Assembly: GCF_002742335.1 (NCBI RefSeq)
Contig: NZ_MDGR01000007.1
Span: forward strand, 124,001-188,000
DNA length: 64,000 bases
Direction of reading: 5' to 3'
Origin: Reichenbachiella sp. 5M10
Lineage (GTDB): Bacteria > Bacteroidota > Bacteroidia > Cytophagales > Cyclobacteriaceae
Shown: positions 1 to 64,000 of the stretch, in pieces
How the letters are laid out: every line of letters starts with the position of its first letter
Numbering within the stretch: position 1 is the stretch's first letter
The notes under the pieces: model-generated
Databases searched by the model: none
Told to the model about the DNA's origin: nothing
Seen by the model: the letters and a program-made list of their open reading frames with translations, nothing else
Translations under genes and position numbers: made by a program

Positions 1-1
1 G

Positions 2-280
2 GACCTGATCCCAGGGATGACTGTGGATGTCAAGGTGCTCAATCAAGACCATGGAAAGCAAATTGCGATCCCTTACAAAGCAGTTGTCGAGCAGATGGGC
101 GAGTACTTCGTCTATGTCGTCCAAGACGGCAAAGCACATCAAGTCCGTATCCAACTCGGTAGCATTGTCGGTGGAGATATCGTCGTACGTGACGGGCTCA
201 AGGGAGGCGAAAAACTCATCGTCAATGGCATCCAGAAACTACGCGAAGGATCAGCAGTAGAGGTCGCGAGCAACAATTAA
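2..280 (+). CDS. RND efflux periplasmic adaptor subunit, C-terminal fragment
   Basis: The reading frame is open from the left edge, so only about the last 92 residues are visible and the true start lies outside the window. The fragment has the beta-barrel and membrane-proximal part of an HlyD/AcrA-type adaptor, including the 'PGMTVDVKV' strand and the C-terminal 'VxDGLKGGEKLIVNGIQKLREGSAV' segment typical of the family. It would link the inner-membrane pump encoded 30 bp downstream to an outer-membrane TolC-type channel. No outer-membrane partner follows the pump here. Confidence 0.85.
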   Translation, partial: DLIPGMTVDVKVLNQDHGKQIAIPYKAVVEQMGEYFVYVVQDGKAHQVRIQLGSIVGGDIVVRDGLKGGEKLIVNGIQKLREGSAVEVASNN

Positions 281-310
281 TCAATTCGGTTCAAAACATA
301 ACATAGAAGA

Positions 311-3300
311 ATGATATCTGATGTATTTATAAAACGCCCGGTCACCTCGATCGTCATCTCGCTCTTGCTGCTGCTGACGGGGACCTTGGCGATCATGAAC
401 CTGCCTGTGACCCAGTATCCGGAGATTACGCCCCCAGTGGTGTCGATTTCGGGTAATTATACAGGGGCAGATGCCCAGACCGTAGAGCAGACGGTCGCGA
501 CTCCTGTGGAGACACAGGTCAACGGTACCCCGGGTATGGCCTACGTGTCATCCAACAGTACGAGTACGGGACAGATGCAAATGAACGTCACCTTTGAGGT
601 GGGGACCGATGTGGATATTGCCACATTGGATGTGCAAAACAGAGTGAGCATCGCCGAACCGACACTCCCAGAGGCGGTCAAGCGTCTCGGTATCGTCGTA
701 CGCAAGCGTAATCCGAGCATCATGATGGTGGTAGGGATCTACTCTCCAAACGGGACACACGACGTAGGCTACCTCGACAACTATACCAACATCTTCGTGC
801 GAGACGCTTTGTTGCGTGTGCCAGGTGTGGGGGATATTACTTCTCTAGGGCAGGATTTCTCGATGAGACTTTGGCTCAAGCCAGACAAGATGGCTCAGTA
901 TGGGATCCGTACACAAGAAGTCAGTGCAGCGATACAGGAGCAAAATCTCCAAGTCGCGGCGGGGAAAGTAGGCGCTATGCCGCAGGTAGATGATCAGGCT
1001 TTCGAGTATCCGATCACTGTCAACGGCCGACTGTCGTCAAAAGAAGAATTTGAAGATATCATCGTTCGTACCAACCCTGAAGATGGCTCTTTGGTCTATC
1101 TCAAAGATATCGCGCGCATCGAGTTTGGTCGATTCGACTATGGCCGTGCGTCTGTGGTCAATGGAGACCCTACGGCGCTGCTTTTGATCTATCAAGCGCC
1201 GGGTAGCAATGCCCTCACGACGGCCGATGGGGTCAACGAAGCATTGGAAGAGTTGAAGAAAGCATTTCCTAATGATGTGGATTATGTGGTCTCTTTTGAG
1301 TCGGTCTCTGTGGTAGAGGTGTCGATCGAGGAAGTGTTGCATACGCTGTTTGAAGCCTTGCTGCTCGTGACGATCGTGGTGTTCCTGTTCTTGCAGAGCT
1401 GGAGAGCGACTTTGGTACCGATTTTGGCAATTCCGGTTTCGATTGTGGGTACGTTCATCTTTTTTATTCCCTTGGGCTTCACCATCAATACACTGACGCT
1501 GTTTGGTTTCGTCCTTGCGATTGGTATCGTAGTGGATGACGCGATTGTGGTGGTAGAGGCAGTACAGCACTACATCGATCACTTCAAGCTTTCGCCCAAA
1601 GAAGCCACACGCCGAGCAATGAAAGACATCACAGCGCCAGTTATTGCGATTGCTTTGATCTTGGCGGCTGTATTTATTCCCGTGGGGTTCATCCCAGGTA
1701 TCGTAGGACGATTGTACCAGCAGTTTGCGATTACGATTGCGATTTCGGTATTGATTTCGGCTTTTGTCGCTCTGACACTGACACCAGCGCTTTGTTCGCT
1801 GATGCTGCGTCCGATGAATTTGTCCAAGAAATCTACGGGTATCAATGGGCTGTTCTTCAAGTTCAATACTTGGTTTGAGCGGACTACTGAGTCTTATGGC
1901 AATGGTGTCCGGAAGGCCATCAAAGCCACGCCGATGGTATTGATCGCGCTAGTATGTATCTATGTAGGCACGGTGGGGATGTTCAACATCAAACCGACTG
2001 GATTTATCCCAACGGAAGATGAAGGGCGTATTTTCATCGCGATGGAACTGCCCGAAGGGTCGTCTACGGCACGTACACTGGAAGTGATGGACAAAGTAGG
2101 TGCGACACTCGGCGAGCACCCCGCGATCAAAAACTACACGGGTATCGCTGGACTGAATGCCATCAACTTCTCGTTCAAATCCAACTCAGCGACCTACTTC
2201 ATCCAGATGCATCCTTGGGAGGAAAGAAAAGATCCATCCATGCAGTTGCAGGGAGTGATCGGTCAGCTCAATGCCGCATTTGCGAGTGTACACGAAGCGA
2301 CCATTCGCGTGGTGTCTCCACCTGCGATTCCAGGTTTGGGTAACACAGGGGGATTCAGTTTCATGCTGGAGCAGCGTGCTGGCGGAGAGGTCAAGGAGCT
2401 CGAAGGAGTCTTGGGGCAATTTCTCATGGCAGCCAATCAGCGACCAGAGATCGCGATGGCCTATAGCTTCTTTACCGCACGAGCACCGGGCTACCAAGTG
2501 GATGTAGACCGAGAGAAAGCCAAGAAATTGGGCGTGTCCGTATCGGATGTTTTTGCAACCATGTCGTCGTTTATGGGGAGCCAGTACATCAATGACTTCA
2601 CGCGCTACGGTCGAAACTTCCGCGTCGTGGCTCAGGCCGATACGAGCTATCGCATGGACATCAAAAATCTAGAAAAGTATTACGTCCAAAACCGCAACGG
2701 CGAATCAGTACCGCTGAGTGCATTGGTCAACTATCACGTCAAGGAAAGTGCACCGGTGATCTCTCACTACAACCTCTTCCGATCGGCAGAAGTCAATGGG
2801 GCTGCAGCACCGGGCTACAGTAGTGGTCAAGCGATGGAGGCACTCAAAGAGGTGGCGGATGAAGTGCTGCCAGCAGGCTATGGTTATGATTTCTCAGGGC
2901 TGAGCCGTGAGGAGCTGTCGTCAGGCAATGCCACGGTAGCGATTTTTGGATTGTCGATCGTGATTGTGTTGTTGCTGCTCGCTGCACTGTATGAGAGTTG
3001 GTCTGTACCGTTTTCGATCTTGCTGACAGTGCCTTTGGGTGCTTTTGGAGCGATCGTGGCGTTGATGTTCTTGCCACACCTGAGCAACAACGTCTATGCG
3101 CAGATTGGTTTGATCACCCTGATAGGTCTGGCTGCTAAGAATGCCATCTTGATCGTGGAGTTTGCCAAAGAACGGGTAGACCGTGGGATGGAAATCGTCG
3201 CAGCTACACTGGAGGCGGTCAAATTGAGATTGAGGCCGATTGTGATGACGTCTTTGGCATTTATATTGGGAGTCGTACCGTTGGCGCTGGCTTCTGGTGC

Positions 3301-3472
3301 GGGAGCCGTCGCGCGTCAGACGATCGGGTGGACCGTGATCGGCGGGATGCTCGCTGCGACCTTCCTAGCGATCTTCATCGTGCCAGTACTCTATATCGTG
3401 ATTACGAAATTGGCCTACGGCAAAAAGGGGTTGGAAGAACTCCAAGCCAAAGCAGGGTTTGACGAAGAATAA
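311..3472 (+). CDS. RND efflux transporter permease, AcrB/HAE1 family
   Basis: The 1053-residue protein has the usual length of an AcrB-type proton-driven multidrug pump. The N-terminus (MISDVFIKRPVTSIVISLLLLLTG) is the standard first transmembrane helix of this family. The 'GIVVDDAIVVVEA' segment supplies the paired aspartates of transmembrane helix 4 used for proton relay. A second membrane block lies around residues 870-1035, so the tandem-repeat architecture is complete. It starts 30 bp after the adaptor gene and is followed by a terminator, so it is probably the last gene of that operon. The substrate cannot be read from sequence. Confidence 0.95.
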   Translation: MISDVFIKRPVTSIVISLLLLLTGTLAIMNLPVTQYPEITPPVVSISGNYTGADAQTVEQTVATPVETQVNGTPGMAYVSSNSTSTGQMQMNVTFEVGTDVDIATLDVQNRVSIAEPTLPEAVKRLGIVVRKRNPSIMMVVGIYSPNGTHDVGYLDNYTNIFVRDALLRVPGVGDITSLGQDFSMRLWLKPDKMAQYGIRTQEVSAAIQEQNLQVAAGKVGAMPQVDDQAFEYPITVNGRLSSKEEFEDIIVRTNPEDGSLVYLKDIARIEFGRFDYGRASVVNGDPTALLLIYQAPGSNALTTADGVNEALEELKKAFPNDVDYVVSFESVSVVEVSIEEVLHTLFEALLLVTIVVFLFLQSWRATLVPILAIPVSIVGTFIFFIPLGFTINTLTLFGFVLAIGIVVDDAIVVVEAVQHYIDHFKLSPKEATRRAMKDITAPVIAIALILAAVFIPVGFIPGIVGRLYQQFAITIAISVLISAFVALTLTPALCSLMLRPMNLSKKSTGINGLFFKFNTWFERTTESYGNGVRKAIKATPMVLIALVCIYVGTVGMFNIKPTGFIPTEDEGRIFIAMELPEGSSTARTLEVMDKVGATLGEHPAIKNYTGIAGLNAINFSFKSNSATYFIQMHPWEERKDPSMQLQGVIGQLNAAFASVHEATIRVVSPPAIPGLGNTGGFSFMLEQRAGGEVKELEGVLGQFLMAANQRPEIAMAYSFFTARAPGYQVDVDREKAKKLGVSVSDVFATMSSFMGSQYINDFTRYGRNFRVVAQADTSYRMDIKNLEKYYVQNRNGESVPLSALVNYHVKESAPVISHYNLFRSAEVNGAAAPGYSSGQAMEALKEVADEVLPAGYGYDFSGLSREELSSGNATVAIFGLSIVIVLLLLAALYESWSVPFSILLTVPLGAFGAIVALMFLPHLSNNVYAQIGLITLIGLAAKNAILIVEFAKERVDRGMEIVAATLEAVKLRLRPIVMTSLAFILGVVPLALASGAGAVARQTIGWTVIGGMLAATFLAIFIVPVLYIVITKLAYGKKGLEELQAKAGFDEE

Positions 3473-3500
3473 TTTGAATTTTTGTATTGATTATTGATTG

Positions 3501-3531
3501 AGGGCTGCTCGCAAGAGTAGCCCTTTTTTTG
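3501..3531 (+). terminator. Rho-independent terminator after RND pump
   Basis: A 10-bp stem with one mismatch (agggctgctc / gagtagccct) around a GCAA loop is followed by seven T residues, 28 bp after the pump stop codon. Confidence 0.85.
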
Positions 3532-3683
3532 TGCATAGAATCAGGTGTTTGGTCATCTGCTAAGGTATCTGCATTCTGTAGTACAACTAGGTTATAGCTC
3601 TTTCTCCTTGGACAAATGGCGTCATATTTAGGTGTCCTGAAACGAGGGTGAAGAGTGTTTCAATATGAATGAAACCTTAGTAG

Positions 3684-4763
3684 TTACACCGCTGCTGCTT
3701 TACCCAATTTGCGTAGGTGTAGCAGATGAGAACTGATGGCTTTCATCATGGTGTTGTATTCGTTGTAGGTGACGTTGAATTCCGCGCAGGTCTCCTTGAC
3801 CAAACGACTGATCGTAGGGTAGTGGATGTGACTGATTCGAGGGAAAAGGTGGTGTTCGATTTGGAAATTGAGCCCTCCGAGGAGCCAGTGGAGGATTTTG
3901 CTTGACGTAGCAAAATTAGCAGTGCTATTGACCTGGTGGATCGCCCATTCTGTGGGACTACCGCCTTTGGTATCACTTGCGTGAAAAGCCGTGTCTTCTA
4001 CGACATGTGCCAATTGAAAGACGATGCTGATGATCAGCCCACAGGTCATCGTGATGATGAGGAAACCTACCAACCATGGGAGCCATCCTACTAGGTAGAT
4101 TGGCAGGGCCATGTAGACTCCCATATAGGCGATTTTTGTAAACCAAAAGATAAAATGCTCTTTGGGAGTCAACGCCTCTTTTTTTGAGATCGGCGTGATT
4201 TTTTGTGTAAAATATTTTTCGAAATCTTCGTAAAAGATCCACGCCAGATACGAGACACCGTAGAGTATGACCCAGTAGATGTGCTGGTAGCGGTGATAGC
4301 GGCGGAGTGGTTGTCCAGCGTGTAGTCGCATGAATGGTTTTACATCTATGTCCGAATCGATTCCCTCGATGTTGGTATAGGTGTGGTGATTGATGTTGTG
4401 TTTGACGCTCCAGTAGTGTGCATTGCCGCCGAGGATGTTGAGACAATAGGCGGAGATGCGATTGACCCAGGAGTGCCTCGAAAAGCACTGATGACTGCCC
4501 TCGTGCATGACATTGAACCCGATGAGTCCAAGGTTGATGCCAAGTAGTATACATAGCACGATCGAGATCGGAATAGCCGGTGTGAAAAACACCAATGTGA
4601 CATAAAAACCAATGGCCGAAGCGACTAAAATAAGTCCTTTGACGTAGACCGGTTCTGCTCCAGAAGGGTGCAGATTTTGGTTAGCAAAGTAGTCGTCTAC
4701 TTTGTTTCGCAACGTTTTGAAAAAGGAGTTGCTACTCGAATCGAATGTGTACTTCTGGCTCAA
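3684..4763 (-). CDS. Membrane fatty acid desaturase (acyl-CoA/acyl-lipid type)
   Basis: This 359-residue integral membrane protein carries the three histidine boxes of membrane fatty acid desaturases: HEGSH at residues 87-91, HNINHH at 122-127 and QIEHH at 301-305. These would bind the di-iron centre that inserts a double bond into an acyl chain. The third box begins with Q, as in front-end and linoleoyl-CoA-type desaturases. Hydrophobic segments lie near residues 42-82 and 205-255. It is transcribed alone and diverges from the alpha-2-macroglobulin gene. A role in adapting membrane fluidity is likely; regiospecificity cannot be told. Confidence 0.92.
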   Translation of the reverse strand: MSQKYTFDSSSNSFFKTLRNKVDDYFANQNLHPSGAEPVYVKGLILVASAIGFYVTLVFFTPAIPISIVLCILLGINLGLIGFNVMHEGSHQCFSRHSWVNRISAYCLNILGGNAHYWSVKHNINHHTYTNIEGIDSDIDVKPFMRLHAGQPLRRYHRYQHIYWVILYGVSYLAWIFYEDFEKYFTQKITPISKKEALTPKEHFIFWFTKIAYMGVYMALPIYLVGWLPWLVGFLIITMTCGLIISIVFQLAHVVEDTAFHASDTKGGSPTEWAIHQVNSTANFATSSKILHWLLGGLNFQIEHHLFPRISHIHYPTISRLVKETCAEFNVTYNEYNTMMKAISSHLLHLRKLGKAAAV

Positions 4764-4909
4764 GAGTATAATGTTTGGTGACAGTATTTGAGTTTCGGTC
4801 GTTCAATATGGGGCAATAGCCTCTATGTCGAATGTAGGCTGTACTTGAAGGATGTCTGCAATATCCATATTCCACGCCTCTCACCCCTCGATTCTTGCGA
4901 TTATTTGTT

Positions 4910-4941
4910 CAATTGGTCTCAATATGGTCAAACAATTGGTC
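4910..4941. repeat. Direct repeat CAATTGGTC in divergent intergenic region
   Basis: CAATTGGTC occurs at 4910-4918 and 4933-4941, 23 bp start to start (about two helical turns), in the 330-bp gap between the divergent desaturase and alpha-2-macroglobulin genes. It could be a regulator site for either gene. Nothing else recognisable was seen in this gap. Confidence 0.35.
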
Positions 4942-5093
4942 CAGTCAGTCGGAAATGAGGAGGACTAGCCTTCGTTCATTTTGGCTGGATTTGCGGAAAA
5001 ATGACCGAGTCAGTTCCAATCTCAGTCCGTTTTTGGTTATCATTACCTCCTTGAACAAATGACTTGAAACTTATCAAATTCCAACCTTTCAAC

Positions 5094-8000
5094 ATGCAAC
5101 ATCATCGCTTGATTACCAGAGCCGTATTGGCTGTATTGACCTGTTTAGTATTTGCTTGCTCAAGCAAAAAATCAGAAGCTCCAGACACAGAAGAAATCCA
5201 ATATTCGAATGAAATCGTGGCGATTATCAGTCACATCACAAGTGGGACAATCACACCTGCTGATCGGATTGAGGTGCAGTTTTTGGAATCCGTCGTGTCG
5301 GAGGAGGAGCTGAACCTGCCCGTTGACAATCCTTTTTCTTTCTCCCCTTCGATCTCAGGAGAGGCGAGTTGGGTCCGAACGGACTTGCTGGTTTTTATAC
5401 CTTCCAAACCGTTGGGCTCGAGAGTCAACTACTCAGGTACGCTCAACCTATCCACTTTGGGTGCGGACTTTGACGTCAAGGAAGTAGAGATCAAGTTTTA
5501 TGTGCTGGGCCAGGAGATCACTTCATTCGAAGGAGAGCTGGAAGTGCAGAATCCATCTAATCCGAAGGAGCTCGTCTACCGAGGTAAGATCAGCTTTTCG
5601 CAAAGTACGACTCTCGAGAATGTGACCAAGGCAGCATCATTGACCGGCTCAACTTTGAACTGGAACCAAGAGAATGACCGTTCGTTCAGCTTTAGCAGTG
5701 GGACGCTCACCAGACAGGCCGAAATCAAAAACTATCGATTCGTCGTGGATCACAAGGAGCTAAATCTCTCCGAATCTATGGAACAAAATATAGAGGTGGT
5801 ACCACTCCAAAAGCTTATCCTTTCGGAAATCGTCAAGGACGAAGAAGGACGATCACCTAAGATGATGCTGAAGTTTTCGGATCAGCTTGATGCGAAACAA
5901 AACCTCGAAGGATTTGTGAGTGTCACACCGGAGGTACAGGTCAAGCAGCAGCAGATGGGCAAGTACATCCTGTTGGACGGTGATTTCAAATTTGGTACTG
6001 AGTATACTGTGAATGTCAAGGCTGGGGTGAAGAGCAAATGGGGTACAGCAACAGAGCAAACCATCAGCAAAGTGGTGAAATTTGCAGATATCCAGCCACA
6101 GGTAGAGTTTGCAAGCGATGGGATCTTCTTGCCCACCAGTAACAACAAGCGTTTGCAGTTTTTGACCACCAACCTCAAGCGTGTCCATGTGGAAGTCAAA
6201 AAGGTGTTTGATGGCAACATCGAGAATTTTTTTCAGAACGAATCACTCAAGAGTAGCAAAGACCGAAATACCGAATTTGGACAGTCCTATGTGTCTACGG
6301 TCGGAGCGATTGTTTACAACCAGACCTTCGAGATTGGAGATCAGAAAAACGAATGGCTCATTCACAACCTGGCCTTGGACAATGTCCTCGCAGAGTTTTC
6401 CAATGGCTTGTATTTGATACGAATCAATTTTAACCCCCATGATATCCTCGTGCCTATCGGGGAGGATGAGTTGAGCTACATTCAGCAATCTGGCCAGATC
6501 TACAAACCTGTGACGATCAGTGATCTAGGTGTGTTGGCCAAACAGCATGGAGACGAACGTATGGATGTCTATGTGACGGATCTCAAAACTGGCCAGCCCA
6601 TGCCAGGCGCCAAAGTCACAGTGTCACGCTACGACAGAGATAGCCAGGGCACGACCAATGATCAAGGTCAGGTATCGCTCAAAGGTTACAGAAATAGCCT
6701 CGTCAAAGCAGAGAAAAATGGACAGATTAGTATCATTCAACCTTATGAAATGCGATGGAATCAATCAGGGTTTGATATCGGAGGAGTGAGCTCCTACGAT
6801 CTCCAAACCCGTGGGTTCATCTATACGGAGCGGGGAGTTTACCGTCCAGGAGACTCGGTCAATCTCTCGTGCATCGTACGCTACGCCAATGCTTCGGCCA
6901 ACAATGCTCCAGCGACTTTCAAGTTGTTCAACCCAGAAGGGACATTGGTCGTCGAACAAACCCAAACGAGTGCACGTGACGGGTTCTATAATTTCAATTT
7001 TGGGACGGATCAAAATGACCCTACTGGCAACTGGAATGCCCAAGTCATGGTGGGCAACAAACGCTTCTATCATACGCTCAAAGTGGAGACAGTGGTTGCC
7101 AACCGGCTCAAGGTCAAGGTCACACCAGCGCTGAAAACATTGTTGCCCGAAAACAAGATACTCAATTTTGATGTGGAGAGTAAGTATCTCTTTGGTGCCT
7201 CGGCGTCTGGGTTGAGCTATGAGACGGAGGTAGAGATCTTTGACCAGCCTAGAGCCTTTCCTAAGTACAAGGACTACAATTTCTTCAACCAGTATGTGGA
7301 GTTTCATGACATCAAAACAAAAATCAAAACAGGGCGACTCAATGAAGACGGGACTGCTGCTGTCGTGTGGAATGTACCTAACCTCAAGCAGGCTCCTTCG
7401 CCTCTCAAGGTAAAAATCAATGCGACGGTACAGGAAGAGGGAGGACGCCCCAACGACGCATGGGCGTTTTTGGACTTGCATCCGTTCACGCACTATGTAG
7501 GAATCAAAGACGATCAGAGGTACGTCAAACTCAACAGCAAGACAGATGTGCCCGTCATCCTCGTCGATCATGAGGGCAATGCTGTATCGGGCAAAGAACT
7601 GACTTACCGCATCTACCGCAACGACTCCTATTGGTGGTATCAATACAACAGCTTCCAGAATTTTAAGCTGCGCTTCAAGACAGACCAGCACTCCTATCTC
7701 GTAGAGGAAGGAACAGTGATATCAGGCAAACCATTCACGACGGTTCCTTTCAGACCTAGTCAAAAGGGACAGTACCTCATCGAGGTACAAGATGCTATGA
7801 GTCAGGGGCACACCTCGAGTATATTTGTGAGTGCCTACCCGTATGGCGGTATCCCCAACGGTGATCAGAATGCCGGTACGCTCTCATTGAGAAGCGAAAA
7901 AGATAGCTACGAAGTAGGTGATGACGCCATGATTACTTTCCCATCACCAAAGCAGGGTAATGTTCTGCTCACGGTAGAAAGAGGAGATGAAATCATCCTC

Positions 8001-10526
8001 AGCAAATGGGTCAAGCCAGCGGAGGACCAAGAGGATATGCAGGTCAAGTTGAAAATCTCGAAATCAATGGTTCCTAATGTTTATGTGACGGTCACCACAT
8101 TGCAGAGCCATGCCCAAACGGTCAACGATCGCCCGATCCGTATGTTTGGTATCCTGCCGATCACAGTGGTCAATCCAAGCAGCAAACGTGAACTCGTCAT
8201 CAAGATGGCTGATGAACTCAAGCCCAAAGAAAAATTTGACATTGAAATCTCTACCCTAGACGGAAAACCCACACAATTTACGGTGGCTGTGGTGGACGAA
8301 GGTTTGTTGGATTTGACCAATTTTCAGACGCCGAATCCTTGGAAAGAGTTCTACAAGAAAGTCAGGTTGGAAGTCGAGACCTACGACATGTTTGGTCATG
8401 TGATTGGAGCAAACGAGAGCGATGTATTCAAAACGTTCTCGATCGGGGGAGATATGGACTACCGCGAGTCTCAGATTGATCCTTTCAAGAAGAAAAAGCG
8501 TTTCAAGCCTGTTTGTATGTTTGAAGGCCCACGATTGACAGATAGCCAAGGCAAGGCAAAGGTAAGTTTCGAAATGCCTAATTACGTCGGGTCAGTGCGT
8601 GTGATGGTCATCGCGGCACAGGGGGATAGCTATGCCTCCGAAGACAAAACAGTAGCCGTGAAAAGTGACTTGATCATTCAGCCGACGATCCCAAGAGCGC
8701 TGAAGCCTGGAGATGTTTTTGAAGTGCCTGTCAATGTCTTTGCGACGAGAGACAAGATCGGAGCGATCGATCTGAGCATCGAGACCGAAGGGCCTCTCGA
8801 AGTGATCGGTCAGGCTAAGTATACACACACATTTGACGAGGAAGATGATCAGATGTTTCATTTTCAAGTTAAGGTTAAATCGGCCATTGGTCAATCCAAA
8901 ATTACCCTGAGAGGGAAAGGAAAAGGAGTGTCGAGTAGTTTTGAGGCAGATGTACCTGTGTCGCCAAGCGCCGCACGTGTATATGCCAAAGAAGAGAAAA
9001 TCATCAAGCCAGGTGAGACGATAGCTTTCAAAATCCCGAAAGTAGGGATTGACGGAACCAACAACGCCCGTTTGAACCTGTCGGTGTTTCCAAATATGGA
9101 CTTTTTGCACCGTCTGGATTATCTGATTCGTTACCCCTATGGTTGTATCGAGCAGACTACTTCGTCGGTGTTTCCGCAGTTGGCACTCAAGAGCTTCTTT
9201 GCCGATGATCCTGACCGACAAAAGGAGATTGATACCAACATCAATGCGGGGATCGATCGCTTGCGTACCTTCCAGTTGAGCAACGGAGGATTTAGCTATT
9301 GGCCAGGAGGAGACCAAGCTTCGTCATGGGGGAGCAACTATGCGGCGCAGTTTCTGGTCGAAGCGCGCCAGCAGGGATATGTGGTACCCGATGGGATGTA
9401 CGATGGAGTGATTCGCTACCTTGAGCGTGAGACACGATCTAGCAATAGCAACAAGAAGTATCTGATGACGCGTGTCAATCGATGCTTGGTGCTGGCCATG
9501 GCAGACAAAGCCCCGATACAGGAGATGAACTTGCTCAAGCAAAACAGCTACAAAGACATGAATCCAACACAGAAGTGGCAGCTCGTGACGGCTTACAAAC
9601 TGGCGGGAGCCTATGACAAAGTAGAAGACCTGATTGGTATGATTTCTATGGATGTGGCCGAGTACAACGAGTTTGCTCACACCTACGGTTCACGCTACCG
9701 TGATTTGGGCTTGATCCTGCGTTGTTTGGTGATCTTGGATCGCAAAGAGGATGCGGCACTTCTTGCCAAGAAGATTGCGGAGGTATTGTCGAGTCGCAAT
9801 TGGTACTCGACACAGACCGTAGGTCAAATGCTCCTCGGTGTGGCCAACTATTTTGAATTGGCAGGGGTGCAGGTAGCGGATGATCTGATTTTGCAGGGTT
9901 CTGTGCTGCTACCCAATGGCACGAGACAAGAGCTCACCGGGGTAGATCAATTCAACTTGTACATCAACGAAGGTTATGGAGAGGAACTCAAACTGACGTT
10001 AGGTTCAGAGATGGAAGTTTCACAAATGTACGCGAGCCTATCTGCCAATGGTGTACCGCTCACGGATCAATCGACAGAGGAAAACAAGAACCTCTCACTC
10101 AAGGTGGACTGGTACGACGAGGATGGGTACGAGATTGATGTCGCCAAGGTCAAACAGGGCGAGACCTTCTATGCGCGCTACCGTGTGGGCAACAAGAGCG
10201 TCGTGCCGCTGGTCGAGGAAGTGGCGCTGGTACAGTTGCTGCCTTCTGGCTGGGAGATCGAAAACATGAGACTGTCTGGTGAAGTGTATCCCGAGTGGAT
10301 GGCAGACTGGAACGTGGATCGTGAAGAGTACCTTGACATCAGAGACGACAGAATCATGTGGTTTTTTGATATTGAACAAGGACAACCATTGGATTTTGTG
10401 GTGAAGATCAATGCCATAACGAAGGGGAAATACCAGCTGCCAGGAGCAAGGTGTGAGGCCATGTACAACAACGACTTCATGGCGACTCAAGCGGGACTCT
10501 CTGTTACTGTGGTGGATGCCGAATGA
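5094..10526 (+). CDS. Alpha-2-macroglobulin family lipoprotein (YfhM-like)
   Basis: This is a very large envelope protein of 1810 residues. I chose the ATG at 5094 over the in-frame TTG at 5064 because it gives a compact lipoprotein signal peptide with the lipidated cysteine at residue 22 (LVFAC). The central part contains macroglobulin-like beta domains. The thioester motif GCIEQ is present (Cys at residue 1351 from this start), so the protein may be able to trap proteases covalently. An alpha-alpha barrel thioester domain and a receptor-binding-like domain follow. The stop overlaps the pbpC start by 4 bp (ATGA). This reproduces the yfhM-pbpC pairing known from Proteobacteria, where the pair is thought to guard and repair the envelope after protease attack. 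Confidence 0.93.
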   Translation: MQHHRLITRAVLAVLTCLVFACSSKKSEAPDTEEIQYSNEIVAIISHITSGTITPADRIEVQFLESVVSEEELNLPVDNPFSFSPSISGEASWVRTDLLVFIPSKPLGSRVNYSGTLNLSTLGADFDVKEVEIKFYVLGQEITSFEGELEVQNPSNPKELVYRGKISFSQSTTLENVTKAASLTGSTLNWNQENDRSFSFSSGTLTRQAEIKNYRFVVDHKELNLSESMEQNIEVVPLQKLILSEIVKDEEGRSPKMMLKFSDQLDAKQNLEGFVSVTPEVQVKQQQMGKYILLDGDFKFGTEYTVNVKAGVKSKWGTATEQTISKVVKFADIQPQVEFASDGIFLPTSNNKRLQFLTTNLKRVHVEVKKVFDGNIENFFQNESLKSSKDRNTEFGQSYVSTVGAIVYNQTFEIGDQKNEWLIHNLALDNVLAEFSNGLYLIRINFNPHDILVPIGEDELSYIQQSGQIYKPVTISDLGVLAKQHGDERMDVYVTDLKTGQPMPGAKVTVSRYDRDSQGTTNDQGQVSLKGYRNSLVKAEKNGQISIIQPYEMRWNQSGFDIGGVSSYDLQTRGFIYTERGVYRPGDSVNLSCIVRYANASANNAPATFKLFNPEGTLVVEQTQTSARDGFYNFNFGTDQNDPTGNWNAQVMVGNKRFYHTLKVETVVANRLKVKVTPALKTLLPENKILNFDVESKYLFGASASGLSYETEVEIFDQPRAFPKYKDYNFFNQYVEFHDIKTKIKTGRLNEDGTAAVVWNVPNLKQAPSPLKVKINATVQEEGGRPNDAWAFLDLHPFTHYVGIKDDQRYVKLNSKTDVPVILVDHEGNAVSGKELTYRIYRNDSYWWYQYNSFQNFKLRFKTDQHSYLVEEGTVISGKPFTTVPFRPSQKGQYLIEVQDAMSQGHTSSIFVSAYPYGGIPNGDQNAGTLSLRSEKDSYEVGDDAMITFPSPKQGNVLLTVERGDEIILSKWVKPAEDQEDMQVKLKISKSMVPNVYVTVTTLQSHAQTVNDRPIRMFGILPITVVNPSSKRELVIKMADELKPKEKFDIEISTLDGKPTQFTVAVVDEGLLDLTNFQTPNPWKEFYKKVRLEVETYDMFGHVIGANESDVFKTFSIGGDMDYRESQIDPFKKKKRFKPVCMFEGPRLTDSQGKAKVSFEMPNYVGSVRVMVIAAQGDSYASEDKTVAVKSDLIIQPTIPRALKPGDVFEVPVNVFATRDKIGAIDLSIETEGPLEVIGQAKYTHTFDEEDDQMFHFQVKVKSAIGQSKITLRGKGKGVSSSFEADVPVSPSAARVYAKEEKIIKPGETIAFKIPKVGIDGTNNARLNLSVFPNMDFLHRLDYLIRYPYGCIEQTTSSVFPQLALKSFFADDPDRQKEIDTNINAGIDRLRTFQLSNGGFSYWPGGDQASSWGSNYAAQFLVEARQQGYVVPDGMYDGVIRYLERETRSSNSNKKYLMTRVNRCLVLAMADKAPIQEMNLLKQNSYKDMNPTQKWQLVTAYKLAGAYDKVEDLIGMISMDVAEYNEFAHTYGSRYRDLGLILRCLVILDRKEDAALLAKKIAEVLSSRNWYSTQTVGQMLLGVANYFELAGVQVADDLILQGSVLLPNGTRQELTGVDQFNLYINEGYGEELKLTLGSEMEVSQMYASLSANGVPLTDQSTEENKNLSLKVDWYDEDGYEIDVAKVKQGETFYARYRVGNKSVVPLVEEVALVQLLPSGWEIENMRLSGEVYPEWMADWNVDREEYLDIRDDRIMWFFDIEQGQPLDFVVKINAITKGKYQLPGARCEAMYNNDFMATQAGLSVTVVDAE

Positions 10527-12856
10527 GGGCGTGGAGTAGCTTCGGGCTTCGGTGGAGAGTGATTGGGGTGTCGTGTGTGGCTGTGGTGTTGATCTATGGA
10601 TTGTACTTGGCGATCCCCCTGCCCGGGGAAAAACTAGCGCGTGACTATAGCCAAGTCATTCTTGCCCGTGACGGGAGTTTCTTGCGGGTGTATCTCAACA
10701 GCCAAGAGCAGTGGTGTTTGCCGCCGCAGCTGCAAACAGAAATCCCAGACAAGTTGAAAACGGCTGTGCTGACGTACGAAGATCAATACTTCGACCGTCA
10801 CTGGGGTGTCAACCCTGTGGCGGTCGTGCGAGCGGCCTATCTCAACGTCAAGCATCAGCGCGTCGTGAGTGGGGGGAGTACGCTGACCATGCAGCTGGCC
10901 CGTATGATTCTGGCTCAGCCAAGGACTCTGTACAACAAATTTCGGGAAGTGTTCCTTGCAATGAAAATCGAGGCACACTACTCCAAGCGTGAAATACTCC
11001 AAGAGTATTTGTCTCATGCGCCGTATGGCAGCAATGTTCGTGGTTACCTAGCTGCATCTTACCGCTTCTTTGGCAAAGAACCCAAACAGCTGACTTGGGG
11101 TGAAGCAGCGACCTTGGCGGTCTTGCCCAATGCCCCAGGCATGATTTTCCCCTCCAAAAATAGCGACAAACTGGAGCGTAAGCGCAACCAGTTGTTGAAA
11201 AGAATGTACGAACTGGAGATCATCGATGAGGAGACTTATGAGTTGACGTTGCTGGAGCGAACACCCGATGAGATGCTTCCTTTTCCGTTGGCGGCCCCCC
11301 ACCTGACCGATCGAATCCATGCTACTCATCACAGGGATATCGTGGAGACGACCATTGATACGGAGATACAGTACGAGACCAATTTTTTTGTACAGCAGCA
11401 TGCCGCCAAAATGAAGGAGATGGGGATCCGCAATGCTTGTGCGCTGGTCGTTGACAATCGTACAGGGCACGTGGTGAGCTATGTCGGCTCGCAGGATTAT
11501 CACAATCTCGACCAGGACGAACAGGGGAGGGTCGATGGCGTGGTGGCTACCCGTTCTTCAGGTTCGATACTCAAGCCATTTTTGTATGCTGCGGCCATCG
11601 ATGAGGGGATTGTACTCCCCCAAACGCTAATCAAGGACGTGCCGACTTATTTTGAGAGCTTCTCTCCGAGCAATGCTTCAGAGACCTTTCAGGGGGTTGT
11701 ACCGGCATCTACGGCGTTGATTCACTCGCTCAATGTCCCAGCAGTGCGTTTGCTCAATGCCTATGGAGTACAGAAGTTTTACAACATGCTAGAAGCGGCG
11801 GGTGTACAGTCTCTGTTTCGTCATGCGGATGACTATGGGTTGCCCTTGATACTAGGGGGAGCGGAGGTGAGTCCTTGGGACATGGCGCAGCTTTACCGGG
11901 GTTTGGCGCAGGGAGGGAGGTTTGCTCGGATTACGTACGACCCCAGCGAGGTACTCGAACCAGAGCAAGAGTTGGTCAGTGAAGCGGCTACCTTTCTGGT
12001 ACTGGACGAACTCAAAGAGTTGATTCGCCCTGGGTTGGAGTTTTATTGGAAGAAGTATGGTGATCAACGACCGCTGGCGTGGAAGACAGGTACTAGCTAT
12101 GGTCACAAAGACGCTTGGGCCGTGGGGACGTCACCTTGGTGGACGGTTGTCGTGTGGGTAGGCAATTTTGATGGCGAGTCCAACAAGAACCTGTCGGGAA
12201 TGGCGAGTGCAGGACCTCTGTTGTTCAACATAGCCAACATATTGCCAGAGGACTCCAAGGAGTTGTGGTTTGAAGAGAAAGCGGAGGATTTTGTGATGGT
12301 TCGGATCTGTGAGGAGACGGGTTTTTATGTGAGTTCGGCCTGCCCAAATACTATGGAAGTGAAGGCGCCTGTCCACATGAGGCCAATGAAAGTGTGTCCA
12401 TATCATCAGCGGTTCTTCATCGATCCATCGACGGGGTATGCCGTATGTTCGCGTTGTTGGGATGGACACCAAGCAGCAGCAGGCGTATTGAAGTTTACAC
12501 CAGATATCAACTATTATCTTCGTAAAAATGGAGTCATCGTGACGGAAGAGCCCATTCATAACCCCGCATGCCGCCAGTTGCAGGAGCATGGTATCTTACA
12601 GATTACCTATCCTGTAGATCGAGCCAATATTTTTTTGCCCAAGGATTTTGACGGTAGCCACCAACCCCTAATCGGCAGAGTAGCGACACAGTTTCCCGAT
12701 CGGGAGATGTTTTGGTATGTGGACGACTCCTTCGTCAGCAGCTCGGTGAGCAATCCATCCATGCCGCTATATCTGCGCGAAGGGCCTCACGTGCTCACAG
12801 TGGTAGATGCAGAAGGCAATCGAGATCAAGTGCGATTTTCGGTGAGTAGGAATTGA
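10523..12856 (+). CDS. pbpC: Penicillin-binding protein 1C, bifunctional transglycosylase/transpeptidase
   Basis: This 777-residue class A penicillin-binding protein has a single N-terminal membrane anchor (about residues 12-32). The GT51 glycosyltransferase domain has the catalytic glutamate in EDQYF (residues 86-90) and the GGSTLTMQLAR motif. The transpeptidase domain has SILK at 348-351, a downstream SLN triad and KTG at 521-523. The C-terminal part (about 585-777) resembles the PBP1C-specific domain and contains several cysteines. Both enzymatic centres look intact. It overlaps the macroglobulin gene by 4 bp, so the two are translationally coupled. It probably repairs peptidoglycan. Confidence 0.96.
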   Translation: MRAWSSFGLRWRVIGVSCVAVVLIYGLYLAIPLPGEKLARDYSQVILARDGSFLRVYLNSQEQWCLPPQLQTEIPDKLKTAVLTYEDQYFDRHWGVNPVAVVRAAYLNVKHQRVVSGGSTLTMQLARMILAQPRTLYNKFREVFLAMKIEAHYSKREILQEYLSHAPYGSNVRGYLAASYRFFGKEPKQLTWGEAATLAVLPNAPGMIFPSKNSDKLERKRNQLLKRMYELEIIDEETYELTLLERTPDEMLPFPLAAPHLTDRIHATHHRDIVETTIDTEIQYETNFFVQQHAAKMKEMGIRNACALVVDNRTGHVVSYVGSQDYHNLDQDEQGRVDGVVATRSSGSILKPFLYAAAIDEGIVLPQTLIKDVPTYFESFSPSNASETFQGVVPASTALIHSLNVPAVRLLNAYGVQKFYNMLEAAGVQSLFRHADDYGLPLILGGAEVSPWDMAQLYRGLAQGGRFARITYDPSEVLEPEQELVSEAATFLVLDELKELIRPGLEFYWKKYGDQRPLAWKTGTSYGHKDAWAVGTSPWWTVVVWVGNFDGESNKNLSGMASAGPLLFNIANILPEDSKELWFEEKAEDFVMVRICEETGFYVSSACPNTMEVKAPVHMRPMKVCPYHQRFFIDPSTGYAVCSRCWDGHQAAAGVLKFTPDINYYLRKNGVIVTEEPIHNPACRQLQEHGILQITYPVDRANIFLPKDFDGSHQPLIGRVATQFPDREMFWYVDDSFVSSSVSNPSMPLYLREGPHVLTVVDAEGNRDQVRFSVSRN

Positions 12857-12949
12857 CTTGAAGGTAAATCATAGATAATTCTCCCGATCGTTTCGATATG
12901 TCAGAGGACATGATTAGTATTGATAAATTTTGAAAAAAGTATACAACCG

Positions 12950-13693
12950 ATGAAAACAAAAATCACATCCTTATTGGCACTAGTTGCCCTATTGTACAGC
13001 TGTACTCCCAAAGAAACGCAAAGCACGGAAACCCCAGAGGAGGTCGCCGAGAGCATCGCCGAAGCAACCGAAGAGGTGACAACAGGAGCAGTATGTGTTT
13101 GGGATCAAGTCTCTGTCCGACAAAACCCAGGCCCCAAAGAAAAATACCTGACAGCGCTGAGTGTGGGAGAGTCTCTGATGTATCTAGGGGTGGATTCCCT
13201 TTCGGGAAAAAGAACCTATGCCAAAGTACAACTCAACGATGAAACCGTAGGGTGGACGCTCAAGGATTTTTTGGTAATGGAAGCCAAACCTGCTGTGGTC
13301 GTGCGGGATGCGAGTATCTATTCTCGCCCAGATTTGTTGACCAAAAAGGATCTCTCATTTGCAGCTATGGATATCGTAGCAAGTATTGAGACCGAAGGTG
13401 ATTGGATGCAAGTACGGGGCAAACGATCGGATGGGAAATGGATGGACGAAGGCTGGATCAAGGCCGACAACATTTCATTCAACGACATTGATATCGCTAC
13501 GGCGAAATTTGCCAAAGGAGCGTTGAGCCTTGAGGGCAAAGAAGAAAAGATGGCTGCACTTCAGGAGATCATTGAAAACACAGATCTAGAGAGTTCTAGT
13601 TTCATGTCCAGCTTGGTAGTACAACTCACCGAATTGGCAGAACAAGAAGCTCCTATAGAGAGTGATACGACAGTAGTCGAGGAGGGAGAATAA
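12950..13693 (+). CDS. SH3-like domain lipoprotein
   Basis: I prefer the ATG at 12950 to the in-frame TTG at 12920. It gives a lipoprotein signal peptide with the lipidated cysteine at residue 18 (LLYSC). The mature protein starts with a low-complexity Glu/Thr-rich linker, then has two bacterial SH3-like segments, one around 'VSVRQNPGPKEKYLTALSVGESL' and a second around 'ASIYSRPDLLTKKDLSFAAMDIV'. Such domains often bind peptidoglycan or peptides at the cell surface. The C-terminus is helical and acidic. It lies 94 bp downstream of pbpC on the same strand, which fits an envelope role. The exact function is unknown. Confidence 0.75.
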   Translation: MKTKITSLLALVALLYSCTPKETQSTETPEEVAESIAEATEEVTTGAVCVWDQVSVRQNPGPKEKYLTALSVGESLMYLGVDSLSGKRTYAKVQLNDETVGWTLKDFLVMEAKPAVVVRDASIYSRPDLLTKKDLSFAAMDIVASIETEGDWMQVRGKRSDGKWMDEGWIKADNISFNDIDIATAKFAKGALSLEGKEEKMAALQEIIENTDLESSSFMSSLVVQLTELAEQEAPIESDTTVVEEGE

Positions 13694-13722
13694 ACCCAAC
13701 GAACCATAATAGTACAGACTTC

Positions 13723-14820
13723 ATGGAACTAGCCTCCTACGGTCAGGAAGATCTCCGTGAGATCATAGATCACTTCGTCTACGACGGGCAGGTGGAGGAC
13801 ATTCGTCCGTTTGGAAGTGGACATATCAACGATACCTACCGTGTATTCAACACGGATTCGTCGCTGGATGATTATCTCTTGCAACGGATTAATCACCATG
13901 TGTTTGCGGATGTCAAAGGGATGATGGATAATATCCATCAAGTGACCGAGCATATCCGGCATCACCCTTCGACGGACTGGACTCAAGAGACACTGCAACT
14001 CCATGCTAGCACGGCGAGTGAATGGTATACCATGTATAGAGGGGCCTATTGGAGGATGTTCGACTTCAGAAAGAACACCAAGAGCTATGATTTGGTGGAG
14101 ACTGCGGAGCAGGCTTATCAAGGTGCTAGGGCTTTTGGTGTTTTTTTTCGATTGTTGTCAGACTTGCCAGTAGAGCAACTGACGATGACCCTGCCGGAAT
14201 TTCATAATATCATTTTGAGATTGAGGACGTTGGAGGGAGCGGTAAAGGAAGATACAGAGGGAAGAGCCAGAGAGGTACAGGCAGAGATCTACTATGCACG
14301 GAGCATTGCAGACCAGATGTGTCAGATTGAGCACTTGAAACAAGCCAACCATCTACCGCTACGTGTCACTCACAACGACACCAAGTTCAACAATGTGCTG
14401 CTTGATGCTCACGATCGGGGAGTTTGTGTCATCGATCTTGATACCGTCATGCCAGGTGTGATCCACTATGATTTTGGAGACGGCATTCGGACGAGTGCCA
14501 ATACTGCGCAGGAAGATGAGTCAGATCTCGCCTGTGTACAGTTGGACTTGGACAAGTTTGAAGCTTTTGCATCGGGATATCTCGAGGTGACGAGAGATGT
14601 GCTGACACCAACCGAGATTGAGTACCTAGGAATGTCTGGAGCCTTGATGTCCTACTTGATGGCGGTGCGGTTTCTCACGGATTATCTACAAGGTGACCGA
14701 TACTATAAGACAACTCATCCTCTCCACAATCTCGATCGTGCCCGGTGTCAGCTGGAGCTCACTCGGCAAATTCTCGCTCAGCAGGAGGCGCTCAATCACA
14801 TCATACGAAGAAAGGTATAG
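13723..14820 (+). CDS. Phosphotransferase of the N-acetylhexosamine 1-kinase (NahK-like) family
   Basis: This 365-residue cytoplasmic protein has the choline-kinase/aminoglycoside phosphotransferase fold. The catalytic loop is HNDTKFNN (residues 217-224, Asp219 as base) and the Mg2+ loop is DLDTVMPG from residue 238. The exact wording 'HNDTKxNNVL ... VIDLDTVMPG ... YDFGDxIR' matches NahK, the bifidobacterial N-acetylhexosamine 1-kinase, more closely than drug kinases. The reaction would be phosphorylation of an amino sugar at C1, possibly GlcNAc recycled from wall material, given the upstream wall gene. The substrate is inference. It lies 29 bp after the SH3 lipoprotein. Confidence 0.8.
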   Translation: MELASYGQEDLREIIDHFVYDGQVEDIRPFGSGHINDTYRVFNTDSSLDDYLLQRINHHVFADVKGMMDNIHQVTEHIRHHPSTDWTQETLQLHASTASEWYTMYRGAYWRMFDFRKNTKSYDLVETAEQAYQGARAFGVFFRLLSDLPVEQLTMTLPEFHNIILRLRTLEGAVKEDTEGRAREVQAEIYYARSIADQMCQIEHLKQANHLPLRVTHNDTKFNNVLLDAHDRGVCVIDLDTVMPGVIHYDFGDGIRTSANTAQEDESDLACVQLDLDKFEAFASGYLEVTRDVLTPTEIEYLGMSGALMSYLMAVRFLTDYLQGDRYYKTTHPLHNLDRARCQLELTRQILAQQEALNHIIRRKV

Positions 14821-14957
14821 TGTCCGCTTGTCTGTCGGCATGAAATGACCGTTCATCGAAGGATAAGTGTCATTCAACGAAGGTTATGAGAAGGTAGGAC
14901 ACTCTAACCCTACATAAGAAATCAAAAAGATGATTTTTGTAGTATAAAGGAAGTCTT

Positions 14958-15377
14958 ATGAAGCAAGGAGGTCCACTGTCGGTTCTATTCATTGATGACG
15001 ATACGATTGAGCGAATGAAGTTCAACCGGGCGGTTAGTACATTGCCTTTGGAGGTTAAAATAACAGAAGCAAAGAATGGAGAAGAGGCTTTGCAATTGCT
15101 AGAGACTAAGACAAATCTCCCTGATGTGATTTTGCTGGATTTGAATATGCCCAGGATTAGTGGTATAGAGTTTTTGACTCGGCTAAAAAGCGATGAAACG
15201 CTTCGTTATATCCCAACCATCGTAGTGACTACATCTAATAATAAAAAAGATTTGCTCACATGCTACACCATAGGAATCGCTGGCTATATTCTAAAGCCCC
15301 TCAAATATGAAGAGTACGTGACGGTAATAGGTAAGGTACTGGCCTATTGGGATGCCAGTGAAACCATTCGTCAGTAG
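14958..15377 (+). CDS. CheY-like single-domain response regulator
   Basis: This 139-residue receiver has all phosphotransfer residues: the acidic pocket (Asp13-Asp15), the phosphoacceptor Asp61 in LLDLNMP, the conserved Thr in VVTTS and the Lys in LKPLKY. There is no output domain. It resembles the Rcp1-type receivers often paired with PAS kinases. It ends only 4 bp before the H-NOX gene, so it is probably the first gene of the five-gene H-NOX signalling operon. It could serve as phosphate sink, competitor or regulator of protein interactions. Confidence 0.92.
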   Translation: MKQGGPLSVLFIDDDTIERMKFNRAVSTLPLEVKITEAKNGEEALQLLETKTNLPDVILLDLNMPRISGIEFLTRLKSDETLRYIPTIVVTTSNNKKDLLTCYTIGIAGYILKPLKYEEYVTVIGKVLAYWDASETIRQ

Positions 15378-15381
15378 CATT

Positions 15382-15936
15382 ATGAAAGGAATTGTCTTTA
15401 CGGAGTTTTTGGTCATGGTCGAAAGCAAATTTGGTTTGGAGGCCGTGGATCACATCATTCAATGTTCAGAATTGCCTAATGGAGGAGCCTATACGTCGAT
15501 CGGGACGTATGATTTTGGAGAGATGCAACGCTTGATTGAACACCTCAGCCTTTATACAGAATTGTCCAAAGATGACTTGATTTATGCCTTTGGGATGCAT
15601 TTTTTTCAGTATCTTAAAGGGAATTATCCATACCTCTTCAAAATGTATGAAACACCTGTAGCGTTTATTAGTTCAGTCGAGGATCATATTCATGTCCAAG
15701 TAAGAAAGATATACCCACAGGCGCAATTGCCATCATTTGAAGTAATAGAGCATAGTGATACAAAGCTGACACTCGTCTACCGCTCGCCAAAGGGGTTTTA
15801 CAAGTTTGCAGAAGCCTTGATCCGCCAGACTTTTTGTCACTACAATGAAACATGTGAGGTCAGCTACAAGCTCATGAAAGAGGATGGAACACAAGTTAAG
15901 TTTAATGTTTTTCATCATGGGGACCGACCAAATTGA
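15382..15936 (+). CDS. H-NOX haem-based nitric oxide/oxygen sensor protein
   Basis: This stand-alone H-NOX domain of 184 residues starts at ATG 15382 with the family-typical 'MKGIVFTEFLVMVESKFG'. The proximal haem ligand is His104 in IHVQV. It precedes 'YPQAQLPSF', which aligns with the 'FPEMRPPSF' segment after the ligand in other H-NOX proteins. The haem propionate motif normally reads YxSxR but here is YRSPK (Tyr133, Ser135, Lys137), a conservative Arg-to-Lys change. The protein would bind NO in the cytoplasm and control the kinase encoded next, whose start overlaps this gene by 20 bp. This operon layout matches known H-NOX/HnoK pairs. Confidence 0.92.
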   Translation: MKGIVFTEFLVMVESKFGLEAVDHIIQCSELPNGGAYTSIGTYDFGEMQRLIEHLSLYTELSKDDLIYAFGMHFFQYLKGNYPYLFKMYETPVAFISSVEDHIHVQVRKIYPQAQLPSFEVIEHSDTKLTLVYRSPKGFYKFAEALIRQTFCHYNETCEVSYKLMKEDGTQVKFNVFHHGDRPN

Positions 15937-17896
15937 GTTATTGAAAAGAGCATTAGAGAGAGAAAAAAGAGCGAGAAAAGAGGCTGAGAAAATTTTGGAA
16001 GAGAAGTCTCTTGAACTATCCGAGGTAAGTCAAAAGTTAAAAGTAGCCAACCGCCTATCTAGCAACGAAAGCCTATCAATGGCAGAGTCGGAGCTTAATT
16101 TTTCATTTTTACCAGAAGCATATATCAAAACAGATTTGAACGGTAGCGTTCTTGAAATGAATCAATCGGCCGTGGAAATATTAGGGTTTGATATTCGAGT
16201 AAGCCCAATTAATGTTACGGATTTGATTTATAGAGATGATTACCTGTATGCCGTAAATAGTTTTAAAAGCCTGCTCAAGTGGGGTACGTTTTCGGACTAT
16301 GTAGCTCGGGTATATGTCAAGCAAGGCCCTCCTAAACTAGTGCATATAAATGCGAACCTCATCTATGATGATCAAAATGAACCTTCTTTTGCAGAGGGGG
16401 TTATTAGGGATATCACAGAGAAATCTAAGGTGCGTAAGTTTATTGAAGAACAGCAGGCAGAACTTTCTTCCATAGTGAATTATGCTCCGTTTGGGATTAT
16501 TTTGACAGAAAGAGGAACCTTGAAAAAGTTCAACAAGTCCTTTCAAGAAATGATTGGCTATTCTGCATCTGAACTCAATGGAATGGATTCATTGAAATTC
16601 ATATTGCCAGAGGATATTGAACGTATAGTCCAAGTACAGAATGACATGGACGCTGGTAGAATAAAGCACGGAGATTTTTTGCAGCAGCTGTGTAAGAAAG
16701 ACGGAGAGCTAGTCAGTGTGCGGGTCAATGTGACTACTATACCGGATGAGAATGGATTGCCCAAATATCGCCTCTCAGTCATAGAGGATATCACTGAGAA
16801 AGTGAACCAAAGTGCATTGGTGCAAGAACAAAAAGAACAGCTAGAGACCATTTATGAGCATTCCCCACTGGGAATCGCTTTGTCTGATCAGGGTAGGTTG
16901 ATGAAGGTTAATCAAGCTTTTTGTGATTTGCTAGGATATACTGCTGAGGAAGTACTGGCCTTGACTTTTATGGATTTTACGTTTGATGAAGATTTGCTTG
17001 AGTCGGGTAGGGGTTATCAAAGAATGATCAAAGGTGAAATAGATAAGTTCACCTTGAAAAAAAAATATATACGAAAAGATGGTGGAGTACTGTACGCAAA
17101 GACCAACATAAGTGCAGTGAGAGATGAACAAGGCAATATCAAATATGAAGTAGTGGTCATCGAAGATGTCTCTGAACAAGAGTCTGCGGAGCGCCAAAGA
17201 AATGCTCTGATGCTACAGCTCGAAAGGAGTAATCAGGAACTCAACGAGTATGCTCATGTCGTATCCCATGATCTTAAATCCCCGTTGCGTAGCGTTTCTA
17301 CTCTGGTCAGTTGGATCAAACAGGACTGTGAAAACCTGAGTGATACCGATGTGCACAAGAATCTCGATCTCATAGAGGCCACTGCGGAGAGGATGGAAGA
17401 TCTTATCAACGGTATTTTGACTTATTCAGAGATTTCTAGTGGAGTAGAGCGTGAAGACTTTGTCTCCGTTGATCAAGTCGTACGAGGGCTAATCGAGACT
17501 TTGTATATTCCTAAGCATGTCGAATTGACCATAGCAAAAGCACTTCCGCGCATCAAGGCGGATGAGATCAGAGTGCAGCAGTTGTTTCAAAACCTAATGA
17601 GCAATGCGATCAACTATTGTGATCAGAAGCAAGGGAAGGTGGAAATAGATTATATTGAAGAAGGAGAACACTATGTGTTTTCTATTCGGGACAATGGAGA
17701 AGGAATACCGAAAGAATACCACGAAAAAATTTTTGGAATATTCCAATCTTTGAATACCGATGAGAATAGAGAATCAACAGGTATAGGTCTGTCTATTGTC
17801 AAAAAGATAGTGGACTTGTATGATGGGGAAGTTTACCTAGATAGTGGCGTGGGGGTAGGGACGACATTTTTTGTGAAATTGAAAAAGCCATTTTGA
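15917..17896 (+). CDS. H-NOX-associated multi-PAS sensor histidine kinase
   Basis: I chose the ATG at 15917 (MGTDQIELLKRALEREKRAR). It opens an alpha-helical coiled coil common at the start of this kinase type and overlaps the H-NOX gene by 20 bp. There is no signal peptide or membrane segment, so the 660-residue kinase is cytoplasmic. Three PAS/PAC units lie around residues 55-175, 180-300 and 305-430. The HisKA domain has phospho-acceptor His451 in VVSHDLKSP. The ATPase domain has the N box (NLMSNAINY), DNGEGIP and GIGLSIVKKI. Its activity is probably gated by the H-NOX protein; the phosphate would pass to the Hpt protein or receivers of the same operon. Confidence 0.93.
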   Translation: MGTDQIELLKRALEREKRARKEAEKILEEKSLELSEVSQKLKVANRLSSNESLSMAESELNFSFLPEAYIKTDLNGSVLEMNQSAVEILGFDIRVSPINVTDLIYRDDYLYAVNSFKSLLKWGTFSDYVARVYVKQGPPKLVHINANLIYDDQNEPSFAEGVIRDITEKSKVRKFIEEQQAELSSIVNYAPFGIILTERGTLKKFNKSFQEMIGYSASELNGMDSLKFILPEDIERIVQVQNDMDAGRIKHGDFLQQLCKKDGELVSVRVNVTTIPDENGLPKYRLSVIEDITEKVNQSALVQEQKEQLETIYEHSPLGIALSDQGRLMKVNQAFCDLLGYTAEEVLALTFMDFTFDEDLLESGRGYQRMIKGEIDKFTLKKKYIRKDGGVLYAKTNISAVRDEQGNIKYEVVVIEDVSEQESAERQRNALMLQLERSNQELNEYAHVVSHDLKSPLRSVSTLVSWIKQDCENLSDTDVHKNLDLIEATAERMEDLINGILTYSEISSGVEREDFVSVDQVVRGLIETLYIPKHVELTIAKALPRIKADEIRVQQLFQNLMSNAINYCDQKQGKVEIDYIEEGEHYVFSIRDNGEGIPKEYHEKIFGIFQSLNTDENRESTGIGLSIVKKIVDLYDGEVYLDSGVGVGTTFFVKLKKPF

Positions 17897-17899
17897 GAA

Positions 17900-18217
17900 A
17901 TGACGAGTAAACCCAATATGTCCAACATACAAGCCATGTCACGAGGGAATAAAACGTTTGAGGACGCTTTGTTGACCGTGGTACGGCAGGAACTGCCAGA
18001 AGAAATTTTGGTGTTTGAAGAGTGTATTGCACATTTGAGATGGATGGATGCGGCAGAGTGTGTGCACAAAATCAAACACAAAATAAGTTTGCTGGGGATG
18101 GAGGAGGCTTTTCTCCGTGCCGAGGAGTATGAAAACCAACTAAAGAAAGGGGAGAGTTTTGGAGAAGTTGAATTTAGAAAACTGTTGGATAGTATGAAGA
18201 CGTTTTTAGAATTGTAA
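17900..18217 (+). CDS. Hpt domain phosphotransfer protein
   Basis: This small helical protein of 105 residues carries the histidine phosphotransfer motif VHKIKHKISLLG, with His56 as the expected phosphorylation site followed by the conserved Lys and Gly spacing. It starts 3 bp after the kinase and ends 10 bp before the LytTR regulator. Its place between the two fits a His-Asp-His-Asp relay in which it shuttles phosphate between receivers. It could start slightly later, at the ATG at 17918 or 17936. Confidence 0.85.
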   Translation: MTSKPNMSNIQAMSRGNKTFEDALLTVVRQELPEEILVFEECIAHLRWMDAAECVHKIKHKISLLGMEEAFLRAEEYENQLKKGESFGEVEFRKLLDSMKTFLEL

Positions 18218-18227
18218 ACCAACGACT

Positions 18228-18953
18228 ATGAAATGTATAGTGATTGACGATGATCAGACGGCACGGCTGATTCTCAACCAGTATTGTTCGGAATTGCCCG
18301 TTTTGAATTTGGTAGAGGAGTTTCCCAATGCGATACAAGCGATCAAGTACCTCAATGAACAGGATGTGGATTTGATTTTTTTGGACATCCATATGCCAGA
18401 TTTTTCAGGATTTGATTTTATTCAAACACTGAAAAAGACCCCTAGAGTTATCTTGACGACCTCTGACTCTAGTCTTGCCCTAGATGCCTTTGAGTACGAC
18501 TGTATCGTGGACTATCTAGTCAAACCTATTGCTTTCGAAAGATTTGAACGAGCGGTAGAGAAAGTAAAACAGATGCGACCACAGAAGGAGAAGACCGAAC
18601 AACAACAAAAGGCAACGGGGCATGTGGATTCTGGCGAGATGCCAGGGGAATTTTTTGTCAATATAGACCGGACACTGATCAAAATAGAAACCGATTCGGT
18701 AAAATCCATCGAAGGGAAAGGGGACTATATCTACATCAAGACTACCGAAAAGGAGTATAAGGTACACTCAACCCTCAAGAAGATTTTAGAGAAATTGCCA
18801 GATAGCATGTTCTTGCAAGTACATCGTTCACATATCATCAATATGACAAAGATTGTTGATATTGAGTTCAATAGTATAGTCATCGGTGAAGATGTGATTC
18901 CTATCAGTCGCTCCAAGCGACCCGAGCTCATGAGGCGCTTGAACCTTCTCTAA
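18228..18953 (+). CDS. LytTR-family DNA-binding response regulator
   Basis: This 241-residue regulator has an N-terminal receiver (Asp7-Asp9 pocket, phosphoacceptor Asp53 in FLDIHMPDFSG, Lys in YLVKPI). A charged Gln/Glu/Lys linker at about residues 118-137 joins it to a LytTR DNA-binding domain from about 140 to the end, with the typical 'KGDYIYIKTTEKEYKVHSTLKKILEKLP...QVHRSHIINMTKI' pattern. It is the likely output of the H-NOX relay. Target sites cannot be deduced from this window, although the neighbouring secreted genes at 19148 and 22048 are candidates. Confidence 0.93.
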   Translation: MKCIVIDDDQTARLILNQYCSELPVLNLVEEFPNAIQAIKYLNEQDVDLIFLDIHMPDFSGFDFIQTLKKTPRVILTTSDSSLALDAFEYDCIVDYLVKPIAFERFERAVEKVKQMRPQKEKTEQQQKATGHVDSGEMPGEFFVNIDRTLIKIETDSVKSIEGKGDYIYIKTTEKEYKVHSTLKKILEKLPDSMFLQVHRSHIINMTKIVDIEFNSIVIGEDVIPISRSKRPELMRRLNLL

Positions 18954-19097
18954 ACCTGTAGGTCAACTCAATGCTGTTTTTTTGATGTTTGTCGACCGAT
19001 GAATGGTGAGACATCAATCTACTGGTTTATTTTTCCCATTGACCGATACTAAACAGCGGCTTACCGTTAGTTGATCGATTGTGTTTTTCAACACCCC

Positions 19098-19105
19098 TAT
19101 GTTTG
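19098..19105 (+). promoter_or_regulatory. Possible Bacteroidota -7 promoter element
   Basis: TATGTTTG fits the Bacteroidota -7 consensus TAnnTTTG and lies 42 bp before the secreted protein gene at 19148. A TTG at 19079-19081 could be part of the -33 element, but the spacing is shorter than usual. Confidence 0.3.
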
Positions 19106-19147
19106 AAGAGTATTTAAAATATAGATATTCAAAAAACGTAGCTTATC

Positions 19148-19780
19148 ATGGAACGAATTAAAGGGGTGCTCACAATGATTCTCATACTCACGGTACAGGG
19201 TGTATGGGCACAAGATTACAACGATACAAATGTTGCCTTATCTCAGTTGGATGTGAAAGTGCCCGAAGCGGCTATTAGCGAGATCTATGAGGCTTATGCA
19301 GATACCGAAGCAAATTCAACCTTTGTGGGTATGACTACTGACTCTCTGGTAGGTAGACATGCTGAGATTGGTTTGTACGCCTTGAAGGATACGGGTGACA
19401 ATACTCTATATCTAAACCTTACAAGTGAGTCGGGAGGAGTTGGATCTGGTTTTGATGTGGAACGTTGTGTCGACGTGCAGTTTGAGCCAGGTAGTACCTT
19501 TCCTAGGCATATGAATTTAAAAATCACACCGCAAGGACATGGTAGAATTGTAAACAGAGCGGAGGTCAATACGGGTACAGAAGCTATCATGGAGGGAGTA
19601 GCCTTGGGGACAACTACACCTATTGGCACAGATGTACTACTCGTCAGAGAGTGTGTATGCTCTGATGACGAAAATTATGGTGTTAGGTTGATTTACACTT
19701 TGGAGAGAACGGGCACTTTTTTAGCCAGTCAAGTGGAGGAGTTTCAAGCGACCATCCGGTATACAATATCTGACTTATAA
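19148..19780 (+). CDS. Secreted protein of unknown family, probably beta-rich
   Basis: I do not recognise a family. The 210-residue product starts with a clear signal peptide ending in VWAQ. The mature part is rich in alternating hydrophobic and polar residues, Gly, Thr and Val, suggesting a beta-sandwich. It has three cysteines (one in DVERCVD, two in ECVCSDD). The pattern recalls surface or pilus-type subunits, but no motif proves this. It is separated from the H-NOX operon by 195 bp and precedes a PAS kinase by 43 bp. Together with the secreted protein at 22048 it brackets that kinase and its receiver. Confidence 0.65.
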   Translation: MERIKGVLTMILILTVQGVWAQDYNDTNVALSQLDVKVPEAAISEIYEAYADTEANSTFVGMTTDSLVGRHAEIGLYALKDTGDNTLYLNLTSESGGVGSGFDVERCVDVQFEPGSTFPRHMNLKITPQGHGRIVNRAEVNTGTEAIMEGVALGTTTPIGTDVLLVRECVCSDDENYGVRLIYTLERTGTFLASQVEEFQATIRYTISDL

Positions 19781-19823
19781 GATTTTATTACACTCACAGT
19801 TTTGTTTCACCCAGTCTATAAAT

Positions 19824-21449
19824 ATGCAAGCGATGCTCTCGATAACCAACAAACCATCCAAAACCGATTTTCCTACAAGTATGAAGCTAACTCACTTATC
19901 ATCAGTAATCTACTCGGAGATTGAGAAGCGATCGATAGAGGAAGACCTCGTTGAGTTTCAGCAACAGCTCTTGGTCAAAGAAGGAGGTCGAACAAGAGTA
20001 ATAGAGCAAATTGCTGAAATTGGGAGTTGGGAGATGATATTGTCCTCGTCAGAAAAGCTAGAAGATCAATCATTAGTTTGGTCTGATCAGGTTTTTGAAA
20101 TATGCGGATATCAGCCAAATGAGATAGAACCGACGGTTGGGCTGTTTTATAAGCACATAGTGTCTGAGGATATGGAGCTACTCAACGAGGCAATCTCAAT
20201 GGGAATGGAGTCTAAAAAGTCTTTTGATGTAGTACATAGGATTTGTACGCTATCAGGACAAATTAAAACGGTACATCAGCGAGGGGAGTTCATCTATAAT
20301 CAGGCGGGGGATTGGATTGGTGTCATGGGGATCATACAGAATTTAACTGAAGAAAGAAATCGGGTGGCAGGTTTAGAAACAGCTAGAGCTAACCTAAAGA
20401 ATATCTTAGAAAATACAGATACAGGATATATTTTGCTCGACGAACATTGTCAAATTGTGAGTTTCAATGATCGGGCAGGAGTTATGGTCAAGACTGGATA
20501 TGGCAAATGTCTTCAGGTTGGTCACAACTATTTTGATATGCTGCAAGAAGATAGAAAACCGTATATCAGAAGTCTAATAAATAAAATGATAAACACAAAA
20601 GAGCCAGTGGGTTATGAAATGAGCTATGAGGAAGAAGGCCAAGAGCACTGGTTTAAGATCAGGATTCGACCTATTCTTGGAGTGAAAGATGAGTTCTTAG
20701 GCTTGACGATTGCATCAGATGACATCACCGAACAGAAGCAAGCACAACTGGAAAAGGAATCGCTCACAGCGCGATTGATTCAGCGCAATCAAGCTTTGGA
20801 GCAATTTGCCTACATCATATCTCACAATGTGAGAGCCCCTTTAGCAAATATATTAGGGTTGACGAACCTGCTGCCTGTATTGGGAACGGAGATTGACAAT
20901 TATCTAGATGGTCTCAAAGAGTCTGCGAGCAAGTTGGACCAGGTGGTTACAGACCTCAATAGGATGTTGGAGATACATAAACCGTGTATGTATCCTCAAG
21001 AACAGATTAAACTGACTGAGATTCATGAGGCCGTGTGTAATAGCTTGCAAAATGACAATGAAGATTTTGACATTGATATACGAACGGACTTTTCAGAGGT
21101 AGGCTCATTGATCTCTATCAAACCATATATCAAAAATATTTTCTATCAATTGATACACAATAGTTTTAGGTATTTGAGAAAAGGAGTCGAGCCAATGCTC
21201 GAAATCAAATCGATGGATTTAGGAGAGCGAATAGGACTTCAATTTACAGACAATGGGATTGGTATTGATTTGGATATGTATGGTGATCAGATGTTTGGTT
21301 TTTACAAGCGGTTTCATCAAGAGGTCGAAGGCAAAGGGCTAGGACTTTATACGGTCCATTCGCAAGTAAAGTCAATGAGAGGAAATATTGTTGTGAAAAG
21401 CATACCTGACCAAGGGAGCTCTTTCATTATCACATTACCAAAAACATAA
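19824..21449 (+). CDS. PAS-domain sensor histidine kinase
   Basis: This cytoplasmic kinase of 541 residues has a short N-terminal helical part and two PAS/PAC units (about residues 55-180 and 185-310). The second has 'EEGQEHWFKIRIRPI' and 'ITEQKQAQLEKE' at its end. The HisKA helix carries the phospho-acceptor in IISHNVRAPL. The ATPase domain has an N box with the unusual wording NSFRYL, then DNGIGIDL and GKGLGLYTVHSQV. SHNVRAP instead of SHDLRTP is common in Bacteroidota hybrid-free kinases. It is followed 11 bp later by a degenerate receiver, probably its partner. The start could also be ATG 19881. Confidence 0.9.
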   Translation: MQAMLSITNKPSKTDFPTSMKLTHLSSVIYSEIEKRSIEEDLVEFQQQLLVKEGGRTRVIEQIAEIGSWEMILSSSEKLEDQSLVWSDQVFEICGYQPNEIEPTVGLFYKHIVSEDMELLNEAISMGMESKKSFDVVHRICTLSGQIKTVHQRGEFIYNQAGDWIGVMGIIQNLTEERNRVAGLETARANLKNILENTDTGYILLDEHCQIVSFNDRAGVMVKTGYGKCLQVGHNYFDMLQEDRKPYIRSLINKMINTKEPVGYEMSYEEEGQEHWFKIRIRPILGVKDEFLGLTIASDDITEQKQAQLEKESLTARLIQRNQALEQFAYIISHNVRAPLANILGLTNLLPVLGTEIDNYLDGLKESASKLDQVVTDLNRMLEIHKPCMYPQEQIKLTEIHEAVCNSLQNDNEDFDIDIRTDFSEVGSLISIKPYIKNIFYQLIHNSFRYLRKGVEPMLEIKSMDLGERIGLQFTDNGIGIDLDMYGDQMFGFYKRFHQEVEGKGLGLYTVHSQVKSMRGNIVVKSIPDQGSSFIITLPKT

Positions 21450-21460
21450 AAGCGGCAATT

Positions 21461-21850
21461 ATGAAAATGAGAAGAAGCATTGTTTTGCTCAACAACGATC
21501 CTGTGATGTATATGATTGCTAATCTATTGATCAACCATTGGTTGAAAGAATCTACGATACAGGTATTGTCCAACGAACATTTGGCTTTGCATTTTATCGT
21601 GACCCAGACCAAAGTGACAGAGGAGATTACCGTGCTTTTGGATTTGGATATCCAAGGTTTTGATGGAGGGACGTTTATCCAGGCATTTGACAAACTCAGT
21701 GACTCTGTCAAGGAAAAGGTACAGATCTTTGTGATAGGCTCGAACTTTCGTCCTCTTGATGAGATAAGGATATTTCAGAGCAAGGCAGTCAAGAATCATT
21801 TTGAAAAGGCCCTTTTGTTGGAGAAGCTACAGCGCATGGAGAAGAGTTGA
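21461..21850 (+). CDS. Degenerate receiver-domain protein (atypical response regulator)
   Basis: This 129-residue protein has the layout of a CheY-like receiver, but key residues are altered. The usual acidic pair is LLNNDP, leaving one Asp. The phosphoacceptor position is kept in LLDLDIQGFDG. The conserved Thr/Ser is within VIGSNF, and a Lys occurs in HFEKAL. Phosphorylation is therefore doubtful or Mg2+-poor. It follows the PAS kinase by 11 bp and precedes a terminator, so the two form an operon. Confidence 0.75.
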   Translation: MKMRRSIVLLNNDPVMYMIANLLINHWLKESTIQVLSNEHLALHFIVTQTKVTEEITVLLDLDIQGFDGGTFIQAFDKLSDSVKEKVQIFVIGSNFRPLDEIRIFQSKAVKNHFEKALLLEKLQRMEKS

Positions 21851-21874
21851 TAGCTAATCTACACTTACCCAATG

Positions 21875-21905
21875 AGCACAGTCCTAACCCGTCTGTGCTT
21901 TTTTC
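21875..21905 (+). terminator. Rho-independent terminator after the second kinase operon
   Basis: A 7-bp stem agcacag / ctgtgct with an 11-nt loop is followed by a T-rich run. Confidence 0.8.
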
Positions 21906-22047
21906 TTTTGAAGGTCTTTGTGATCGTCTGAGCTTTATATGAGGTTGTTGATTGATCATCTATGCTTATTTGCAATTCACCGATACTTGAGAGACTAGGA
22001 GTCTTCTTTTGGGCAAATTTGAATCATAATTTAAAAATGAAACTGAT

Positions 22048-22833
22048 ATGAAACATCTTATCCTATTCCTATTCTTGATTGGCACGACCCTACAGAGTCA
22101 AGGTAGTGTCACCGTTCTAAACGGACTCTCACATATGTATAGCGGACAGTCTGGCGAGGAGATCAGAGGTCATGTGGTACTACTCAATACCTCAGATCAG
22201 ACCGAGCGAGTCAGGTTTGAACTGAATGAAGCGATTTTTTCGTGCGACTCTTCTCGAGTGTTTACAAATCGGGAGGCACATAGCCAGTCGTCTAGCGCAT
22301 GGTTTGCTAGCGATGTGATGGACAAAGAGCTTGCCCCAAACGAGCAGTATATTTATGATTACTCTATCCATATACCTGAGGATGAATCTCTCCAAGGGTC
22401 ATATTGGACGGTCCTGATGGTGTCAGTCGAGAACTCAGTCAGTGCAGAGCAACTGATGAGCGGGGTTAGTATCGATAGCAAGGTACGCTATGCCATTGGT
22501 TTGATGACTCACGTCAATGCCTTTGATCAGGTCCAATTGGATTTTGACGATGTAGAATTGGCACTGGATACGCTGGATTATGCACAAGCACTAGATATTC
22601 GATTAAAGAATGATGGACAATTCATAGAAGGGGTCTCATTGATTCTGGAAGTATATGATATGGATGGTGAAAAGGTGACTGATATTTATAGCGATCGCAA
22701 CATGGTTTTTCCTGGAGTATGCAAGCGTTACCTCATGGATATTTCTTCCTTGCCTGATGGCGAATACTACTGCCTTTTGCTCGCGAATGCTCGGGATGAA
22801 TATGCGGGGACAAGCATTTCACTGACCTTGTAG
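22048..22833 (+). CDS. Secreted protein with Ig-like fold, possibly chaperone-like
   Basis: No named family is recognised with confidence. The 261-residue product has a signal peptide (MKHLILFLFLIGTTLQSQG). The first half has the 'GEEIRGHVVLLNTSDQTERVRFEL' and 'ELAPNEQYIYDYSIHIPED' patterns seen in beta-sandwich domains such as DUF916 and periplasmic chaperones. The second half is another predicted beta-sandwich ('QALDIRLKNDGQFIEGVSLILEVYDMDGEKV'). It may assist or bind the secreted protein encoded at 19148. It has its own upstream gap of about 140 bp after a terminator. Confidence 0.6.
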   Translation: MKHLILFLFLIGTTLQSQGSVTVLNGLSHMYSGQSGEEIRGHVVLLNTSDQTERVRFELNEAIFSCDSSRVFTNREAHSQSSSAWFASDVMDKELAPNEQYIYDYSIHIPEDESLQGSYWTVLMVSVENSVSAEQLMSGVSIDSKVRYAIGLMTHVNAFDQVQLDFDDVELALDTLDYAQALDIRLKNDGQFIEGVSLILEVYDMDGEKVTDIYSDRNMVFPGVCKRYLMDISSLPDGEYYCLLLANARDEYAGTSISLTL

Positions 22834-22886
22834 GAGGTATTGAATTGATGGATCATTTCTAAAAAAACAAAAAGATGTCTAGCCGA

Positions 22887-22899
22887 ACACACACACACA
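22887..22899 (+). repeat. (AC)6 dinucleotide run near a gene start
   Basis: Thirteen bases of alternating A and C lie between the ATG at 22875 and the signal-peptide-like reading frame that begins in frame at 22900. One extra AC unit would join the two frames. Confidence 0.6.
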
Positions 22900-23163
22900 T
22901 TGTCTCTCGTTTTGGTACTCCTGCTGATGAGTGCTTTTGCTCAGGCACAGACAGGGAAGGGTATGACTGCCGTACATAGAGAGATTACCAACTATACCAA
23001 AAGACAAGAAGTGCTCCAGTCCAGTATGCAACCGTCATTTTTGGAATTCGGTTTGTTTTTTCCAAACAGCAAGCCACACTTTAGCATCAGTATATGGGAA
23101 GCACGTGTCATCTACGGATTCAGTAATACTCAAATCGTCTACACCATGGGTAGACTCAATTAA
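22900..23163 (+). CDS. Small secreted protein with possible frameshift at its start
   Basis: The frame from TTG 22900 encodes 87 residues starting with a hydrophobic stretch that ends in FAQAQ, like a signal peptide core without a basic n-region. A better start, ATG 22875, lies out of frame by one base across the (AC)6 run. With one more AC unit the product would begin MSSRTHTHTLSLVLV and gain a positively charged n-region. The gene is therefore frameshifted, phase variable, or simply begins at TTG. The remaining residues (TGKGMTAVHREITNYTKRQE...) match no family I know. It follows the secreted protein gene at 22048 by 66 bp. Confidence 0.4.
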   Translation: MSLVLVLLLMSAFAQAQTGKGMTAVHREITNYTKRQEVLQSSMQPSFLEFGLFFPNSKPHFSISIWEARVIYGFSNTQIVYTMGRLN

Positions 23164-23272
23164 AACAGTACATAGCTGGTTGGAGGGGCATCCTGTGGAC
23201 GGTGGGGTGCCCTATTTTTTGATGTCAGCAATTTGTGTTTATGAACTTGTCGAGTTGGAATCTGCGAAATAC

Positions 23273-23303
23273 AAAAAGGCTGCCTCGAAAGAGCAGCCTT
23301 TTT
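23273..23303. terminator. Bidirectional rho-independent terminator
   Basis: A perfect 11-bp stem aaaaaggctgc / gcagccttttt encloses a 9-nt loop. It has an A-run on one side and a T-run on the other, so it can serve both the plus-strand genes to its left and the minus-strand PL7 gene ending at 23355. Confidence 0.85.
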
Positions 23304-23354
23304 GTATTGTTAAGTCACTAGGTTCCCTATGAGGACGAACCTTGGCGATTATGA

Positions 23355-25103
23355 TTAGTCGTGTTGCACGAAGAAGTCATACACCAAGACTTCTCCATAG
23401 TTGTTTGGGTTGTCGGTTTCGTCTCCTTCTTTTTCTGCATTACTCTGTGTGTAGTTTCCGATTTTGAAGTAAGCTTCACCGTAGCTCTTGTCCATCACGT
23501 AGTTATTGCTGCCGTCTTTGACCAAGTAGTTAGATGCATTGTTATTCGCGAAGGCATTGGCCAAGTTGCCGTCTTCGCTATAATAGCAATAGTGTTTGCC
23601 ATCGATCACCTCGAAGATTACTTCGTGTACTGTCCCCAGAGAATAGTTGGTTGAGACCGTGACATCATCTCTTAGTTTACCTCCGTTGAAACTCAGGAAG
23701 AGGTGTGACCCTTCTAATCTCAATACCATGGCGTCATCGATTCCGTCACTCTTGTTTCCGTGGATTTGAGTTGCGACGAGGTGGTCTTTCACGATAGGTA
23801 GATGTGTGATGGCTTGCTTGGAATACACGACGTGCGTCCCTGAGGTGGTCCAGTAGATATCCGAACTTCCTGTTTCGGTCCTTTCTCTGAGTTCAGAGCG
23901 GATATAATCCGAATTAGGTGTAGACCCGTTGTTGCTTCTTATCGGTACTCTAAATACGATGGCATTTTGATCGTCATTGACATAGTAATACTCGTTGTTG
24001 CTTTCGCCACATAGCGTTTTGTCTTCTACACCGTCAGGATAGGTAATTTTCCATTGGTTGCAATTGTCCATCAAGTCAGAAGGTATGCTTGCCGAACCAG
24101 GCTCCGTAGGATCAACAGGGTCAACAGGATCAGTGCCACCATCTTGGGCTACACCGTAGATATTGACTTCTGTGATACTGTTCCATGAGTTGGAGCTATT
24201 GCCTAGACCAGTGATACGAACATATCTTGCCGAAGTACTTTCGAAGTTGTAGGTCTCTAGATCCGTGGAGCTTCCCGATGAGGAACCAGAGTATACCTCG
24301 ACCAACGTCGAAGTACTTTGTCCTACACTAATTTTGAAGCTAGAGCTGCGTTGATCTCCTTTGTACCAAGCGGCTTTTACGCTGCTTACCGTTTGCGACG
24401 CCCCCAGATCATAGGTGATGTATTGACCTGAGCCATTGGCAGACCATCTCGTGCCCAAGTCTCCGTCAAGAGTATTGGCGGGTACATTCCCGTCATCTTC
24501 CGAAGCGGACACGTTGCTGATAGAGAGTTCACCTTCTGTGGTGGGTTCTGTAGGTTCTACAGGGTCGGTGGTGCCTGACCCAGAACCTTCGGCCAATTCG
24601 AAATCGTCGAAACGGCCCGTGTCCCCATTGTAGGCAGCATAAATGGTGATGGTGGTATTGGAACCACTATTGAAGCTCACGCTGACTTTGGTCCAATCAC
24701 TGTAGTCACCACCGTCGCTGTAGTTGTTGCTGCCGACTTGAGCACCTATGGTACCTGCTTCTAGGACATAGGCAGACAAGGTATAGTTGGTGTTGGCGGT
24801 GACAGAGACGTCTTGCTCTACTTTGCCACCACTCCCAGTGATTTTCGCTGATTTTGATCCGCTGTGCGAATCACTAGAAGTAGCCGATGGGTCTGTGTCT
24901 TCCCACCCTGACCAGTTGCTCTCAAATCCAGGGTTGACAATGCTGACGAGATCTCCAGCCGCTGAAGCAGGGTCCGCGAGACTTAATTCAGGGGTTGCGA
25001 GGTTTTCTTCACAAGACTGAAAGGTGGTTCCAGCCATCAAAACAAAACCTGCGATGAGCATGCTACTGCATAGATGTGCCCATCTTACAAAATAATTTTT
25101 CAT
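23355..25103 (-). CDS. PL7 alginate lyase lipoprotein with two carbohydrate-binding modules
   Basis: This 582-residue lipoprotein (lipidated Cys31 in TTFQSC) degrades alginate by beta-elimination at the cell surface. A CBM4/9-like module spans about residues 52-172 ('IVNPGFESNWSGWED'). An F5/8 type C (CBM32-like) module spans about 190-318. Pro/Thr/Glu linkers flank both. The PL7 catalytic beta-jelly-roll occupies about 340-582 and has the three hallmark motifs: RSELRE (402-407), QIH (446-448) and YFKIGNYTQ (545-553). In PL7 enzymes QIH is usually linked to cleavage of G-containing blocks. It diverges from the GntR regulator, with TTGGTNNACCAA operators in between. Confidence 0.94.
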   Translation of the reverse strand: MKNYFVRWAHLCSSMLIAGFVLMAGTTFQSCEENLATPELSLADPASAAGDLVSIVNPGFESNWSGWEDTDPSATSSDSHSGSKSAKITGSGGKVEQDVSVTANTNYTLSAYVLEAGTIGAQVGSNNYSDGGDYSDWTKVSVSFNSGSNTTITIYAAYNGDTGRFDDFELAEGSGSGTTDPVEPTEPTTEGELSISNVSASEDDGNVPANTLDGDLGTRWSANGSGQYITYDLGASQTVSSVKAAWYKGDQRSSSFKISVGQSTSTLVEVYSGSSSGSSTDLETYNFESTSARYVRITGLGNSSNSWNSITEVNIYGVAQDGGTDPVDPVDPTEPGSASIPSDLMDNCNQWKITYPDGVEDKTLCGESNNEYYYVNDDQNAIVFRVPIRSNNGSTPNSDYIRSELRERTETGSSDIYWTTSGTHVVYSKQAITHLPIVKDHLVATQIHGNKSDGIDDAMVLRLEGSHLFLSFNGGKLRDDVTVSTNYSLGTVHEVIFEVIDGKHYCYYSEDGNLANAFANNNASNYLVKDGSNNYVMDKSYGEAYFKIGNYTQSNAEKEGDETDNPNNYGEVLVYDFFVQHD

Positions 25104-25171
25104 AATCAGTTTTTAATAGTAAAAAATAGTCTTTCATTATTTGGTAACCAATATTGATGGAAGATCAATGT

Positions 25172-25183
25172 TTGGTTGACCAA
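25172..25183. promoter_or_regulatory. TTGGTNNACCAA operator upstream of PL7 gene
   Basis: TTGGTTGACCAA lies 69 bp before the PL7 start. A related site with one spacer base (TTGGTAACCAA, 25141-25151) lies between it and the gene. The arms and 2-bp spacing match the UxuR/ExuR operator consensus known from enterobacteria, so it is probably bound by the GntR regulator encoded next door. Confidence 0.65.
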
Positions 25184-25383
25184 AAGTGAATTACGTCAAA
25201 ATAATGAGTAAATCAAAATGAAGGGAGTAGTATAAATGTCTTAAAATAAGCAGTTTGCGTATTTTTTTGTTTGTCTGGAATAGAGAAGTGCCAAGAAATC
25301 TGAGGCTGAATCGTTTGTAAGAAAAATGTAGATAAGGAAAAATTTGAGAAGAAAAATTTGCAGACTCCCCAAAAATCTCTAAA

Positions 25384-25395
25384 TTGGTCAACCAA
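25384..25395. promoter_or_regulatory. TTGGTNNACCAA operator upstream of gntR gene
   Basis: TTGGTCAACCAA with flanking AA/TT lies 26 bp before the regulator start codon, close enough for autorepression. A degenerate second copy (TAGGTCAACAAA) sits at 25403-25414. Confidence 0.65.
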
Positions 25396-25420
25396 TTAAT
25401 AGTAGGTCAACAAATTACGA

Positions 25421-26161
25421 ATGGAATTATTAAATAACTTCACACAGATTGTCATCGAAACGCCGGTGGACAAGATTATCAATCAAATTAAGGAGTTGAT
25501 TACCTCAGGGCAACTGACCCCAGGAGATAGGCTCCCACCCGAAAGAAAGCTTTGCGAAGCGTTGGGAGTAGGAAGATCACATGTAAGAGATGCTATCAAA
25601 AAACTAGAATTTTATGGTATTCTCAAAACACTACCTCAAAGCGGTACAGTTGTCGCAGGATTGGGCATGACAGCCCTAGAAGGACTGATCTCAGATGTGT
25701 TGAAGTTGGAAGTAAAGGATTTCAAGGCTTTGGTGGAGACCAGAGTAATATTAGAGACCAATGCAGCTGCTTTGGCAGCACAAAACAGAACTGAGGAGGA
25801 TATCGAAGGTCTCGAAGAAGCGCTGCAAGCATATAAAAGAAAAAAGGAAGCCTCAGTACATGCGGTAGATGAGGATTTGATGTTTCACTTGAAGATCGCT
25901 GAAGCAAGCAAAAACTCTGTTTTGAAGTCTTTGATGCTGGTGATTACCCCAGATATCTTGACGAACTACAAGGAGTTGGACGCATGTGGAGAGGGTAGGT
26001 CTGTGTCGGCACTAGAGCAGCACGAGCAGATTTTGTTTCACATCAAAGAAAAAAATATAGATGGAGCCACGCAGGCTATGAGAGATCACTTGAGTGATAT
26101 ATTGGACTTCTCTAGCACTCTGCAAGTGGAGAGATTTAATCAAAGCAATGGTAAAAAATAA
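25421..26161 (+). CDS. GntR family regulator, FadR/UxuR-type (FCD domain)
   Basis: This 246-residue transcription factor has an N-terminal winged helix-turn-helix at about residues 15-80, with the family signature 'GDRLPPERKLCEALGVGRSHVRDAIKKLEFYGILKT'. An all-helical FCD ligand-binding domain spans about 95-230 ('VETRVILETNAAALAA', 'HLKIAEASKNSVL'). FCD regulators such as UxuR, ExuR and KdgR-type proteins respond to sugar acids. The surrounding genes suggest an alginate-derived ligand (DEH or KDG). Operators around its own start suggest autoregulation, and identical sites occur across the locus. It is probably a repressor released by the ligand, which is inference. Confidence 0.92.
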   Translation: MELLNNFTQIVIETPVDKIINQIKELITSGQLTPGDRLPPERKLCEALGVGRSHVRDAIKKLEFYGILKTLPQSGTVVAGLGMTALEGLISDVLKLEVKDFKALVETRVILETNAAALAAQNRTEEDIEGLEEALQAYKRKKEASVHAVDEDLMFHLKIAEASKNSVLKSLMLVITPDILTNYKELDACGEGRSVSALEQHEQILFHIKEKNIDGATQAMRDHLSDILDFSSTLQVERFNQSNGKK

Positions 26162-26199
26162 CCAGAGAGAATTAATGAAATAAAAGGGTACCAAAAAAG

Positions 26200-26227
26200 A
26201 AAGGATTAGCCAAGGGCCAATCCTTTT
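26200..26227 (+). terminator. Probable terminator after gntR
   Basis: A 12-bp stem with one mismatch (aaaggattagcc / ggccaatccttt) has a 3-nt loop and is followed by only a short T stretch, 38 bp after the regulator stop. Confidence 0.55.
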
Positions 26228-26631
26228 AGGGGAAAATCTTACCAATAAAATATCAATTTGGCCGTCGGTATTGTCATTGAGTTTGATTAACCACAATTAC
26301 AAAGATAAGCAAGATCTGTTGTCCTAACAGAAGTGCGAGGTCTTTTTTCCCCACCTAGAGAAGCAATACTACTATTAATACAAGCATGGATATGGAGTCA
26401 CTTTGTGACTAAGACGGATAGACTATGGTTGGAAGATAGCGACCCAATTGACCTGCGGGACCCGTTTTTTGCCAATATCTTACGTTTAGGTATATCATCC
26501 ATTTCATTCAATACGATACAAGGCATTGGTGAGACCGACTCTCTATGCCTCTGTTTAAACAAGATTAAAGCACTTTTTTGATTGGGTGCATAGCGGGAGC
26601 TTTGTCCAATCTGTTCATAGACAAGAATATC
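26228..26631. other. Intergenic region before the PL17 operon
   Basis: About 400 bp without a convincing gene. An 82-codon open frame (26333-26581) resembles no family and has no good start context. No TTGGTNNACCAA site is present, unlike the other lyase promoters of the locus. The region must hold the PL17 promoter unless transcription reads through from gntR. Confidence 0.5.
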
Positions 26632-28914
26632 ATGACGAAGAAAATATCATACTGTAGTAGTCTATTTAGTTGTTTGAGTTTGTTGTTTTTGTTTGCACTT
26701 ATCTCATGTGATACTGCGGACAAAACAGCAAAACTTGGACATCAGAGTATTCTATTTACAGAGGCATCATTAGGGACTATACAAGAGCAGTATGCACAAG
26801 TGCCGCTGTTCTATGAGTCGATGCAGCAAACGATCACGGATGTTGATGAACAGATTACATTGGGTATAGATGTTCCAGAACCCAAGGACTTGGCAGGGGG
26901 CTATACGCACGAGCGTCACAAGCTCAATTACTTGACCATGCAGCGGGCAGGTAAGCTATATGTCATCACTGGCGAAGAGAAGTACAAAACCTATGTGCAT
27001 GATATGCTACGTGCCTATGCGGAGTTATTCCCTACATTGGACAGGCATCCCAGCAAAAAATCTTACTCTAGAGGGAAACTTTTTTGGCAATGTCTCAATG
27101 ACGCCAACTGGCTCGTGTATGCGAGTCAAGCCTATGACTGTATCTACGACCAGTTGTCTGACGAGGAGAAAGAGTTGCTTGAGACCAAGTTGTTTAGGCC
27201 TTATGCAGATTTTCTCTCTATAGAGACTCCACAATTCTTCAACCGTATTCACAATCATAGCACTTGGGCCAATGCAGGGGTAGGGATGATTGGTCTCGTG
27301 ATGAATGACGAGGAATTGGTCAAACGGGCACTTTATGGATTGGAGGACGACGGGTTAAATACGGAAGCCAAAGACAATGATGGGGGCTCTATCAAGGAAG
27401 AGGGGCAGGACCGTGCTGGATTTTTGGCTCAAATGGATTTGCTCTTTTCTCCTGATGGGTTTTATGCGGAGGGACCATATTATCAGCGTTATGCGATCTA
27501 TCCTTTTGTGGTGTTCGCAGCAAGTTTGGAAAACGCTCGGCCCGAGTTGAAGATCTTTGAGCACAGAGAAGGGATACTCTCCAAAGCAGTCTATGCACTG
27601 CTCAATTTGACTGATAGTGATGGGGAGTTTTATCCTATCAATGACGCACAGAAAGGAATGTCCTATTATTCTCGCGAATTGGTGTCTGCGGTGGATATCA
27701 TTTACCATTTTGGGGGACAAAACCCTGAGTTGCTGTCTATAGCCGGGAAACAAAACCGGGTATTGTTAGATGCGAGTGGATTCAGTGTGGCACAAGCTAT
27801 CAAGGACGGGAAAACGAAGGATTTTGTACCGCAATCTATGGAGCTACGAGATGGTGCGGATGGGTCTGAAGGAGGTTTGGGGATCCTCCGAATGAACTAT
27901 GCCGGAGGCGACATCAATGCGGTGTTTAAGTATACCGCACAAGGCATGGGGCACGGACATTATGACAAGCTATCTTATGCCTTGTATGACAATGGCGCAG
28001 AGGTACTGCAAGACTATGGCGTAGCACGATTTGTCAACATCGAACAGAAATACGGAGGGGGATACCTCAAAGAAAACAAGACTTATGCGAAGCAAACGAT
28101 AGCGCACAATACCTTGGTAGTGAACCAAACGACCAACTATGGTGGGAATATTGATATCGCAAACAAACACCATGCTGATCGCTTCTTTTTCGATGCAAGT
28201 CAGCCGGATATACAAATTGCTAGTGCCACAGACACACATGCCTACGAGGGAGTGCGTATGCAGCGTACGATTGCTCTGATTGCAGATTCGCTGTGGGAGC
28301 GGCCGTTGCTGGTAGATGTGATGGACGTAGAGTCTGAGAAGGAAAACACGTATGATTTGCCGTACTACTATTTTGGACAAATTATTTCTGCCAATATGGA
28401 GTATGAGACTTTGGAGGCTCGGAAGCCCCTAGGAGAGAAATACGGGTATCAGCATATCATGGAGGAGGCCAGAGCTTCATCGTTGATGGAAGATGCCAAG
28501 TTGAGTTGGATGAACGACTACCGCTTTTACTCTTGGACTGCTGCGGATAGTGATGCGGATGAGTTTGTGTTTGGACGTATCGGAGCAAATGACCCTAACT
28601 TCAACTTGAGGCATGATCCGATGTTTATGCTCCGAAGGAAAGCGAAAAGCACTGTTTTTGCAGCAACACTAGAGTCACATGGGGATTATTCTCCAGTGAG
28701 TGAATTCTCTAGGGACGCTTTTGCAATGGTGGATGCTGTGGAAGTACTGATGCAATCCGATGAATATACTGCTGTCGAGGTGCGGCATCATGGAGGTGCG
28801 TCGTTTAGATTGGTGATTTGTAAAAAAGACAATAAGGCCGATCAGGCACATACGATAGAAATAGAATCAGAAAAACTCTCTTGGACGGGACCTTATTTTC
28901 TTCAGAGAAAATGA
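26632..28914 (+). CDS. PL17 oligo-alginate lyase, lipoprotein
   Basis: I chose ATG 26632 because it yields a lipoprotein signal with Cys26 (ALISC); the in-frame TTG at 26578 adds an unlikely leader. The 760-residue product has the alginate-lyase alpha/alpha toroid followed by a heparinase II/III-like beta domain. Catalytic-type residues are visible: Asn208-His209 in NHSTWAN, tyrosines in EGPYYQRY (283-284), and the histidines in GMGHGHYDKLSY. PL17 enzymes act exolytically on alginate oligomers and release unsaturated uronate monomers that open to DEH. It is the first gene of a run with KdgF, a transporter and an SDR. Confidence 0.94.
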   Translation: MTKKISYCSSLFSCLSLLFLFALISCDTADKTAKLGHQSILFTEASLGTIQEQYAQVPLFYESMQQTITDVDEQITLGIDVPEPKDLAGGYTHERHKLNYLTMQRAGKLYVITGEEKYKTYVHDMLRAYAELFPTLDRHPSKKSYSRGKLFWQCLNDANWLVYASQAYDCIYDQLSDEEKELLETKLFRPYADFLSIETPQFFNRIHNHSTWANAGVGMIGLVMNDEELVKRALYGLEDDGLNTEAKDNDGGSIKEEGQDRAGFLAQMDLLFSPDGFYAEGPYYQRYAIYPFVVFAASLENARPELKIFEHREGILSKAVYALLNLTDSDGEFYPINDAQKGMSYYSRELVSAVDIIYHFGGQNPELLSIAGKQNRVLLDASGFSVAQAIKDGKTKDFVPQSMELRDGADGSEGGLGILRMNYAGGDINAVFKYTAQGMGHGHYDKLSYALYDNGAEVLQDYGVARFVNIEQKYGGGYLKENKTYAKQTIAHNTLVVNQTTNYGGNIDIANKHHADRFFFDASQPDIQIASATDTHAYEGVRMQRTIALIADSLWERPLLVDVMDVESEKENTYDLPYYYFGQIISANMEYETLEARKPLGEKYGYQHIMEEARASSLMEDAKLSWMNDYRFYSWTAADSDADEFVFGRIGANDPNFNLRHDPMFMLRRKAKSTVFAATLESHGDYSPVSEFSRDAFAMVDAVEVLMQSDEYTAVEVRHHGGASFRLVICKKDNKADQAHTIEIESEKLSWTGPYFLQRK

Positions 28915-28951
28915 TCTAGGAAACGTACTGGAAAATAACAAATGGGATATT

Positions 28952-29323
28952 ATGAAACGATTTAGTGACAAATTTATTTTAACAGACAAGATGGAATGGG
29001 AAGAACTAGGCGGAGGTGTCTCACGCAAGTTCTTGGGGTTTGACAACCAGATCATGATGGTACAGGTGAAGTTCGAAAAAGGAGCAGAAGGTACACCACA
29101 TGCTCATTTTCATACTCAGTCTACTTATTGTGCTTCGGGCAAGTTTGAGTTTACCATAGATGGTGAAAAGCAGATTGTCAAAGGAGGTGATGGAGTCTAC
29201 ATAGAGCCAAATTTATTGCATGGAGCCATCTGTCTCGAAGCAGGTATTCTTATTGATGTTTTCAGCCCAGTGAGAGAGGATTTTCTTGAGGGTGGGGAAG
29301 TATCATATTTTGGAAAAAAATAG
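28952..29323 (+). CDS. kdgF: KdgF cupin, unsaturated uronate linearisation
   Basis: This 123-residue single-domain cupin has metal-ligand histidines in 'TPHAHFHTQ' and 'EPNLLHGA', and the 'GKFEFTIDGE' strand typical of KdgF. The known role of KdgF is to speed conversion of 4,5-unsaturated uronate monomers from pectin or alginate into the linear ketosugar (DEH/DKI). It lies 37 bp after the PL17 gene, which generates exactly these monomers. No signal peptide is present, so it acts in the cytoplasm. Confidence 0.92.
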   Translation: MKRFSDKFILTDKMEWEELGGGVSRKFLGFDNQIMMVQVKFEKGAEGTPHAHFHTQSTYCASGKFEFTIDGEKQIVKGGDGVYIEPNLLHGAICLEAGILIDVFSPVREDFLEGGEVSYFGKK

Positions 29324-29346
29324 TAAACCGTGCTTCGGTCTAAATG

Positions 29347-29363
29347 CCTCTCATGCTGAGAGG
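29347..29363 (+). other. Intercistronic hairpin between kdgF and transporter gene
   Basis: A 6-bp perfect stem cctctc / gagagg with a 5-nt loop in a 73-bp gap has no T-run. It may influence mRNA processing rather than end transcription. Confidence 0.35.
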
Positions 29364-29396
29364 GGTGCGGCCATGGGGCTTTGAAAAGCAGAGATT

Positions 29397-30662
29397 ATGA
29401 AAGTGAAAGGACTAAGATGGTGGATCATTGTATTGATTTTTTTGGCCACCGTCATCAATTATATCGATAGAACAGCCATCAGTGTGATGTGGCCAGGGAT
29501 ATCTGAGGAGCTTGGGTTTACTAAGCACCATTACTCTATCATGCTGAACGTATTCATGGTGGCCTATGCTATTGGTCAGTCTGTTTCGGGGCGAATGTTT
29601 GACAAGATTGGTACACGAATGGGCTATGTGGTCAGTATCATGGCGTGGGGGATTTCCACGGCGATGCATGCCTTGGCTTCAGGATTGTTGTCGTTTGGGT
29701 TGTTTCGAGTGATGCTCGGAGTATCAGAGGCAGGCAACTGGCCGGGAGCAGTTAAGAGTAATGCAGAGTGGTTTCCTGCGAAGGAGAGAGCAATGGCACA
29801 GGGAATCTTTAATGCTGGAGCCTCTATGGGGTCTGTGATAGCACCGCCATTGATTGCGATGCTCTACCTCGGATTTGGATGGAGAGTCACTTTTGTGATT
29901 GTAGGTAGTTTGGTGTTTTTGTGGGTTATTCCATGGTTGATCATCAACAAGGCCTCTCCCAAAAAACACCCTTGGATTACGTCAGAGGAGCAAGAGCATA
30001 TCTTGTCGGACCAGCCAGTAGAGACTCGAGACGAGGATGAGCGAGCTTTGACTTTAAGAGAGATCTTGTCGCACAAGGAAGCGTGGTCTGTACCCGCATC
30101 GCGTTTTTTCTTAGAGCCGCTGTGGTGGCTGTTTGCGGGATGGATGCCTATTTATTTGGCTGATACCTATGGCTTTGATGTCAAAGAAATCGGAATGTTT
30201 GCTTGGGTACCCTATGTAGGAGCTGCCATAGGTAGTATGTCTGGAGGGTGGTTTGCGGGCAAGTTGATTGCACAAGGCAAAGGAGTAGACAAAGCACGTA
30301 AAACGACGATTTCGATTGGTGCTGTGTTGATGTTCTTGGGGTTGTTGGCTACTATTTTTATTGCCAATACGCCAGAAAAATTTGTAGGGATTGTTGCAGT
30401 GGTCCTTTTCGGCTTCCAGTTTTCGATTAGCAATGTCCAGACTATACCGAGTGATTTGCTCAGTGGAAAATCTGTGGGGGCATTGGCTGGTTTTGGAGGA
30501 ACAGTCGGTCTGTTTTGTGTGATTGGAATGAATTTTCTCATCCCGTTTATTACAGAGACGTCTTATACGCCTGCTTTCGTGATCATCGGTGCATTCGTGC
30601 CCTTGAGTGTGATCGCAATATTTGTCCTTTGTAAGGAGATCAAAAGAATAGAAATAAAATAG
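29397..30662 (+). CDS. MFS transporter, ExuT-like (anion:cation symporter family)
   Basis: This 421-residue inner-membrane protein has about 12 transmembrane helices and the family opening 'GLRWWIIVLIFLATVINYIDRTAISVMWPGISEELG'. That opening is shared by ExuT hexuronate and GudP/GarP transporters. Further conserved stretches include 'GVSEAGNWPGAVKSNAEWFP' and 'GxxxGSVIAPPLIA'. Given its place between kdgF and the SDR, it probably imports unsaturated uronate or DEH made by PL17 in the periplasm. The cytoplasmic loop around residues 190-220 is charged, as usual. Confidence 0.92.
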   Translation: MKVKGLRWWIIVLIFLATVINYIDRTAISVMWPGISEELGFTKHHYSIMLNVFMVAYAIGQSVSGRMFDKIGTRMGYVVSIMAWGISTAMHALASGLLSFGLFRVMLGVSEAGNWPGAVKSNAEWFPAKERAMAQGIFNAGASMGSVIAPPLIAMLYLGFGWRVTFVIVGSLVFLWVIPWLIINKASPKKHPWITSEEQEHILSDQPVETRDEDERALTLREILSHKEAWSVPASRFFLEPLWWLFAGWMPIYLADTYGFDVKEIGMFAWVPYVGAAIGSMSGGWFAGKLIAQGKGVDKARKTTISIGAVLMFLGLLATIFIANTPEKFVGIVAVVLFGFQFSISNVQTIPSDLLSGKSVGALAGFGGTVGLFCVIGMNFLIPFITETSYTPAFVIIGAFVPLSVIAIFVLCKEIKRIEIK

Positions 30663-30688
30663 AACTAGATATTAAAATTAATACAATT

Positions 30689-31450
30689 ATGAAGTCAGAA
30701 GGTAAAGTAGCCGTAGTGACAGGAGCTACAGGTGGAATCGGTTTTGCAGTAGCAAAAAGATTAGGAAAAGAGGGATATACTGTTGTTTTGAATGGTATTG
30801 AAGAAGAAAAAGGAGCGGAAAGAGTAAAAGAGCTTGAGGCAGAAGGAATCACTGCGGAGTACGTTGGGTTTGACGTGACTAGTGATGAAGCTGTCACTGA
30901 AAACATCACCAAAATTGGTGAAAAGTACGGTAAAATTGACCTATTGGTTAACAATGCAGGTGGTCTAGGTGGAAGATCTAGATTTGAGGAAATGACTACT
31001 GAATTTTACAGATCTGTTATGGCTTTGAATTTGGATTCGGTGTTTTTTGCATCAAGAGCGGCCATTCCTTTCCTCAAAAAAGGAAAAAATGCGTCGATTA
31101 TCAACTATACATCAAACGCTGGATGGAACGCAGGGGGACCTGGAGCAGGTGTCTATGGTACGTCTAAAGCAGGAGTACACGCAATCACGAGAGCACTTGC
31201 AAAAGATTTGGCAGAATATGGAATTAGAGTGAACGCAGTATCTCCTGGTACGATTGACACCCCATTCCATGCTCAAATCAAAGCGACTAAGCCTGAAGTG
31301 TTCGCTTCATGGAAAAACAACATTTTGTTGGGACGAATTGGTGAGCCAGAAGAGGTTGCTTCTGTTGTAGCTTTCTTAGGCAGTGACGATGCTTCTTTTA
31401 TCACGGCTGAGACGATCCAAATCGGTGGAGGTCAAGCTTTAGGGATCTAA
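30689..31450 (+). CDS. SDR-family oxidoreductase, probable DEH reductase
   Basis: This 253-residue classical short-chain dehydrogenase has the cofactor loop TGATGGIG near the start, NNAGG, and the catalytic Ser (NYTS) and YGTSK. It is 26 bp downstream of the transporter. In alginate pathways an SDR reduces 4-deoxy-L-erythro-5-hexoseulose uronate (DEH) to 2-keto-3-deoxygluconate (KDG) using NADH or NADPH, and this gene sits exactly where that step is needed. I do not assign cofactor preference. Confidence 0.9.
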   Translation: MKSEGKVAVVTGATGGIGFAVAKRLGKEGYTVVLNGIEEEKGAERVKELEAEGITAEYVGFDVTSDEAVTENITKIGEKYGKIDLLVNNAGGLGGRSRFEEMTTEFYRSVMALNLDSVFFASRAAIPFLKKGKNASIINYTSNAGWNAGGPGAGVYGTSKAGVHAITRALAKDLAEYGIRVNAVSPGTIDTPFHAQIKATKPEVFASWKNNILLGRIGEPEEVASVVAFLGSDDASFITAETIQIGGGQALGI

Positions 31451-31648
31451 GGAAAGTCGGCGTACGCGCTTGATTGGAGGACAATAGTTCATTACTCTAG
31501 TTGGTAGTGGTACCAAGTGAGTGCAGGGATGGGTTAATCCTCCTCTGCCGCCTTATGGTGGAAAAAGGGCTTTTCAGAGCAAAAAGCAACGTCGTAGATT
31601 ACGGCAATTTGACATTCTCTTAAAGTATCCAAATATTGAGGGAAGAGA

Positions 31649-31686
31649 GCCCTGCTTGTTGCGAGGCAGGCAGGGCGTTGTTTTTT
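31649..31686 (+). terminator. Rho-independent terminator after the PL17-SDR operon
   Basis: A 10-bp stem gccctgcttg / caggcagggc (one G-T pair) with an 8-nt loop is followed by a T-run, about 200 bp after the SDR stop. The 315-bp gap between the SDR and kinase genes holds nothing else clear, apart from TATTTTTG at 31734-31741, which fits a Bacteroidota -7 element for the kinase gene. Confidence 0.75.
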
Positions 31687-31765
31687 GAATAGCATTCGAT
31701 GTTTTGGGTGCATGTTTTTTCCTCCATCAAGGGTATTTTTGAGTGAGAATCAAAACTAAAGTCAT

Positions 31766-32785
31766 ATGTCTAAGAAAAGAGTAATCACGTTTGGGGAATT
31801 ATTGATGCGATTGGATGTGCCGAATCAAGCGCGATTTGAGCAAGCGAATGGGTTCAAGGCATCTTATGGAGGGACGGAGGCCAATGTAGCGGTCAACCTC
31901 ACTAAGATGGGGATGCCTTCAAAGTTTGTGACTGTTTTGCCTGACAATGATTTGGGCAGAGCTGCTCGTGGACACATGCAAAAGTCAGGAGTGGATGTGT
32001 CAGATGTCTTGATGCAGGGCAGACGTTTAGGGCTCTATTTTCATGAGACAGGTACGATGCTTCGGTCGAGCAATGTAATTTACGACCGAGAGCAGTCAGC
32101 ATTTGCGGAAGCAAAAGTTGGGGATTTCGATTGGAAGGAGGTACTCAAGGGGTATGATTGGTTGCATTGGTCGGGTGTGACACCAGCTGTCAGTGAGCAA
32201 GCGTACAATCTGCTGTTGGAGGTGATCACAGAAGCACGAGCACTTGGGATGACGATTTCGGTAGATCTCAATATTCGTAAGAAGCTATGGAACTGGGGTA
32301 GGAAACCAAATGAGGTGCTACCCGAATTGATCGAAGAATGTGATATCCTGTTGGGTAACGAAGAGCACATCAAGGAGTTGTTTGATATACAAGACTGCCC
32401 GTATGATTTGAGGTCCAGTACAGCTCACCTTGGCGAGATATTGACTACTCGTTTTACTCATCTCAAAAATGTAATCGTGACATGGCGTAGGACTATCAGC
32501 GCTAGTCACAACAAAATATCTGCAGCAATCTGGGATGAACACAGTGTCTACGAAGGACGTGTGATTGATATACCAGATATTCTAGATCGAGTGGGGAGTG
32601 GCGATGCGTTGACCTCTGGTATCATCTATGGGCTGATCCAGTTTGAGCACGATCTATACAAAACCATTGATTATGCAATTGCCTGTTCGGCGATGAAGCA
32701 CACCATTCCTGGTGATCTCAATCTAGCAACGAGCCAAGAAATCATGGCGATTGTAGATGGTGACAGTCAAGGAGTGAAGAGATAA
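31766..32785 (+). CDS. kdgK: 2-keto-3-deoxygluconate kinase (PfkB family)
   Basis: This 339-residue ribokinase-family enzyme opens with 'ITFGELLMRL' and has the PfkB signature region 'GGTEANVAVNLTKMG'. The C-terminal signature DRVGSGDALTSGIIYGL has the catalytic Asp in GSGD. It would phosphorylate KDG to 2-keto-3-deoxy-6-phosphogluconate, the step after the SDR reaction. It is transcribed from its own promoter, since a terminator precedes it. The KDPG aldolase that should follow in the pathway is not in this window. Confidence 0.9.
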   Translation: MSKKRVITFGELLMRLDVPNQARFEQANGFKASYGGTEANVAVNLTKMGMPSKFVTVLPDNDLGRAARGHMQKSGVDVSDVLMQGRRLGLYFHETGTMLRSSNVIYDREQSAFAEAKVGDFDWKEVLKGYDWLHWSGVTPAVSEQAYNLLLEVITEARALGMTISVDLNIRKKLWNWGRKPNEVLPELIEECDILLGNEEHIKELFDIQDCPYDLRSSTAHLGEILTTRFTHLKNVIVTWRRTISASHNKISAAIWDEHSVYEGRVIDIPDILDRVGSGDALTSGIIYGLIQFEHDLYKTIDYAIACSAMKHTIPGDLNLATSQEIMAIVDGDSQGVKR

Positions 32786-32820
32786 TCTTCAAAAAAATAT
32801 TGATACTTATTCAGTTTAGT

Positions 32821-32852
32821 AAAAAGAGGACAAGTGATTGTCCTCTTTTTTT
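32821..32852 (+). terminator. Strong rho-independent terminator after kdgK
   Basis: A perfect 13-bp stem aaaaagaggacaa / ttgtcctcttttt with a GTGA loop and a trailing T-run. Confidence 0.9.
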
Positions 32853-32976
32853 TGCTGTAAGGACTTGGTTTTTCGCAACTATTTTTAGGGTTGTCATGTT
32901 GTGAGGCAGACATCAAATTGATAAAGAGGTTGTCAGAAGAGTATATTGTAGGATCAAATGGAGAAAATAATTGACC

Positions 32977-33576
32977 ATGGCTGAGTTTTGGGAAGAAGCG
33001 TTCAAAGACAAGCAGGAAATGTGGGGGGAAGAACCTGCTAAATCGACTGTGTGGGTGAACGACTATTTTGTAACCAATAGGGTGTCGAATGTTTTGGTGC
33101 CAGGGTTTGGGTATGGAAGAAATGCTCGAGTTTTTACTGCTTCTGGAATGCGTGTGACTGGGATTGAAATCTCATCTACGGCTATTGATCTAGCGAGACC
33201 TTATTTTGGTCCCGAGCTGATGGTTCATCATGGCTCGGTGACTGATATGCCTTTTGATAACCTGTTGTATGACGGGATATACTGTTACGCATTGATTCAT
33301 CTGTTGGGTAACGAAGAACGGCGAAAGTTGATTCATGATTGCTATCATCAGCTCTCAGAGTCTGGTCGTATGGTATTTGCCACCATTTCCAAACAAGCCT
33401 CTATTTATGGACAGGGGAATGTTATAGGCAAGGATAGGTTTGAGATGTTTGGTGGGGTAAAGATGTTTTTTTATGATCAAGAGACCATAGAGGAGGAATT
33501 TGGTTCCTATGGTTTGGTTGAGGTCAGAGAGGTGAGCGAAAACTACCCGTTTCATCTCATTGTATGTGAAAAGTAA
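32977..33576 (+). CDS. Class I SAM-dependent methyltransferase
   Basis: This 199-residue cytoplasmic protein has methyltransferase motif I as 'VLVPGFGYGRNARVF' and the acidic residue binding the ribose in 'VTGIEISSTAI'. The fold resembles TehB/UbiE-like enzymes; the substrate is unknown. I chose ATG 32977 over an in-frame TTG two codons earlier. It lies after the kdgK terminator with no operator nearby, so it is probably a passenger rather than part of alginate catabolism. Confidence 0.82.
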   Translation: MAEFWEEAFKDKQEMWGEEPAKSTVWVNDYFVTNRVSNVLVPGFGYGRNARVFTASGMRVTGIEISSTAIDLARPYFGPELMVHHGSVTDMPFDNLLYDGIYCYALIHLLGNEERRKLIHDCYHQLSESGRMVFATISKQASIYGQGNVIGKDRFEMFGGVKMFFYDQETIEEEFGSYGLVEVREVSENYPFHLIVCEK

Positions 33577-33611
33577 AGAGGATATGCGGATTATGAAAGT
33601 CTGTAATTGTG

Positions 33612-34541
33612 ATGTCGTCTCAAGTTGATTTTGTCGTGGCACTGGCTTGGCCAGAGACCTATTGCAAGCAAGCGAGTGCTTGGTATGATCCATTGATGCG
33701 TTGGATAGGCTTCAACCGTCAGGGGTACTACCAGGTAGGACATGCTGCGGTAGTATTGGTGGATGGAGAGACGGGAGAATGTTCATATTTCGATTTTGGC
33801 CGGTACCACAGTCCTTTTGGATATGGGAGAGTACGAAGCGTGTGGACTGATCCAGAACTGAAAGTTTTGACACGCGCCGATATTCAGGGTGGGAGGTTGC
33901 TCAATATGCACAATCTACTGACGGAACTGTCAGAGAATCCTTTTTGCCATGGAGAGGGAGTGCTATGCGCGGGTTGTTATGCTGTGTCAGGAGTGAAGTC
34001 CACACAAAAGCGGATCAAGGCAATGCAAGAAAAGGGACTATGGACTTATGGTCCATTTGCAAGGAGGGGAACCAATTGCTCACGTTTTGTACGACACGTA
34101 TTGCTGTCTTCTGTATCAAGCTGGCGCAAGAGGTGGTTGTTGCGTCTACCTTGGATGGTGACACCTTCCCCAATGTACCTGGTGCGTTTGGGGGATTTTG
34201 GTGATCGCTTGCAGACTGAGGGGGTAGTGCATGTGCCCAAGGAATGTGCTTGGGGTGAAGTATTGTCAGAGCCGAATAGACCGCCTGATCTGCCTCGGAC
34301 TGCACGATGGTTGTCGGGGGAGGGAGCGGGTAGTTGGTATTGCATTTCTCAAGTAGGTACGGGCTTTCATATTGTGCGATACGATTGCCAAGGTAGGGAG
34401 GAGAGCCGTGGTATATATGTTTTGGATCATACAGGATTCGATGCTTCGAGAGCGTACGAACTTGTTTGTCCCAGTCATTACCGTTCGGTGTCTGTACGGC
34501 AGGAAAATACTTTGTTTTGTTTTTCTCTTCAGGCCTTTTAG
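33612..34541 (+). CDS. Uncharacterised protein, possibly permuted papain-like (NlpC/P60-type)
   Basis: This protein of about 309 residues has no signal peptide. A histidine in 'GHAAVVLVD' (near residue 44) precedes a cysteine in 'GTNCSRFVR' (near residue 155). This His-before-Cys order is that of circularly permuted papain-like (YiiX/NlpC-P60) folds, but I infer this only from motif order. It may belong to a Bacteroidota family of unknown function such as DUF6695. The start could be GTG 33609. Its stop codon is one base from the stop of the convergent hydrolase gene. Confidence 0.6.
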   Translation: MSSQVDFVVALAWPETYCKQASAWYDPLMRWIGFNRQGYYQVGHAAVVLVDGETGECSYFDFGRYHSPFGYGRVRSVWTDPELKVLTRADIQGGRLLNMHNLLTELSENPFCHGEGVLCAGCYAVSGVKSTQKRIKAMQEKGLWTYGPFARRGTNCSRFVRHVLLSSVSSWRKRWLLRLPWMVTPSPMYLVRLGDFGDRLQTEGVVHVPKECAWGEVLSEPNRPPDLPRTARWLSGEGAGSWYCISQVGTGFHIVRYDCQGREESRGIYVLDHTGFDASRAYELVCPSHYRSVSVRQENTLFCFSLQAF

Positions 34542-34542
34542 C

Positions 34543-35577
34543 CTATTGCATAGGTACTGGGGTTAGTTTTCGGAGGATGAAACCCTCCATGGATTCCCCG
34601 CGACGCGTGTCAATTCGTAATTTGGGGATGTAGAATTGGCTGTTGATTTCGCTTTGATCTGCATGTAGTTTGAGTGCTAGTGCATGCAATGGGTGATGGT
34701 ACAACTCGGATGTAGTTGTCGGGAGTTGGTTACGGATTTTATCGTTGGATACATAGAGTTCGGGATCGTCGGAGCTCATTAGAGAGAGGATATCTAGTTC
34801 TTGGCTCAGGCGCTTTACTTCGTGGGGTGAATATTGGGCAAGAGAGGAGATGCCTAGGTATTGTTGTATTCGAGTCAGGCCGATGACCGAAGCGATATAA
34901 GAATAGTCCAGTCCTTGGTCTTGATATGGGGTGAAGATCAGTTTGTCCCAGTTGATAATGTCATAGGTAGCCTGTGTTTCTGTAGCGATGATGCCTGAGA
35001 CTCGAGTACTTTGCCGGAGGACGGGGTCTAGATGGTTGGGGTTGCCCATGTCGTTACAAAGACCAATGTAGAGTGCGGTGCCTGCTCCTGCCGAACTCCC
35101 CATGAGAAGAATACGAGAAGGGTCTATAGCCAGGGAATCCGCATGGAGCCGTAGGTACTGTAACGCACGTTTGCAGTCATAGATACTTCGGATAATTCCT
35201 CCTTCATCGTCTAAATAGCGGTAGTTGAGTGTTGTCACAGCAATGTTTTGAGCCAAGAGTTCAGGGATCAATTGGGTGTGGTAGCTGCTGCCATAGGTAT
35301 TCTCTTTTTCCCCTTGGACGAATCCGCCACCATGAATGATGATGACCAAGGGGGATGATTTTGGATTGTGTGGAGGTCTGAAGAAATCAAACCGTGTCCT
35401 CTCGTATCGGTTGTACGGAATGTCCTGATAGAAGTGACTCCCGGCAGGAATGGGGATGGGAGGAGGGCTTTGGAAGGATGAGAAGCTAGGGTGCTGGTTC
35501 GAGTAAATGACACTTTGTAATCCGCTTGCTAGAAAGACGAAAGCAAAGAGTCCAAGTATGGTGGGAATTGTTTTCAT
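34543..35577 (-). CDS. Secreted alpha/beta-hydrolase, esterase/BD-FAE-like
   Basis: This 344-residue exported protein has a signal peptide (MKTIPTILGLFAFVFLASG). Family motifs are the oxyanion-hole segment HGGGFVQGE and the nucleophile elbow GSSAG, with the catalytic Ser in the middle. This is the hormone-sensitive-lipase/feruloyl-esterase-like group. It lies 92 bp downstream of the PL6 lyase on the same strand, so co-transcription is plausible. In an alginate locus it could remove O-acetyl groups, as bacterial alginates are often acetylated; that role is inference. Confidence 0.82.
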   Translation of the reverse strand: MKTIPTILGLFAFVFLASGLQSVIYSNQHPSFSSFQSPPPIPIPAGSHFYQDIPYNRYERTRFDFFRPPHNPKSSPLVIIIHGGGFVQGEKENTYGSSYHTQLIPELLAQNIAVTTLNYRYLDDEGGIIRSIYDCKRALQYLRLHADSLAIDPSRILLMGSSAGAGTALYIGLCNDMGNPNHLDPVLRQSTRVSGIIATETQATYDIINWDKLIFTPYQDQGLDYSYIASVIGLTRIQQYLGISSLAQYSPHEVKRLSQELDILSLMSSDDPELYVSNDKIRNQLPTTTSELYHHPLHALALKLHADQSEINSQFYIPKLRIDTRRGESMEGFILRKLTPVPMQ

Positions 35578-35600
35578 AATTCATGTTTTTAATCGAAAAG

Positions 35601-35639
35601 GCATAATTCTAGGACCAATTTGAGGGCCTAGAATTATGC
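35601..35639 (-). other. Perfect 13-bp inverted repeat between PL6 and hydrolase genes
   Basis: gcataattctagg and cctagaattatgc flank a 13-nt loop. It sits in the 92-bp gap between the PL6 stop and the hydrolase start. No T-run follows in the transcribed direction, so it is more likely an mRNA processing or stability element than a full terminator. Confidence 0.55.
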
Positions 35640-35669
35640 TGTAGCGGTTGGCTGTGTGCGTTTATAAGG

Positions 35670-38147
35670 TCATTCTTTGACTATGAGGCGTGTCACCGTA
35701 GGTTGATTGGATCCAGTGAGTTGTAGTGCCCAGATGCCTTTCGCCAATGTGCTGATATCAATACTGTCGTCTTGCAAAGACGCTTCAATTATTTTTTGGC
35801 CAGTGAGTCCAAGTATTTGATAGTGTGTGTAGGACGAGGTTAGCCCATCAATTTGGACTTGACCACTGCTTGGGACTGGATATACGGTGATCGATTTCAA
35901 GAGATGGGTCTCTAGAGGAATTTCTTCCTTGAGCCCCCACACTTCCATTTCAGTGATGCTGTTCCAGTTGTTGGAAGTGTTGCCCGAGCCAATCAACCGG
36001 ACGTATTGTGCTTCTGTATCCTCTAGATCGATGATTTCCAATTCTGCCGTAGTGCCAGAGCTTTTGCCGTTTTTTACCACGGTGGTGAATGTTGTGCCGT
36101 CCATTGATAGTGCTATTTCATAGTAGCTTTCTCGGCTGTCTCCCTTGCCAAAGCCAATTTTGAGATAGTGTACAAACTGAGGGACCCCTAGGTCAAGAGT
36201 GATTGACTGTTCGCCTTCGGATGCCCAAAGTGTACTGAGGTCTCCGTCGAGGACATTCTCCTTGCCGTTGTTTTTATCTGCTTCGACTTGTTCCGCAGAA
36301 GCTGTGACGGCTATGACATCCAGTTGCTCTCCTCCGGGATCTTTACCGTCTTGAGTCACTGTGATTTGATTGGATAGCGCACCTGCAGAGAGGGTTACTG
36401 TGCCTTGTCTTTTGAAAATCTCAGGGTTGGCAGTCGTGCTGATAGTGAGTGTGGCTGACTCTGAATCCGAGGTAGGCGTGATGCTGATCCATGCGTCGGT
36501 AGTGCTAGCAGTCCAATCGAGGTTGGTTGTTATTTCTACAGTGGCTTCACCAGCTGCTTCACCATATGACAATGCTTGTGTGCTTAGTACGAGGTGGTCA
36601 ATTTCGGTTTCTCCGTCATAGTCTGGGTGGTATGATGTAGGGCCTACGTCTGCAGCAGTAAGAGGGAGGTAGCGTACCGACTCTTGGTTGAAAGCATGTG
36701 CTCCCACTGTACTCACGGCTCCTCTAGTCTTGCCTTCTACATCTTCGTCTGCCGTACCTATGACCTCCGTATTGGTTTCATAAGTTGGCGTGTTGGCAGT
36801 GGATTTCCAGACTTGATCAGTATTGTCAAAAGCTAAATTTGGATTGGAGACGAGGATTTCACTGTCGGTGAATGTCTGTGAAGCATCAGCTGTTAGTACT
36901 GCGCTACCTGTAGGGTTCATGACATTGTCCACCCAGACCATATTGTCAGGTGCGTTGTGAAACTTGATAAGCTCATTGCTCTCTCCAGTCACTACGTTGT
37001 ATGCCATGACTACATCTCGGGGTGGTTTGCTGTACTTTCCGTTGTTGTCAAACCCAATTTCAATACCATGGTCATTGTTGACAAGTGTATTGTAGGCGAT
37101 GATAGCTCGCTCGATTCGAAAGTGCTTAGATAGACTGCTGTTGCCTGATTCGGCATCTCCTTCGGTCAGGGTGATAGGGGCATCCCATTTGCTGCCTTTG
37201 ATTCCCTCGATGTAGTTGTTGATGATGACATGGTCTTCGCCGTAGATGCGGATTCCTCCGGAGCAGTAAGTGCCATCAGCATCGGTAGAGCAGGCTGTGT
37301 CTCCCCCGAAAATGTAGTTTCCTTCTATTCGGTTGCGATTGCCGTGACGCAGCGAGATGGTTCCTTCACTGCGTGTGATCGTATTGTGTCTGACGATGTT
37401 GTCGCAGGATTTGATCGATATGATTTCGGGGTCCCCGTTGCATGTTTCGAAAAAGTTGAATTCAATGGTGGTGTATCCGCTCGATTCGGACATTTCGCTC
37501 CATCCTACGCGTATGGACTCTTTTTCATTCGTTGCTCGAGGCCCGTTGTTTTTGAAGTGGTTGTGATCGATGAGGTCAAATTGTGATTGAATGGTTTCGC
37601 CTGATCCATCGATGGTGATATAGTGACCTGTTTCGACCTTGTTTTGAAAAGTGTTGTGGTCGATGCGGTTGTGGTGGCTCAGTGAGCTAGTAGGCTGATC
37701 CCAAACTCCCCCGATGTACACCCATTTGGTTGATGAGGTTTCTTGGAGGTCGAAGGTATTTCTCGTGATACGAATGTTGTTGCTTCCTTCGAGTTTGATG
37801 GCTGTCCCACTATTGGTAAAGGTGAAGCCATGAATGATGAGGTGTTCTGAGGTGCTTAGGACAAATTTGGTACCGCCTGTCAAAGTGGTTGCGCCTATGG
37901 ACTCTGCCATGATCACTATGGGGGCGTCATCTGTCCCTTTGAGGTCTTTGATCGAAATGCTGCCATCATCGTAACTACCAATCGCTAGGACTAAAGTGTC
38001 TCCGGGTTGTGCAGTTTCTATTTGGTCTTTGAGATCATCTATAGTGGAGACGGTCGTCTTGATGCCTTGGGCTTGTGCAGCAAGCGACATGAGACATAAG
38101 AGCACAAGGCTCAGGTTCTTTTGTATATTGGTTTTGTATGTGTACAT
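35670..38147 (-). CDS. PL6 alginate lyase with BACON, F5/8C and type IX secretion domains
   Basis: This 825-residue secreted enzyme has a signal peptide ending AAQAQ and a right-handed beta-helix PL6 (chondroitinase B-like) domain over about residues 28-500. The catalytic pair is visible: Lys246 in EIISIKS and Arg267 in SLRHGN; the conserved NEKESIRVG stretch is at 207-215. A BACON-like domain (about 515-605) and an F5/8 type C module (about 608-740) follow. The last ~80 residues (YPVPSSGQV...LAKGIWALQL...RLIVKE) form a type A C-terminal sorting domain for the type IX secretion system. It probably cleaves MG or G blocks outside the cell, unlike the lipoprotein PL7 enzymes. Confidence 0.94.
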   Translation of the reverse strand: MYTYKTNIQKNLSLVLLCLMSLAAQAQGIKTTVSTIDDLKDQIETAQPGDTLVLAIGSYDDGSISIKDLKGTDDAPIVIMAESIGATTLTGGTKFVLSTSEHLIIHGFTFTNSGTAIKLEGSNNIRITRNTFDLQETSSTKWVYIGGVWDQPTSSLSHHNRIDHNTFQNKVETGHYITIDGSGETIQSQFDLIDHNHFKNNGPRATNEKESIRVGWSEMSESSGYTTIEFNFFETCNGDPEIISIKSCDNIVRHNTITRSEGTISLRHGNRNRIEGNYIFGGDTACSTDADGTYCSGGIRIYGEDHVIINNYIEGIKGSKWDAPITLTEGDAESGNSSLSKHFRIERAIIAYNTLVNNDHGIEIGFDNNGKYSKPPRDVVMAYNVVTGESNELIKFHNAPDNMVWVDNVMNPTGSAVLTADASQTFTDSEILVSNPNLAFDNTDQVWKSTANTPTYETNTEVIGTADEDVEGKTRGAVSTVGAHAFNQESVRYLPLTAADVGPTSYHPDYDGETEIDHLVLSTQALSYGEAAGEATVEITTNLDWTASTTDAWISITPTSDSESATLTISTTANPEIFKRQGTVTLSAGALSNQITVTQDGKDPGGEQLDVIAVTASAEQVEADKNNGKENVLDGDLSTLWASEGEQSITLDLGVPQFVHYLKIGFGKGDSRESYYEIALSMDGTTFTTVVKNGKSSGTTAELEIIDLEDTEAQYVRLIGSGNTSNNWNSITEMEVWGLKEEIPLETHLLKSITVYPVPSSGQVQIDGLTSSYTHYQILGLTGQKIIEASLQDDSIDISTLAKGIWALQLTGSNQPTVTRLIVKE

Positions 38148-38220
38148 AGTCTGTCTTTCATATTATACATGCTGTAATGGTCAGGTGGGTGTAGCTAGGG
38201 TCACAGGGACGGCTGTGAAC

Positions 38221-38252
38221 AAAAAAGGCCTGAGAAAATCCCAGGCCTTTGT
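38221..38252 (-). terminator. Terminator after the PKD lipoprotein gene
   Basis: A 9-bp stem aaaggcctg / caggccttt with a 9-nt inner loop; on the minus strand it is followed by a T-run, 19 bp beyond the stop codon of the gene ending at 38269. Confidence 0.85.
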
Positions 38253-38268
38253 TTGTAATAGGGGTGTC

Positions 38269-39216
38269 TTATTTGATGCTGATTGTGATGTTATCAATCC
38301 AGCTTTCTGCATCACCGTTAGCGTTTGGATCTACACTCTTCATGAAGAATACTAGATTCTCAGATTCTGCAGTGAATTCCATAGTGTATGTTTGGAAGTT
38401 CGCTTTTGCTGCTTCAGCATAGCTTTGTACAGTTACAGAAGTGTATGTGTTTTCTTCTACGATTTCAGTTTCAGAGTGGATATCGTCTTTCAACAACCAA
38501 GCTGTTACCTTATCGATAGCAGGGACGTCTACAGACTCAGTAGATGCACGGAAAGTCACTTCATAGGTAGCACCAGGTACTACAGTGATTTTCTGGTAAG
38601 CACCTCTTAGTGCATCGTTGAATTTGATACCGTTTGTTTTCGTACCGTCATCTAGTTTTTCTCCATCACTAGTCATACCGCCACATCTGAATGCATCGTC
38701 ATCCCAAGCGTGATCAGCAGGTAGTTCCCACTCATCGTTGTTGGTTTGGTACACATCTTTGATTACTTCAGACTCATAGCCTGCGTCATCAAATGTTCCG
38801 TTTCTGAATGATGCTTCAGGGATTACAATTGAAATTACTTCTTCTGCAACGTCAGTTGTTTCGTCAGCGCCAGTGATTGTCAATGTTACAGTGTAATCTC
38901 CAGGAGAAGCATATGTGTGCTCTACGTTCATGTCAGTAGCTGCTTCGCTTTCGTCACCGAAATCCCAAGAATAGCTTACTGCTCCAGTAGATGAGTTGAT
39001 GAAAGTTACGTCAAATACGTCAACTTCCGCGACAAACGATGCTGCAGGAGCCTCTACTGGGCCACCGTCACCATCATCACCGTCACCGCTGCTATCGTCA
39101 TTGCCACATGATGTTGCAAATACTAGAGCACTCATTGCAAATAGAGATGCTGCAAATCCTCTAGTGAAAAAGGCAGATGCCTTACTTTTAGTTAGAAATG
39201 TTTGTTTCATAGTCAT
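38269..39216 (-). CDS. PKD and carbohydrate-binding lipoprotein, probable surface glycan-binding protein
   Basis: I place the start at ATG 39216 (39210 also possible), giving a 315-residue lipoprotein with Cys37 (FATSC). An Asp/Gly/Ser linker is followed by a PKD domain (about 55-140, with 'GAVSYSWDFGDES' and 'YASPGDYTVTLTI'). A CBM4/9-like jelly-roll runs from about 150 to the end ('FRNGTFDDAGYE', 'ESWIDNITISIK'). No catalytic motif is visible. It probably binds alginate at the surface, doing the job of a SusE-like protein, although it is not in the SusCD operon. A TTGGTNNACCAA operator lies 63 bp upstream. Confidence 0.82.
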   Translation of the reverse strand: MTMKQTFLTKSKASAFFTRGFAASLFAMSALVFATSCGNDDSSGDGDDGDGGPVEAPAASFVAEVDVFDVTFINSSTGAVSYSWDFGDESEAATDMNVEHTYASPGDYTVTLTITGADETTDVAEEVISIVIPEASFRNGTFDDAGYESEVIKDVYQTNNDEWELPADHAWDDDAFRCGGMTSDGEKLDDGTKTNGIKFNDALRGAYQKITVVPGATYEVTFRASTESVDVPAIDKVTAWLLKDDIHSETEIVEENTYTSVTVQSYAEAAKANFQTYTMEFTAESENLVFFMKSVDPNANGDAESWIDNITISIK

Positions 39217-39278
39217 TCTTAATTTTAGTAATAAATAGTCTTTAATTTCTAGTTTTCCAATCACAGGGCTACCAATAA

Positions 39279-39290
39279 TTGGTTGACCAA
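39279..39290. promoter_or_regulatory. TTGGTNNACCAA operator upstream of PKD lipoprotein gene
   Basis: TTGGTTGACCAA, identical to the site before the first PL7 gene, lies 63 bp before the start of the PKD lipoprotein. Confidence 0.65.
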
Positions 39291-39407
39291 AGTAGCGAAT
39301 AGTTTTTTTGATTCCAACTTTGTATGAGAAAATCTTATAAAAGCGTCTTGAAATGTGCTTTTATATGCTTTTTCTTCTCTTTTGTTTGATTTGGTTGTTC
39401 AAAAATT

Positions 39408-39441
39408 GGAAAACCATTTTTTTAAAATGAAATGGTTTTCC
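39408..39441 (-). terminator. Terminator after PL7 gene 2
   Basis: A perfect 12-bp stem ggaaaaccattt / aaatggttttcc with a 10-nt loop; the minus strand continues with a T-rich stretch. A second imperfect hairpin (ccatag...ctatgg, about 39446-39480) lies between it and the gene. Confidence 0.7.
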
Positions 39442-39502
39442 TGTGCCATAGCCGTTGAGAGTCTTTGATCTCGACTATGGTTTGATGAGTAAACGTAGGA
39501 GG

Positions 39503-40954
39503 CTATTGTAGCTCGAGTTCGTAGATGATGACCTCTGCGATTTCGTCTGGGTCTTCGTCAGGGGAACTCTTTCCGTTGCATTGGTTCTGTGCACTTGATT
39601 GTGAGTAGCAGCCTGCTTTGAAATAGCATGATTTCAGCGTTTTGTCCCAGGTGAGTTTGTTTTCACCATTGTAGTTGACAATCACTTGATTGTTTTGTGC
39701 GATGATTTCGAGTTCGAAGACATCCCCAAGGGTGTAGTCTAGGTCAAGTGGCACTACGTGGTTGCTGTTTTCGTAAAAACAGGCCAGATAACCTGTGTTG
39801 TCATTAGGGTCACCTTCTTGCGTGACTGTGCCTACACACGGGTCATCACTGCTTCGTTGGTATTTGCCTGGGCTGTTGCCTGTGTAGCGTATCAGGATTT
39901 GGTCATCGCCATTGTGTATTTGCCCTGCGACAACTTGAGGTTTTTGTGTAGGGGCTTTGGTGATTGCTTGTTTGAGATACATTCGATGCATGGTGCTCCC
40001 TTCGTTGCTCCAGTCTGTGTTTCCACTGCGGTTGTATTCGCGTAGTTCTGTTCTAGGATAGTAGGTGCCGCTGGAGGTTCTTTCTCCACCACAGTTTGTC
40101 GCAAAACGAACTCCGATATCGTTACCTTCTTTGTCCTGTACCGTTTCGAAGAAGTTGTACATGGTTTCTTCATAGGTGGCGAGTTCTTCAGGTTTGATTT
40201 CGAGTGCATCACTGGCATGATTGTCTGTGACGTACTCTCCACTTTTATTCAAAGGCAGTGTGATTTTCCAAAGGCCTCTCATGTGAAGTACAGAGCTAGG
40301 GAAGCCAGTTCCGTCTTCGTCTTCATGAACATTGACTACATACTCTTGTGTGCTTCCATCTTCGGCGGTTACCGTGTATGTGACAGGTCCAGTGAAATCC
40401 TGTGCTACACCAGATGCGGGAGTTATTGTGGCATTTTCGGATACTGTTATAGTAGGAGTGAGCGAGCTCCTATTTTCCTGGTAAGGTACCCATGCGTCTA
40501 CTTCCTTGTATTTTTCATAGACGATTCCTACAGCTGTAGGATCATAGGCTTCAAAGGCAAAAGTCAAGAGAAATTTTTCATCGCTTGGAGGTTCTTCGCC
40601 TAAGGTGACCGTGACTGTATAAGCCTGTGTCGATTCGTCTTGTGCAGTGACTGTATAGGTCACGGGTGTACTGAAATCTTGTGCTACACCAGATTCGGGG
40701 GATACCGTAGCGTTAGGCGAAACGACTATGGTAGGGATGAGTGTGGTCAGATCTGTGTCATAAGGAACAGTCATCGTGATGTTCGTTTCAGCGATGGTTC
40801 CTGTGACTACTGGATCGAGTTCATCGAACGAAAATACTTCTATTTGTTTGGAGTCATCCAAAGATGGTTCTTCGCCCTCGTCTTCTTTACATCCTGTAAA
40901 TGTGCTCATTAGAAGGATAGCCAGTCCAATGAATCCTAGTAATTTTTGTTTCAT
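39503..40954 (-). CDS. PL7 alginate lyase lipoprotein with tandem DUF5018-like domains (copy A)
   Basis: From ATG 40954 the protein has 483 residues and a lipoprotein signal with Cys22 (TFTGC). Two related beta-sandwich repeats (about 35-118 and 125-212) each end in 'QDFSTPVTYTVTAQDESTQAYTVTV'-type strands, like DUF5018 modules, and probably act as spacer or binding domains. The PL7 catalytic domain (about 220-483) has RTELRE (301-306), QIH (345-347) and YFKAGCYSQ (444-452), all intact. An extra loop between QIH and the last motif contains cysteines. The same domain order occurs in the gene ending at 41297, indicating duplication. An operator lies 97 bp upstream. Confidence 0.93.
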   Translation of the reverse strand: MKQKLLGFIGLAILLMSTFTGCKEDEGEEPSLDDSKQIEVFSFDELDPVVTGTIAETNITMTVPYDTDLTTLIPTIVVSPNATVSPESGVAQDFSTPVTYTVTAQDESTQAYTVTVTLGEEPPSDEKFLLTFAFEAYDPTAVGIVYEKYKEVDAWVPYQENRSSLTPTITVSENATITPASGVAQDFTGPVTYTVTAEDGSTQEYVVNVHEDEDGTGFPSSVLHMRGLWKITLPLNKSGEYVTDNHASDALEIKPEELATYEETMYNFFETVQDKEGNDIGVRFATNCGGERTSSGTYYPRTELREYNRSGNTDWSNEGSTMHRMYLKQAITKAPTQKPQVVAGQIHNGDDQILIRYTGNSPGKYQRSSDDPCVGTVTQEGDPNDNTGYLACFYENSNHVVPLDLDYTLGDVFELEIIAQNNQVIVNYNGENKLTWDKTLKSCYFKAGCYSQSSAQNQCNGKSSPDEDPDEIAEVIIYELELQ

Positions 40955-41050
40955 AATCTTTCTATTTATTCTTTTAGTCTTCTCAAATGATAGAGACAAA
41001 CCTAACCAATAACTGATCCACAGTCAATTGGAAATCTAAAAAATTAATGA

Positions 41051-41062
41051 TTGGTAGACCAA
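41051..41062. promoter_or_regulatory. TTGGTNNACCAA operator upstream of PL7 copy A
   Basis: TTGGTAGACCAA with an A/T flank lies 97 bp before the start codon of the PL7 gene that begins at 40954. Confidence 0.65.
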
Positions 41063-41220
41063 TTATGTCTTGATATGACTTTTTGTGATCCAAGTATCAA
41101 GGTGAATTGGTGAGTCGATTAGAGAGACGGAGGGTGTGTCAGTGAGGACGAAGTGAGGTGATGACTCGAGGTTATGGTCAAAGTACTTACTGAGACGAGG
41201 CTGGAGTCGGATGAGGAGTA

Positions 41221-41274
41221 AAAAATGAGAGGCCCCTCAGCATTGCATGCAATGCTGAGGGGCCTCTCATTTTT
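41221..41274 (-). terminator. 54-bp perfect palindrome, probable terminator of PL7 copy B
   Basis: Each 27-nt half is the exact reverse complement of the other with no loop bases (centre ...CATTGCA|TGCAATG...). The outer ends are A5 and T5, so it works as a hairpin with a T-run in both directions. It lies 22 bp beyond the stop codon of the gene ending at 41297 and is unusually long and perfect. Confidence 0.8.
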
Positions 41275-41296
41275 GTGCGTGATTATTTGTGATCGT

Positions 41297-42700
41297 TTAC
41301 TCTGTATGATAGGTACGAGCAGAATAAAGGATGACTTGAGAGTCTTCCGTTTTGTCGTCGTTCCACTTGAAGTAGTTGCCAGTTTTGAAATAGTTTTCGT
41401 GGATATAGTCATTGGCAGCATAGTCGTAGAGTTCTGTGTATTCTACATCAATACCTTTGGCCTCACAGCGCAATGCGTAGTAGAGGACACCTCTTTTGAC
41501 CAACAAACTAATTGTGAATTTTTCATTGTCTACTTGTCCTATTGAGTTTTTTCTAATGTATTTGCTCGTCCAAAGGTCTCCTTCTTTGGTCGGTTTTACA
41601 TAGTGTTCGGTGATCAGTTCGCCTTCTTTCCATAGTACCTTGACGGTAGCGGGGTCCCCAGGTGCACCGGTGGTGCTTCTGCCGTGGATTTGTGCTACAT
41701 ACGTTTGTCCGATCCCGTTGCAAAAATCTACGCTGAGTGTGGAAGCTAATCCATGGACGCTTTTTCTATCCATGACCCAGTTGTCTGAGGTTGTTTGGTT
41801 GCCTCTCCAATATTCTCGCAATTCGGTTCGGCAGTACCCTGATCCATTGACTTCTTTGTAGCCAGATGTAGTTGCTCCAGTAAATTTGGTATACATCGTA
41901 TAGCTGTTGTCATCATTTTTGTAAAAGTATGGAGCAGCTTCTGTAGATAGGTTGTCGTTTTCTATGTCCTCATAGTATATAGAGGTGGCACTGCCTCCAT
42001 TGTCAATAGGAACCGAGAGGTACCAGTTGATCCAAGTAAACGCATCGCCGGACTCTAAATCGACCTCTGTCTCTTCGGCGATAGTAGCCACATAAGTTTG
42101 TGTCGAGCCGTCTTCGGCTGTGACGGTATAAGTGACAGGGCTTGTGAAATCTTGCGCTACGCCTGATTTGGGCGATACAGTTGCTTTATTTGAGACAGTT
42201 ATGGTTGGCGTCAGATTGCTGGCAGCAGAGAGGTCGGTGATCCATGCTTTGACTTCACCGTCACCGACGTAGGCATTCACTATAGGGGTCATACCTTCAA
42301 AAGAGAACGAGAGAATGTCTGCCGTATCGCTTAGTGGTGCCGCTTCTTCACTCACTATGACCGAATAAGCCTGAGTGGACTCATCTTCTGCGGTGACCGT
42401 GTATACTACGGCTTGACTGAAATCTTGACTTTCGTCTGATGAGGGTGTTAAGGTTGCCTTTTCGGAAAAGGTAACCGTAGGGGTTAGTTCGGTCACATCT
42501 GTTTCATAAGGTACGGTCAGCGTAATGGTAGTGCCATTGATTGCTCCCGTGACTATTGGATCGAGTTCTTCGAAAGAAAAGCTTTCTATCTGTTTTGAAT
42601 CGTCCAACAAGGGTTCCTGTTCTTCATCTTCTTTGCATCCCGTGATGGAATTCATACATAGAACAGTCATCCCGATGAATAGTAATAATCTCTGCTTCAT
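41297..42700 (-). CDS. PL7 alginate lyase lipoprotein with tandem DUF5018-like domains (copy B)
   Basis: From ATG 42700 the protein has 467 residues and lipid-anchor Cys22 (SITGC). Its first 215 residues parallel copy A: the same leader 'KEDE...LLDDSKQIESFSFEELDPIVTG' and two DUF5018-like repeats. The catalytic domain differs more. It keeps RTELRE (291-296) and QIHG (337-340), but the last PL7 motif reads YFKTGNYFKWN, without the usual Gln. It is thus a diverged paralogue, perhaps from another PL7 subfamily with different block preference or exo/endo mode. It diverges from SusC across a 574-bp gap with operators at both ends. Confidence 0.92.
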   Translation of the reverse strand: MKQRLLLFIGMTVLCMNSITGCKEDEEQEPLLDDSKQIESFSFEELDPIVTGAINGTTITLTVPYETDVTELTPTVTFSEKATLTPSSDESQDFSQAVVYTVTAEDESTQAYSVIVSEEAAPLSDTADILSFSFEGMTPIVNAYVGDGEVKAWITDLSAASNLTPTITVSNKATVSPKSGVAQDFTSPVTYTVTAEDGSTQTYVATIAEETEVDLESGDAFTWINWYLSVPIDNGGSATSIYYEDIENDNLSTEAAPYFYKNDDNSYTMYTKFTGATTSGYKEVNGSGYCRTELREYWRGNQTTSDNWVMDRKSVHGLASTLSVDFCNGIGQTYVAQIHGRSTTGAPGDPATVKVLWKEGELITEHYVKPTKEGDLWTSKYIRKNSIGQVDNEKFTISLLVKRGVLYYALRCEAKGIDVEYTELYDYAANDYIHENYFKTGNYFKWNDDKTEDSQVILYSARTYHTE

Positions 42701-42792
42701 AATCTTCATTTTATGGTGTGTCTTCCTACAGGCGATGACAAACCTATTAAATAATCGGATTGCAAGCAATTGGAATTCTAAACAAATATCAA

Positions 42793-42804
42793 TTGGTAGA
42801 CCAA
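42793..42804. promoter_or_regulatory. TTGGTNNACCAA operator upstream of PL7 copy B
   Basis: TTGGTAGACCAA lies 93 bp before the start of PL7 copy B. The sequence, flank and distance closely match the site before copy A, as expected of duplicated promoters. Confidence 0.65.
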
Positions 42805-42933
42805 AATGTCGCGAATAGATGAAATGATAGGAGAGAGGGGCTTGTACTTGTGATCAAGCGGCTAGAGGAAGTATGATTTAGTGTACGGGTAGTGTTGATG
42901 ATCTTCTTCCCAACTGCTTTAACTAGTTATGTG

Positions 42934-42960
42934 CGTTAAGTGTATCTAACACACTTAACG
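42934..42960. repeat. Perfect inverted repeat in the PL7-SusC divergent region
   Basis: CGTTAAGTGT and ACACTTAACG flank a 7-nt loop. A second, imperfect repeat (11-bp arms, one mismatch) is at 43011-43036. Neither has a T-run, so they are more likely regulator sites or RNA structures than terminators. Confidence 0.5.
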
Positions 42961-43138
42961 TGATGATTAATAATGATTTACTTAACTTATAGGAGGAAAT
43001 CTTGATCACGTCAATGCATGTCTATACATGTATTGATGAGGCTAGCTGCTTTATGCTTTGCCTACTAGGATATAAGCTTACCTGTATGAGCTGAGCTTGT
43101 CACACTTTAGCGGGTAATTCATGTTCTACAGAAGATAT

Positions 43139-43191
43139 TATCCGAACAAGAGGGTGATTTTTCTGAAATTCTTTGTGGAGTTGTTCGGATA
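43139..43191 (+). repeat. Inverted repeat TATCCGAACAA upstream of SusC
   Basis: TATCCGAACAA (43139-43149) and TTGTTCGGATA (43181-43191) are exact complements 31 nt apart. They lie just upstream of the SusC operator, so they could be a binding-site pair or a leader RNA stem. Confidence 0.45.
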
Positions 43192-43216
43192 TTCTCTATA
43201 TTGGCATCTCAATTGA

Positions 43217-43228
43217 TTGGTAAACCAA
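43217..43228. promoter_or_regulatory. TTGGTNNACCAA operator upstream of SusC
   Basis: TTGGTAAACCAA with an AATT-rich flank lies 47 bp before the SusC start codon, within the expected promoter. Confidence 0.65.
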
Positions 43229-43274
43229 TTTTATATCGTCCAATTGAAACGTGAATTGCTAAAAATTTTAATGA

Positions 43275-46200
43275 ATGATTATGAAAAAACTATTACTCTT
43301 AAAAAGTAAGTACATGGCAATATATGTCATGTGTTTGTTTTCGTTTTTCGCATCTGCACAGGATACTACTGTGACGGGTGTGGTTGTATCCGACGAGGAT
43401 GGCGAGACTGTTCCGGGAGCCACAGTGCTTGTGAAAGGCAGCTCTAACGGTACAGTGACAGATTTGGATGGTAGATACTCTATATCTGCACCAAGTGATG
43501 CCATTTTGGTGGTGAGCTTTGTCGGTTTCGAAACCCAAGAAATCGGAGTGGCGGGTAGATCAGTAGTGGATGTTTCCATGACAACTGATTTTCAACAATT
43601 AGAAGAAGTGGTCGTCGTAGGTTACGGTACGGTCAAGAAAAGTGACAATACAGGAGCACTGTCTTCAGTCAAATCAAAAGATCTTAATGCTTTCCCTACT
43701 TTGAGTGCAGTGCAGGGCCTACAAGGTCGTGCTGCTGGTGTTCAAATTCAGTCAACCAATGGTGGTCAACCAGGTGCTGAAATGAACATGAGAATTAGAG
43801 GGGGTAGCTCGATCAACGCAAGTAGTGATCCTCTTGTGGTGGTTGATGGTTTTGTAGGTGGTGAAATGCCTCCTCCAGCAGATATCGCATCGATGGAAGT
43901 ATTGAAAGATGCATCTGCTACTGCAATCTATGGTTCTAGAGCAGCCAACGGTGTAATCCTCGTGACTACCAAGTCTGGAGGAGCAGGTAAAACGAAAGTA
44001 GATGTCAACAGTTCGTACTCCTACCAAGAAACAAGCAATCGCTTGGATTTATTGTCAGGTGAGGATTACAGAGATTATATCTTGGAAGTGGTGCCAGCAT
44101 ATAGCTATGATGCTACAGTAGATACAGATTGGCAAGATGAGATATTCAGACCAGGACATATTTGGAACAACCAAGTGTCTGTAAGTGGCGGTAGCGAGGA
44201 TGTAAAGTACTACATCTCTGGTACGCAGTTTGAACAAGAAGGGGTCATTGACAACTCTAGTTATGAGCGCTTCTCTGTGACGAGTAATTTGAACATCAAA
44301 GCTTCTGAGCGAGTAACCATCGGGATGAACTTGTACGGTAGACGAAGTATCGATCAAGGTGTATTGACACAAGAAACTACTGGAGGTAGCAGCAGTACAG
44401 GGGTAGTTGGTGCAGCAGCTAGACTGGAGCCTGATACTCCAGTTCGCGATGCGGATGGCAACTATACTCAATCTAAATTGGGAGACAATATTGATAACCC
44501 TGTAGCAATCGCTAATGAGATCGATAGAGAAAGAGTAACAGATAGATTTCAATCAAATGGTTTTGTAGATTTCAAGCTATTGGATTGGTTGAGCTTCAAA
44601 ACTACTTTGGGAGCAGGTGTTACTTCATATAGAGAAGGGGTGTTTAGCTCTTCGGACCTAGTGAGAGGTGGAGAGAGTGGAGTAGCGACACTTGAGTTTG
44701 ACAAGGCAACCAACTTGTTGACAGAGAACTACTTTACGATCAACAAAGAGTTTGGTATACATAGAATCAACTGGGTGAATGGATATTCTTTCCAGAAAAG
44801 AGTTGACGAAGCAGTAGAGACTGGAGCAAGCAGCTTCTTGTCTGAAGCTACTTCATACTGGTTGTTGGAGAGTGGTGCAGCAAGCATAACGCCTGTGTCA
44901 GCACAATCTACTAGAATTTTGAAATCGTATTACTCTAGAGCAAACTATACGCTTATGGATAGATACGTGTTTACTGCGACTATCCGTTACGATGGTGCAT
45001 CGAACTTTGCGAAGAACAACAAGTGGGCATATTTCCCATCTGGAGCAATTGCTTGGAATGTAGGCGATGAGCCGTTCTTGGAGTCAATCAGCACTATCTC
45101 TGATATGAAACTTAGAGCCAGTTATGGTTTGACAGGTAACCAAGGTATCGGAGCATACGAGTCTTTGGCTACTGTGGATGCGTACTATAGCAACAGACCT
45201 GGACAAGGAGCGTTGATTTTGGGTACATTGTCCAACCCTGATTTGACTTGGGAAACTACAGCTCAATTGGATATAGGTATTGATGTTGGGTTGTTTGACA
45301 ACAGAGTAAGATTGACAGCTGATTACTACGACAAGCAGACATATGATTTGTTGTTTGATCGTCCGATCCCTGCTTTCTTCGGTGTGAACGAGTCTGTTCC
45401 GACTCAGCTTCAAAACTATGGAGAGATCCAGAACCAAGGGTTTGAAGCAATGTTGACGACTAGAAACTTGGTAGGAGATTTTACATGGACTTCTAACGTG
45501 GTATTTGCCATGAATAAAAACCAAGTGACATCACTTCCAGATTCATCGACAATCTCATACTTCAATGCTCCAGGTCACTTCAATATTACTTCTGGATTCC
45601 AGTTGCTGCAAGAAGGCCAGTCTATGGGTGTGTACTACGGCTATGTCTATGAAGGTGTGACTCAGCCAGGAGATCCACTGTTGGTAGGATCAGATGCAAA
45701 AATCGGAGGAGAGCAATTTGCCGATCTCAATGGAGACGGTGAGTTGACAGATGCAGATAAGAAGATCATCGGTAACCCTCATCCTGATTTTACATGGTCG
45801 TTCAATAACGATTTCACCTACAAAAACTTTGACATGAACATCTTCATTCAAGGAGTACATGGCAATGAAATGTTGAACTTGACAAGAATGGAATTGGAGT
45901 CATTTCGAGGTACAAACAATGTCTCTACAGCGGCTCTAGATAGATACAACGCGCTAGACAACCCAACAGGAGATATTCCTTCTGCTGACCCTGCTAGAAC
46001 GCAGAAGATTTCTTCAAGATGGGTAGAGGATGGAAGCTACGTACGTTTGAAAAACGTCGCTTTGGGATACACTGTTCCTCAGTCCGTATTGGAAAAAATC
46101 AAAGTACGTTCATTGAGATTGTACGTGAGTGCTCAGAACCTGTTCACTATTACCAATTATTCTGGTTTGGATCCTGAAGCGGCATATGCCAACGAAGGAG

Positions 46201-46301
46201 AAGGTACAAATAATGCCGATTCCAACAGAAACTTGGGACTAGATTATGCTAGTTACCCGAATGTGAAAACATATACGGTAGGACTAAACTTAGGCTTTTA
46301 A
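43275..46301 (+). CDS. SusC-like TonB-dependent receptor for alginate oligosaccharides
   Basis: This 1008-residue outer-membrane protein has a signal peptide ending ASAQ. A carboxypeptidase-regulatory-like N-terminal domain (about 32-110, 'VTGVVVSDEDGETVPGATVLVKGSSNGTVTDLDGRYSI') is followed by a SusC-type plug (about 115-230, with 'EEVVVVGYGTVKKSD', 'LQGRAAGVQIQ' and 'IYGSRAANGVILVTTKSG') and a 22-stranded barrel ending in a terminal Phe. It imports large oligosaccharides using TonB energy together with the SusD protein encoded 50 bp downstream. The flanking lyases identify alginate as the probable substrate. Confidence 0.95.
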   Translation: MIMKKLLLLKSKYMAIYVMCLFSFFASAQDTTVTGVVVSDEDGETVPGATVLVKGSSNGTVTDLDGRYSISAPSDAILVVSFVGFETQEIGVAGRSVVDVSMTTDFQQLEEVVVVGYGTVKKSDNTGALSSVKSKDLNAFPTLSAVQGLQGRAAGVQIQSTNGGQPGAEMNMRIRGGSSINASSDPLVVVDGFVGGEMPPPADIASMEVLKDASATAIYGSRAANGVILVTTKSGGAGKTKVDVNSSYSYQETSNRLDLLSGEDYRDYILEVVPAYSYDATVDTDWQDEIFRPGHIWNNQVSVSGGSEDVKYYISGTQFEQEGVIDNSSYERFSVTSNLNIKASERVTIGMNLYGRRSIDQGVLTQETTGGSSSTGVVGAAARLEPDTPVRDADGNYTQSKLGDNIDNPVAIANEIDRERVTDRFQSNGFVDFKLLDWLSFKTTLGAGVTSYREGVFSSSDLVRGGESGVATLEFDKATNLLTENYFTINKEFGIHRINWVNGYSFQKRVDEAVETGASSFLSEATSYWLLESGAASITPVSAQSTRILKSYYSRANYTLMDRYVFTATIRYDGASNFAKNNKWAYFPSGAIAWNVGDEPFLESISTISDMKLRASYGLTGNQGIGAYESLATVDAYYSNRPGQGALILGTLSNPDLTWETTAQLDIGIDVGLFDNRVRLTADYYDKQTYDLLFDRPIPAFFGVNESVPTQLQNYGEIQNQGFEAMLTTRNLVGDFTWTSNVVFAMNKNQVTSLPDSSTISYFNAPGHFNITSGFQLLQEGQSMGVYYGYVYEGVTQPGDPLLVGSDAKIGGEQFADLNGDGELTDADKKIIGNPHPDFTWSFNNDFTYKNFDMNIFIQGVHGNEMLNLTRMELESFRGTNNVSTAALDRYNALDNPTGDIPSADPARTQKISSRWVEDGSYVRLKNVALGYTVPQSVLEKIKVRSLRLYVSAQNLFTITNYSGLDPEAAYANEGEGTNNADSNRNLGLDYASYPNVKTYTVGLNLGF

Positions 46302-46351
46302 TTCAAGCCTAGTAGATTAATCAAATGTCAAATATTAATTCTAAGAATATC

Positions 46352-47956
46352 ATGAAAAAATCATATATAATCTCAGCAATGTTCGCCTTGGTCATGGTGT
46401 TTTCCATGTCCTGTGAGACTTTGGATGAGAGCCCAAAGAGTGTATTGGCTCCTGAGGGCTTATTTACCACGCCTGAGGAATTGCAGGCCGCAGTGAATGG
46501 AGGATACTCCTTGTTGACTAGAGAGGAGTTTTATGGAAGGAAATTGTCGTTGGCTTTGCTCGTAAGAGGGGACATGTGTGGAATCGGTGATCCGAGTACA
46601 GCTGCACGTAGACAGACTTGTGATCTCATGCAGATGGAAGTGGACAATGGTTTGGTCAACGTATTTTGGCCGATTGGTTACAAAGTATTGGCAGCAGCCA
46701 ACACCGTGATCAATGCTCAAGGCGTTGTGTCGGGTAGCGAAGAAGATGTAAATGCGGTAGTAGCTGAGGCTTATTTCTTGAGAGCCTATGTACACTATGT
46801 GTATGTGAGATTGTTTGGTGAGATCATTTACATGGATGGTCAGCCTATCGATGATCCGTTGGCGGTACAGCAGTCTCCTATCGACGAGTCCTATAGAGGG
46901 ATCATTGGGGACTTAGAGTTTGCAGCGCAGTGGTTGGCAGATGTCCCAGCGGACAGGTCTCACCCAGGCAAAGCGGCTGCTCATGGTTTGCTAGCGTCTG
47001 TATACATGACTCGCGCTACGTCTACTGCAGCTGAAGGAACGGATTGGCAAGATGCCCTAGACCATGCAGAAGAGGTGATCAACAACGAAGGTCAGTATGC
47101 TGTGGGACTAGAAGAAGATTACTACGATATTTTTGATCCAAACTATGTGTCTTCTGAAATCTTGTTCAAAGTAGACATGATTGCCAATGATTCGTACGAA
47201 AAAACTCCTGGTGATATCGGCGGATCTAATGCAGGTACTGACCAGATTGGATCAGTTACTGGACCAAGAGGCGATGAGCGATTCACAGCGGTCAATTCAG
47301 CTGCTTTCGGTTGGAGTGCCATCGTTCCAGAGTTGGAGGTATACACCAACTGGGATGGCAAAGATTACCGAAAAGCGGTAAGCTTGGATACAGCGATTAC
47401 TTTCGAGGGGACTCCGGATTATTACTTCACCAATTGGGGCTCTATTCCTCAAAATGTAGCTAGACCAGCTATTGCGAAGTATTTCAGAGCAGTAGGTGAG
47501 TCCAACGTGATACACGGTATTGAGACTGGTCCTAGTTTGAGAGATTCGAATGCCAAGCACATCATGATGAGATATGCAGAAGTTATTTTGATTGCTGCTG
47601 AGGCAGCAGTTGAATTGGGTGACAATGCGAAAGCGGTCAGCTATATCAACCGAGTGAGAGCACGTGCGAGAGGTGCTGCTGGAGCGGGTGATTCAAAGTA
47701 CCCTCCTAGCGCTGTCCCTGCAGATATCTCAGGTACTGTGACTGTGGACGATGTACTGGAGGAGCGTAGATTGGAATTGGCTTTCGAAGGTGTCAGATGG
47801 TACGATATCGTCAGAAGAGAAAAAGGAAATGTATTCTCAGGAGCTGCACCGGCTTTGGAAACAAGAAACTTCGACTCTGGCAAAGATTACTTGTGGCCTA
47901 AATACGAAGTAGATGTTACTTTGCTGGATGGGTTGACACAAAACCCAGGGTATTAA
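46352..47956 (+). CDS. SusD-like outer-membrane glycan-binding lipoprotein
   Basis: I chose the ATG at 46352 (an in-frame ATG at 46325 adds nine residues). The 534-residue protein has a lipoprotein signal ending in SMSC. It then has the SusD/RagB features 'LDESPKSVLAPEGLFTTPEELQAAVNGGYSLL', the TPR-like helices around 'AEAYFLRAYVHYVYVRLFGEI', and the C-terminal 'LEERRLELAFEGVRWYDIVR' signature. It would form the lid of the SusC transporter and bind alginate oligomers. It is followed by a strong terminator, which ends the SusCD operon without a SusE-type gene. Confidence 0.95.
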   Translation: MKKSYIISAMFALVMVFSMSCETLDESPKSVLAPEGLFTTPEELQAAVNGGYSLLTREEFYGRKLSLALLVRGDMCGIGDPSTAARRQTCDLMQMEVDNGLVNVFWPIGYKVLAAANTVINAQGVVSGSEEDVNAVVAEAYFLRAYVHYVYVRLFGEIIYMDGQPIDDPLAVQQSPIDESYRGIIGDLEFAAQWLADVPADRSHPGKAAAHGLLASVYMTRATSTAAEGTDWQDALDHAEEVINNEGQYAVGLEEDYYDIFDPNYVSSEILFKVDMIANDSYEKTPGDIGGSNAGTDQIGSVTGPRGDERFTAVNSAAFGWSAIVPELEVYTNWDGKDYRKAVSLDTAITFEGTPDYYFTNWGSIPQNVARPAIAKYFRAVGESNVIHGIETGPSLRDSNAKHIMMRYAEVILIAAEAAVELGDNAKAVSYINRVRARARGAAGAGDSKYPPSAVPADISGTVTVDDVLEERRLELAFEGVRWYDIVRREKGNVFSGAAPALETRNFDSGKDYLWPKYEVDVTLLDGLTQNPGY

Positions 47957-47985
47957 TCCTAATTTTGTTTGAAACAATTTTTTTG

Positions 47986-48020
47986 AAAAGCCGAGCAGTA
48001 CTGCTCGGCTTTTTTTATGC
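47986..48020 (+). terminator. Rho-independent terminator after SusCD
   Basis: A perfect 28-bp palindrome (13-bp arms aaaagccgagcag / ctgctcggctttt around TA) is followed by a T-run, 30 bp after the SusD stop. Confidence 0.9.
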
Positions 48021-48125
48021 CTAGTGATCAATCATCATGTCGTGTAGGGATGAGGAGAAAAAAACATCTCTACCGAGGGATTTGGAATCTACTTACGTCT
48101 ATAGTGAAAAATAAAATTCTATAGT

Positions 48126-48935
48126 ATGAAGGTAACAAAAACAATATGGGCTACAGTTTTAATAGCAGCTGTTTGGATAGGGTGTAGTTCTGACGGTACA
48201 TTGTCTGACGGTGATTCTGGAGTGACACTGACTGAATTACCTGCTGCCTTTTCTGCCTTTGATGCGGATCATGTGTCCGTGTTGCTTGATGGGGACGACA
48301 TCATTGTTGAGACAGACGGATTGCCTAATCACACCTCACCCTATTGGTCCAATACTACTACTCGAGAAATGGATGGCGTCACTACTCAGGGATCTTCGAG
48401 CAACCATGAATTATTCGTGGAACCAACGATTACTTCATATGGGCAGATGGCGCCAGGTAATATTGATGATTTCAATGGTTCCTATGCTTTGACCGTGGAT
48501 GCCACACCGGAGAGAGCCTCTTCGAGCTCTGCTACAGGGTTGGGAGCGATAGGGATAGCTGTGAGTGGTGCCGTCATCTACAACGACGAAGAGGGTCCAA
48601 ACGTACCTCTTGACAATGCTGTGGGGTCCTTGGATTACACAGGAGCACATACCGGTCCTCAGAGTTACCATTATCATCTAGAGACTACAGCTTGGTCCGA
48701 AGACGATGACGCATTGATTGGGATTATAGCGGATGGTTTTTTTCTCTATGGGCGAAAATGTGCAGAGACGGGGACGTACCCAGACGACTTGGACGAGTCG
48801 GGAGGGCACACCAGTAGCACTCAGTACAACGAGGAGTCGGTATATCACTACCACATCCAAAATGACTTGTACCTCAATCAGTACTATATTCTGTTTCCAG
48901 GAGATTATCAAGGGACTGCCAATGCCATACGTTAA
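48126..48935 (+). CDS. YHYH domain lipoprotein
   Basis: This 269-residue lipoprotein (Cys20 in WIGC) carries the YHYH motif twice (QSYHYHLET and SVYHYHIQND) in a domain with 'GVAVSGAVIYND', 'LIGIIADGFFLYGRK' and 'ESGGHTSS' segments typical of the YHYH family. The histidine clusters suggest metal binding, but the biochemical role of the family is unknown. It starts after the SusCD terminator, so it is not part of that operon. Its end overlaps the MORN-repeat gene by 14 bp, coupling it to that gene and to the SCO1 gene. Confidence 0.85.
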   Translation: MKVTKTIWATVLIAAVWIGCSSDGTLSDGDSGVTLTELPAAFSAFDADHVSVLLDGDDIIVETDGLPNHTSPYWSNTTTREMDGVTTQGSSSNHELFVEPTITSYGQMAPGNIDDFNGSYALTVDATPERASSSSATGLGAIGIAVSGAVIYNDEEGPNVPLDNAVGSLDYTGAHTGPQSYHYHLETTAWSEDDDALIGIIADGFFLYGRKCAETGTYPDDLDESGGHTSSTQYNEESVYHYHIQNDLYLNQYYILFPGDYQGTANAIR

Positions 48936-49527
48936 CCTATATTTTCTGTTGATTTTTGCTAGGTTGCTGTTGCTCAGTACACCGAAGAACACAGATATGA
49001 CTGTTTCAGTTAGTGAAAACGAGGTTCTTGTAGTCGTAAACGTCGAGCAGTTGAGTTTGCACGGAAACCAGGGGCAGTGGTATAGAGGAGAGGAGCCGTT
49101 TACCGGAGTGAGTGTACGACGTTTTTCAAATGGGCAGGTGAAGGAAAAGGTAGAGTACCTGAATGGAAAGAGACATGGTGTTCGTCAAAAGTGGTTTGAG
49201 AATGGTCAACCGAGTTATGAAGCATATTATACTGATAATCGCTTGAACGGAGTGGTGAAGTCGTGGTGGTGGAATGGACAGTTGAGATCAGAAGGGTCTT
49301 TTGTGGTGGGTAAGGCGAATGGGGTACAAAGGCAATGGTACAGTGATGGGGCACTTTTCAAGGAAATGAATATCGTCCAAGGGCGCGAGGAAGGGCTGCA
49401 ACGTGCTTGGCGCAAAAATGGAAAGGTGTATGTAAACTATGAAGCCAAAAATGGTCGCATATTTGGTTTGAAACGCACAAATTTATGCTATGAACTCAAC
49501 GAAGAAAATATTCAATTTGACCGTTGA
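48922..49527 (+). CDS. MORN-repeat protein, YwqK-like
   Basis: From ATG 48922 the product has 201 residues, with a short hydrophobic N-terminus (possible export signal). At least four MORN-like repeats of about 22 residues follow, each with the 'NGQ(V/L)...(Y/W)..G...G....W' rhythm, for example 'FENGQPSYEAYYTDNRLNGVVKSWWWNGQLRSEGSF'. MORN repeats form beta-hairpin stacks for protein or lipid contact. It overlaps the YHYH gene by 14 bp and the SCO1 gene by 38 bp, so the three are translated as a unit. The function is unknown. Confidence 0.75.
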   Translation: MPYVNLYFLLIFARLLLLSTPKNTDMTVSVSENEVLVVVNVEQLSLHGNQGQWYRGEEPFTGVSVRRFSNGQVKEKVEYLNGKRHGVRQKWFENGQPSYEAYYTDNRLNGVVKSWWWNGQLRSEGSFVVGKANGVQRQWYSDGALFKEMNIVQGREEGLQRAWRKNGKVYVNYEAKNGRIFGLKRTNLCYELNEENIQFDR

Positions 49528-50179
49528 TCTATGCTTGATGGTAGGGTTACTTGTTATAGGGGCTGGGTGTAAGTCTTCACCATCTGAGAAGGAGAGTAGG
49601 ATTGAGGTTCTGCCCTACTATAATGAAGCGACCTTTACACCGCAGTGGTACGCCTCGGATCTAGATTTACCCATAGGGTTTCATCAGATACCATCGTTTC
49701 GTTTGGTCAATCAGTATGGAGAGGAGGTCACGGAGCACACAGTAAGGGGTAAGATTTCCGTGGTGGACTTTTTCTTCACTTCATGTCCAGGAATATGCCC
49801 CAAAATGGCCTCCAATATGGCTCTTGTGCAGGAGGCATTTCTGGAGACAGATGAGGTGATAATGCTGTCGCTCTCAGTGACGCCAGAGTACGATAGTGTC
49901 CCTATACTACGAGGCTATGCTGAGCGTACAGAGGTGGTGAGTGGTAAGTGGCATTTGCTGACAGGGGACAGAGAGGAGATATATGATCTGGGACGTCATT
50001 GGTATTTTGTAGAAGAGGATTTAGGACTACAAAAGGCAGAAGAGGATTTTATTCATACAGAAAATTTCATCCTAGTGGATGGGAATCAGCACATCCGGGG
50101 GATTTATAATGGTCTCAATAAAGCGTCAGTTAATCAGTTGATTGCGGATATTCATACACTCCAGAATCAGATAGAATGA
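49490..50179 (+). CDS. SCO1/SenC family copper-binding thioredoxin-like lipoprotein
   Basis: This 229-residue lipoprotein has Cys27 (GAGC) as lipid anchor and a thioredoxin-like fold. The copper-binding motif CPGIC (Cys99 and Cys103) and the distant His in DFIHTENFILVD complete the SCO1 ligand set. SCO1 proteins deliver copper to the CuA site of cytochrome c oxidase or act as thiol-disulfide reductases. Its overlap with the YHYH and MORN genes suggests that the trio handles copper or another metal in the periplasm, which is inference. A terminator follows. Confidence 0.92.
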   Translation: MNSTKKIFNLTVDLCLMVGLLVIGAGCKSSPSEKESRIEVLPYYNEATFTPQWYASDLDLPIGFHQIPSFRLVNQYGEEVTEHTVRGKISVVDFFFTSCPGICPKMASNMALVQEAFLETDEVIMLSLSVTPEYDSVPILRGYAERTEVVSGKWHLLTGDREEIYDLGRHWYFVEEDLGLQKAEEDFIHTENFILVDGNQHIRGIYNGLNKASVNQLIADIHTLQNQIE

Positions 50180-50183
50180 CATG

Positions 50184-50220
50184 AAGCTCTTGTTGCACGG
50201 AATGCTGCAAGGGCTTTTTT
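50184..50220 (+). terminator. Rho-independent terminator after SCO1 gene
   Basis: A 9-bp stem aagctcttg / caagggctt (one G-T pair) with a partly paired inner loop, followed by a T-run. Confidence 0.7.
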
Positions 50221-50329
50221 GTCTATTTCTGTACTCTTCGGTGTTTGTAGTCCCTTTGGATAGAATCTAGCAGCAATCTCTTACAAGTTCTTGAATTTGC
50301 ATAAATTGGCACCTATCAAAATAAGACTT

Positions 50330-52093
50330 ATGCTACGGATAATATTATTGCTATCAATGAGTGTCATGACGTTCATGACTTTGGGACAAGCCCCTGCTTG
50401 GATGGATCCTGCGACTCGCATGAGTCAGTGGCCTGATGACCAGTACCTCAGCGTGATGGTATCGGAGACAGTAGGCAAAAAGGACAACCAGACCCAAATA
50501 CAGACGCAAATGTACCAGTTGGTCAAAAGCCAGTTGTCAGATGCTATCTTGGTATCGATCAATGCCGAAACGCATCTCAATATCAGTGTGAAAAATGCCG
50601 AAACAGATCAACTCTGGGAGCAGCGTTCTCGATCTGCTTCCGATGTAGAACTCGTAGGACTCAAGCAAGAGTCCTACTATGACAAACGGCAAAAATCCTT
50701 GTTTGTGTTTGGTTATGTTTCGATCGAGGAGCTGAGTAATTACCACCGAGCCATCATTCAAAAGAACATCAACGAGATCATGGAAGGGCAGGAGCAGGTT
50801 GTGCGTGTGCAGAGCAAGTCCCAAAGAATAGAATGGCTGTCTCAGACTCAGTCCGCACTTTCTGCGATCGAAAAGTCTGTTCAGGTACTGACGGCACTGT
50901 CACAACCTCACGGTGCGGACTTGTCGTTCTTGCGTCAAGTTGCTCGGGACAGCCAAAAAGAACTCAACGACCTGTTTCATAGTGGACGTGTGAGTTTGGA
51001 GGACATCAAAACACGTTTGGCTACCGAGCTACTGATGAAGCTACCCAACGGTACAGTGGAGCCGGCTCGCCTTGAGAGCATGTACTATTCACAGACGACA
51101 GTAGGTAGTGAGTTCAGTAGTAGTTTGTTTGCTCAGCTAGGGGAAGTGCTAGGGGATGATCCACGCATCACACTTTCCACGACAGGCAAAGCACGGATAG
51201 TAGGTGTATATAGCATGACCGAGGAGGAGGTGATGTTTCAAGCGGCAGTAATCAACGGCCGAGAGGCCGTGTTATCGAGTAGTAGTTTTTCGGTTGGAAC
51301 TTCGGTCATCGATCGACAGGGACTCAAGCTTCTACCGACGCATTTTGAGTTTATCTCCAAGTTGCCAGAGATGGTTGTAGAGGCACCTGCAGAGTTTCAT
51401 GTCAAACCCAATGAATTTGTCAGTCGGCCCATAATGGTTCGATGTGTGTTGGGTGGGAGATCTGTTTCGAATATGCCGTTTCGTGTGCGGTTGGATCACA
51501 ATGGGAAATCGAAGTATTATGGAGTGCTGAGTTCGGATGACGGGGTGGCGGCTTTTTATCTGACCACTGATATGGTATCTCCAGGGGCTGATTATCGATT
51601 GGATTTTAGTTTGGATTTGGCACGCTACCTATCGGTATCCGAAGATACCCCTCTCTTGTCTGCCATTCGTAATCAGGATGGTTTGTCTGAGGGGCATACA
51701 GAGTTGACTGTGTTGTCTCCGACGATATTTGTGCGCAGTAGCGAAGAAGGGATCGAAGAACCGCTGCGTATCAAGGTAATCGAGCCAGCGCTCAAAAGTG
51801 GCTTGGCACAATTGCGGTACGCTTTTGTAGAAGAGCGGGTGTCGTCGGATTATGAGTTGGTGGTGGAGGCATTTGCCCGGAAAGGGCAAACAGGAGACAT
51901 CGCGACACTGGCATATGTAGATGCGACGGTTTCGCTCATCGATTTGGACACGCAAAAGGAAATTTATAAAAACTCGTTTTATGATATCAAAGGCATAGGA
52001 GCCAATTTTGACGATGCCCAGGCCAAGGCTTTTCAGAAAGCAAAAAGTCAGATCGTAGATGATCTGACCTATGAGTTGGAGTATAATCGGTGA
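50330..52093 (+). CDS. Large secreted protein with LPP20-like N-terminus, unknown function
   Basis: From ATG 50330 (TTG 50291 is the alternative) the protein has 587 residues with a signal peptide (ending FMTLGQA). The mature N-terminus 'PAWMDPATRMSQWPDDQYLSVMVSETVGKK' resembles LPP20-type lipoproteins, which share the PxW...YLxAVG pattern. A helical stretch follows at about 140-260. The C-terminal half looks beta-rich. The last 100 residues include 'YDIKGIGANFDDAQAKAFQKAKSQIVDDL', similar to LPP20/CsgG-associated domains. It converges on the CsgG-like gene with a 23-bp gap. Confidence 0.6.
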   Translation: MLRIILLLSMSVMTFMTLGQAPAWMDPATRMSQWPDDQYLSVMVSETVGKKDNQTQIQTQMYQLVKSQLSDAILVSINAETHLNISVKNAETDQLWEQRSRSASDVELVGLKQESYYDKRQKSLFVFGYVSIEELSNYHRAIIQKNINEIMEGQEQVVRVQSKSQRIEWLSQTQSALSAIEKSVQVLTALSQPHGADLSFLRQVARDSQKELNDLFHSGRVSLEDIKTRLATELLMKLPNGTVEPARLESMYYSQTTVGSEFSSSLFAQLGEVLGDDPRITLSTTGKARIVGVYSMTEEEVMFQAAVINGREAVLSSSSFSVGTSVIDRQGLKLLPTHFEFISKLPEMVVEAPAEFHVKPNEFVSRPIMVRCVLGGRSVSNMPFRVRLDHNGKSKYYGVLSSDDGVAAFYLTTDMVSPGADYRLDFSLDLARYLSVSEDTPLLSAIRNQDGLSEGHTELTVLSPTIFVRSSEEGIEEPLRIKVIEPALKSGLAQLRYAFVEERVSSDYELVVEAFARKGQTGDIATLAYVDATVSLIDLDTQKEIYKNSFYDIKGIGANFDDAQAKAFQKAKSQIVDDLTYELEYNR

Positions 52094-52116
52094 CCAATTG
52101 GTAAAAGGTTTTCGGA

Positions 52117-53511
52117 TTATTTGGATACCTCTTTGGCGTAGCTCGATACGCGACGAATGATGCGGTTGGCGACCTCTTCTGAAGCTTGCTTGATGAGTTG
52201 AGCACTACCGATGTATTGCACTTCGTCGCGATTGAGATTGCTCGGTATGGCGCGTTTGTCCCCCCCTTCGTAGGTGTACCAGACTCCTGACCAATCTGCC
52301 GTGTTGTTTACTTCGTCAGTGACCAGTACTTGACCGGTGGTTACGTCGATGATTTTAAAAGTCGCTGCGACGGTTGATTTGGCGATTTTGATGTGTTGGT
52401 GCATTTGGACCGTCACGTCTTTCTTGATATCACGTGTCTTTTCTTTGCCGTCTTCCATGTAGGTTTCTTCCCCGACTTTGATCTTCTTTTCATAGCTACG
52501 GTCTTTGGGGTCGAGTCGTTCGGTATCGTAAGTAGTCAGTGTGACGGTACCTACGAGTATGGAGTTGACCCCTACGAGTTCGCCGAGTTGGGCAGTGGTG
52601 CCATCCTGCATCAAACCAGAGACGCTGAGTTTTTGTTCGTCAAGGATGCGGTTGGTAGCATCGCGATCGAGCAATTCAAAAAACTCATAATTGTTGTTGT
52701 ATTTTGTAAAGTAGGAGAGGATGTCAAAGGCAATGCTCCCTCCCGCGTTGTGGTCACTGGAGGAGATGTTTTCGAATTCGGTGAGCCCGAGTCGGGTGGT
52801 GCCTAGTTTTTTGGCAGCCAAATAGCGTTCTTCGGAGTCTCGGTATGCGGGCACATATTCGTAGGCGTAGCGAAAACTCTTAGCGGCTGACTTGCTTGAT
52901 TCTAGCCCTTGTAGTTGGGCATCCTTGCGGGCATTGGCATAGTGCATCGCTGCGGCTGCCTCGATGGTCTCGTTGAGAGAGGATTCTGCGGCAGCTAAGT
53001 CTGCGGATACATCTACGAGGTTGAGGTTGAGTGGCGGATCTTTCTTTTTGGCCGCTTCGAATTTTTCTGGATTAGTGGACCGTAGGATGCGATTGTATTT
53101 GCTGATAAGTGTGTAGTAGTTGATGATATCAGCCTTTTGATTGGCCGTGACGTCTCCTTCGAATTCTTCACTTGCTTTTTTGAGGTCTTCGATTTGCATC
53201 ATAAAACTATTGGTTACCCATTCATAGTTGCTTCGGAGGAGTTCTTGTAGATCTGAGATAGAGCCCTTTCTCTTGGCGATTTGCAGTCCTTTGGCGGCAT
53301 TGAGTAGACCAACTCCTGGGGTGAATTTCTCGGGTACTGTGGTGTTCTCAAAGGCGTTTTTTCCTGATTCAAAATTTCGCTTCGCTTCCCGCTCATAGTA
53401 ATTTTCTCCCTCGTCCATTTGTATGTCGAAAGGGTAGAGGACGTAGGATTTTTGTGCGAGTAAGGGTGACGTGAATGCCAGTGCTAAGGCTAAGAAAAGC
53501 AATGATCTCAT
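52117..53511 (-). CDS. CsgG-domain-like exported protein
   Basis: This 464-residue protein has a cleavable signal peptide ending LLAQ and no lipobox. The first half is helical, with Ala/Glu/Lys-rich segments (about 60-230). The second half contains a CsgG-like core: 'YEFFELLDRDATNRILDEQKLSVSGLMQDGTTAQLGELVGVNSILVGTVT' and then 'STVAATFKIIDVTTGQVLVTDEV'. CsgG forms the curli export channel, but many CsgG-related proteins in Bacteroidota are periplasmic and not pores. Without a lipid anchor and curli genes I would not call it a curli exporter. Confidence 0.75.
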   Translation of the reverse strand: MRSLLFLALALAFTSPLLAQKSYVLYPFDIQMDEGENYYEREAKRNFESGKNAFENTTVPEKFTPGVGLLNAAKGLQIAKRKGSISDLQELLRSNYEWVTNSFMMQIEDLKKASEEFEGDVTANQKADIINYYTLISKYNRILRSTNPEKFEAAKKKDPPLNLNLVDVSADLAAAESSLNETIEAAAAMHYANARKDAQLQGLESSKSAAKSFRYAYEYVPAYRDSEERYLAAKKLGTTRLGLTEFENISSSDHNAGGSIAFDILSYFTKYNNNYEFFELLDRDATNRILDEQKLSVSGLMQDGTTAQLGELVGVNSILVGTVTLTTYDTERLDPKDRSYEKKIKVGEETYMEDGKEKTRDIKKDVTVQMHQHIKIAKSTVAATFKIIDVTTGQVLVTDEVNNTADWSGVWYTYEGGDKRAIPSNLNRDEVQYIGSAQLIKQASEEVANRIIRRVSSYAKEVSK

Positions 53512-53722
53512 AGGGAGCGTAGTTGATAGTTGTTTTGGGTAGCTAAAATATAGTTTTTGGAACGTAAACGCCAGTACTCCCTCTGGAAGATGCCGTGAAC
53601 ATCATGTTGCGTAGCTAGTCGGCCAGGGTTGGTGGCTACAATGCCTGTGTCACTAGTTGCCTATCGCTCAATAGCATGAATCTGACTTCAGCCATTGAGG
53701 GGCAGGCGGGCTCTGCTGAAAA

Positions 53723-54694
53723 TCAGCCTCGTAGGACTAAGTAAGTCAGGTATGAGAAATATACGATGAGAAACAATACTCCTTCCCATCTATCTATTCT
53801 TGGCCTCTTGCCTACGATCACGGCAAAGATCAATAAAGTACTGGCCGTAATGACCATCAAAATATCCGTATTGCTAATCACATCAAAGGGTAAGGGGCGG
53901 ATGATTGAACTAAGACCTAGTATCCAGAGCAGGTTGAAAATATTGGATCCTATGACATTGCCAACAGCCATATCGGCCTGGCCTTTCTTGGCAGCTATAG
54001 CGGAAGTTACTAGCTCAGGCAATGATGTGCCAATCGCGACCACAGTCAAACCAATAAACGTTTCGCTGAGCCCAAAGGCTAGAGCGATTTCAAAGGCGCC
54101 ATCGACTACCCATTTTCCACCTACGAATAGGGCGATAGAACCTCCAACCACAAACAGGATAGACTTGCTTGTTGGCAAAGAGTTGATTTCGCTTTCAGAG
54201 TCACTGGTGTTTTCCAGTTTGGACTTATTGGTTTTTGATACGACATAAATGTAAAACATGAATAGCGCAAAAAAGAGGAGTAATATGGAGCCATCCACTC
54301 TACTCAACGTAAGTCCTTTTACCTCTACAAATAGATTTGCATTGGCCAAAAAACCAACGAGAAGTGTAGCCACCAACGAAATTGGGATTTCTGTAAAGTA
54401 AATGGACCGCTGTATGGGGAGTGGCTTGATCACAGATGCAACACCCAAAATCAGCAGTACATTGGCAATGTTGCTCCCCAGGATATTGCCAATGGCTAAC
54501 TCCGAACTGCCGTCTGAGCTTGCCAGAATGTTAACAATCAATTCGGGCATACTCGTCCCAAAGGATACAATGGTCAGCCCAATGATTAGTGTAGGGATCT
54601 TGTTTTTTTTAGCTATGGATGACGCTCCGTCTACCAAGTAATCTGCCCCTTTGATGAGCAGTACAAATCCAATTGCGAATAGTATATAAGTCAT
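53723..54694 (-). CDS. Calcium/sodium antiporter, CaCA family (YrbG-like)
   Basis: This 323-residue inner-membrane protein has about ten helices and the two internal repeats of the CaCA family. Each carries an alpha-repeat signature: 'TIVSFGTSMPELIVNILAS...GNILGSNIANVLLILG' and 'TVVAIGTSLPELVTSAIAA...GNVIGSNIFNLLWILG'. The conserved GS-PE residues coordinate the exchanged ions. It probably exports Ca2+ in exchange for Na+. It is transcribed on its own. Confidence 0.95.
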   Translation of the reverse strand: MTYILFAIGFVLLIKGADYLVDGASSIAKKNKIPTLIIGLTIVSFGTSMPELIVNILASSDGSSELAIGNILGSNIANVLLILGVASVIKPLPIQRSIYFTEIPISLVATLLVGFLANANLFVEVKGLTLSRVDGSILLLFFALFMFYIYVVSKTNKSKLENTSDSESEINSLPTSKSILFVVGGSIALFVGGKWVVDGAFEIALAFGLSETFIGLTVVAIGTSLPELVTSAIAAKKGQADMAVGNVIGSNIFNLLWILGLSSIIRPLPFDVISNTDILMVITASTLLIFAVIVGKRPRIDRWEGVLFLIVYFSYLTYLVLRG

Positions 54695-54843
54695 TGTAAG
54701 TTAAATAGGTCACACGAATTTAAAGGATTGATGAAAATATGGATGTTTTTATCCTCGAAATAATTGCGATCAACCCTCTGGTTGCTTCAGATATTGTTGG
54801 CTCAGTTTTTTAGACCAAGTTCAAGCGAACCTTGTGAGGAGAT

Positions 54844-55476
54844 CTAATCCAGTATTTCATAATACAAATATTCCCACGCCAACTGTACGCTGAACATGGG
54901 TGGGTAAGAATAATCCTCTACTTCTGCTACTTTATATTTTGGCGTCTCAAAATCGGGATGGTTAAACAACTCCATCCAATCGATCTTTCCACTTTTTCCC
55001 AACTCTTTGTAATCCTTGATATGCCAACTTAAAAATCGTGAGGGGTATTTTTGAAAATAATCAACAGGGTTTACCTCTCCTACATCCATCCAATAAATGT
55101 CAGCTTGAAAGTAGACATATTTGGGGTCTGTGTTTTCCAAAAAATAATCATAAATCCGAACACCTTCAACCAAACCAAATTCATCGCCATGATTGTGAAA
55201 GGCAAAGGCGAGACCTTTGTCTTTGCATAATTTCCCTATGGTATTGTAATAGTCACAATAGCGCTGCAACTCTACTTTGGTTGTCACCGATTTGAGTTGA
55301 TTATTTGAAGTTGTCAAGTACTCCACACCTGCTGCTATATGATCATCAATACACTTCGACCACCATTCCATGGTGCTTTTCCAGGCACCAGGACTAGGAA
55401 GGTCATGAAATGTCATCGAACCTAAAAACTGCATGTCCTGCTCCTCCACTACTTGACGAAACTCGGTGGGGGACAT
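54844..55476 (-). pseudogene. Sugar phosphate isomerase/epimerase-like domain, 3' part of a frameshifted gene
   Basis: The 210 residues are the C-terminal two thirds of a TIM-barrel sugar phosphate isomerase/epimerase. Metal-ligand-type residues include FAFHNHGDEF, YVYFQADIYWMD and FLSWHIKD. The start of the barrel (IGIQLVSVHQQMLKSPVTTLREL) is in the other frame, in the upstream gene piece. The frames join if one G is restored near 55526, giving 'SRMGYSYVETFVYDEG'. The gene is therefore frameshifted, either truly or by a sequencing error. If intact it would be one exported protein of about 424 residues. Confidence 0.75.
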
Positions 55477-56117
55477 TCCGTAAAATGTCCCCTCGTCATA
55501 TACGAAAGTCTCAACATAGCTGTAGCCATTCGGCTTAGTTCTCTTAGGGTTGTGACTGGGGATTTCAACATTTGCTGGTGAACAGAAACCAATTGAATGC
55601 CTATGTTTTTGTCCTTTGGGTTAGATTTAATGTACCGGGTTTTCCAAATGCTTTGATCCAACTGATCAAAGCCTTCTAGCAATACCTCTGTATAGCTTTG
55701 AAAATCAAATTTGACACGCAAGTAAAAATCGCCCAACATGTCGATATCTTGCATCTGCCATTCTCTTTCATTAGCAAAACGCCCCGTCCCGTTGAAAACC
55801 ACGCCTTCGGCATTTTGTCCCAAAGCAATGATTTGGTCACTTTTTGAGTCGTGACTAATCAACTCTGTGAGTAGGGGCTGGTATGTGCTATTTTGATAGT
55901 GGAGTACTTCAACCTGCAAGGAATGATTTCCCATTTTAGAATGATTATTCATTTTCACAATGGGAAATGAATCAATGCTATCCGTGTCTGCATGGATGCT
56001 ACTCACCCAATTTCCAGCATATTGATGTAGGCGATCAACTTGCGAATGGATTGTGTGCTGAGCCAGTAGCGTTTGACTCAAAATCATCAATACCCCTGTC
56101 ATGACCTGGATTTTCAT
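55449..56117 (-). pseudogene. Exported lipocalin-like domain plus isomerase N-terminus, 5' part of a frameshifted gene
   Basis: The open frame encodes 222 residues. A signal peptide (MKIQVMTGVLMILSQTLLAQ) leads into a beta-rich domain over about residues 25-165 that resembles lipocalin/DUF1579-type folds ('YAGNWVSSI', 'ALGQNAEGVVFNGTGRF', 'DFYLRVKFDFQSYTEVLLEGFD'). Residues about 172-197 are the first strand and helix of a sugar isomerase barrel. After 'RELSRM' the sequence turns into nonsense (ATAMLRLSYMTRG...) because of a one-base loss. A natural fusion of the two domains would be unusual. Confidence 0.7.
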
Positions 56118-56275
56118 GTTTCTTTGTTCTGTTTTTGAAACTCAAGCCTACTTTTTGGCAAACGTAGCTTTGCTCAATTGGGCAGAAGGCTTGTGTAGGG
56201 TTTGTATGTGTCGTTTGATAAAAGAATCAAAGTAGTGAACAGGCTATTTCTTTCATCTAGCGGGGTAGTAGTCTG

Positions 56276-57064
56276 TCATACCATGTTGTGTGCAGGTCTT
56301 TCTTTTTTGATCAAATCATTGATAGCATTCCAAAGTGAAATTCTCTTTTGTAAGGATTGTTTAGCGACTGCTAAAGTTTCGTTCCACTTTTGTTCGTCAT
56401 TACCGCATAGTTCTGCAATCATTTTGAGAGACAATGGTCCGTGCTCATCTCCGTCCAATTCTATGTGTCTTTCAAGGTAATATTTTAGTTTATTGTAAGA
56501 TTTGTTTTCAGCATCGGCATTTTTGAGTATTTCAATAAACATATCAGGGATGACATCCTCTCGCCCAAATGTAAATGCAGAGGCTATTAGATGGGCTTGG
56601 TGTGTATCAATGATTGAAAAAGAAAACATGACAAAATCAGCTACTCTTTCATCAATATTGATTTGGTTCAAAGCATATTCAAGTGGATTTCCAGATTCAA
56701 CCAGTTGGATGAAATGTTGAATCTCAGAAGTGCTTCCGTTGGCTTGCATCAGAGCATCCAAATACATTTCAAAATGACTCTTAGGTTCTCCTATTTCATT
56801 GATGTCGCTTTCTTCCCCGTGTACGATTTCATTTATGAATCTTGAAAGAGTTGGTTTTTTAGGAGGAGTCCAAGGAATTTGAACATTGGTCAATTCTATT
56901 TGCAGGGATTTTAAAAGGGACATAAAATCCCAAACAGCAAATACATGATTTTCCATGAAAATTCTGATGTCACCTAAGGTTCTTAGGTTTGTGTAAAGTT
57001 CATGGTTTTGTAGTTGATCTCTCAACTCTGAGATTTCATTTTCTATATGTTGTATTCTATTCAT
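56276..57064 (-). CDS. DUF3050 family protein (haem-oxygenase-like fold)
   Basis: This 262-residue cytoplasmic helical protein matches DUF3050 by its opening '[21 protein letters not shown]' and '[20 protein letters not shown]'. Candidate metal ligands are the conserved Glu/His in '[10 protein letters not shown]', 'SFSIIDTHQ' and '[16 protein letters not shown]', a pattern of haem-oxygenase-like di-iron oxidases. The substrate is unknown. It has its own promoter region; its upstream gap of about 250 bp holds one hairpin. Confidence 0.85.
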
Positions 57065-57207
57065 CCTGTATTTTTTTACAGATAGTATCTGTGACTAAAG
57101 AGTGATGCTCTGTTTGTTGAAAGCAAAATTCCTAATTTAATATCAGTTGTATGGGGCAATATTTCATTTTTATTGAAGGCCTTTCAATACTTCCAAAACC
57201 TTGGATA

Positions 57208-57238
57208 GTAGCCCGAAGATATGAAGGCTTCGGACTAC
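57208..57238 (-). other. Hairpin downstream of the VOC gene
   Basis: An 11-bp stem gtagcccgaag / cttcggactac (one G-T-type mismatch) with a 9-nt loop and no T-run, 80 bp after the VOC stop codon. It is a possible weak terminator. Confidence 0.45.
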
Positions 57239-57318
57239 TTGCACTGCTCTATTTTCTGCAGCAATGCCTTCTTCAGTCTTGAAAAAGAATGGAGTGGTGT
57301 ATGTTGTCAGTCTGGGAT

Positions 57319-57828
57319 TTATTTTTGGTATGCGCCCGACGAGTATGTGAGTTCGTAGCTGTGTGTATAAATCTCGAAAACGATCCCGAAGGGGTCTTCT
57401 ACATATACCATTTTGTATGGCTTCTCATTGGGGTAGTACTCCCTGATGGGCATTCGTTGTTTTCCGCCGTATTCCACGATTTTGTTCGTAAGATCTTCGA
57501 TGTTTGGATCCTGGACACAGAAGTGGAACAGTCCGGTATGGAAAGGGTTGAATTCTGGGGCTTCTTTGATGCCATGCGGAAATGAAAACAACTCTACCCC
57601 GATCCCGTCGGAGGTGGACAAGTGGGCAATCTCAAACTCCTCCCAATCTTTTCCAAATACGTCAATACACATTTGGCCTATAGCAGTATCTGTTTCTTTC
57701 AATACTTTTGACGGTGGCATAATGACATACCACCCCATCACTTCTTCGTAAAACTTCACGGCTTTGTGAATATCTGGGACGGTGATACCTATGTGTGAAA
57801 AGGTTCTTGGATATTGGGTTTCTTTCAT
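57319..57828 (-). CDS. VOC family protein (glyoxalase/dioxygenase fold)
   Basis: This 169-residue protein shows the paired beta-alpha-beta-beta-beta modules of the vicinal oxygen chelate family. Metal ligands are visible: His in FSHIGITVPD, Glu in VELFSFP, His in LFHFCVQD and Glu in FEIYTHS. Methylmalonyl-CoA epimerase, glyoxalase and dioxygenases share this layout; the reaction cannot be told from sequence alone. It is monocistronic. Confidence 0.88.
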   Translation of the reverse strand: MKETQYPRTFSHIGITVPDIHKAVKFYEEVMGWYVIMPPSKVLKETDTAIGQMCIDVFGKDWEEFEIAHLSTSDGIGVELFSFPHGIKEAPEFNPFHTGLFHFCVQDPNIEDLTNKIVEYGGKQRMPIREYYPNEKPYKMVYVEDPFGIVFEIYTHSYELTYSSGAYQK

Positions 57829-58654
57829 GATGATTTGTGTGTTAGTAAATGCCTATTTTGGCCAAGAGGTGTATACGCCCGATTCATGGAGTTAGTTTTG
57901 GTAATTGTTTGATGCGGTCAACCTCTTCGGTTGTTGGGTTGAAAAACAACGAACCCTCCACGATCAAGGTTAGCAACAAGTGCACGCGATTTTATTGTCT
58001 TACGCTTTGGGAATACTGATTTCAAGGTTTTCTAGCAAGTTTATTTGTTAACTTTTCTTCTTCACCCATTGTCTCATGCCTATGTCTTTACCCCCTGACT
58101 ATAGGGTGATTCCTGTAGCCTTCCCTCAAAACCAGCCGTATGTCTACTGCACTTATTGTTCCCGGAATGCCTGCATTTGGGGAGCCCGATACCGCTTGTT
58201 TAGCCGTTACGTTGAGGAGAGAAATGCTACTGATCCGAATGTTCACTCCTCGTTATACTATTATTGATTCCTGAGCCATACGGTGGGGCTAGTTTCCCGC
58301 ACAAATCAGGTATTATCCATGGATGATTTCATCAACGACATGTTTCGGTCGCAAATCATTCAACTTTAGGAGTACATGCTCAACTGCAACCTCTGGACCT
58401 ATATCAAACCTTAATCTTGGCGTGGTTAATTGGCATGGACTCCAATCAAGTCTTGTTGCTTTGGTTGTTTTGTCTTTGTACTATAGGGTACACGCCAATG
58501 TTTGCACCGACGGGGTAGGGAGGGATTGGATCAGCACACAGGTCTACTTTGGTTTAGGGCAAAAGATTCATTGGTTTGGGTCGTTTCTGGCTTGGTTTAT
58601 CTTAAAAAATAACGTAATCTTATCTTAGAAAATCTAAACTAGACCGACTTTTAC
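57829..58654. other. Gene-poor region
   Basis: About 825 bp with no convincing gene. Two open frames (58076-58267, 63 codons; 58323-58628, 101 codons) have no recognisable domain or start context. No repeat borders or transposase remnants were seen. The right end should contain the promoter of the TolC-like gene. It may be decayed coding sequence. Confidence 0.5.
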
Positions 58655-60043
58655 TTGATCCATCCATACATATACCAAACGAGGGTGGCAGTGTCTATGC
58701 TGCTGCTGACTGTTGGGCTCACCAACTGCAAGTTGTACAAGGATCCTCCGTCGACGGAGCAGATCGCCGAATCTGCTTTGCCACCCAACACCTTGATCCC
58801 AGATCACTGGACGGCAGATGCCACTACCACCCAAGATGTAAGCGAGGATTGGTACCGTGAGTTTGATGACGAGCGGCTCAATGGCTACATCACAGAAGCC
58901 CTGGACTCGGCCAATCCAGGAGTGGTCTATCGTCTGGCGCGGATTAGGGCGAGTGAGTCCGGGGTACAACTCGCGCGTGCGGGGCGTGCTGTGTACATGG
59001 ATTATGGAGCGGGATACGCTGGATCCTATACCTCGGACAACGGCTATTCGCAAAACGCAGGCGTAGGGCTAGCCATATCCTGGGAGGCAGACCTCTGGGG
59101 CAAAATCGCCGCAGGCATCGAAGCGGCACAAGAAAACGTAGTGGCTGAGACACACCAGTTGGCCTACACGAGGATGTCTATCGCCGCGGATGTATCGGCG
59201 AGTTACTTCACGATTGGGGCGCAATATGATCTGTTGGATTTGGGATACGAGTTCATCGCACTCAATCAGGATATCATAGAAATACTCAAAAAAAGGGAGT
59301 CTGTAGGTATCATCGACCAAAAGGAGGTCTATATGGCTCAGGCCAAACTCAATGAAATCAACAGCATCGTCAAAAACACCGAAAATACGTTGCAAGAATC
59401 CATTCGTCAGCTCGAAGTAATCCTGGGTAGATATCCTGCCAAGAACCTAGAGGTTTCGTGGCGTCCCGATGATCTGCATGGGGAGGTACAGTTGTCCGAT
59501 CCGTATAGTCTGCTCAGTAGGCGGCCAGATGTGAGGGCGCTGGAGCACCAAGTGCGACAGGTGTTTTACCTCAGAGAACAGGCCGAACTGGCAAAATATC
59601 CTTCGTTGACCTTGACCTTGACTCCAGGTCTGTCTACAGCAGACGGTCTTTTCATTACACCAGTGGCGTCTCTGCTAGGCCCTATACTCAACGGTAAATC
59701 CATCCGCGCGCAGGTGGAGCAGTTGGATGCACAGCAGCAGCAACTGGTGGCCAACTACGGTAGTTTGGTGCTACAGGCCTACAATGAGGTCGAAACCAGC
59801 CTCAATGCCGCACAACTCTTGGCGGAGCGTTTGGCCTTTGCCAAGGAGGCAGCCGAAGACTACAAAAACGTGTATCAGATCGCACTGGATCAGTATAGCG
59901 TGGGTCGTATTGATCTTTTCGATGTATTGCTCATGCAATCTCAATATTTGAGTGCGGAGCTGGATGTAGTGAACCTGAAGTTGATGAACTATCTCGTACG
60001 TATTCAATTGTATTTATCCTTGGGCGGTGCCCTTACAAACTAA
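58655..60043 (+). CDS. TolC/NodT-type outer-membrane efflux lipoprotein
   Basis: The 462-residue protein is best started at TTG 58655. This gives a normal lipoprotein signal with an Arg before the hydrophobic core and Cys25 (LTNC); the later ATG at 58697 would leave a signal of only 11 residues. The rest has the duplicated outer-membrane efflux protein repeat with long coiled helices, and 'LLSRRPDVRALEHQVR', a hallmark of NodT-type channels. It is followed 6 bp later by a DUF3302 gene and an HlyD adaptor, forming an efflux or secretion operon. Confidence 0.92.
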   Translation: MIHPYIYQTRVAVSMLLLTVGLTNCKLYKDPPSTEQIAESALPPNTLIPDHWTADATTTQDVSEDWYREFDDERLNGYITEALDSANPGVVYRLARIRASESGVQLARAGRAVYMDYGAGYAGSYTSDNGYSQNAGVGLAISWEADLWGKIAAGIEAAQENVVAETHQLAYTRMSIAADVSASYFTIGAQYDLLDLGYEFIALNQDIIEILKKRESVGIIDQKEVYMAQAKLNEINSIVKNTENTLQESIRQLEVILGRYPAKNLEVSWRPDDLHGEVQLSDPYSLLSRRPDVRALEHQVRQVFYLREQAELAKYPSLTLTLTPGLSTADGLFITPVASLLGPILNGKSIRAQVEQLDAQQQQLVANYGSLVLQAYNEVETSLNAAQLLAERLAFAKEAAEDYKNVYQIALDQYSVGRIDLFDVLLMQSQYLSAELDVVNLKLMNYLVRIQLYLSLGGALTN

Positions 60044-60049
60044 TCTCGC

Positions 60050-60364
60050 ATGGACGGACTCAATATTCTTGCCCTTTGTTTCATGATTCTGATCGCCATC
60101 ACATTGGTGTATGTGGTCATTTATATTCATGATATTCCCTATCAGATAGCCAAGAAGCGAAATCATCCTCACCAAGAGGCGATCCATATGGCGGGATGGG
60201 TGAGCCTGATACTCATGCACGCGATTTGGCCGTTGCTTTGGATTTGGGCTTACTTGTATACGGATGATGGTTCCAATCTCATCCCCAACAAAACCCAAAC
60301 CGACGACTTGAAAAAGGAAATCGAAGAACTTCGCCGAGAAGTAGAATCCCTAAAGAAAAAATAA
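60050..60364 (+). CDS. DUF3302 family small inner-membrane protein (YiaW/YibI-like)
   Basis: This 104-residue protein has two transmembrane segments (about 5-28 and 48-70) and a C-terminal coiled coil of Lys/Glu/Leu. It matches the DUF3302 layout of E. coli YiaW and YibI. Both are encoded next to HlyD-type adaptors (YiaV, YibH), as here, where the stop codon overlaps the adaptor start by one base. Its role in the complex is unknown; it might anchor or regulate the adaptor. Confidence 0.85.
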   Translation: MDGLNILALCFMILIAITLVYVVIYIHDIPYQIAKKRNHPHQEAIHMAGWVSLILMHAIWPLLWIWAYLYTDDGSNLIPNKTQTDDLKKEIEELRREVESLKKK

Positions 60365-61314
60365 TGGAAACGATACTTGCTGCACTATACGGTACTCTGT
60401 GCTGGTTGATTTTTAAGGTCTTCAAAGTACCTGTCAACAAATGGACCATCACGACGGCTATTTTGGGAGGAGCTATTATGATCGGGGTGCTCATTGGCTT
60501 GATGAACTACAACCATCCCTTCACACACAATGCGCGGGTGTATTTCGTCTCTACGCCAGTCATCACAGAGGTGAGTGGGCGCGTGGACAGTGTCTATGTC
60601 AAGGGAGGTGGTCAGTCGGTACGCAAGGGGGATACCTTGTTTACCCTCGATGACGAGATCTATCGCAGTAGGGTGCTTGCGCTGTATGCACAGGTCAAAC
60701 TGGCACGTATCCGACTCAAGGAGTCTCGCCAATTGGCGTCGGTGAGTGCAGGGACCAAGTTTGATGTGGAGACCTATCAGTCGCAGGTAGAGCTGTATGA
60801 GTCACAGATCCGTGAGCAGAAATACAACCTTCAGGCCTGTGTGGTCGTGGCAGCTACGGATGGCTATGTGACGCAAAATAGGCTGGTCAAAGGCATGCGG
60901 GCGGTGCAGTTTCCTTTGCGGCCGTTGATGACCATCGTCAATACGAGTCAGGGGTTCATTGTGGGGGCGTTTCCGCAAAATCCTTTGCAGCGCGTGAAAG
61001 TGGGCAATGAAGCGGAAGTGATATTTGATGCCGTGCCGGGACGGATTTTTTCGGGAAAAGTCATCGAAATGGGGGAGTATATTGCACAGGGAGAGTTGCA
61101 GGCCTTCGGGACGATGTATGATTTCGATACGAGTCATGGGCAAGGGGCTGTGCCTTTGCTCATCGAGCTGGATGAGGAGATGCAGGAGTATTTCGTCCCT
61201 GGAGGTGCCAAGGCACAAATGGCTGTCTACTCCGAATACCTAGAGCCTGTCAGTATCATACGCAAGGTACTCCTGCGTATGAAGGGATGGATGAACTACC
61301 TGGTAGGGGAGTGA
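60364..61314 (+). CDS. HlyD family membrane fusion protein (YibH/YiaV-like)
   Basis: This 316-residue adaptor has an N-terminal membrane anchor near residues 30-48. Its first lipoyl half (TEVSGRVDSVYVKGGGQSVRKGDTLF) is followed by a shortened helical hairpin (about 95-155), the second lipoyl half (ATDGYVTQNRLVKGM) and a beta-barrel. It would connect an inner-membrane component to the TolC-like channel two genes upstream. No transporter ATPase or permease lies in the operon, so the energy source is unclear. The short hairpin is as in the EmrA/AaeA/YibH group. Confidence 0.9.
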   Translation: METILAALYGTLCWLIFKVFKVPVNKWTITTAILGGAIMIGVLIGLMNYNHPFTHNARVYFVSTPVITEVSGRVDSVYVKGGGQSVRKGDTLFTLDDEIYRSRVLALYAQVKLARIRLKESRQLASVSAGTKFDVETYQSQVELYESQIREQKYNLQACVVVAATDGYVTQNRLVKGMRAVQFPLRPLMTIVNTSQGFIVGAFPQNPLQRVKVGNEAEVIFDAVPGRIFSGKVIEMGEYIAQGELQAFGTMYDFDTSHGQGAVPLLIELDEEMQEYFVPGGAKAQMAVYSEYLEPVSIIRKVLLRMKGWMNYLVGE

Positions 61315-61352
61315 TCCTTTGTTTGGATTGTTTTACAAGGGCTTCTTGAGGT

Positions 61353-62555
61353 TTATGCCAAAGCAGGTTCCGCTTTGGTGAGAGGTAGCTTTTTCTTTCC
61401 TCTGGCTCGTTTCTTTTTGAGTTTGTTGATCCAGATGATCGTGCCCGTCACAGGGAGTGAGGTCGCAATCAAACAAGAGATGAAGTAGATGATCTTAGAG
61501 AAGGTGCCGAATATCTCACCTGTATGTATCGACCGGATCGAATGCATGATTTGGTGATTGAGCGGTTCGTCGGAGAACAGTTCCTTTTTCTTCACCGCTG
61601 CGGTCATTTTGTCAAGGGTCAATTCATCTCTGCCCGATACGGCAAAGAACCCTACTTTGGACTTGGCGATGGAGACAGTAGGCTTGTTGTCAGTAGGTAG
61701 GTTGATTCTCGTGTCACCTTGGTAGTTTAGCTCGGCGTGGGCTACTTGTAGGTAGTCTTCTAAGGTTAAAGTCGTGACTTGTTGTAGCGGTTGCTTTTCT
61801 TTTTTCTTCTCATCACCACCTCTAGGTCCACGCGTAGGTCGTTCTACACTGAAGGTAGCATAGAGCCCATCTCGGTACCAGTCAAATGACCAGTAGAGTC
61901 CTGTCAGTGACATGATCAGCAGGATAAAAGCGGAGTAAAAACCAAGGGCATTGTGAAGGTCGTGATTGACCCGCTTCCAGCTGGCTGACCATTTGATTTT
62001 CAAGCCTTGCTTCCATGCCTTTACTTTTTGGGGTATCCAGATGATCAGACCTGTGAGTGTGAGCAGAGCAAAGATGACGGTAGACCAGCCGACAATCGGA
62101 CGACCGATCTCAGTGTCTAGCATCAACCAGCGATGCAGTCTAAATACGACCATGAAAAATTCGCTCGAAGCAGTTTTGCTAGTACCTTGTACTGTTCCTG
62201 TGTAGGGGTTGATTAGGTAGTTGGTGCCGCGGCGTTCCCCTTCCTTTCGTACAGAGATGGCGTAGGCTTTTTCTGGATCAGCAGGGATGCTGATCGACGA
62301 GGCTTTTCCCTCCTCTACGGTTTTTTCGACGCTAGATACCAAGTCTTTTAAAAGTAAAGTAGAGGCTCCTTGTGGAACCTCTACTTGGTAAATGTCAGCG
62401 TTGATAGTCTCCTCGATCTCATGATAAAAGGTGTAGATCGTACCCGTGAGACATACCACGAACAGAACCAGACCAGCACCTATACCCAACCACAAATGAA
62501 TGTCGTTGAAAAACTTTCTCGTCTTCTTCCAAGGGGTGTTTTGGCCTTTCGTCAT
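61353..62555 (-). CDS. PepSY-associated transmembrane protein (iron-uptake reductase-like)
   Basis: This 400-residue inner-membrane protein has about four helices: near residues 15-40, 150-175, 200-225 and 350-375. The PepSY_TM opening is 'KKTRKFFNDIHLWLGIGAGLVLFVVCLTGTIYTF', and conserved histidines occur in DIHLWLG, LHRWLM, HDLHNALGF and HTGEIFG. Such proteins are encoded with siderophore receptors and may reduce or release iron. It lies 43 bp downstream of the DUF4374 gene in the same direction. Confidence 0.9.
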   Translation of the reverse strand: MTKGQNTPWKKTRKFFNDIHLWLGIGAGLVLFVVCLTGTIYTFYHEIEETINADIYQVEVPQGASTLLLKDLVSSVEKTVEEGKASSISIPADPEKAYAISVRKEGERRGTNYLINPYTGTVQGTSKTASSEFFMVVFRLHRWLMLDTEIGRPIVGWSTVIFALLTLTGLIIWIPQKVKAWKQGLKIKWSASWKRVNHDLHNALGFYSAFILLIMSLTGLYWSFDWYRDGLYATFSVERPTRGPRGGDEKKKEKQPLQQVTTLTLEDYLQVAHAELNYQGDTRINLPTDNKPTVSIAKSKVGFFAVSGRDELTLDKMTAAVKKKELFSDEPLNHQIMHSIRSIHTGEIFGTFSKIIYFISCLIATSLPVTGTIIWINKLKKKRARGKKKLPLTKAEPALA

Positions 62556-62598
62556 GATCTGATGCTGTTTGTGGTCTTTTTGATACTTGTTTTACTTC

Positions 62599-63960
62599 TT
62601 AAAATACACCGATGTAGTGACTACCGTCGACGTTGACTAGTTCTGCACCTTTGGTTACATCACCCGTTTCAGTCTCTACGACGTATATGTTTCCGTTTTT
62701 CCCTACAGGAGCTTGAGTGAGGTAAATCTCCGTTCCGTCTACTACAAAGCCTTGGTACTGGAACAAGTAAAAGTCTGCTTCGTAAGGGATGTCTTCAATT
62801 TTTTCAGCTGTTTTAGTGTTTAGATCTACCAAAGCAAAGAATCCTTGTGCTCCAGCCACACCTTCAGCAGAACTAGCATCTCGGTACGCCACTACGGCTT
62901 TTCCATTGGCAGCAGGTCTCCAAGCTAAGATATAAGCCTCATCTATACCTAAAGCATCGTCCAAACTAAACACATAAGAATCGTCGTATTGGTTGTTTGC
63001 GCCAATTTTCAAGATGTGAGAACCATTTGGGTCTCCTTGGTTCGCCTGGTACACATCTCCGTTGTATTCGAAAGAATTGATGCTGCGGTAACCATTCGTG
63101 TTGCCGTATCCTACTCCAGATGAAATGACCGTTGGGTTCAACAAAGAAGGATAATCTAGTACAATAGTTTTTGATCCCAATATTTCGTAATCGCTATCGG
63201 ACTCTCCTGTGGCAGGGTCTACTTTGCTCAAGCGTGCGCCAATGTATAGTTTGTCACCAGCAGCATTCAAGGTAGGCATGTCTATTCTTGAAATATAGTA
63301 GCCGTTTGCTTCTTCGTCTTCACTTAAAGCTACAGAGTTTTCCTCGAACCCGGTGATCAAAGAATTTACCAAATCCAAAGTCACTACACCCATGGTAGCC
63401 TCCGTGCGAAGGTAGGTGTCATCGGTAGCATCATCTGGTGTGCCATTGTCATCAAACTGGTGTTCGGTGGATACATATACGGCAGACCCTGTTTTGTCCC
63501 CATCGAACAACTTAATCCATCTTGGCGCAGAGCCTACATAGGGAGCAATGCTTACTTCAGTACCCGTTTGAGTGAAGTTTTGTCCACCTTCAACCGTGTA
63601 TTTCGTGTAGTTTCCACCTGTATCACCAGCATAGCTGATGTTAAACATGGTGCTACCGTCTTCTGAAGACTGTAATCTGGCTGTTCGGTTAGATGGCACA
63701 ATGAATCCATTGTCAAAAGGAGCTATAGATACCGTAGGGTCTTTGGCTTCTTCACTGCTTAGCGAGTAAATCAATGTCCCTCCGTTACCGTCACCAGGAT
63801 TGTCTCCCATTCTTGCTGCCGCTACAGTGATCCATCTAGATTCAGTTGGTTCTGGTTCTGGATCAACGCCATTGTCGTCTGTAGTACAAGCTGTCGTTAG
63901 CCCAACTGTTAGCAGTGCAATGGAGCTCAACGTTTTATAATTCAAAAAGCTTCGTTTCAT
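62599..63960 (-). CDS. DUF4374 family lipoprotein, siderophore-uptake-linked
   Basis: This 453-residue lipoprotein (Cys25 in LTTAC) has an acidic Pro/Glu linker and then a repetitive beta-propeller-like fold with blade-like repeats, for example 'YISRIDMPTLNAAGDKLYIGARL' and 'YVFSLDDALGIDEAYILAWRPAANGKAVVAYRD'. DUF4374 proteins are encoded beside TonB-dependent siderophore receptors and PepSY membrane proteins in Bacteroidota, as here. The receptor gene is expected just beyond the right edge. Its function is probably iron-chelate binding at the surface or in the periplasm. Confidence 0.85.
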   Translation of the reverse strand: MKRSFLNYKTLSSIALLTVGLTTACTTDDNGVDPEPEPTESRWITVAAARMGDNPGDGNGGTLIYSLSSEEAKDPTVSIAPFDNGFIVPSNRTARLQSSEDGSTMFNISYAGDTGGNYTKYTVEGGQNFTQTGTEVSIAPYVGSAPRWIKLFDGDKTGSAVYVSTEHQFDDNGTPDDATDDTYLRTEATMGVVTLDLVNSLITGFEENSVALSEDEEANGYYISRIDMPTLNAAGDKLYIGARLSKVDPATGESDSDYEILGSKTIVLDYPSLLNPTVISSGVGYGNTNGYRSINSFEYNGDVYQANQGDPNGSHILKIGANNQYDDSYVFSLDDALGIDEAYILAWRPAANGKAVVAYRDASSAEGVAGAQGFFALVDLNTKTAEKIEDIPYEADFYLFQYQGFVVDGTEIYLTQAPVGKNGNIYVVETETGDVTKGAELVNVDGSHYIGVF

Positions 63961-64000
63961 ATGTAGATGTATTAATAGAGTTAAAATTTATTGATTCTGT

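Follow-up and report, generated by a model that had tools for sequence, protein, structure and literature searches.

A probable AusR-type repressor, its operator regulon and a candidate junction antisense RNA in an alginate locus of Reichenbachiella sp. 5M10

AusR, a GntR-family repressor of alginate catabolism in Zobellia, was published in 2020 and is described in passages of PMC7874173, PMC8286568 and PMC8073546 that cite it; one passage among these papers also counts GntR proteins as 16/29 of the regulators in polar alginate clusters (n=32). GntR control of an alginate PUL, which a sequence-only reading of the present DNA had regarded as noteworthy, was already known, going by these passages. 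For the hexuronate regulators, an excerpt of PMC4494728 gives a GT-AC distance of 2 nt for UxuR and 3 nt for ExuR, and DonS-like PUL antisense RNAs of Bacteroides are 78-128 nt long according to passages in PMC7366714, PMC11697453 and PMC10994844. The window examined here (the whole stretch of DNA analyzed, 64,000 nt) encodes a GntR-family regulator inside an alginate PUL and, judged by sequence only, carries a common operator before most alginate genes, in single to triple copies. Regulator and regulon therefore appear to be of the AusR kind, as far as Zobellia AusR is described in the citing papers. We consider it highly probable that an AusR-type repressor, a regulon of TTGGT-N2-ACCAA operators and an antisense RNA at the regulator-PUL junction together explain the locus; the sites, their genomic specificity, conservation and promoter overlap and the small-RNA signature can be read from the DNA.

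Exact TTGGTNNACCAA sites occur at all six positions previously claimed (Table 1), and no seventh is present in the 64,000-nt window. Dinucleotide shuffling gave 0.13 sites on average, and none of 100 shuffles contained at least six. Pfam matches agree with the genes assigned behind the sites, namely three PL7 genes, gntR, the PKD gene and susC. The proximity of sites to genes was also borne out, but the reported spacing of 26-97 bp depends on the choice of start codon and becomes 14-68 bp when measured to mechanically listed ORF starts. PWM scores of the six sites range from 17.2 to 27.4. The earlier reading did not list the 1-nt-spacer copy at 25141, whose form TTGGTAACCAA also stands upstream of gntR in locus L090, a half-site of sequence TTGGT 15 bp beyond the PKD operator, or a lower-scoring site at 39406 (PWM 10.8). 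The position of O2 suggests that gntR is autoregulated. In agreement with that reading, PL17, PL6 and kdgK lack a strong site, the best PWM score in the three gaps being 0.7; the same best score in the gntR-PL17 gap ruled out a hidden operator there.

Table 1. Features of the alginate locus, numbered by window position.
Feature	Position	Strand	Remarks
PL7a alginate lyase	23355..25103	-	CBM_4_9 + F5/8C domains; Pfam
Secondary operator-like copy, TTGGTAACCAA	25141..25151	-	1-nt spacer; between O1 and PL7a
Operator O1, TTGGTTGACCAA (plus strand)	25172..25183	-	upstream of PL7a; PWM 17.2
Inferred gntR promoter	25357..25387	+	TTTG (25357) + TAAATTGG (25380-25387); shares bases with O2
Operator O2, TTGGTCAACCAA	25384..25395	+	upstream of gntR; top PWM score of window
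gntR, AusR-like repressor, 246 aa	25421..26161	+	GntR wHTH + FCD domain
Candidate antisense small RNA, ~100 nt	26191..26295	-	between gntR and PL17, first PUL gene
Intrinsic-terminator-like hairpin, T-rich tail	26200..26226	-	ends candidate small RNA; similar hairpins in relatives
-7 box TATCTTTG of candidate small RNA	26300..26307	-	perfect box
PL17-type oligoalginate lyase	26578..28914	+	Pfam; best NCBIfam model, below cut-off
Cupin, KdgF-like by position	28952..29323	+	Pfam; KdgF name putative
MFS transporter, probably sugar acid	29397..30662	+	Pfam, NCBIfam; substrate putative
SDR, probable DEH reductase	30689..31450	+	Pfam; specificity putative
Terminator-like hairpin, SDR-kdgK gap	31649..31676	+	terminator scan
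PfkB-family, KDG-kinase-like (kdgK)	31766..32785	+	Pfam, NCBIfam
BD-FAE-type esterase behind PL6	34543..35577	-	Pfam
PL6-type (Chondroitinas_B) lyase	35670..38147	-	T9SS sorting domain; Pfam, NCBIfam
Terminator-like hairpin, PKD gene-PL6 gap	38224..38250	-	terminator scan
PKD-domain protein	38269..39264	-	Pfam
Operator O3, TTGGTTGACCAA	39279..39290	-	upstream of PKD protein
PL7b alginate lyase	39503..40999	-	Pfam
Operator O4, TTGGTAGACCAA	41051..41062	-	upstream of PL7b
PL7c alginate lyase	41297..42769	-	Pfam
Operator O5, TTGGTAGACCAA	42793..42804	-	upstream of PL7c
Operator O6, TTGGTAAACCAA	43217..43228	+	upstream of SusC
SusC-like TonB-dependent transporter	43275..46301	+	Pfam, NCBIfam
SusD-like protein	46325..47956	+	Pfam

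A scan for Sigma-70 -35/-10 promoters was uninformative (30 found vs 32.3 in shuffles), and the Bacteroidota -33/-7 consensus, as given in an excerpt of PMC6847099, was applied in its place. Among operator promoters, TA occurred at -5 or -4 in 44/79 compared with 16/79 on the mirrored side, where a separate TA peak at -3 (24/79) makes the asymmetry imperfect, and TTG occurred at -31 to -22 in 37/79 against a shuffle mean of 12.3. The -4 group, which makes up half of the TA boxes, reads TANNTTGG, one mismatch to the consensus, and the box of the gntR promoter likewise differs from TANNTTTG by one mismatch. The SusC promoter has a -7-like box, TATATTGG, 20 bp upstream of O6, and no such box was found at or upstream of the PL7b and PL7c operators in the window. 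Because the site often overlaps a -7-like box, repression by promoter occlusion is likely. Constitutive expression, previously suggested for PL17, PL6 and kdgK, is doubtful for PL17 because this gene lies behind gntR in the same orientation and the interval between them has no perfect -7 box in the sense direction; kdgK and PL6 are located behind terminator-like hairpins, so separate control of these two is possible.

The gntR-PL17 junction carries a promoter-terminator signature on the opposite strand. This signature was found at the ausR-PUL junction in 18/69 loci and seven times elsewhere in ~2.45 million strand-bases; the predicted RNAs are 92-115 nt long, and the gene next to the block is susC in 15/18 loci and PL17 in 3/18, including the window. 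The conserved block 3' of gntR might instead be a terminator or leader of the downstream mRNA with no separate small RNA, a reading that we consider improbable yet the most serious of the alternatives. The hairpin might retard sense transcription as well, some of the signal in folding and in the covariance model comes from the hairpin itself, and in the sequence set containing the window none of the pairs of the 5' hairpin is changed on both sides. However, the terminator scan called the window hairpin only on the minus strand, 18 loci have a perfect -7 box ahead of the hairpin on that strand, and 4/6 pairs of the 5' hairpin show changes on both sides in an eight-sequence set. An Rfam search of positions 25000-43500 gave five hits with E values of at most 1, of which none exceeded its gathering score and none fell at the block, and five of the small-RNA sequences inspected by eye in three frames had no common reading frame. 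Direct control of the small RNA by the operator motif was rejected, as no site with fewer than two mismatches is present within 80 bp of the -7 box in the 18 loci. On balance, we lean slightly toward two stacked switches in alginate PULs of Cytophagales and some Bacteroidales, in which an AusR-type operator would drive ausR and the PUL by read-through and the junction antisense RNA would uncouple the PUL mRNA from the regulator, its place, size and orientation being kept between the two groups while RNA sequences differ.

Within its genome, the gntR protein is the sole match at E<=1e-5; it falls in the FadR (FCD) subfamily of GntR, as both of its domains, GntR wHTH and FCD, exceed the Pfam cut-off. 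Residues D152, H156, H201 and H223, presumably metal ligands, are invariant in 42 sequences. A search with the predicted structure (pLDDT 81.5, pTM 0.70) retrieved the FCD/GntR structures 6az6, 7u5q, NanR 6on4 and DhdR 9jpj, model-based matches that confirm the subfamily and nothing beyond it. Separately, the order-wide R1 search returned five weak matches (E 0.001-0.009). The operator had been likened to the UxuR/ExuR consensus; its arms and 2-nt spacing do match UxuR, but the spacing in ExuR is 3 nt in the cited excerpt (PMC4494728). E. coli K-12 has three one-mismatch sites in the gntP/uxuA and uxuB/uxuR gaps, and no site with up to one mismatch was found in its exu stretch outside listed genes. 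A true UxuR/ExuR-type hexuronate repressor taken up by the alginate locus would account for arms and spacing equal to those beside uxuA and uxuR, and UxuR is the closest of eight E. coli regulators to the gntR protein. This origin is nevertheless very unlikely: NCBIfam equivalog scores are far below the cut-offs (UxuR 78.0 bits vs 442; ExuR 68.4 vs 396), the NanR, LldR, GlcC and PdhR models score better, and in a tree 51 homologues group separately from all eight E. coli regulators (98/92), though the tool flagged the long E. coli branches. By these comparisons the DNA site is UxuR-like and the protein is neither UxuR nor ExuR.

The genome-wide motif scan suggested as a check on the sequence-only reading gave 12 exact sites (reversed control pattern, 7), comprising the six in the locus, one standing 73 bp before an unlinked PL6-type lyase gene (PWM 25.7) and five inside unrelated ORFs that score only 2.2-6.8. 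All seven sites outside ORFs precede alginate genes, and demanding A/T on both flanks left precisely these seven alginate sites (control, 2). Two more unlinked lyase genes, a PL6-type and a PL7, are preceded at 78 and 51 bp, respectively, by sites with one mismatch; these were examined after the genes were already known, and one-mismatch sites number 249 per genome, or ~0.005 expected per 100 bp. Weaker PF14592/PF05426 matches elsewhere in the genome (L095, L096, L102-L104) had no site with up to one mismatch in the stretches examined, except one in L096. In the home genome, alginate promoters specifically bear the site, and the proposal of one operator, one FCD-type GntR protein and one alginate regulon gained support.

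Across Bacteroidota, an exact site lies within 250 bp upstream of the gntR homologue in 33/68 loci (shuffle mean 0.04) and a relaxed site, with one terminal C or G allowed, in 49/68; the other 19/68 have no site even in relaxed form. Thirty-four other sites occur in homologue loci, 33 of them outside ORFs of at least 110 aa, and 22 of the 34 precede an alginate-type structural gene by no more than 300 bp. Double or triple copies are found in relatives such as L013, L037 and L040. Nine homologues of family f7 (45-49% identity) all lie next to a gene homologous (46-60%) to the MFS gene of the window, and 7/9 have a site with up to one mismatch upstream. Raw motif counts failed as a cross-genome test, since counts of AusR-positive and AusR-negative genomes overlap in the order; placement does discriminate. 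The least credible alternative is that the gntR protein does not use the palindrome as its operator and that the repeat is instead generic or structural, arising by chance or as a hairpin. In its favor, the flanked motif occurs in 112/138 order-level genomes without an AusR match, so that the motif alone is not diagnostic, and in the AusR-free family members G194 and G076 five of 10 sampled sites (of 16) are intergenic and five inside ORFs, none adjoining a gene recognized as an alginate gene, but sites in the home genome are specific to alginate promoters and overlap promoter boxes, and among relatives the site stands within 72 bp of 9/9 order-level homologues at >=56% identity and within 350 bp of 0/4 second copies at 46-47%.

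We infer a mechanism that runs from binding and repression through effector release and read-through to RNA synthesis and function. The gntR product would act as an AusR-type repressor, its dimer occupying TTGGT-N2-ACCAA in single, double or triple copies. As the left arm of the site coincides with a -7-like box at many promoters, the repressor, once bound, would deny RNA polymerase access to the promoter. Its targets would be its own gene, the PL7, PKD and SusC promoters of the locus and one unlinked lyase gene, perhaps three. Lyases expressed by leakage would yield alginate breakdown products, of which an intermediate (candidates are DEH, KDG and unsaturated oligouronates) may bind the FCD domain and release the repressor. 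The separate ~100-nt antisense RNA downstream of the repressor gene would overlap the mRNA that reads through from ausR into the PUL and may dampen the PUL portion of that mRNA, the effect reported for DonS. Such a scheme would carry the AusR model beyond a single flavobacterium, to a readable-operator regulon across Bacteroidota, unlinked lyases included, and operator-on--7-box overlap offers a physical model that is testable promoter by promoter. If expressed, the candidate would be a PUL antisense RNA tied to a marine polysaccharide locus under GntR control, and would be relevant to whether RNAs of this type add a second tier of PUL regulation in bacteria other than gut Bacteroides.

Among known systems, ManR of Bacteroides thetaiotaomicron is also a GntR-family protein with predicted control of a SusC/D system; it belongs to a mannoside pathway and is likened here by its description in passages of PMC3878776. 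UxuR of Escherichia coli shares the FCD-type GntR architecture and a near-identical palindrome with a 2-nt spacer, whereas the protein studied here has 28% identity to it, lies in another clade and misses its equivalog cut-off; its predicted targets are lyases and SusC, in contrast to the hexuronate catabolism genes under UxuR. The candidate RNA resembles DonS-like RNAs, as described in the cited passages, in predicted size class, opposite orientation and place beside susC (15/18 loci). Unlike them, it adjoins a GntR repressor gene and ends at its 3' side, and the predicted window copy faces PL17 where DonS-like RNAs face susC. AusR of Zobellia galactanivorans differs in lineage, which here is Reichenbachiella-like; operator and protein are set beside it by description, and passages citing AusR make no mention of an antisense RNA such as the candidate beside the gene here. 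According to those same passages, the systems share a GntR-family repressor gene within the alginate PUL and an operator in single, double or triple copies that controls most genes of the system.

Six exact copies of the palindrome TTGGTNNACCAA were recovered in the window against an expectation of 0.13, just as the sequence-only reading had placed them. Its wider claim, that the motif marks an alginate regulon, was supported. Across the whole genome the exact palindrome occurred 12 times versus seven for the reversed control. Of the six copies beyond the window, five fall within unrelated ORFs (L005 to L009). The sixth (L010:3015) precedes by 73 bp a gene of 773 aa whose Chondroitinas_B (PL6-type) domain matched at E 2.9e-200. 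A PWM built from the relatives' loci scored the window sites at 17.2-27.4, the unlinked PL6 site at 25.7, the ORF sites at 2.2-6.8 and the next-best window position, 39406, at 10.8. Demanding A/T on each flank left seven exact sites in the genome and two for the control; judged from the flank letters, the copies lost were those in ORFs. Family searches of the home genome returned four PL7 genes and five Chondroitinas_B matches, four of these above cut-off. The unlinked PL7 gene (L098) carries TTGGTATATCAA 51 bp upstream (PWM 14.6), and another PL6-type gene, likewise unlinked (L093), carries ATGGTTGACCAA 78 bp upstream (PWM 12.0), with a chance level of ~0.005 per 100 bp estimated from 249 sites with at most one mismatch per genome. 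Both are weaker evidence than the exact site because they were examined once the genes were already known. For the other weak family matches (L095, L096, L102-L104), no such site pattern appeared in the stretches examined. Outside the alginate locus, L007:1745-5712 (home genome C7, ~2.572-2.576 Mb) holds repeats of 77-216 nt, 69-94% alike and ~700-1500 bp apart, amid small genes, three ORFs sharing the start MAVLSNDTHTHHTQAL; the arrangement resembles a cassette array, integron-type or other.

The regulator, with GntR and FCD domains, is its own sole match in the home genome at E<=1e-5. Residues D152, H156, H201 and H223, the pattern of metal-binding FCD domains, are invariant across 42 homologues. 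Identity reaches 28% to UxuR, 27% to LldR and 25% to ExuR. Membership of the protein in UxuR/ExuR was not supported: equivalog cut-offs for both families were not reached, and in a tree 51 homologues formed a clade that excluded all eight E. coli regulators (98/92, with the long branches flagged).

Homologues of this protein were located at 68 loci in a scan of named genomes, the closest being from Reichenbachiella agariperforans (90%). Thirty-three of these loci carry the exact site no more than 250 bp upstream of gntR (shuffle mean 0.04, maximum 1; 200 shuffles), and TTGGTNNACCAG, carried by many remaining loci, brings the total to 49/68. Elsewhere in these loci 34 sites were found, of which 33 fall outside ORFs of at least 110 aa and 22 precede PL6, PL7, SusC, PKD or cupin homologues by up to 300 bp. 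Consecutive site pairs upstream of gntR were spaced 14-16 bp apart in 6/12. In a phylum-wide sample, 13 of 395 genomes held a homologue at E<=1e-30; with the home genome set aside, ten of the remaining 12 had a site with at most one mismatch within 250 bp upstream, one had a form with a 1-nt spacer and one had none. Nine of these 12 belong to a single family (f7), and all nine adjoin a homologue of the window's MFS gene. At the order level, the site was present at 9/9 homologues of at least 56% identity versus 0/4 second copies of 46-47%. Counting against operator specificity, the A/T-flanked motif occurred at least once in 122 of 148 order genomes, only 10 of which hold the regulator at E<=1e-40, and in 112 of the 138 regulator-less ones.

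The second GntR copies in four genomes of one family (L122-L125; 46-47% identical), without an upstream operator, are possibly regulators of another pathway. At L057 (~10841), an operator-like tandem, TTGGTTGACCAG plus a near copy, on the 3' side of the gntR homologue suggests that the next gene is controlled from there. In records labelled Hungatella (Bacillota) and in a soil Bacteroidetes MAG (L065, L066, L068), close homologues adjoining a cupin gene may reflect mis-binning or transfer.

Promoter overlap was examined in 83 promoters, reduced to 79 without near-duplicates. The operator was preceded by TA at -5 or -4 in 44/79 versus 16/79 at the mirrored places, where a separate TA peak lies at -3 (24/79), and TTG at -31 to -22 in 37/79 (mononucleotide-shuffle mean 12.3, maximum 24; 1000 shuffles). 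This placement is consistent with the Bacteroidota -33/-7 promoter, TTTG/TANNTTTG in the excerpted text of PMC6847099. When TA is at -5, the -7 box is completed by the operator; TA at -4 yields TANNTTGG, which is one mismatch away. The operator would then cover the start site as well as the -7 box. Within the window, the overlap fits gntR and PKD, the SusC box lies 20 bp upstream of its operator, and PL7b and PL7c have no -7-like box at or upstream of theirs.

PL7a is oriented away from gntR, which is followed by PL17, cupin, MFS, SDR and KDG-kinase-like genes. The opposite strand carries PKD, PL6 and an esterase, then PL7b and PL7c, and SusC and SusD end the locus. PL17, PL6 and kdgK had been described as operator-less and perhaps constitutive or otherwise controlled. 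The lack of an operator stands for PL17, and because the gntR-PL17 gap lacks a perfect sense -7 box (TAHHTTTG), this gene is likely to be transcribed by read-through that starts at the gntR promoter. PL6 and kdgK each sit behind a terminator-like hairpin and may be under separate control. Between PL7b and PL7c, an inverted repeat of at least 20 pairs with T-rich tails on both sides is a candidate strong bidirectional terminator; Rfam matches there fell below gathering scores. The locus also includes a gene with a TseH-like Pfam domain and DUF6695; neither it nor the adjoining methyltransferase gene had a tblastn match in the R. agariperforans stretch L011.

Coordinates of features in the window
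Feature	Position	Strand
Exact operator copies	25172, 25384, 39279, 41051, 42793, 43217	
gntR	25421-26161	+
Candidate small RNA	26295-26191	-
-7 box TATCTTTG of candidate small RNA	26300-26307	-
Terminator-like hairpin of candidate small RNA	26226-26200	-
Terminator-like hairpin ahead of kdgK	31649-31676	
TseH-like/DUF6695 gene	33609-34541	
Terminator-like hairpin ahead of PL6	38250-38224	
Inverted repeat	41225-41270	

The gntR-PL17 gap contains a block 90% identical over 126 bp with R. agariperforans. Here a box and hairpin predict a ~100-nt minus-strand RNA ending near the 3' side of gntR. The pair recurs at the same place in 11 of 14 loci taken as Cytophagales (predicted lengths 96-110 nt; lacking in L023, L024 and L034), with no occurrence elsewhere in the 657,530 strand-bases of these loci. 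Using TANNTTTG on all 69 loci, the pair was found 18 times at this place, being absent there from 51 loci, and seven times elsewhere, three of these near-duplicates (2,466,754 strand-bases in all). Bacteroidales account for seven of the 18 (L042, L047, L053, L056, L058, L060, L061), six named as Marinilabiliaceae or its genera and one an unplaced MAG, with a distinct small-RNA sequence of their own; two Saccharicrinis loci of the same family (L070, L071) lack the pair. The gene after the block is a susC homologue in 15/18 and PL17 in 3/18. A search for perfect boxes of this promoter type found no sense TAHHTTTG in the gap of the 18 loci, no operator-like site with fewer than three mismatches lies between the small-RNA box and the next gene, and no Rfam family matched the block.

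Folding z-scores were -2.6 to -6.0, terminator included, for 10 of 17 aligned non-Bacteroidales sequences. In an eight-sequence set without the window, 5/16 pairs changed on both sides, the 5' hairpin holding four of these; the 12 covarying cells (shuffle mean 4.9) were matched in 0/500 shuffles, and the number of pairs changed on both sides was equalled in 83/500. The seven-sequence set with the window gives no covariation support for the 5' hairpin, because all three pairs changed on both sides (of 20) sit in the terminator hairpin. The Bacteroidales set folded consistently for the terminator hairpin only (first ten bases left out). When 45 chosen sources were searched with two covariance models, R2 recovered the other set in full (7/7, at the same place; six at E<0.01) and also three held-out members (E 4e-15 to 8e-14), including two near-duplicates. 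R1 recovered 5/8 of its other set (four at E<0.01), and both models also produced weak matches elsewhere, with E above 0.01. Across the 148 order genomes, R1 had two strong matches, each in an AusR-positive genome, plus five weak ones, and missed the other eight AusR-positive genomes. On sequence grounds, the small RNA is a candidate second layer at the alginate locus.

The nearest known kind to this predicted RNA is the DonS-like antisense RNAs. As excerpted, PMC7366714 (also PMC11697453) presents DonS as representative of cis-antisense RNAs, 78-128 nt long, that are encoded divergently to susC homologues and affect these negatively, and PMC10994844 lists 32 PUL-associated antisense RNAs in B. 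thetaiotaomicron whose correlations to their own PUL are both negative and positive. Excerpts of the literature on PUL antisense RNAs (PMC9723704, PMC11697453, PMC10994844, PMC7366714) yielded no report of one at an alginate PUL. A literature search on the operator spellings returned, judged by titles, no paper on this subject. GntR control of an alginate locus had been considered noteworthy; it is already known from AusR of Zobellia galactanivorans, published in 2020. The available parts of PMC7874173, PMC8286568 and PMC8073546 describe AusR as a GntR protein that represses alginate catabolism, has single, double or triple operators and is released by breakdown intermediates, and those of PMC11381880, PMC13390454, PMC12323373 and PMC4306948 place GntR genes within alginate clusters. 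By its likeness to these descriptions of AusR, the window regulon is best regarded as a further member of the known AusR type, in another lineage.
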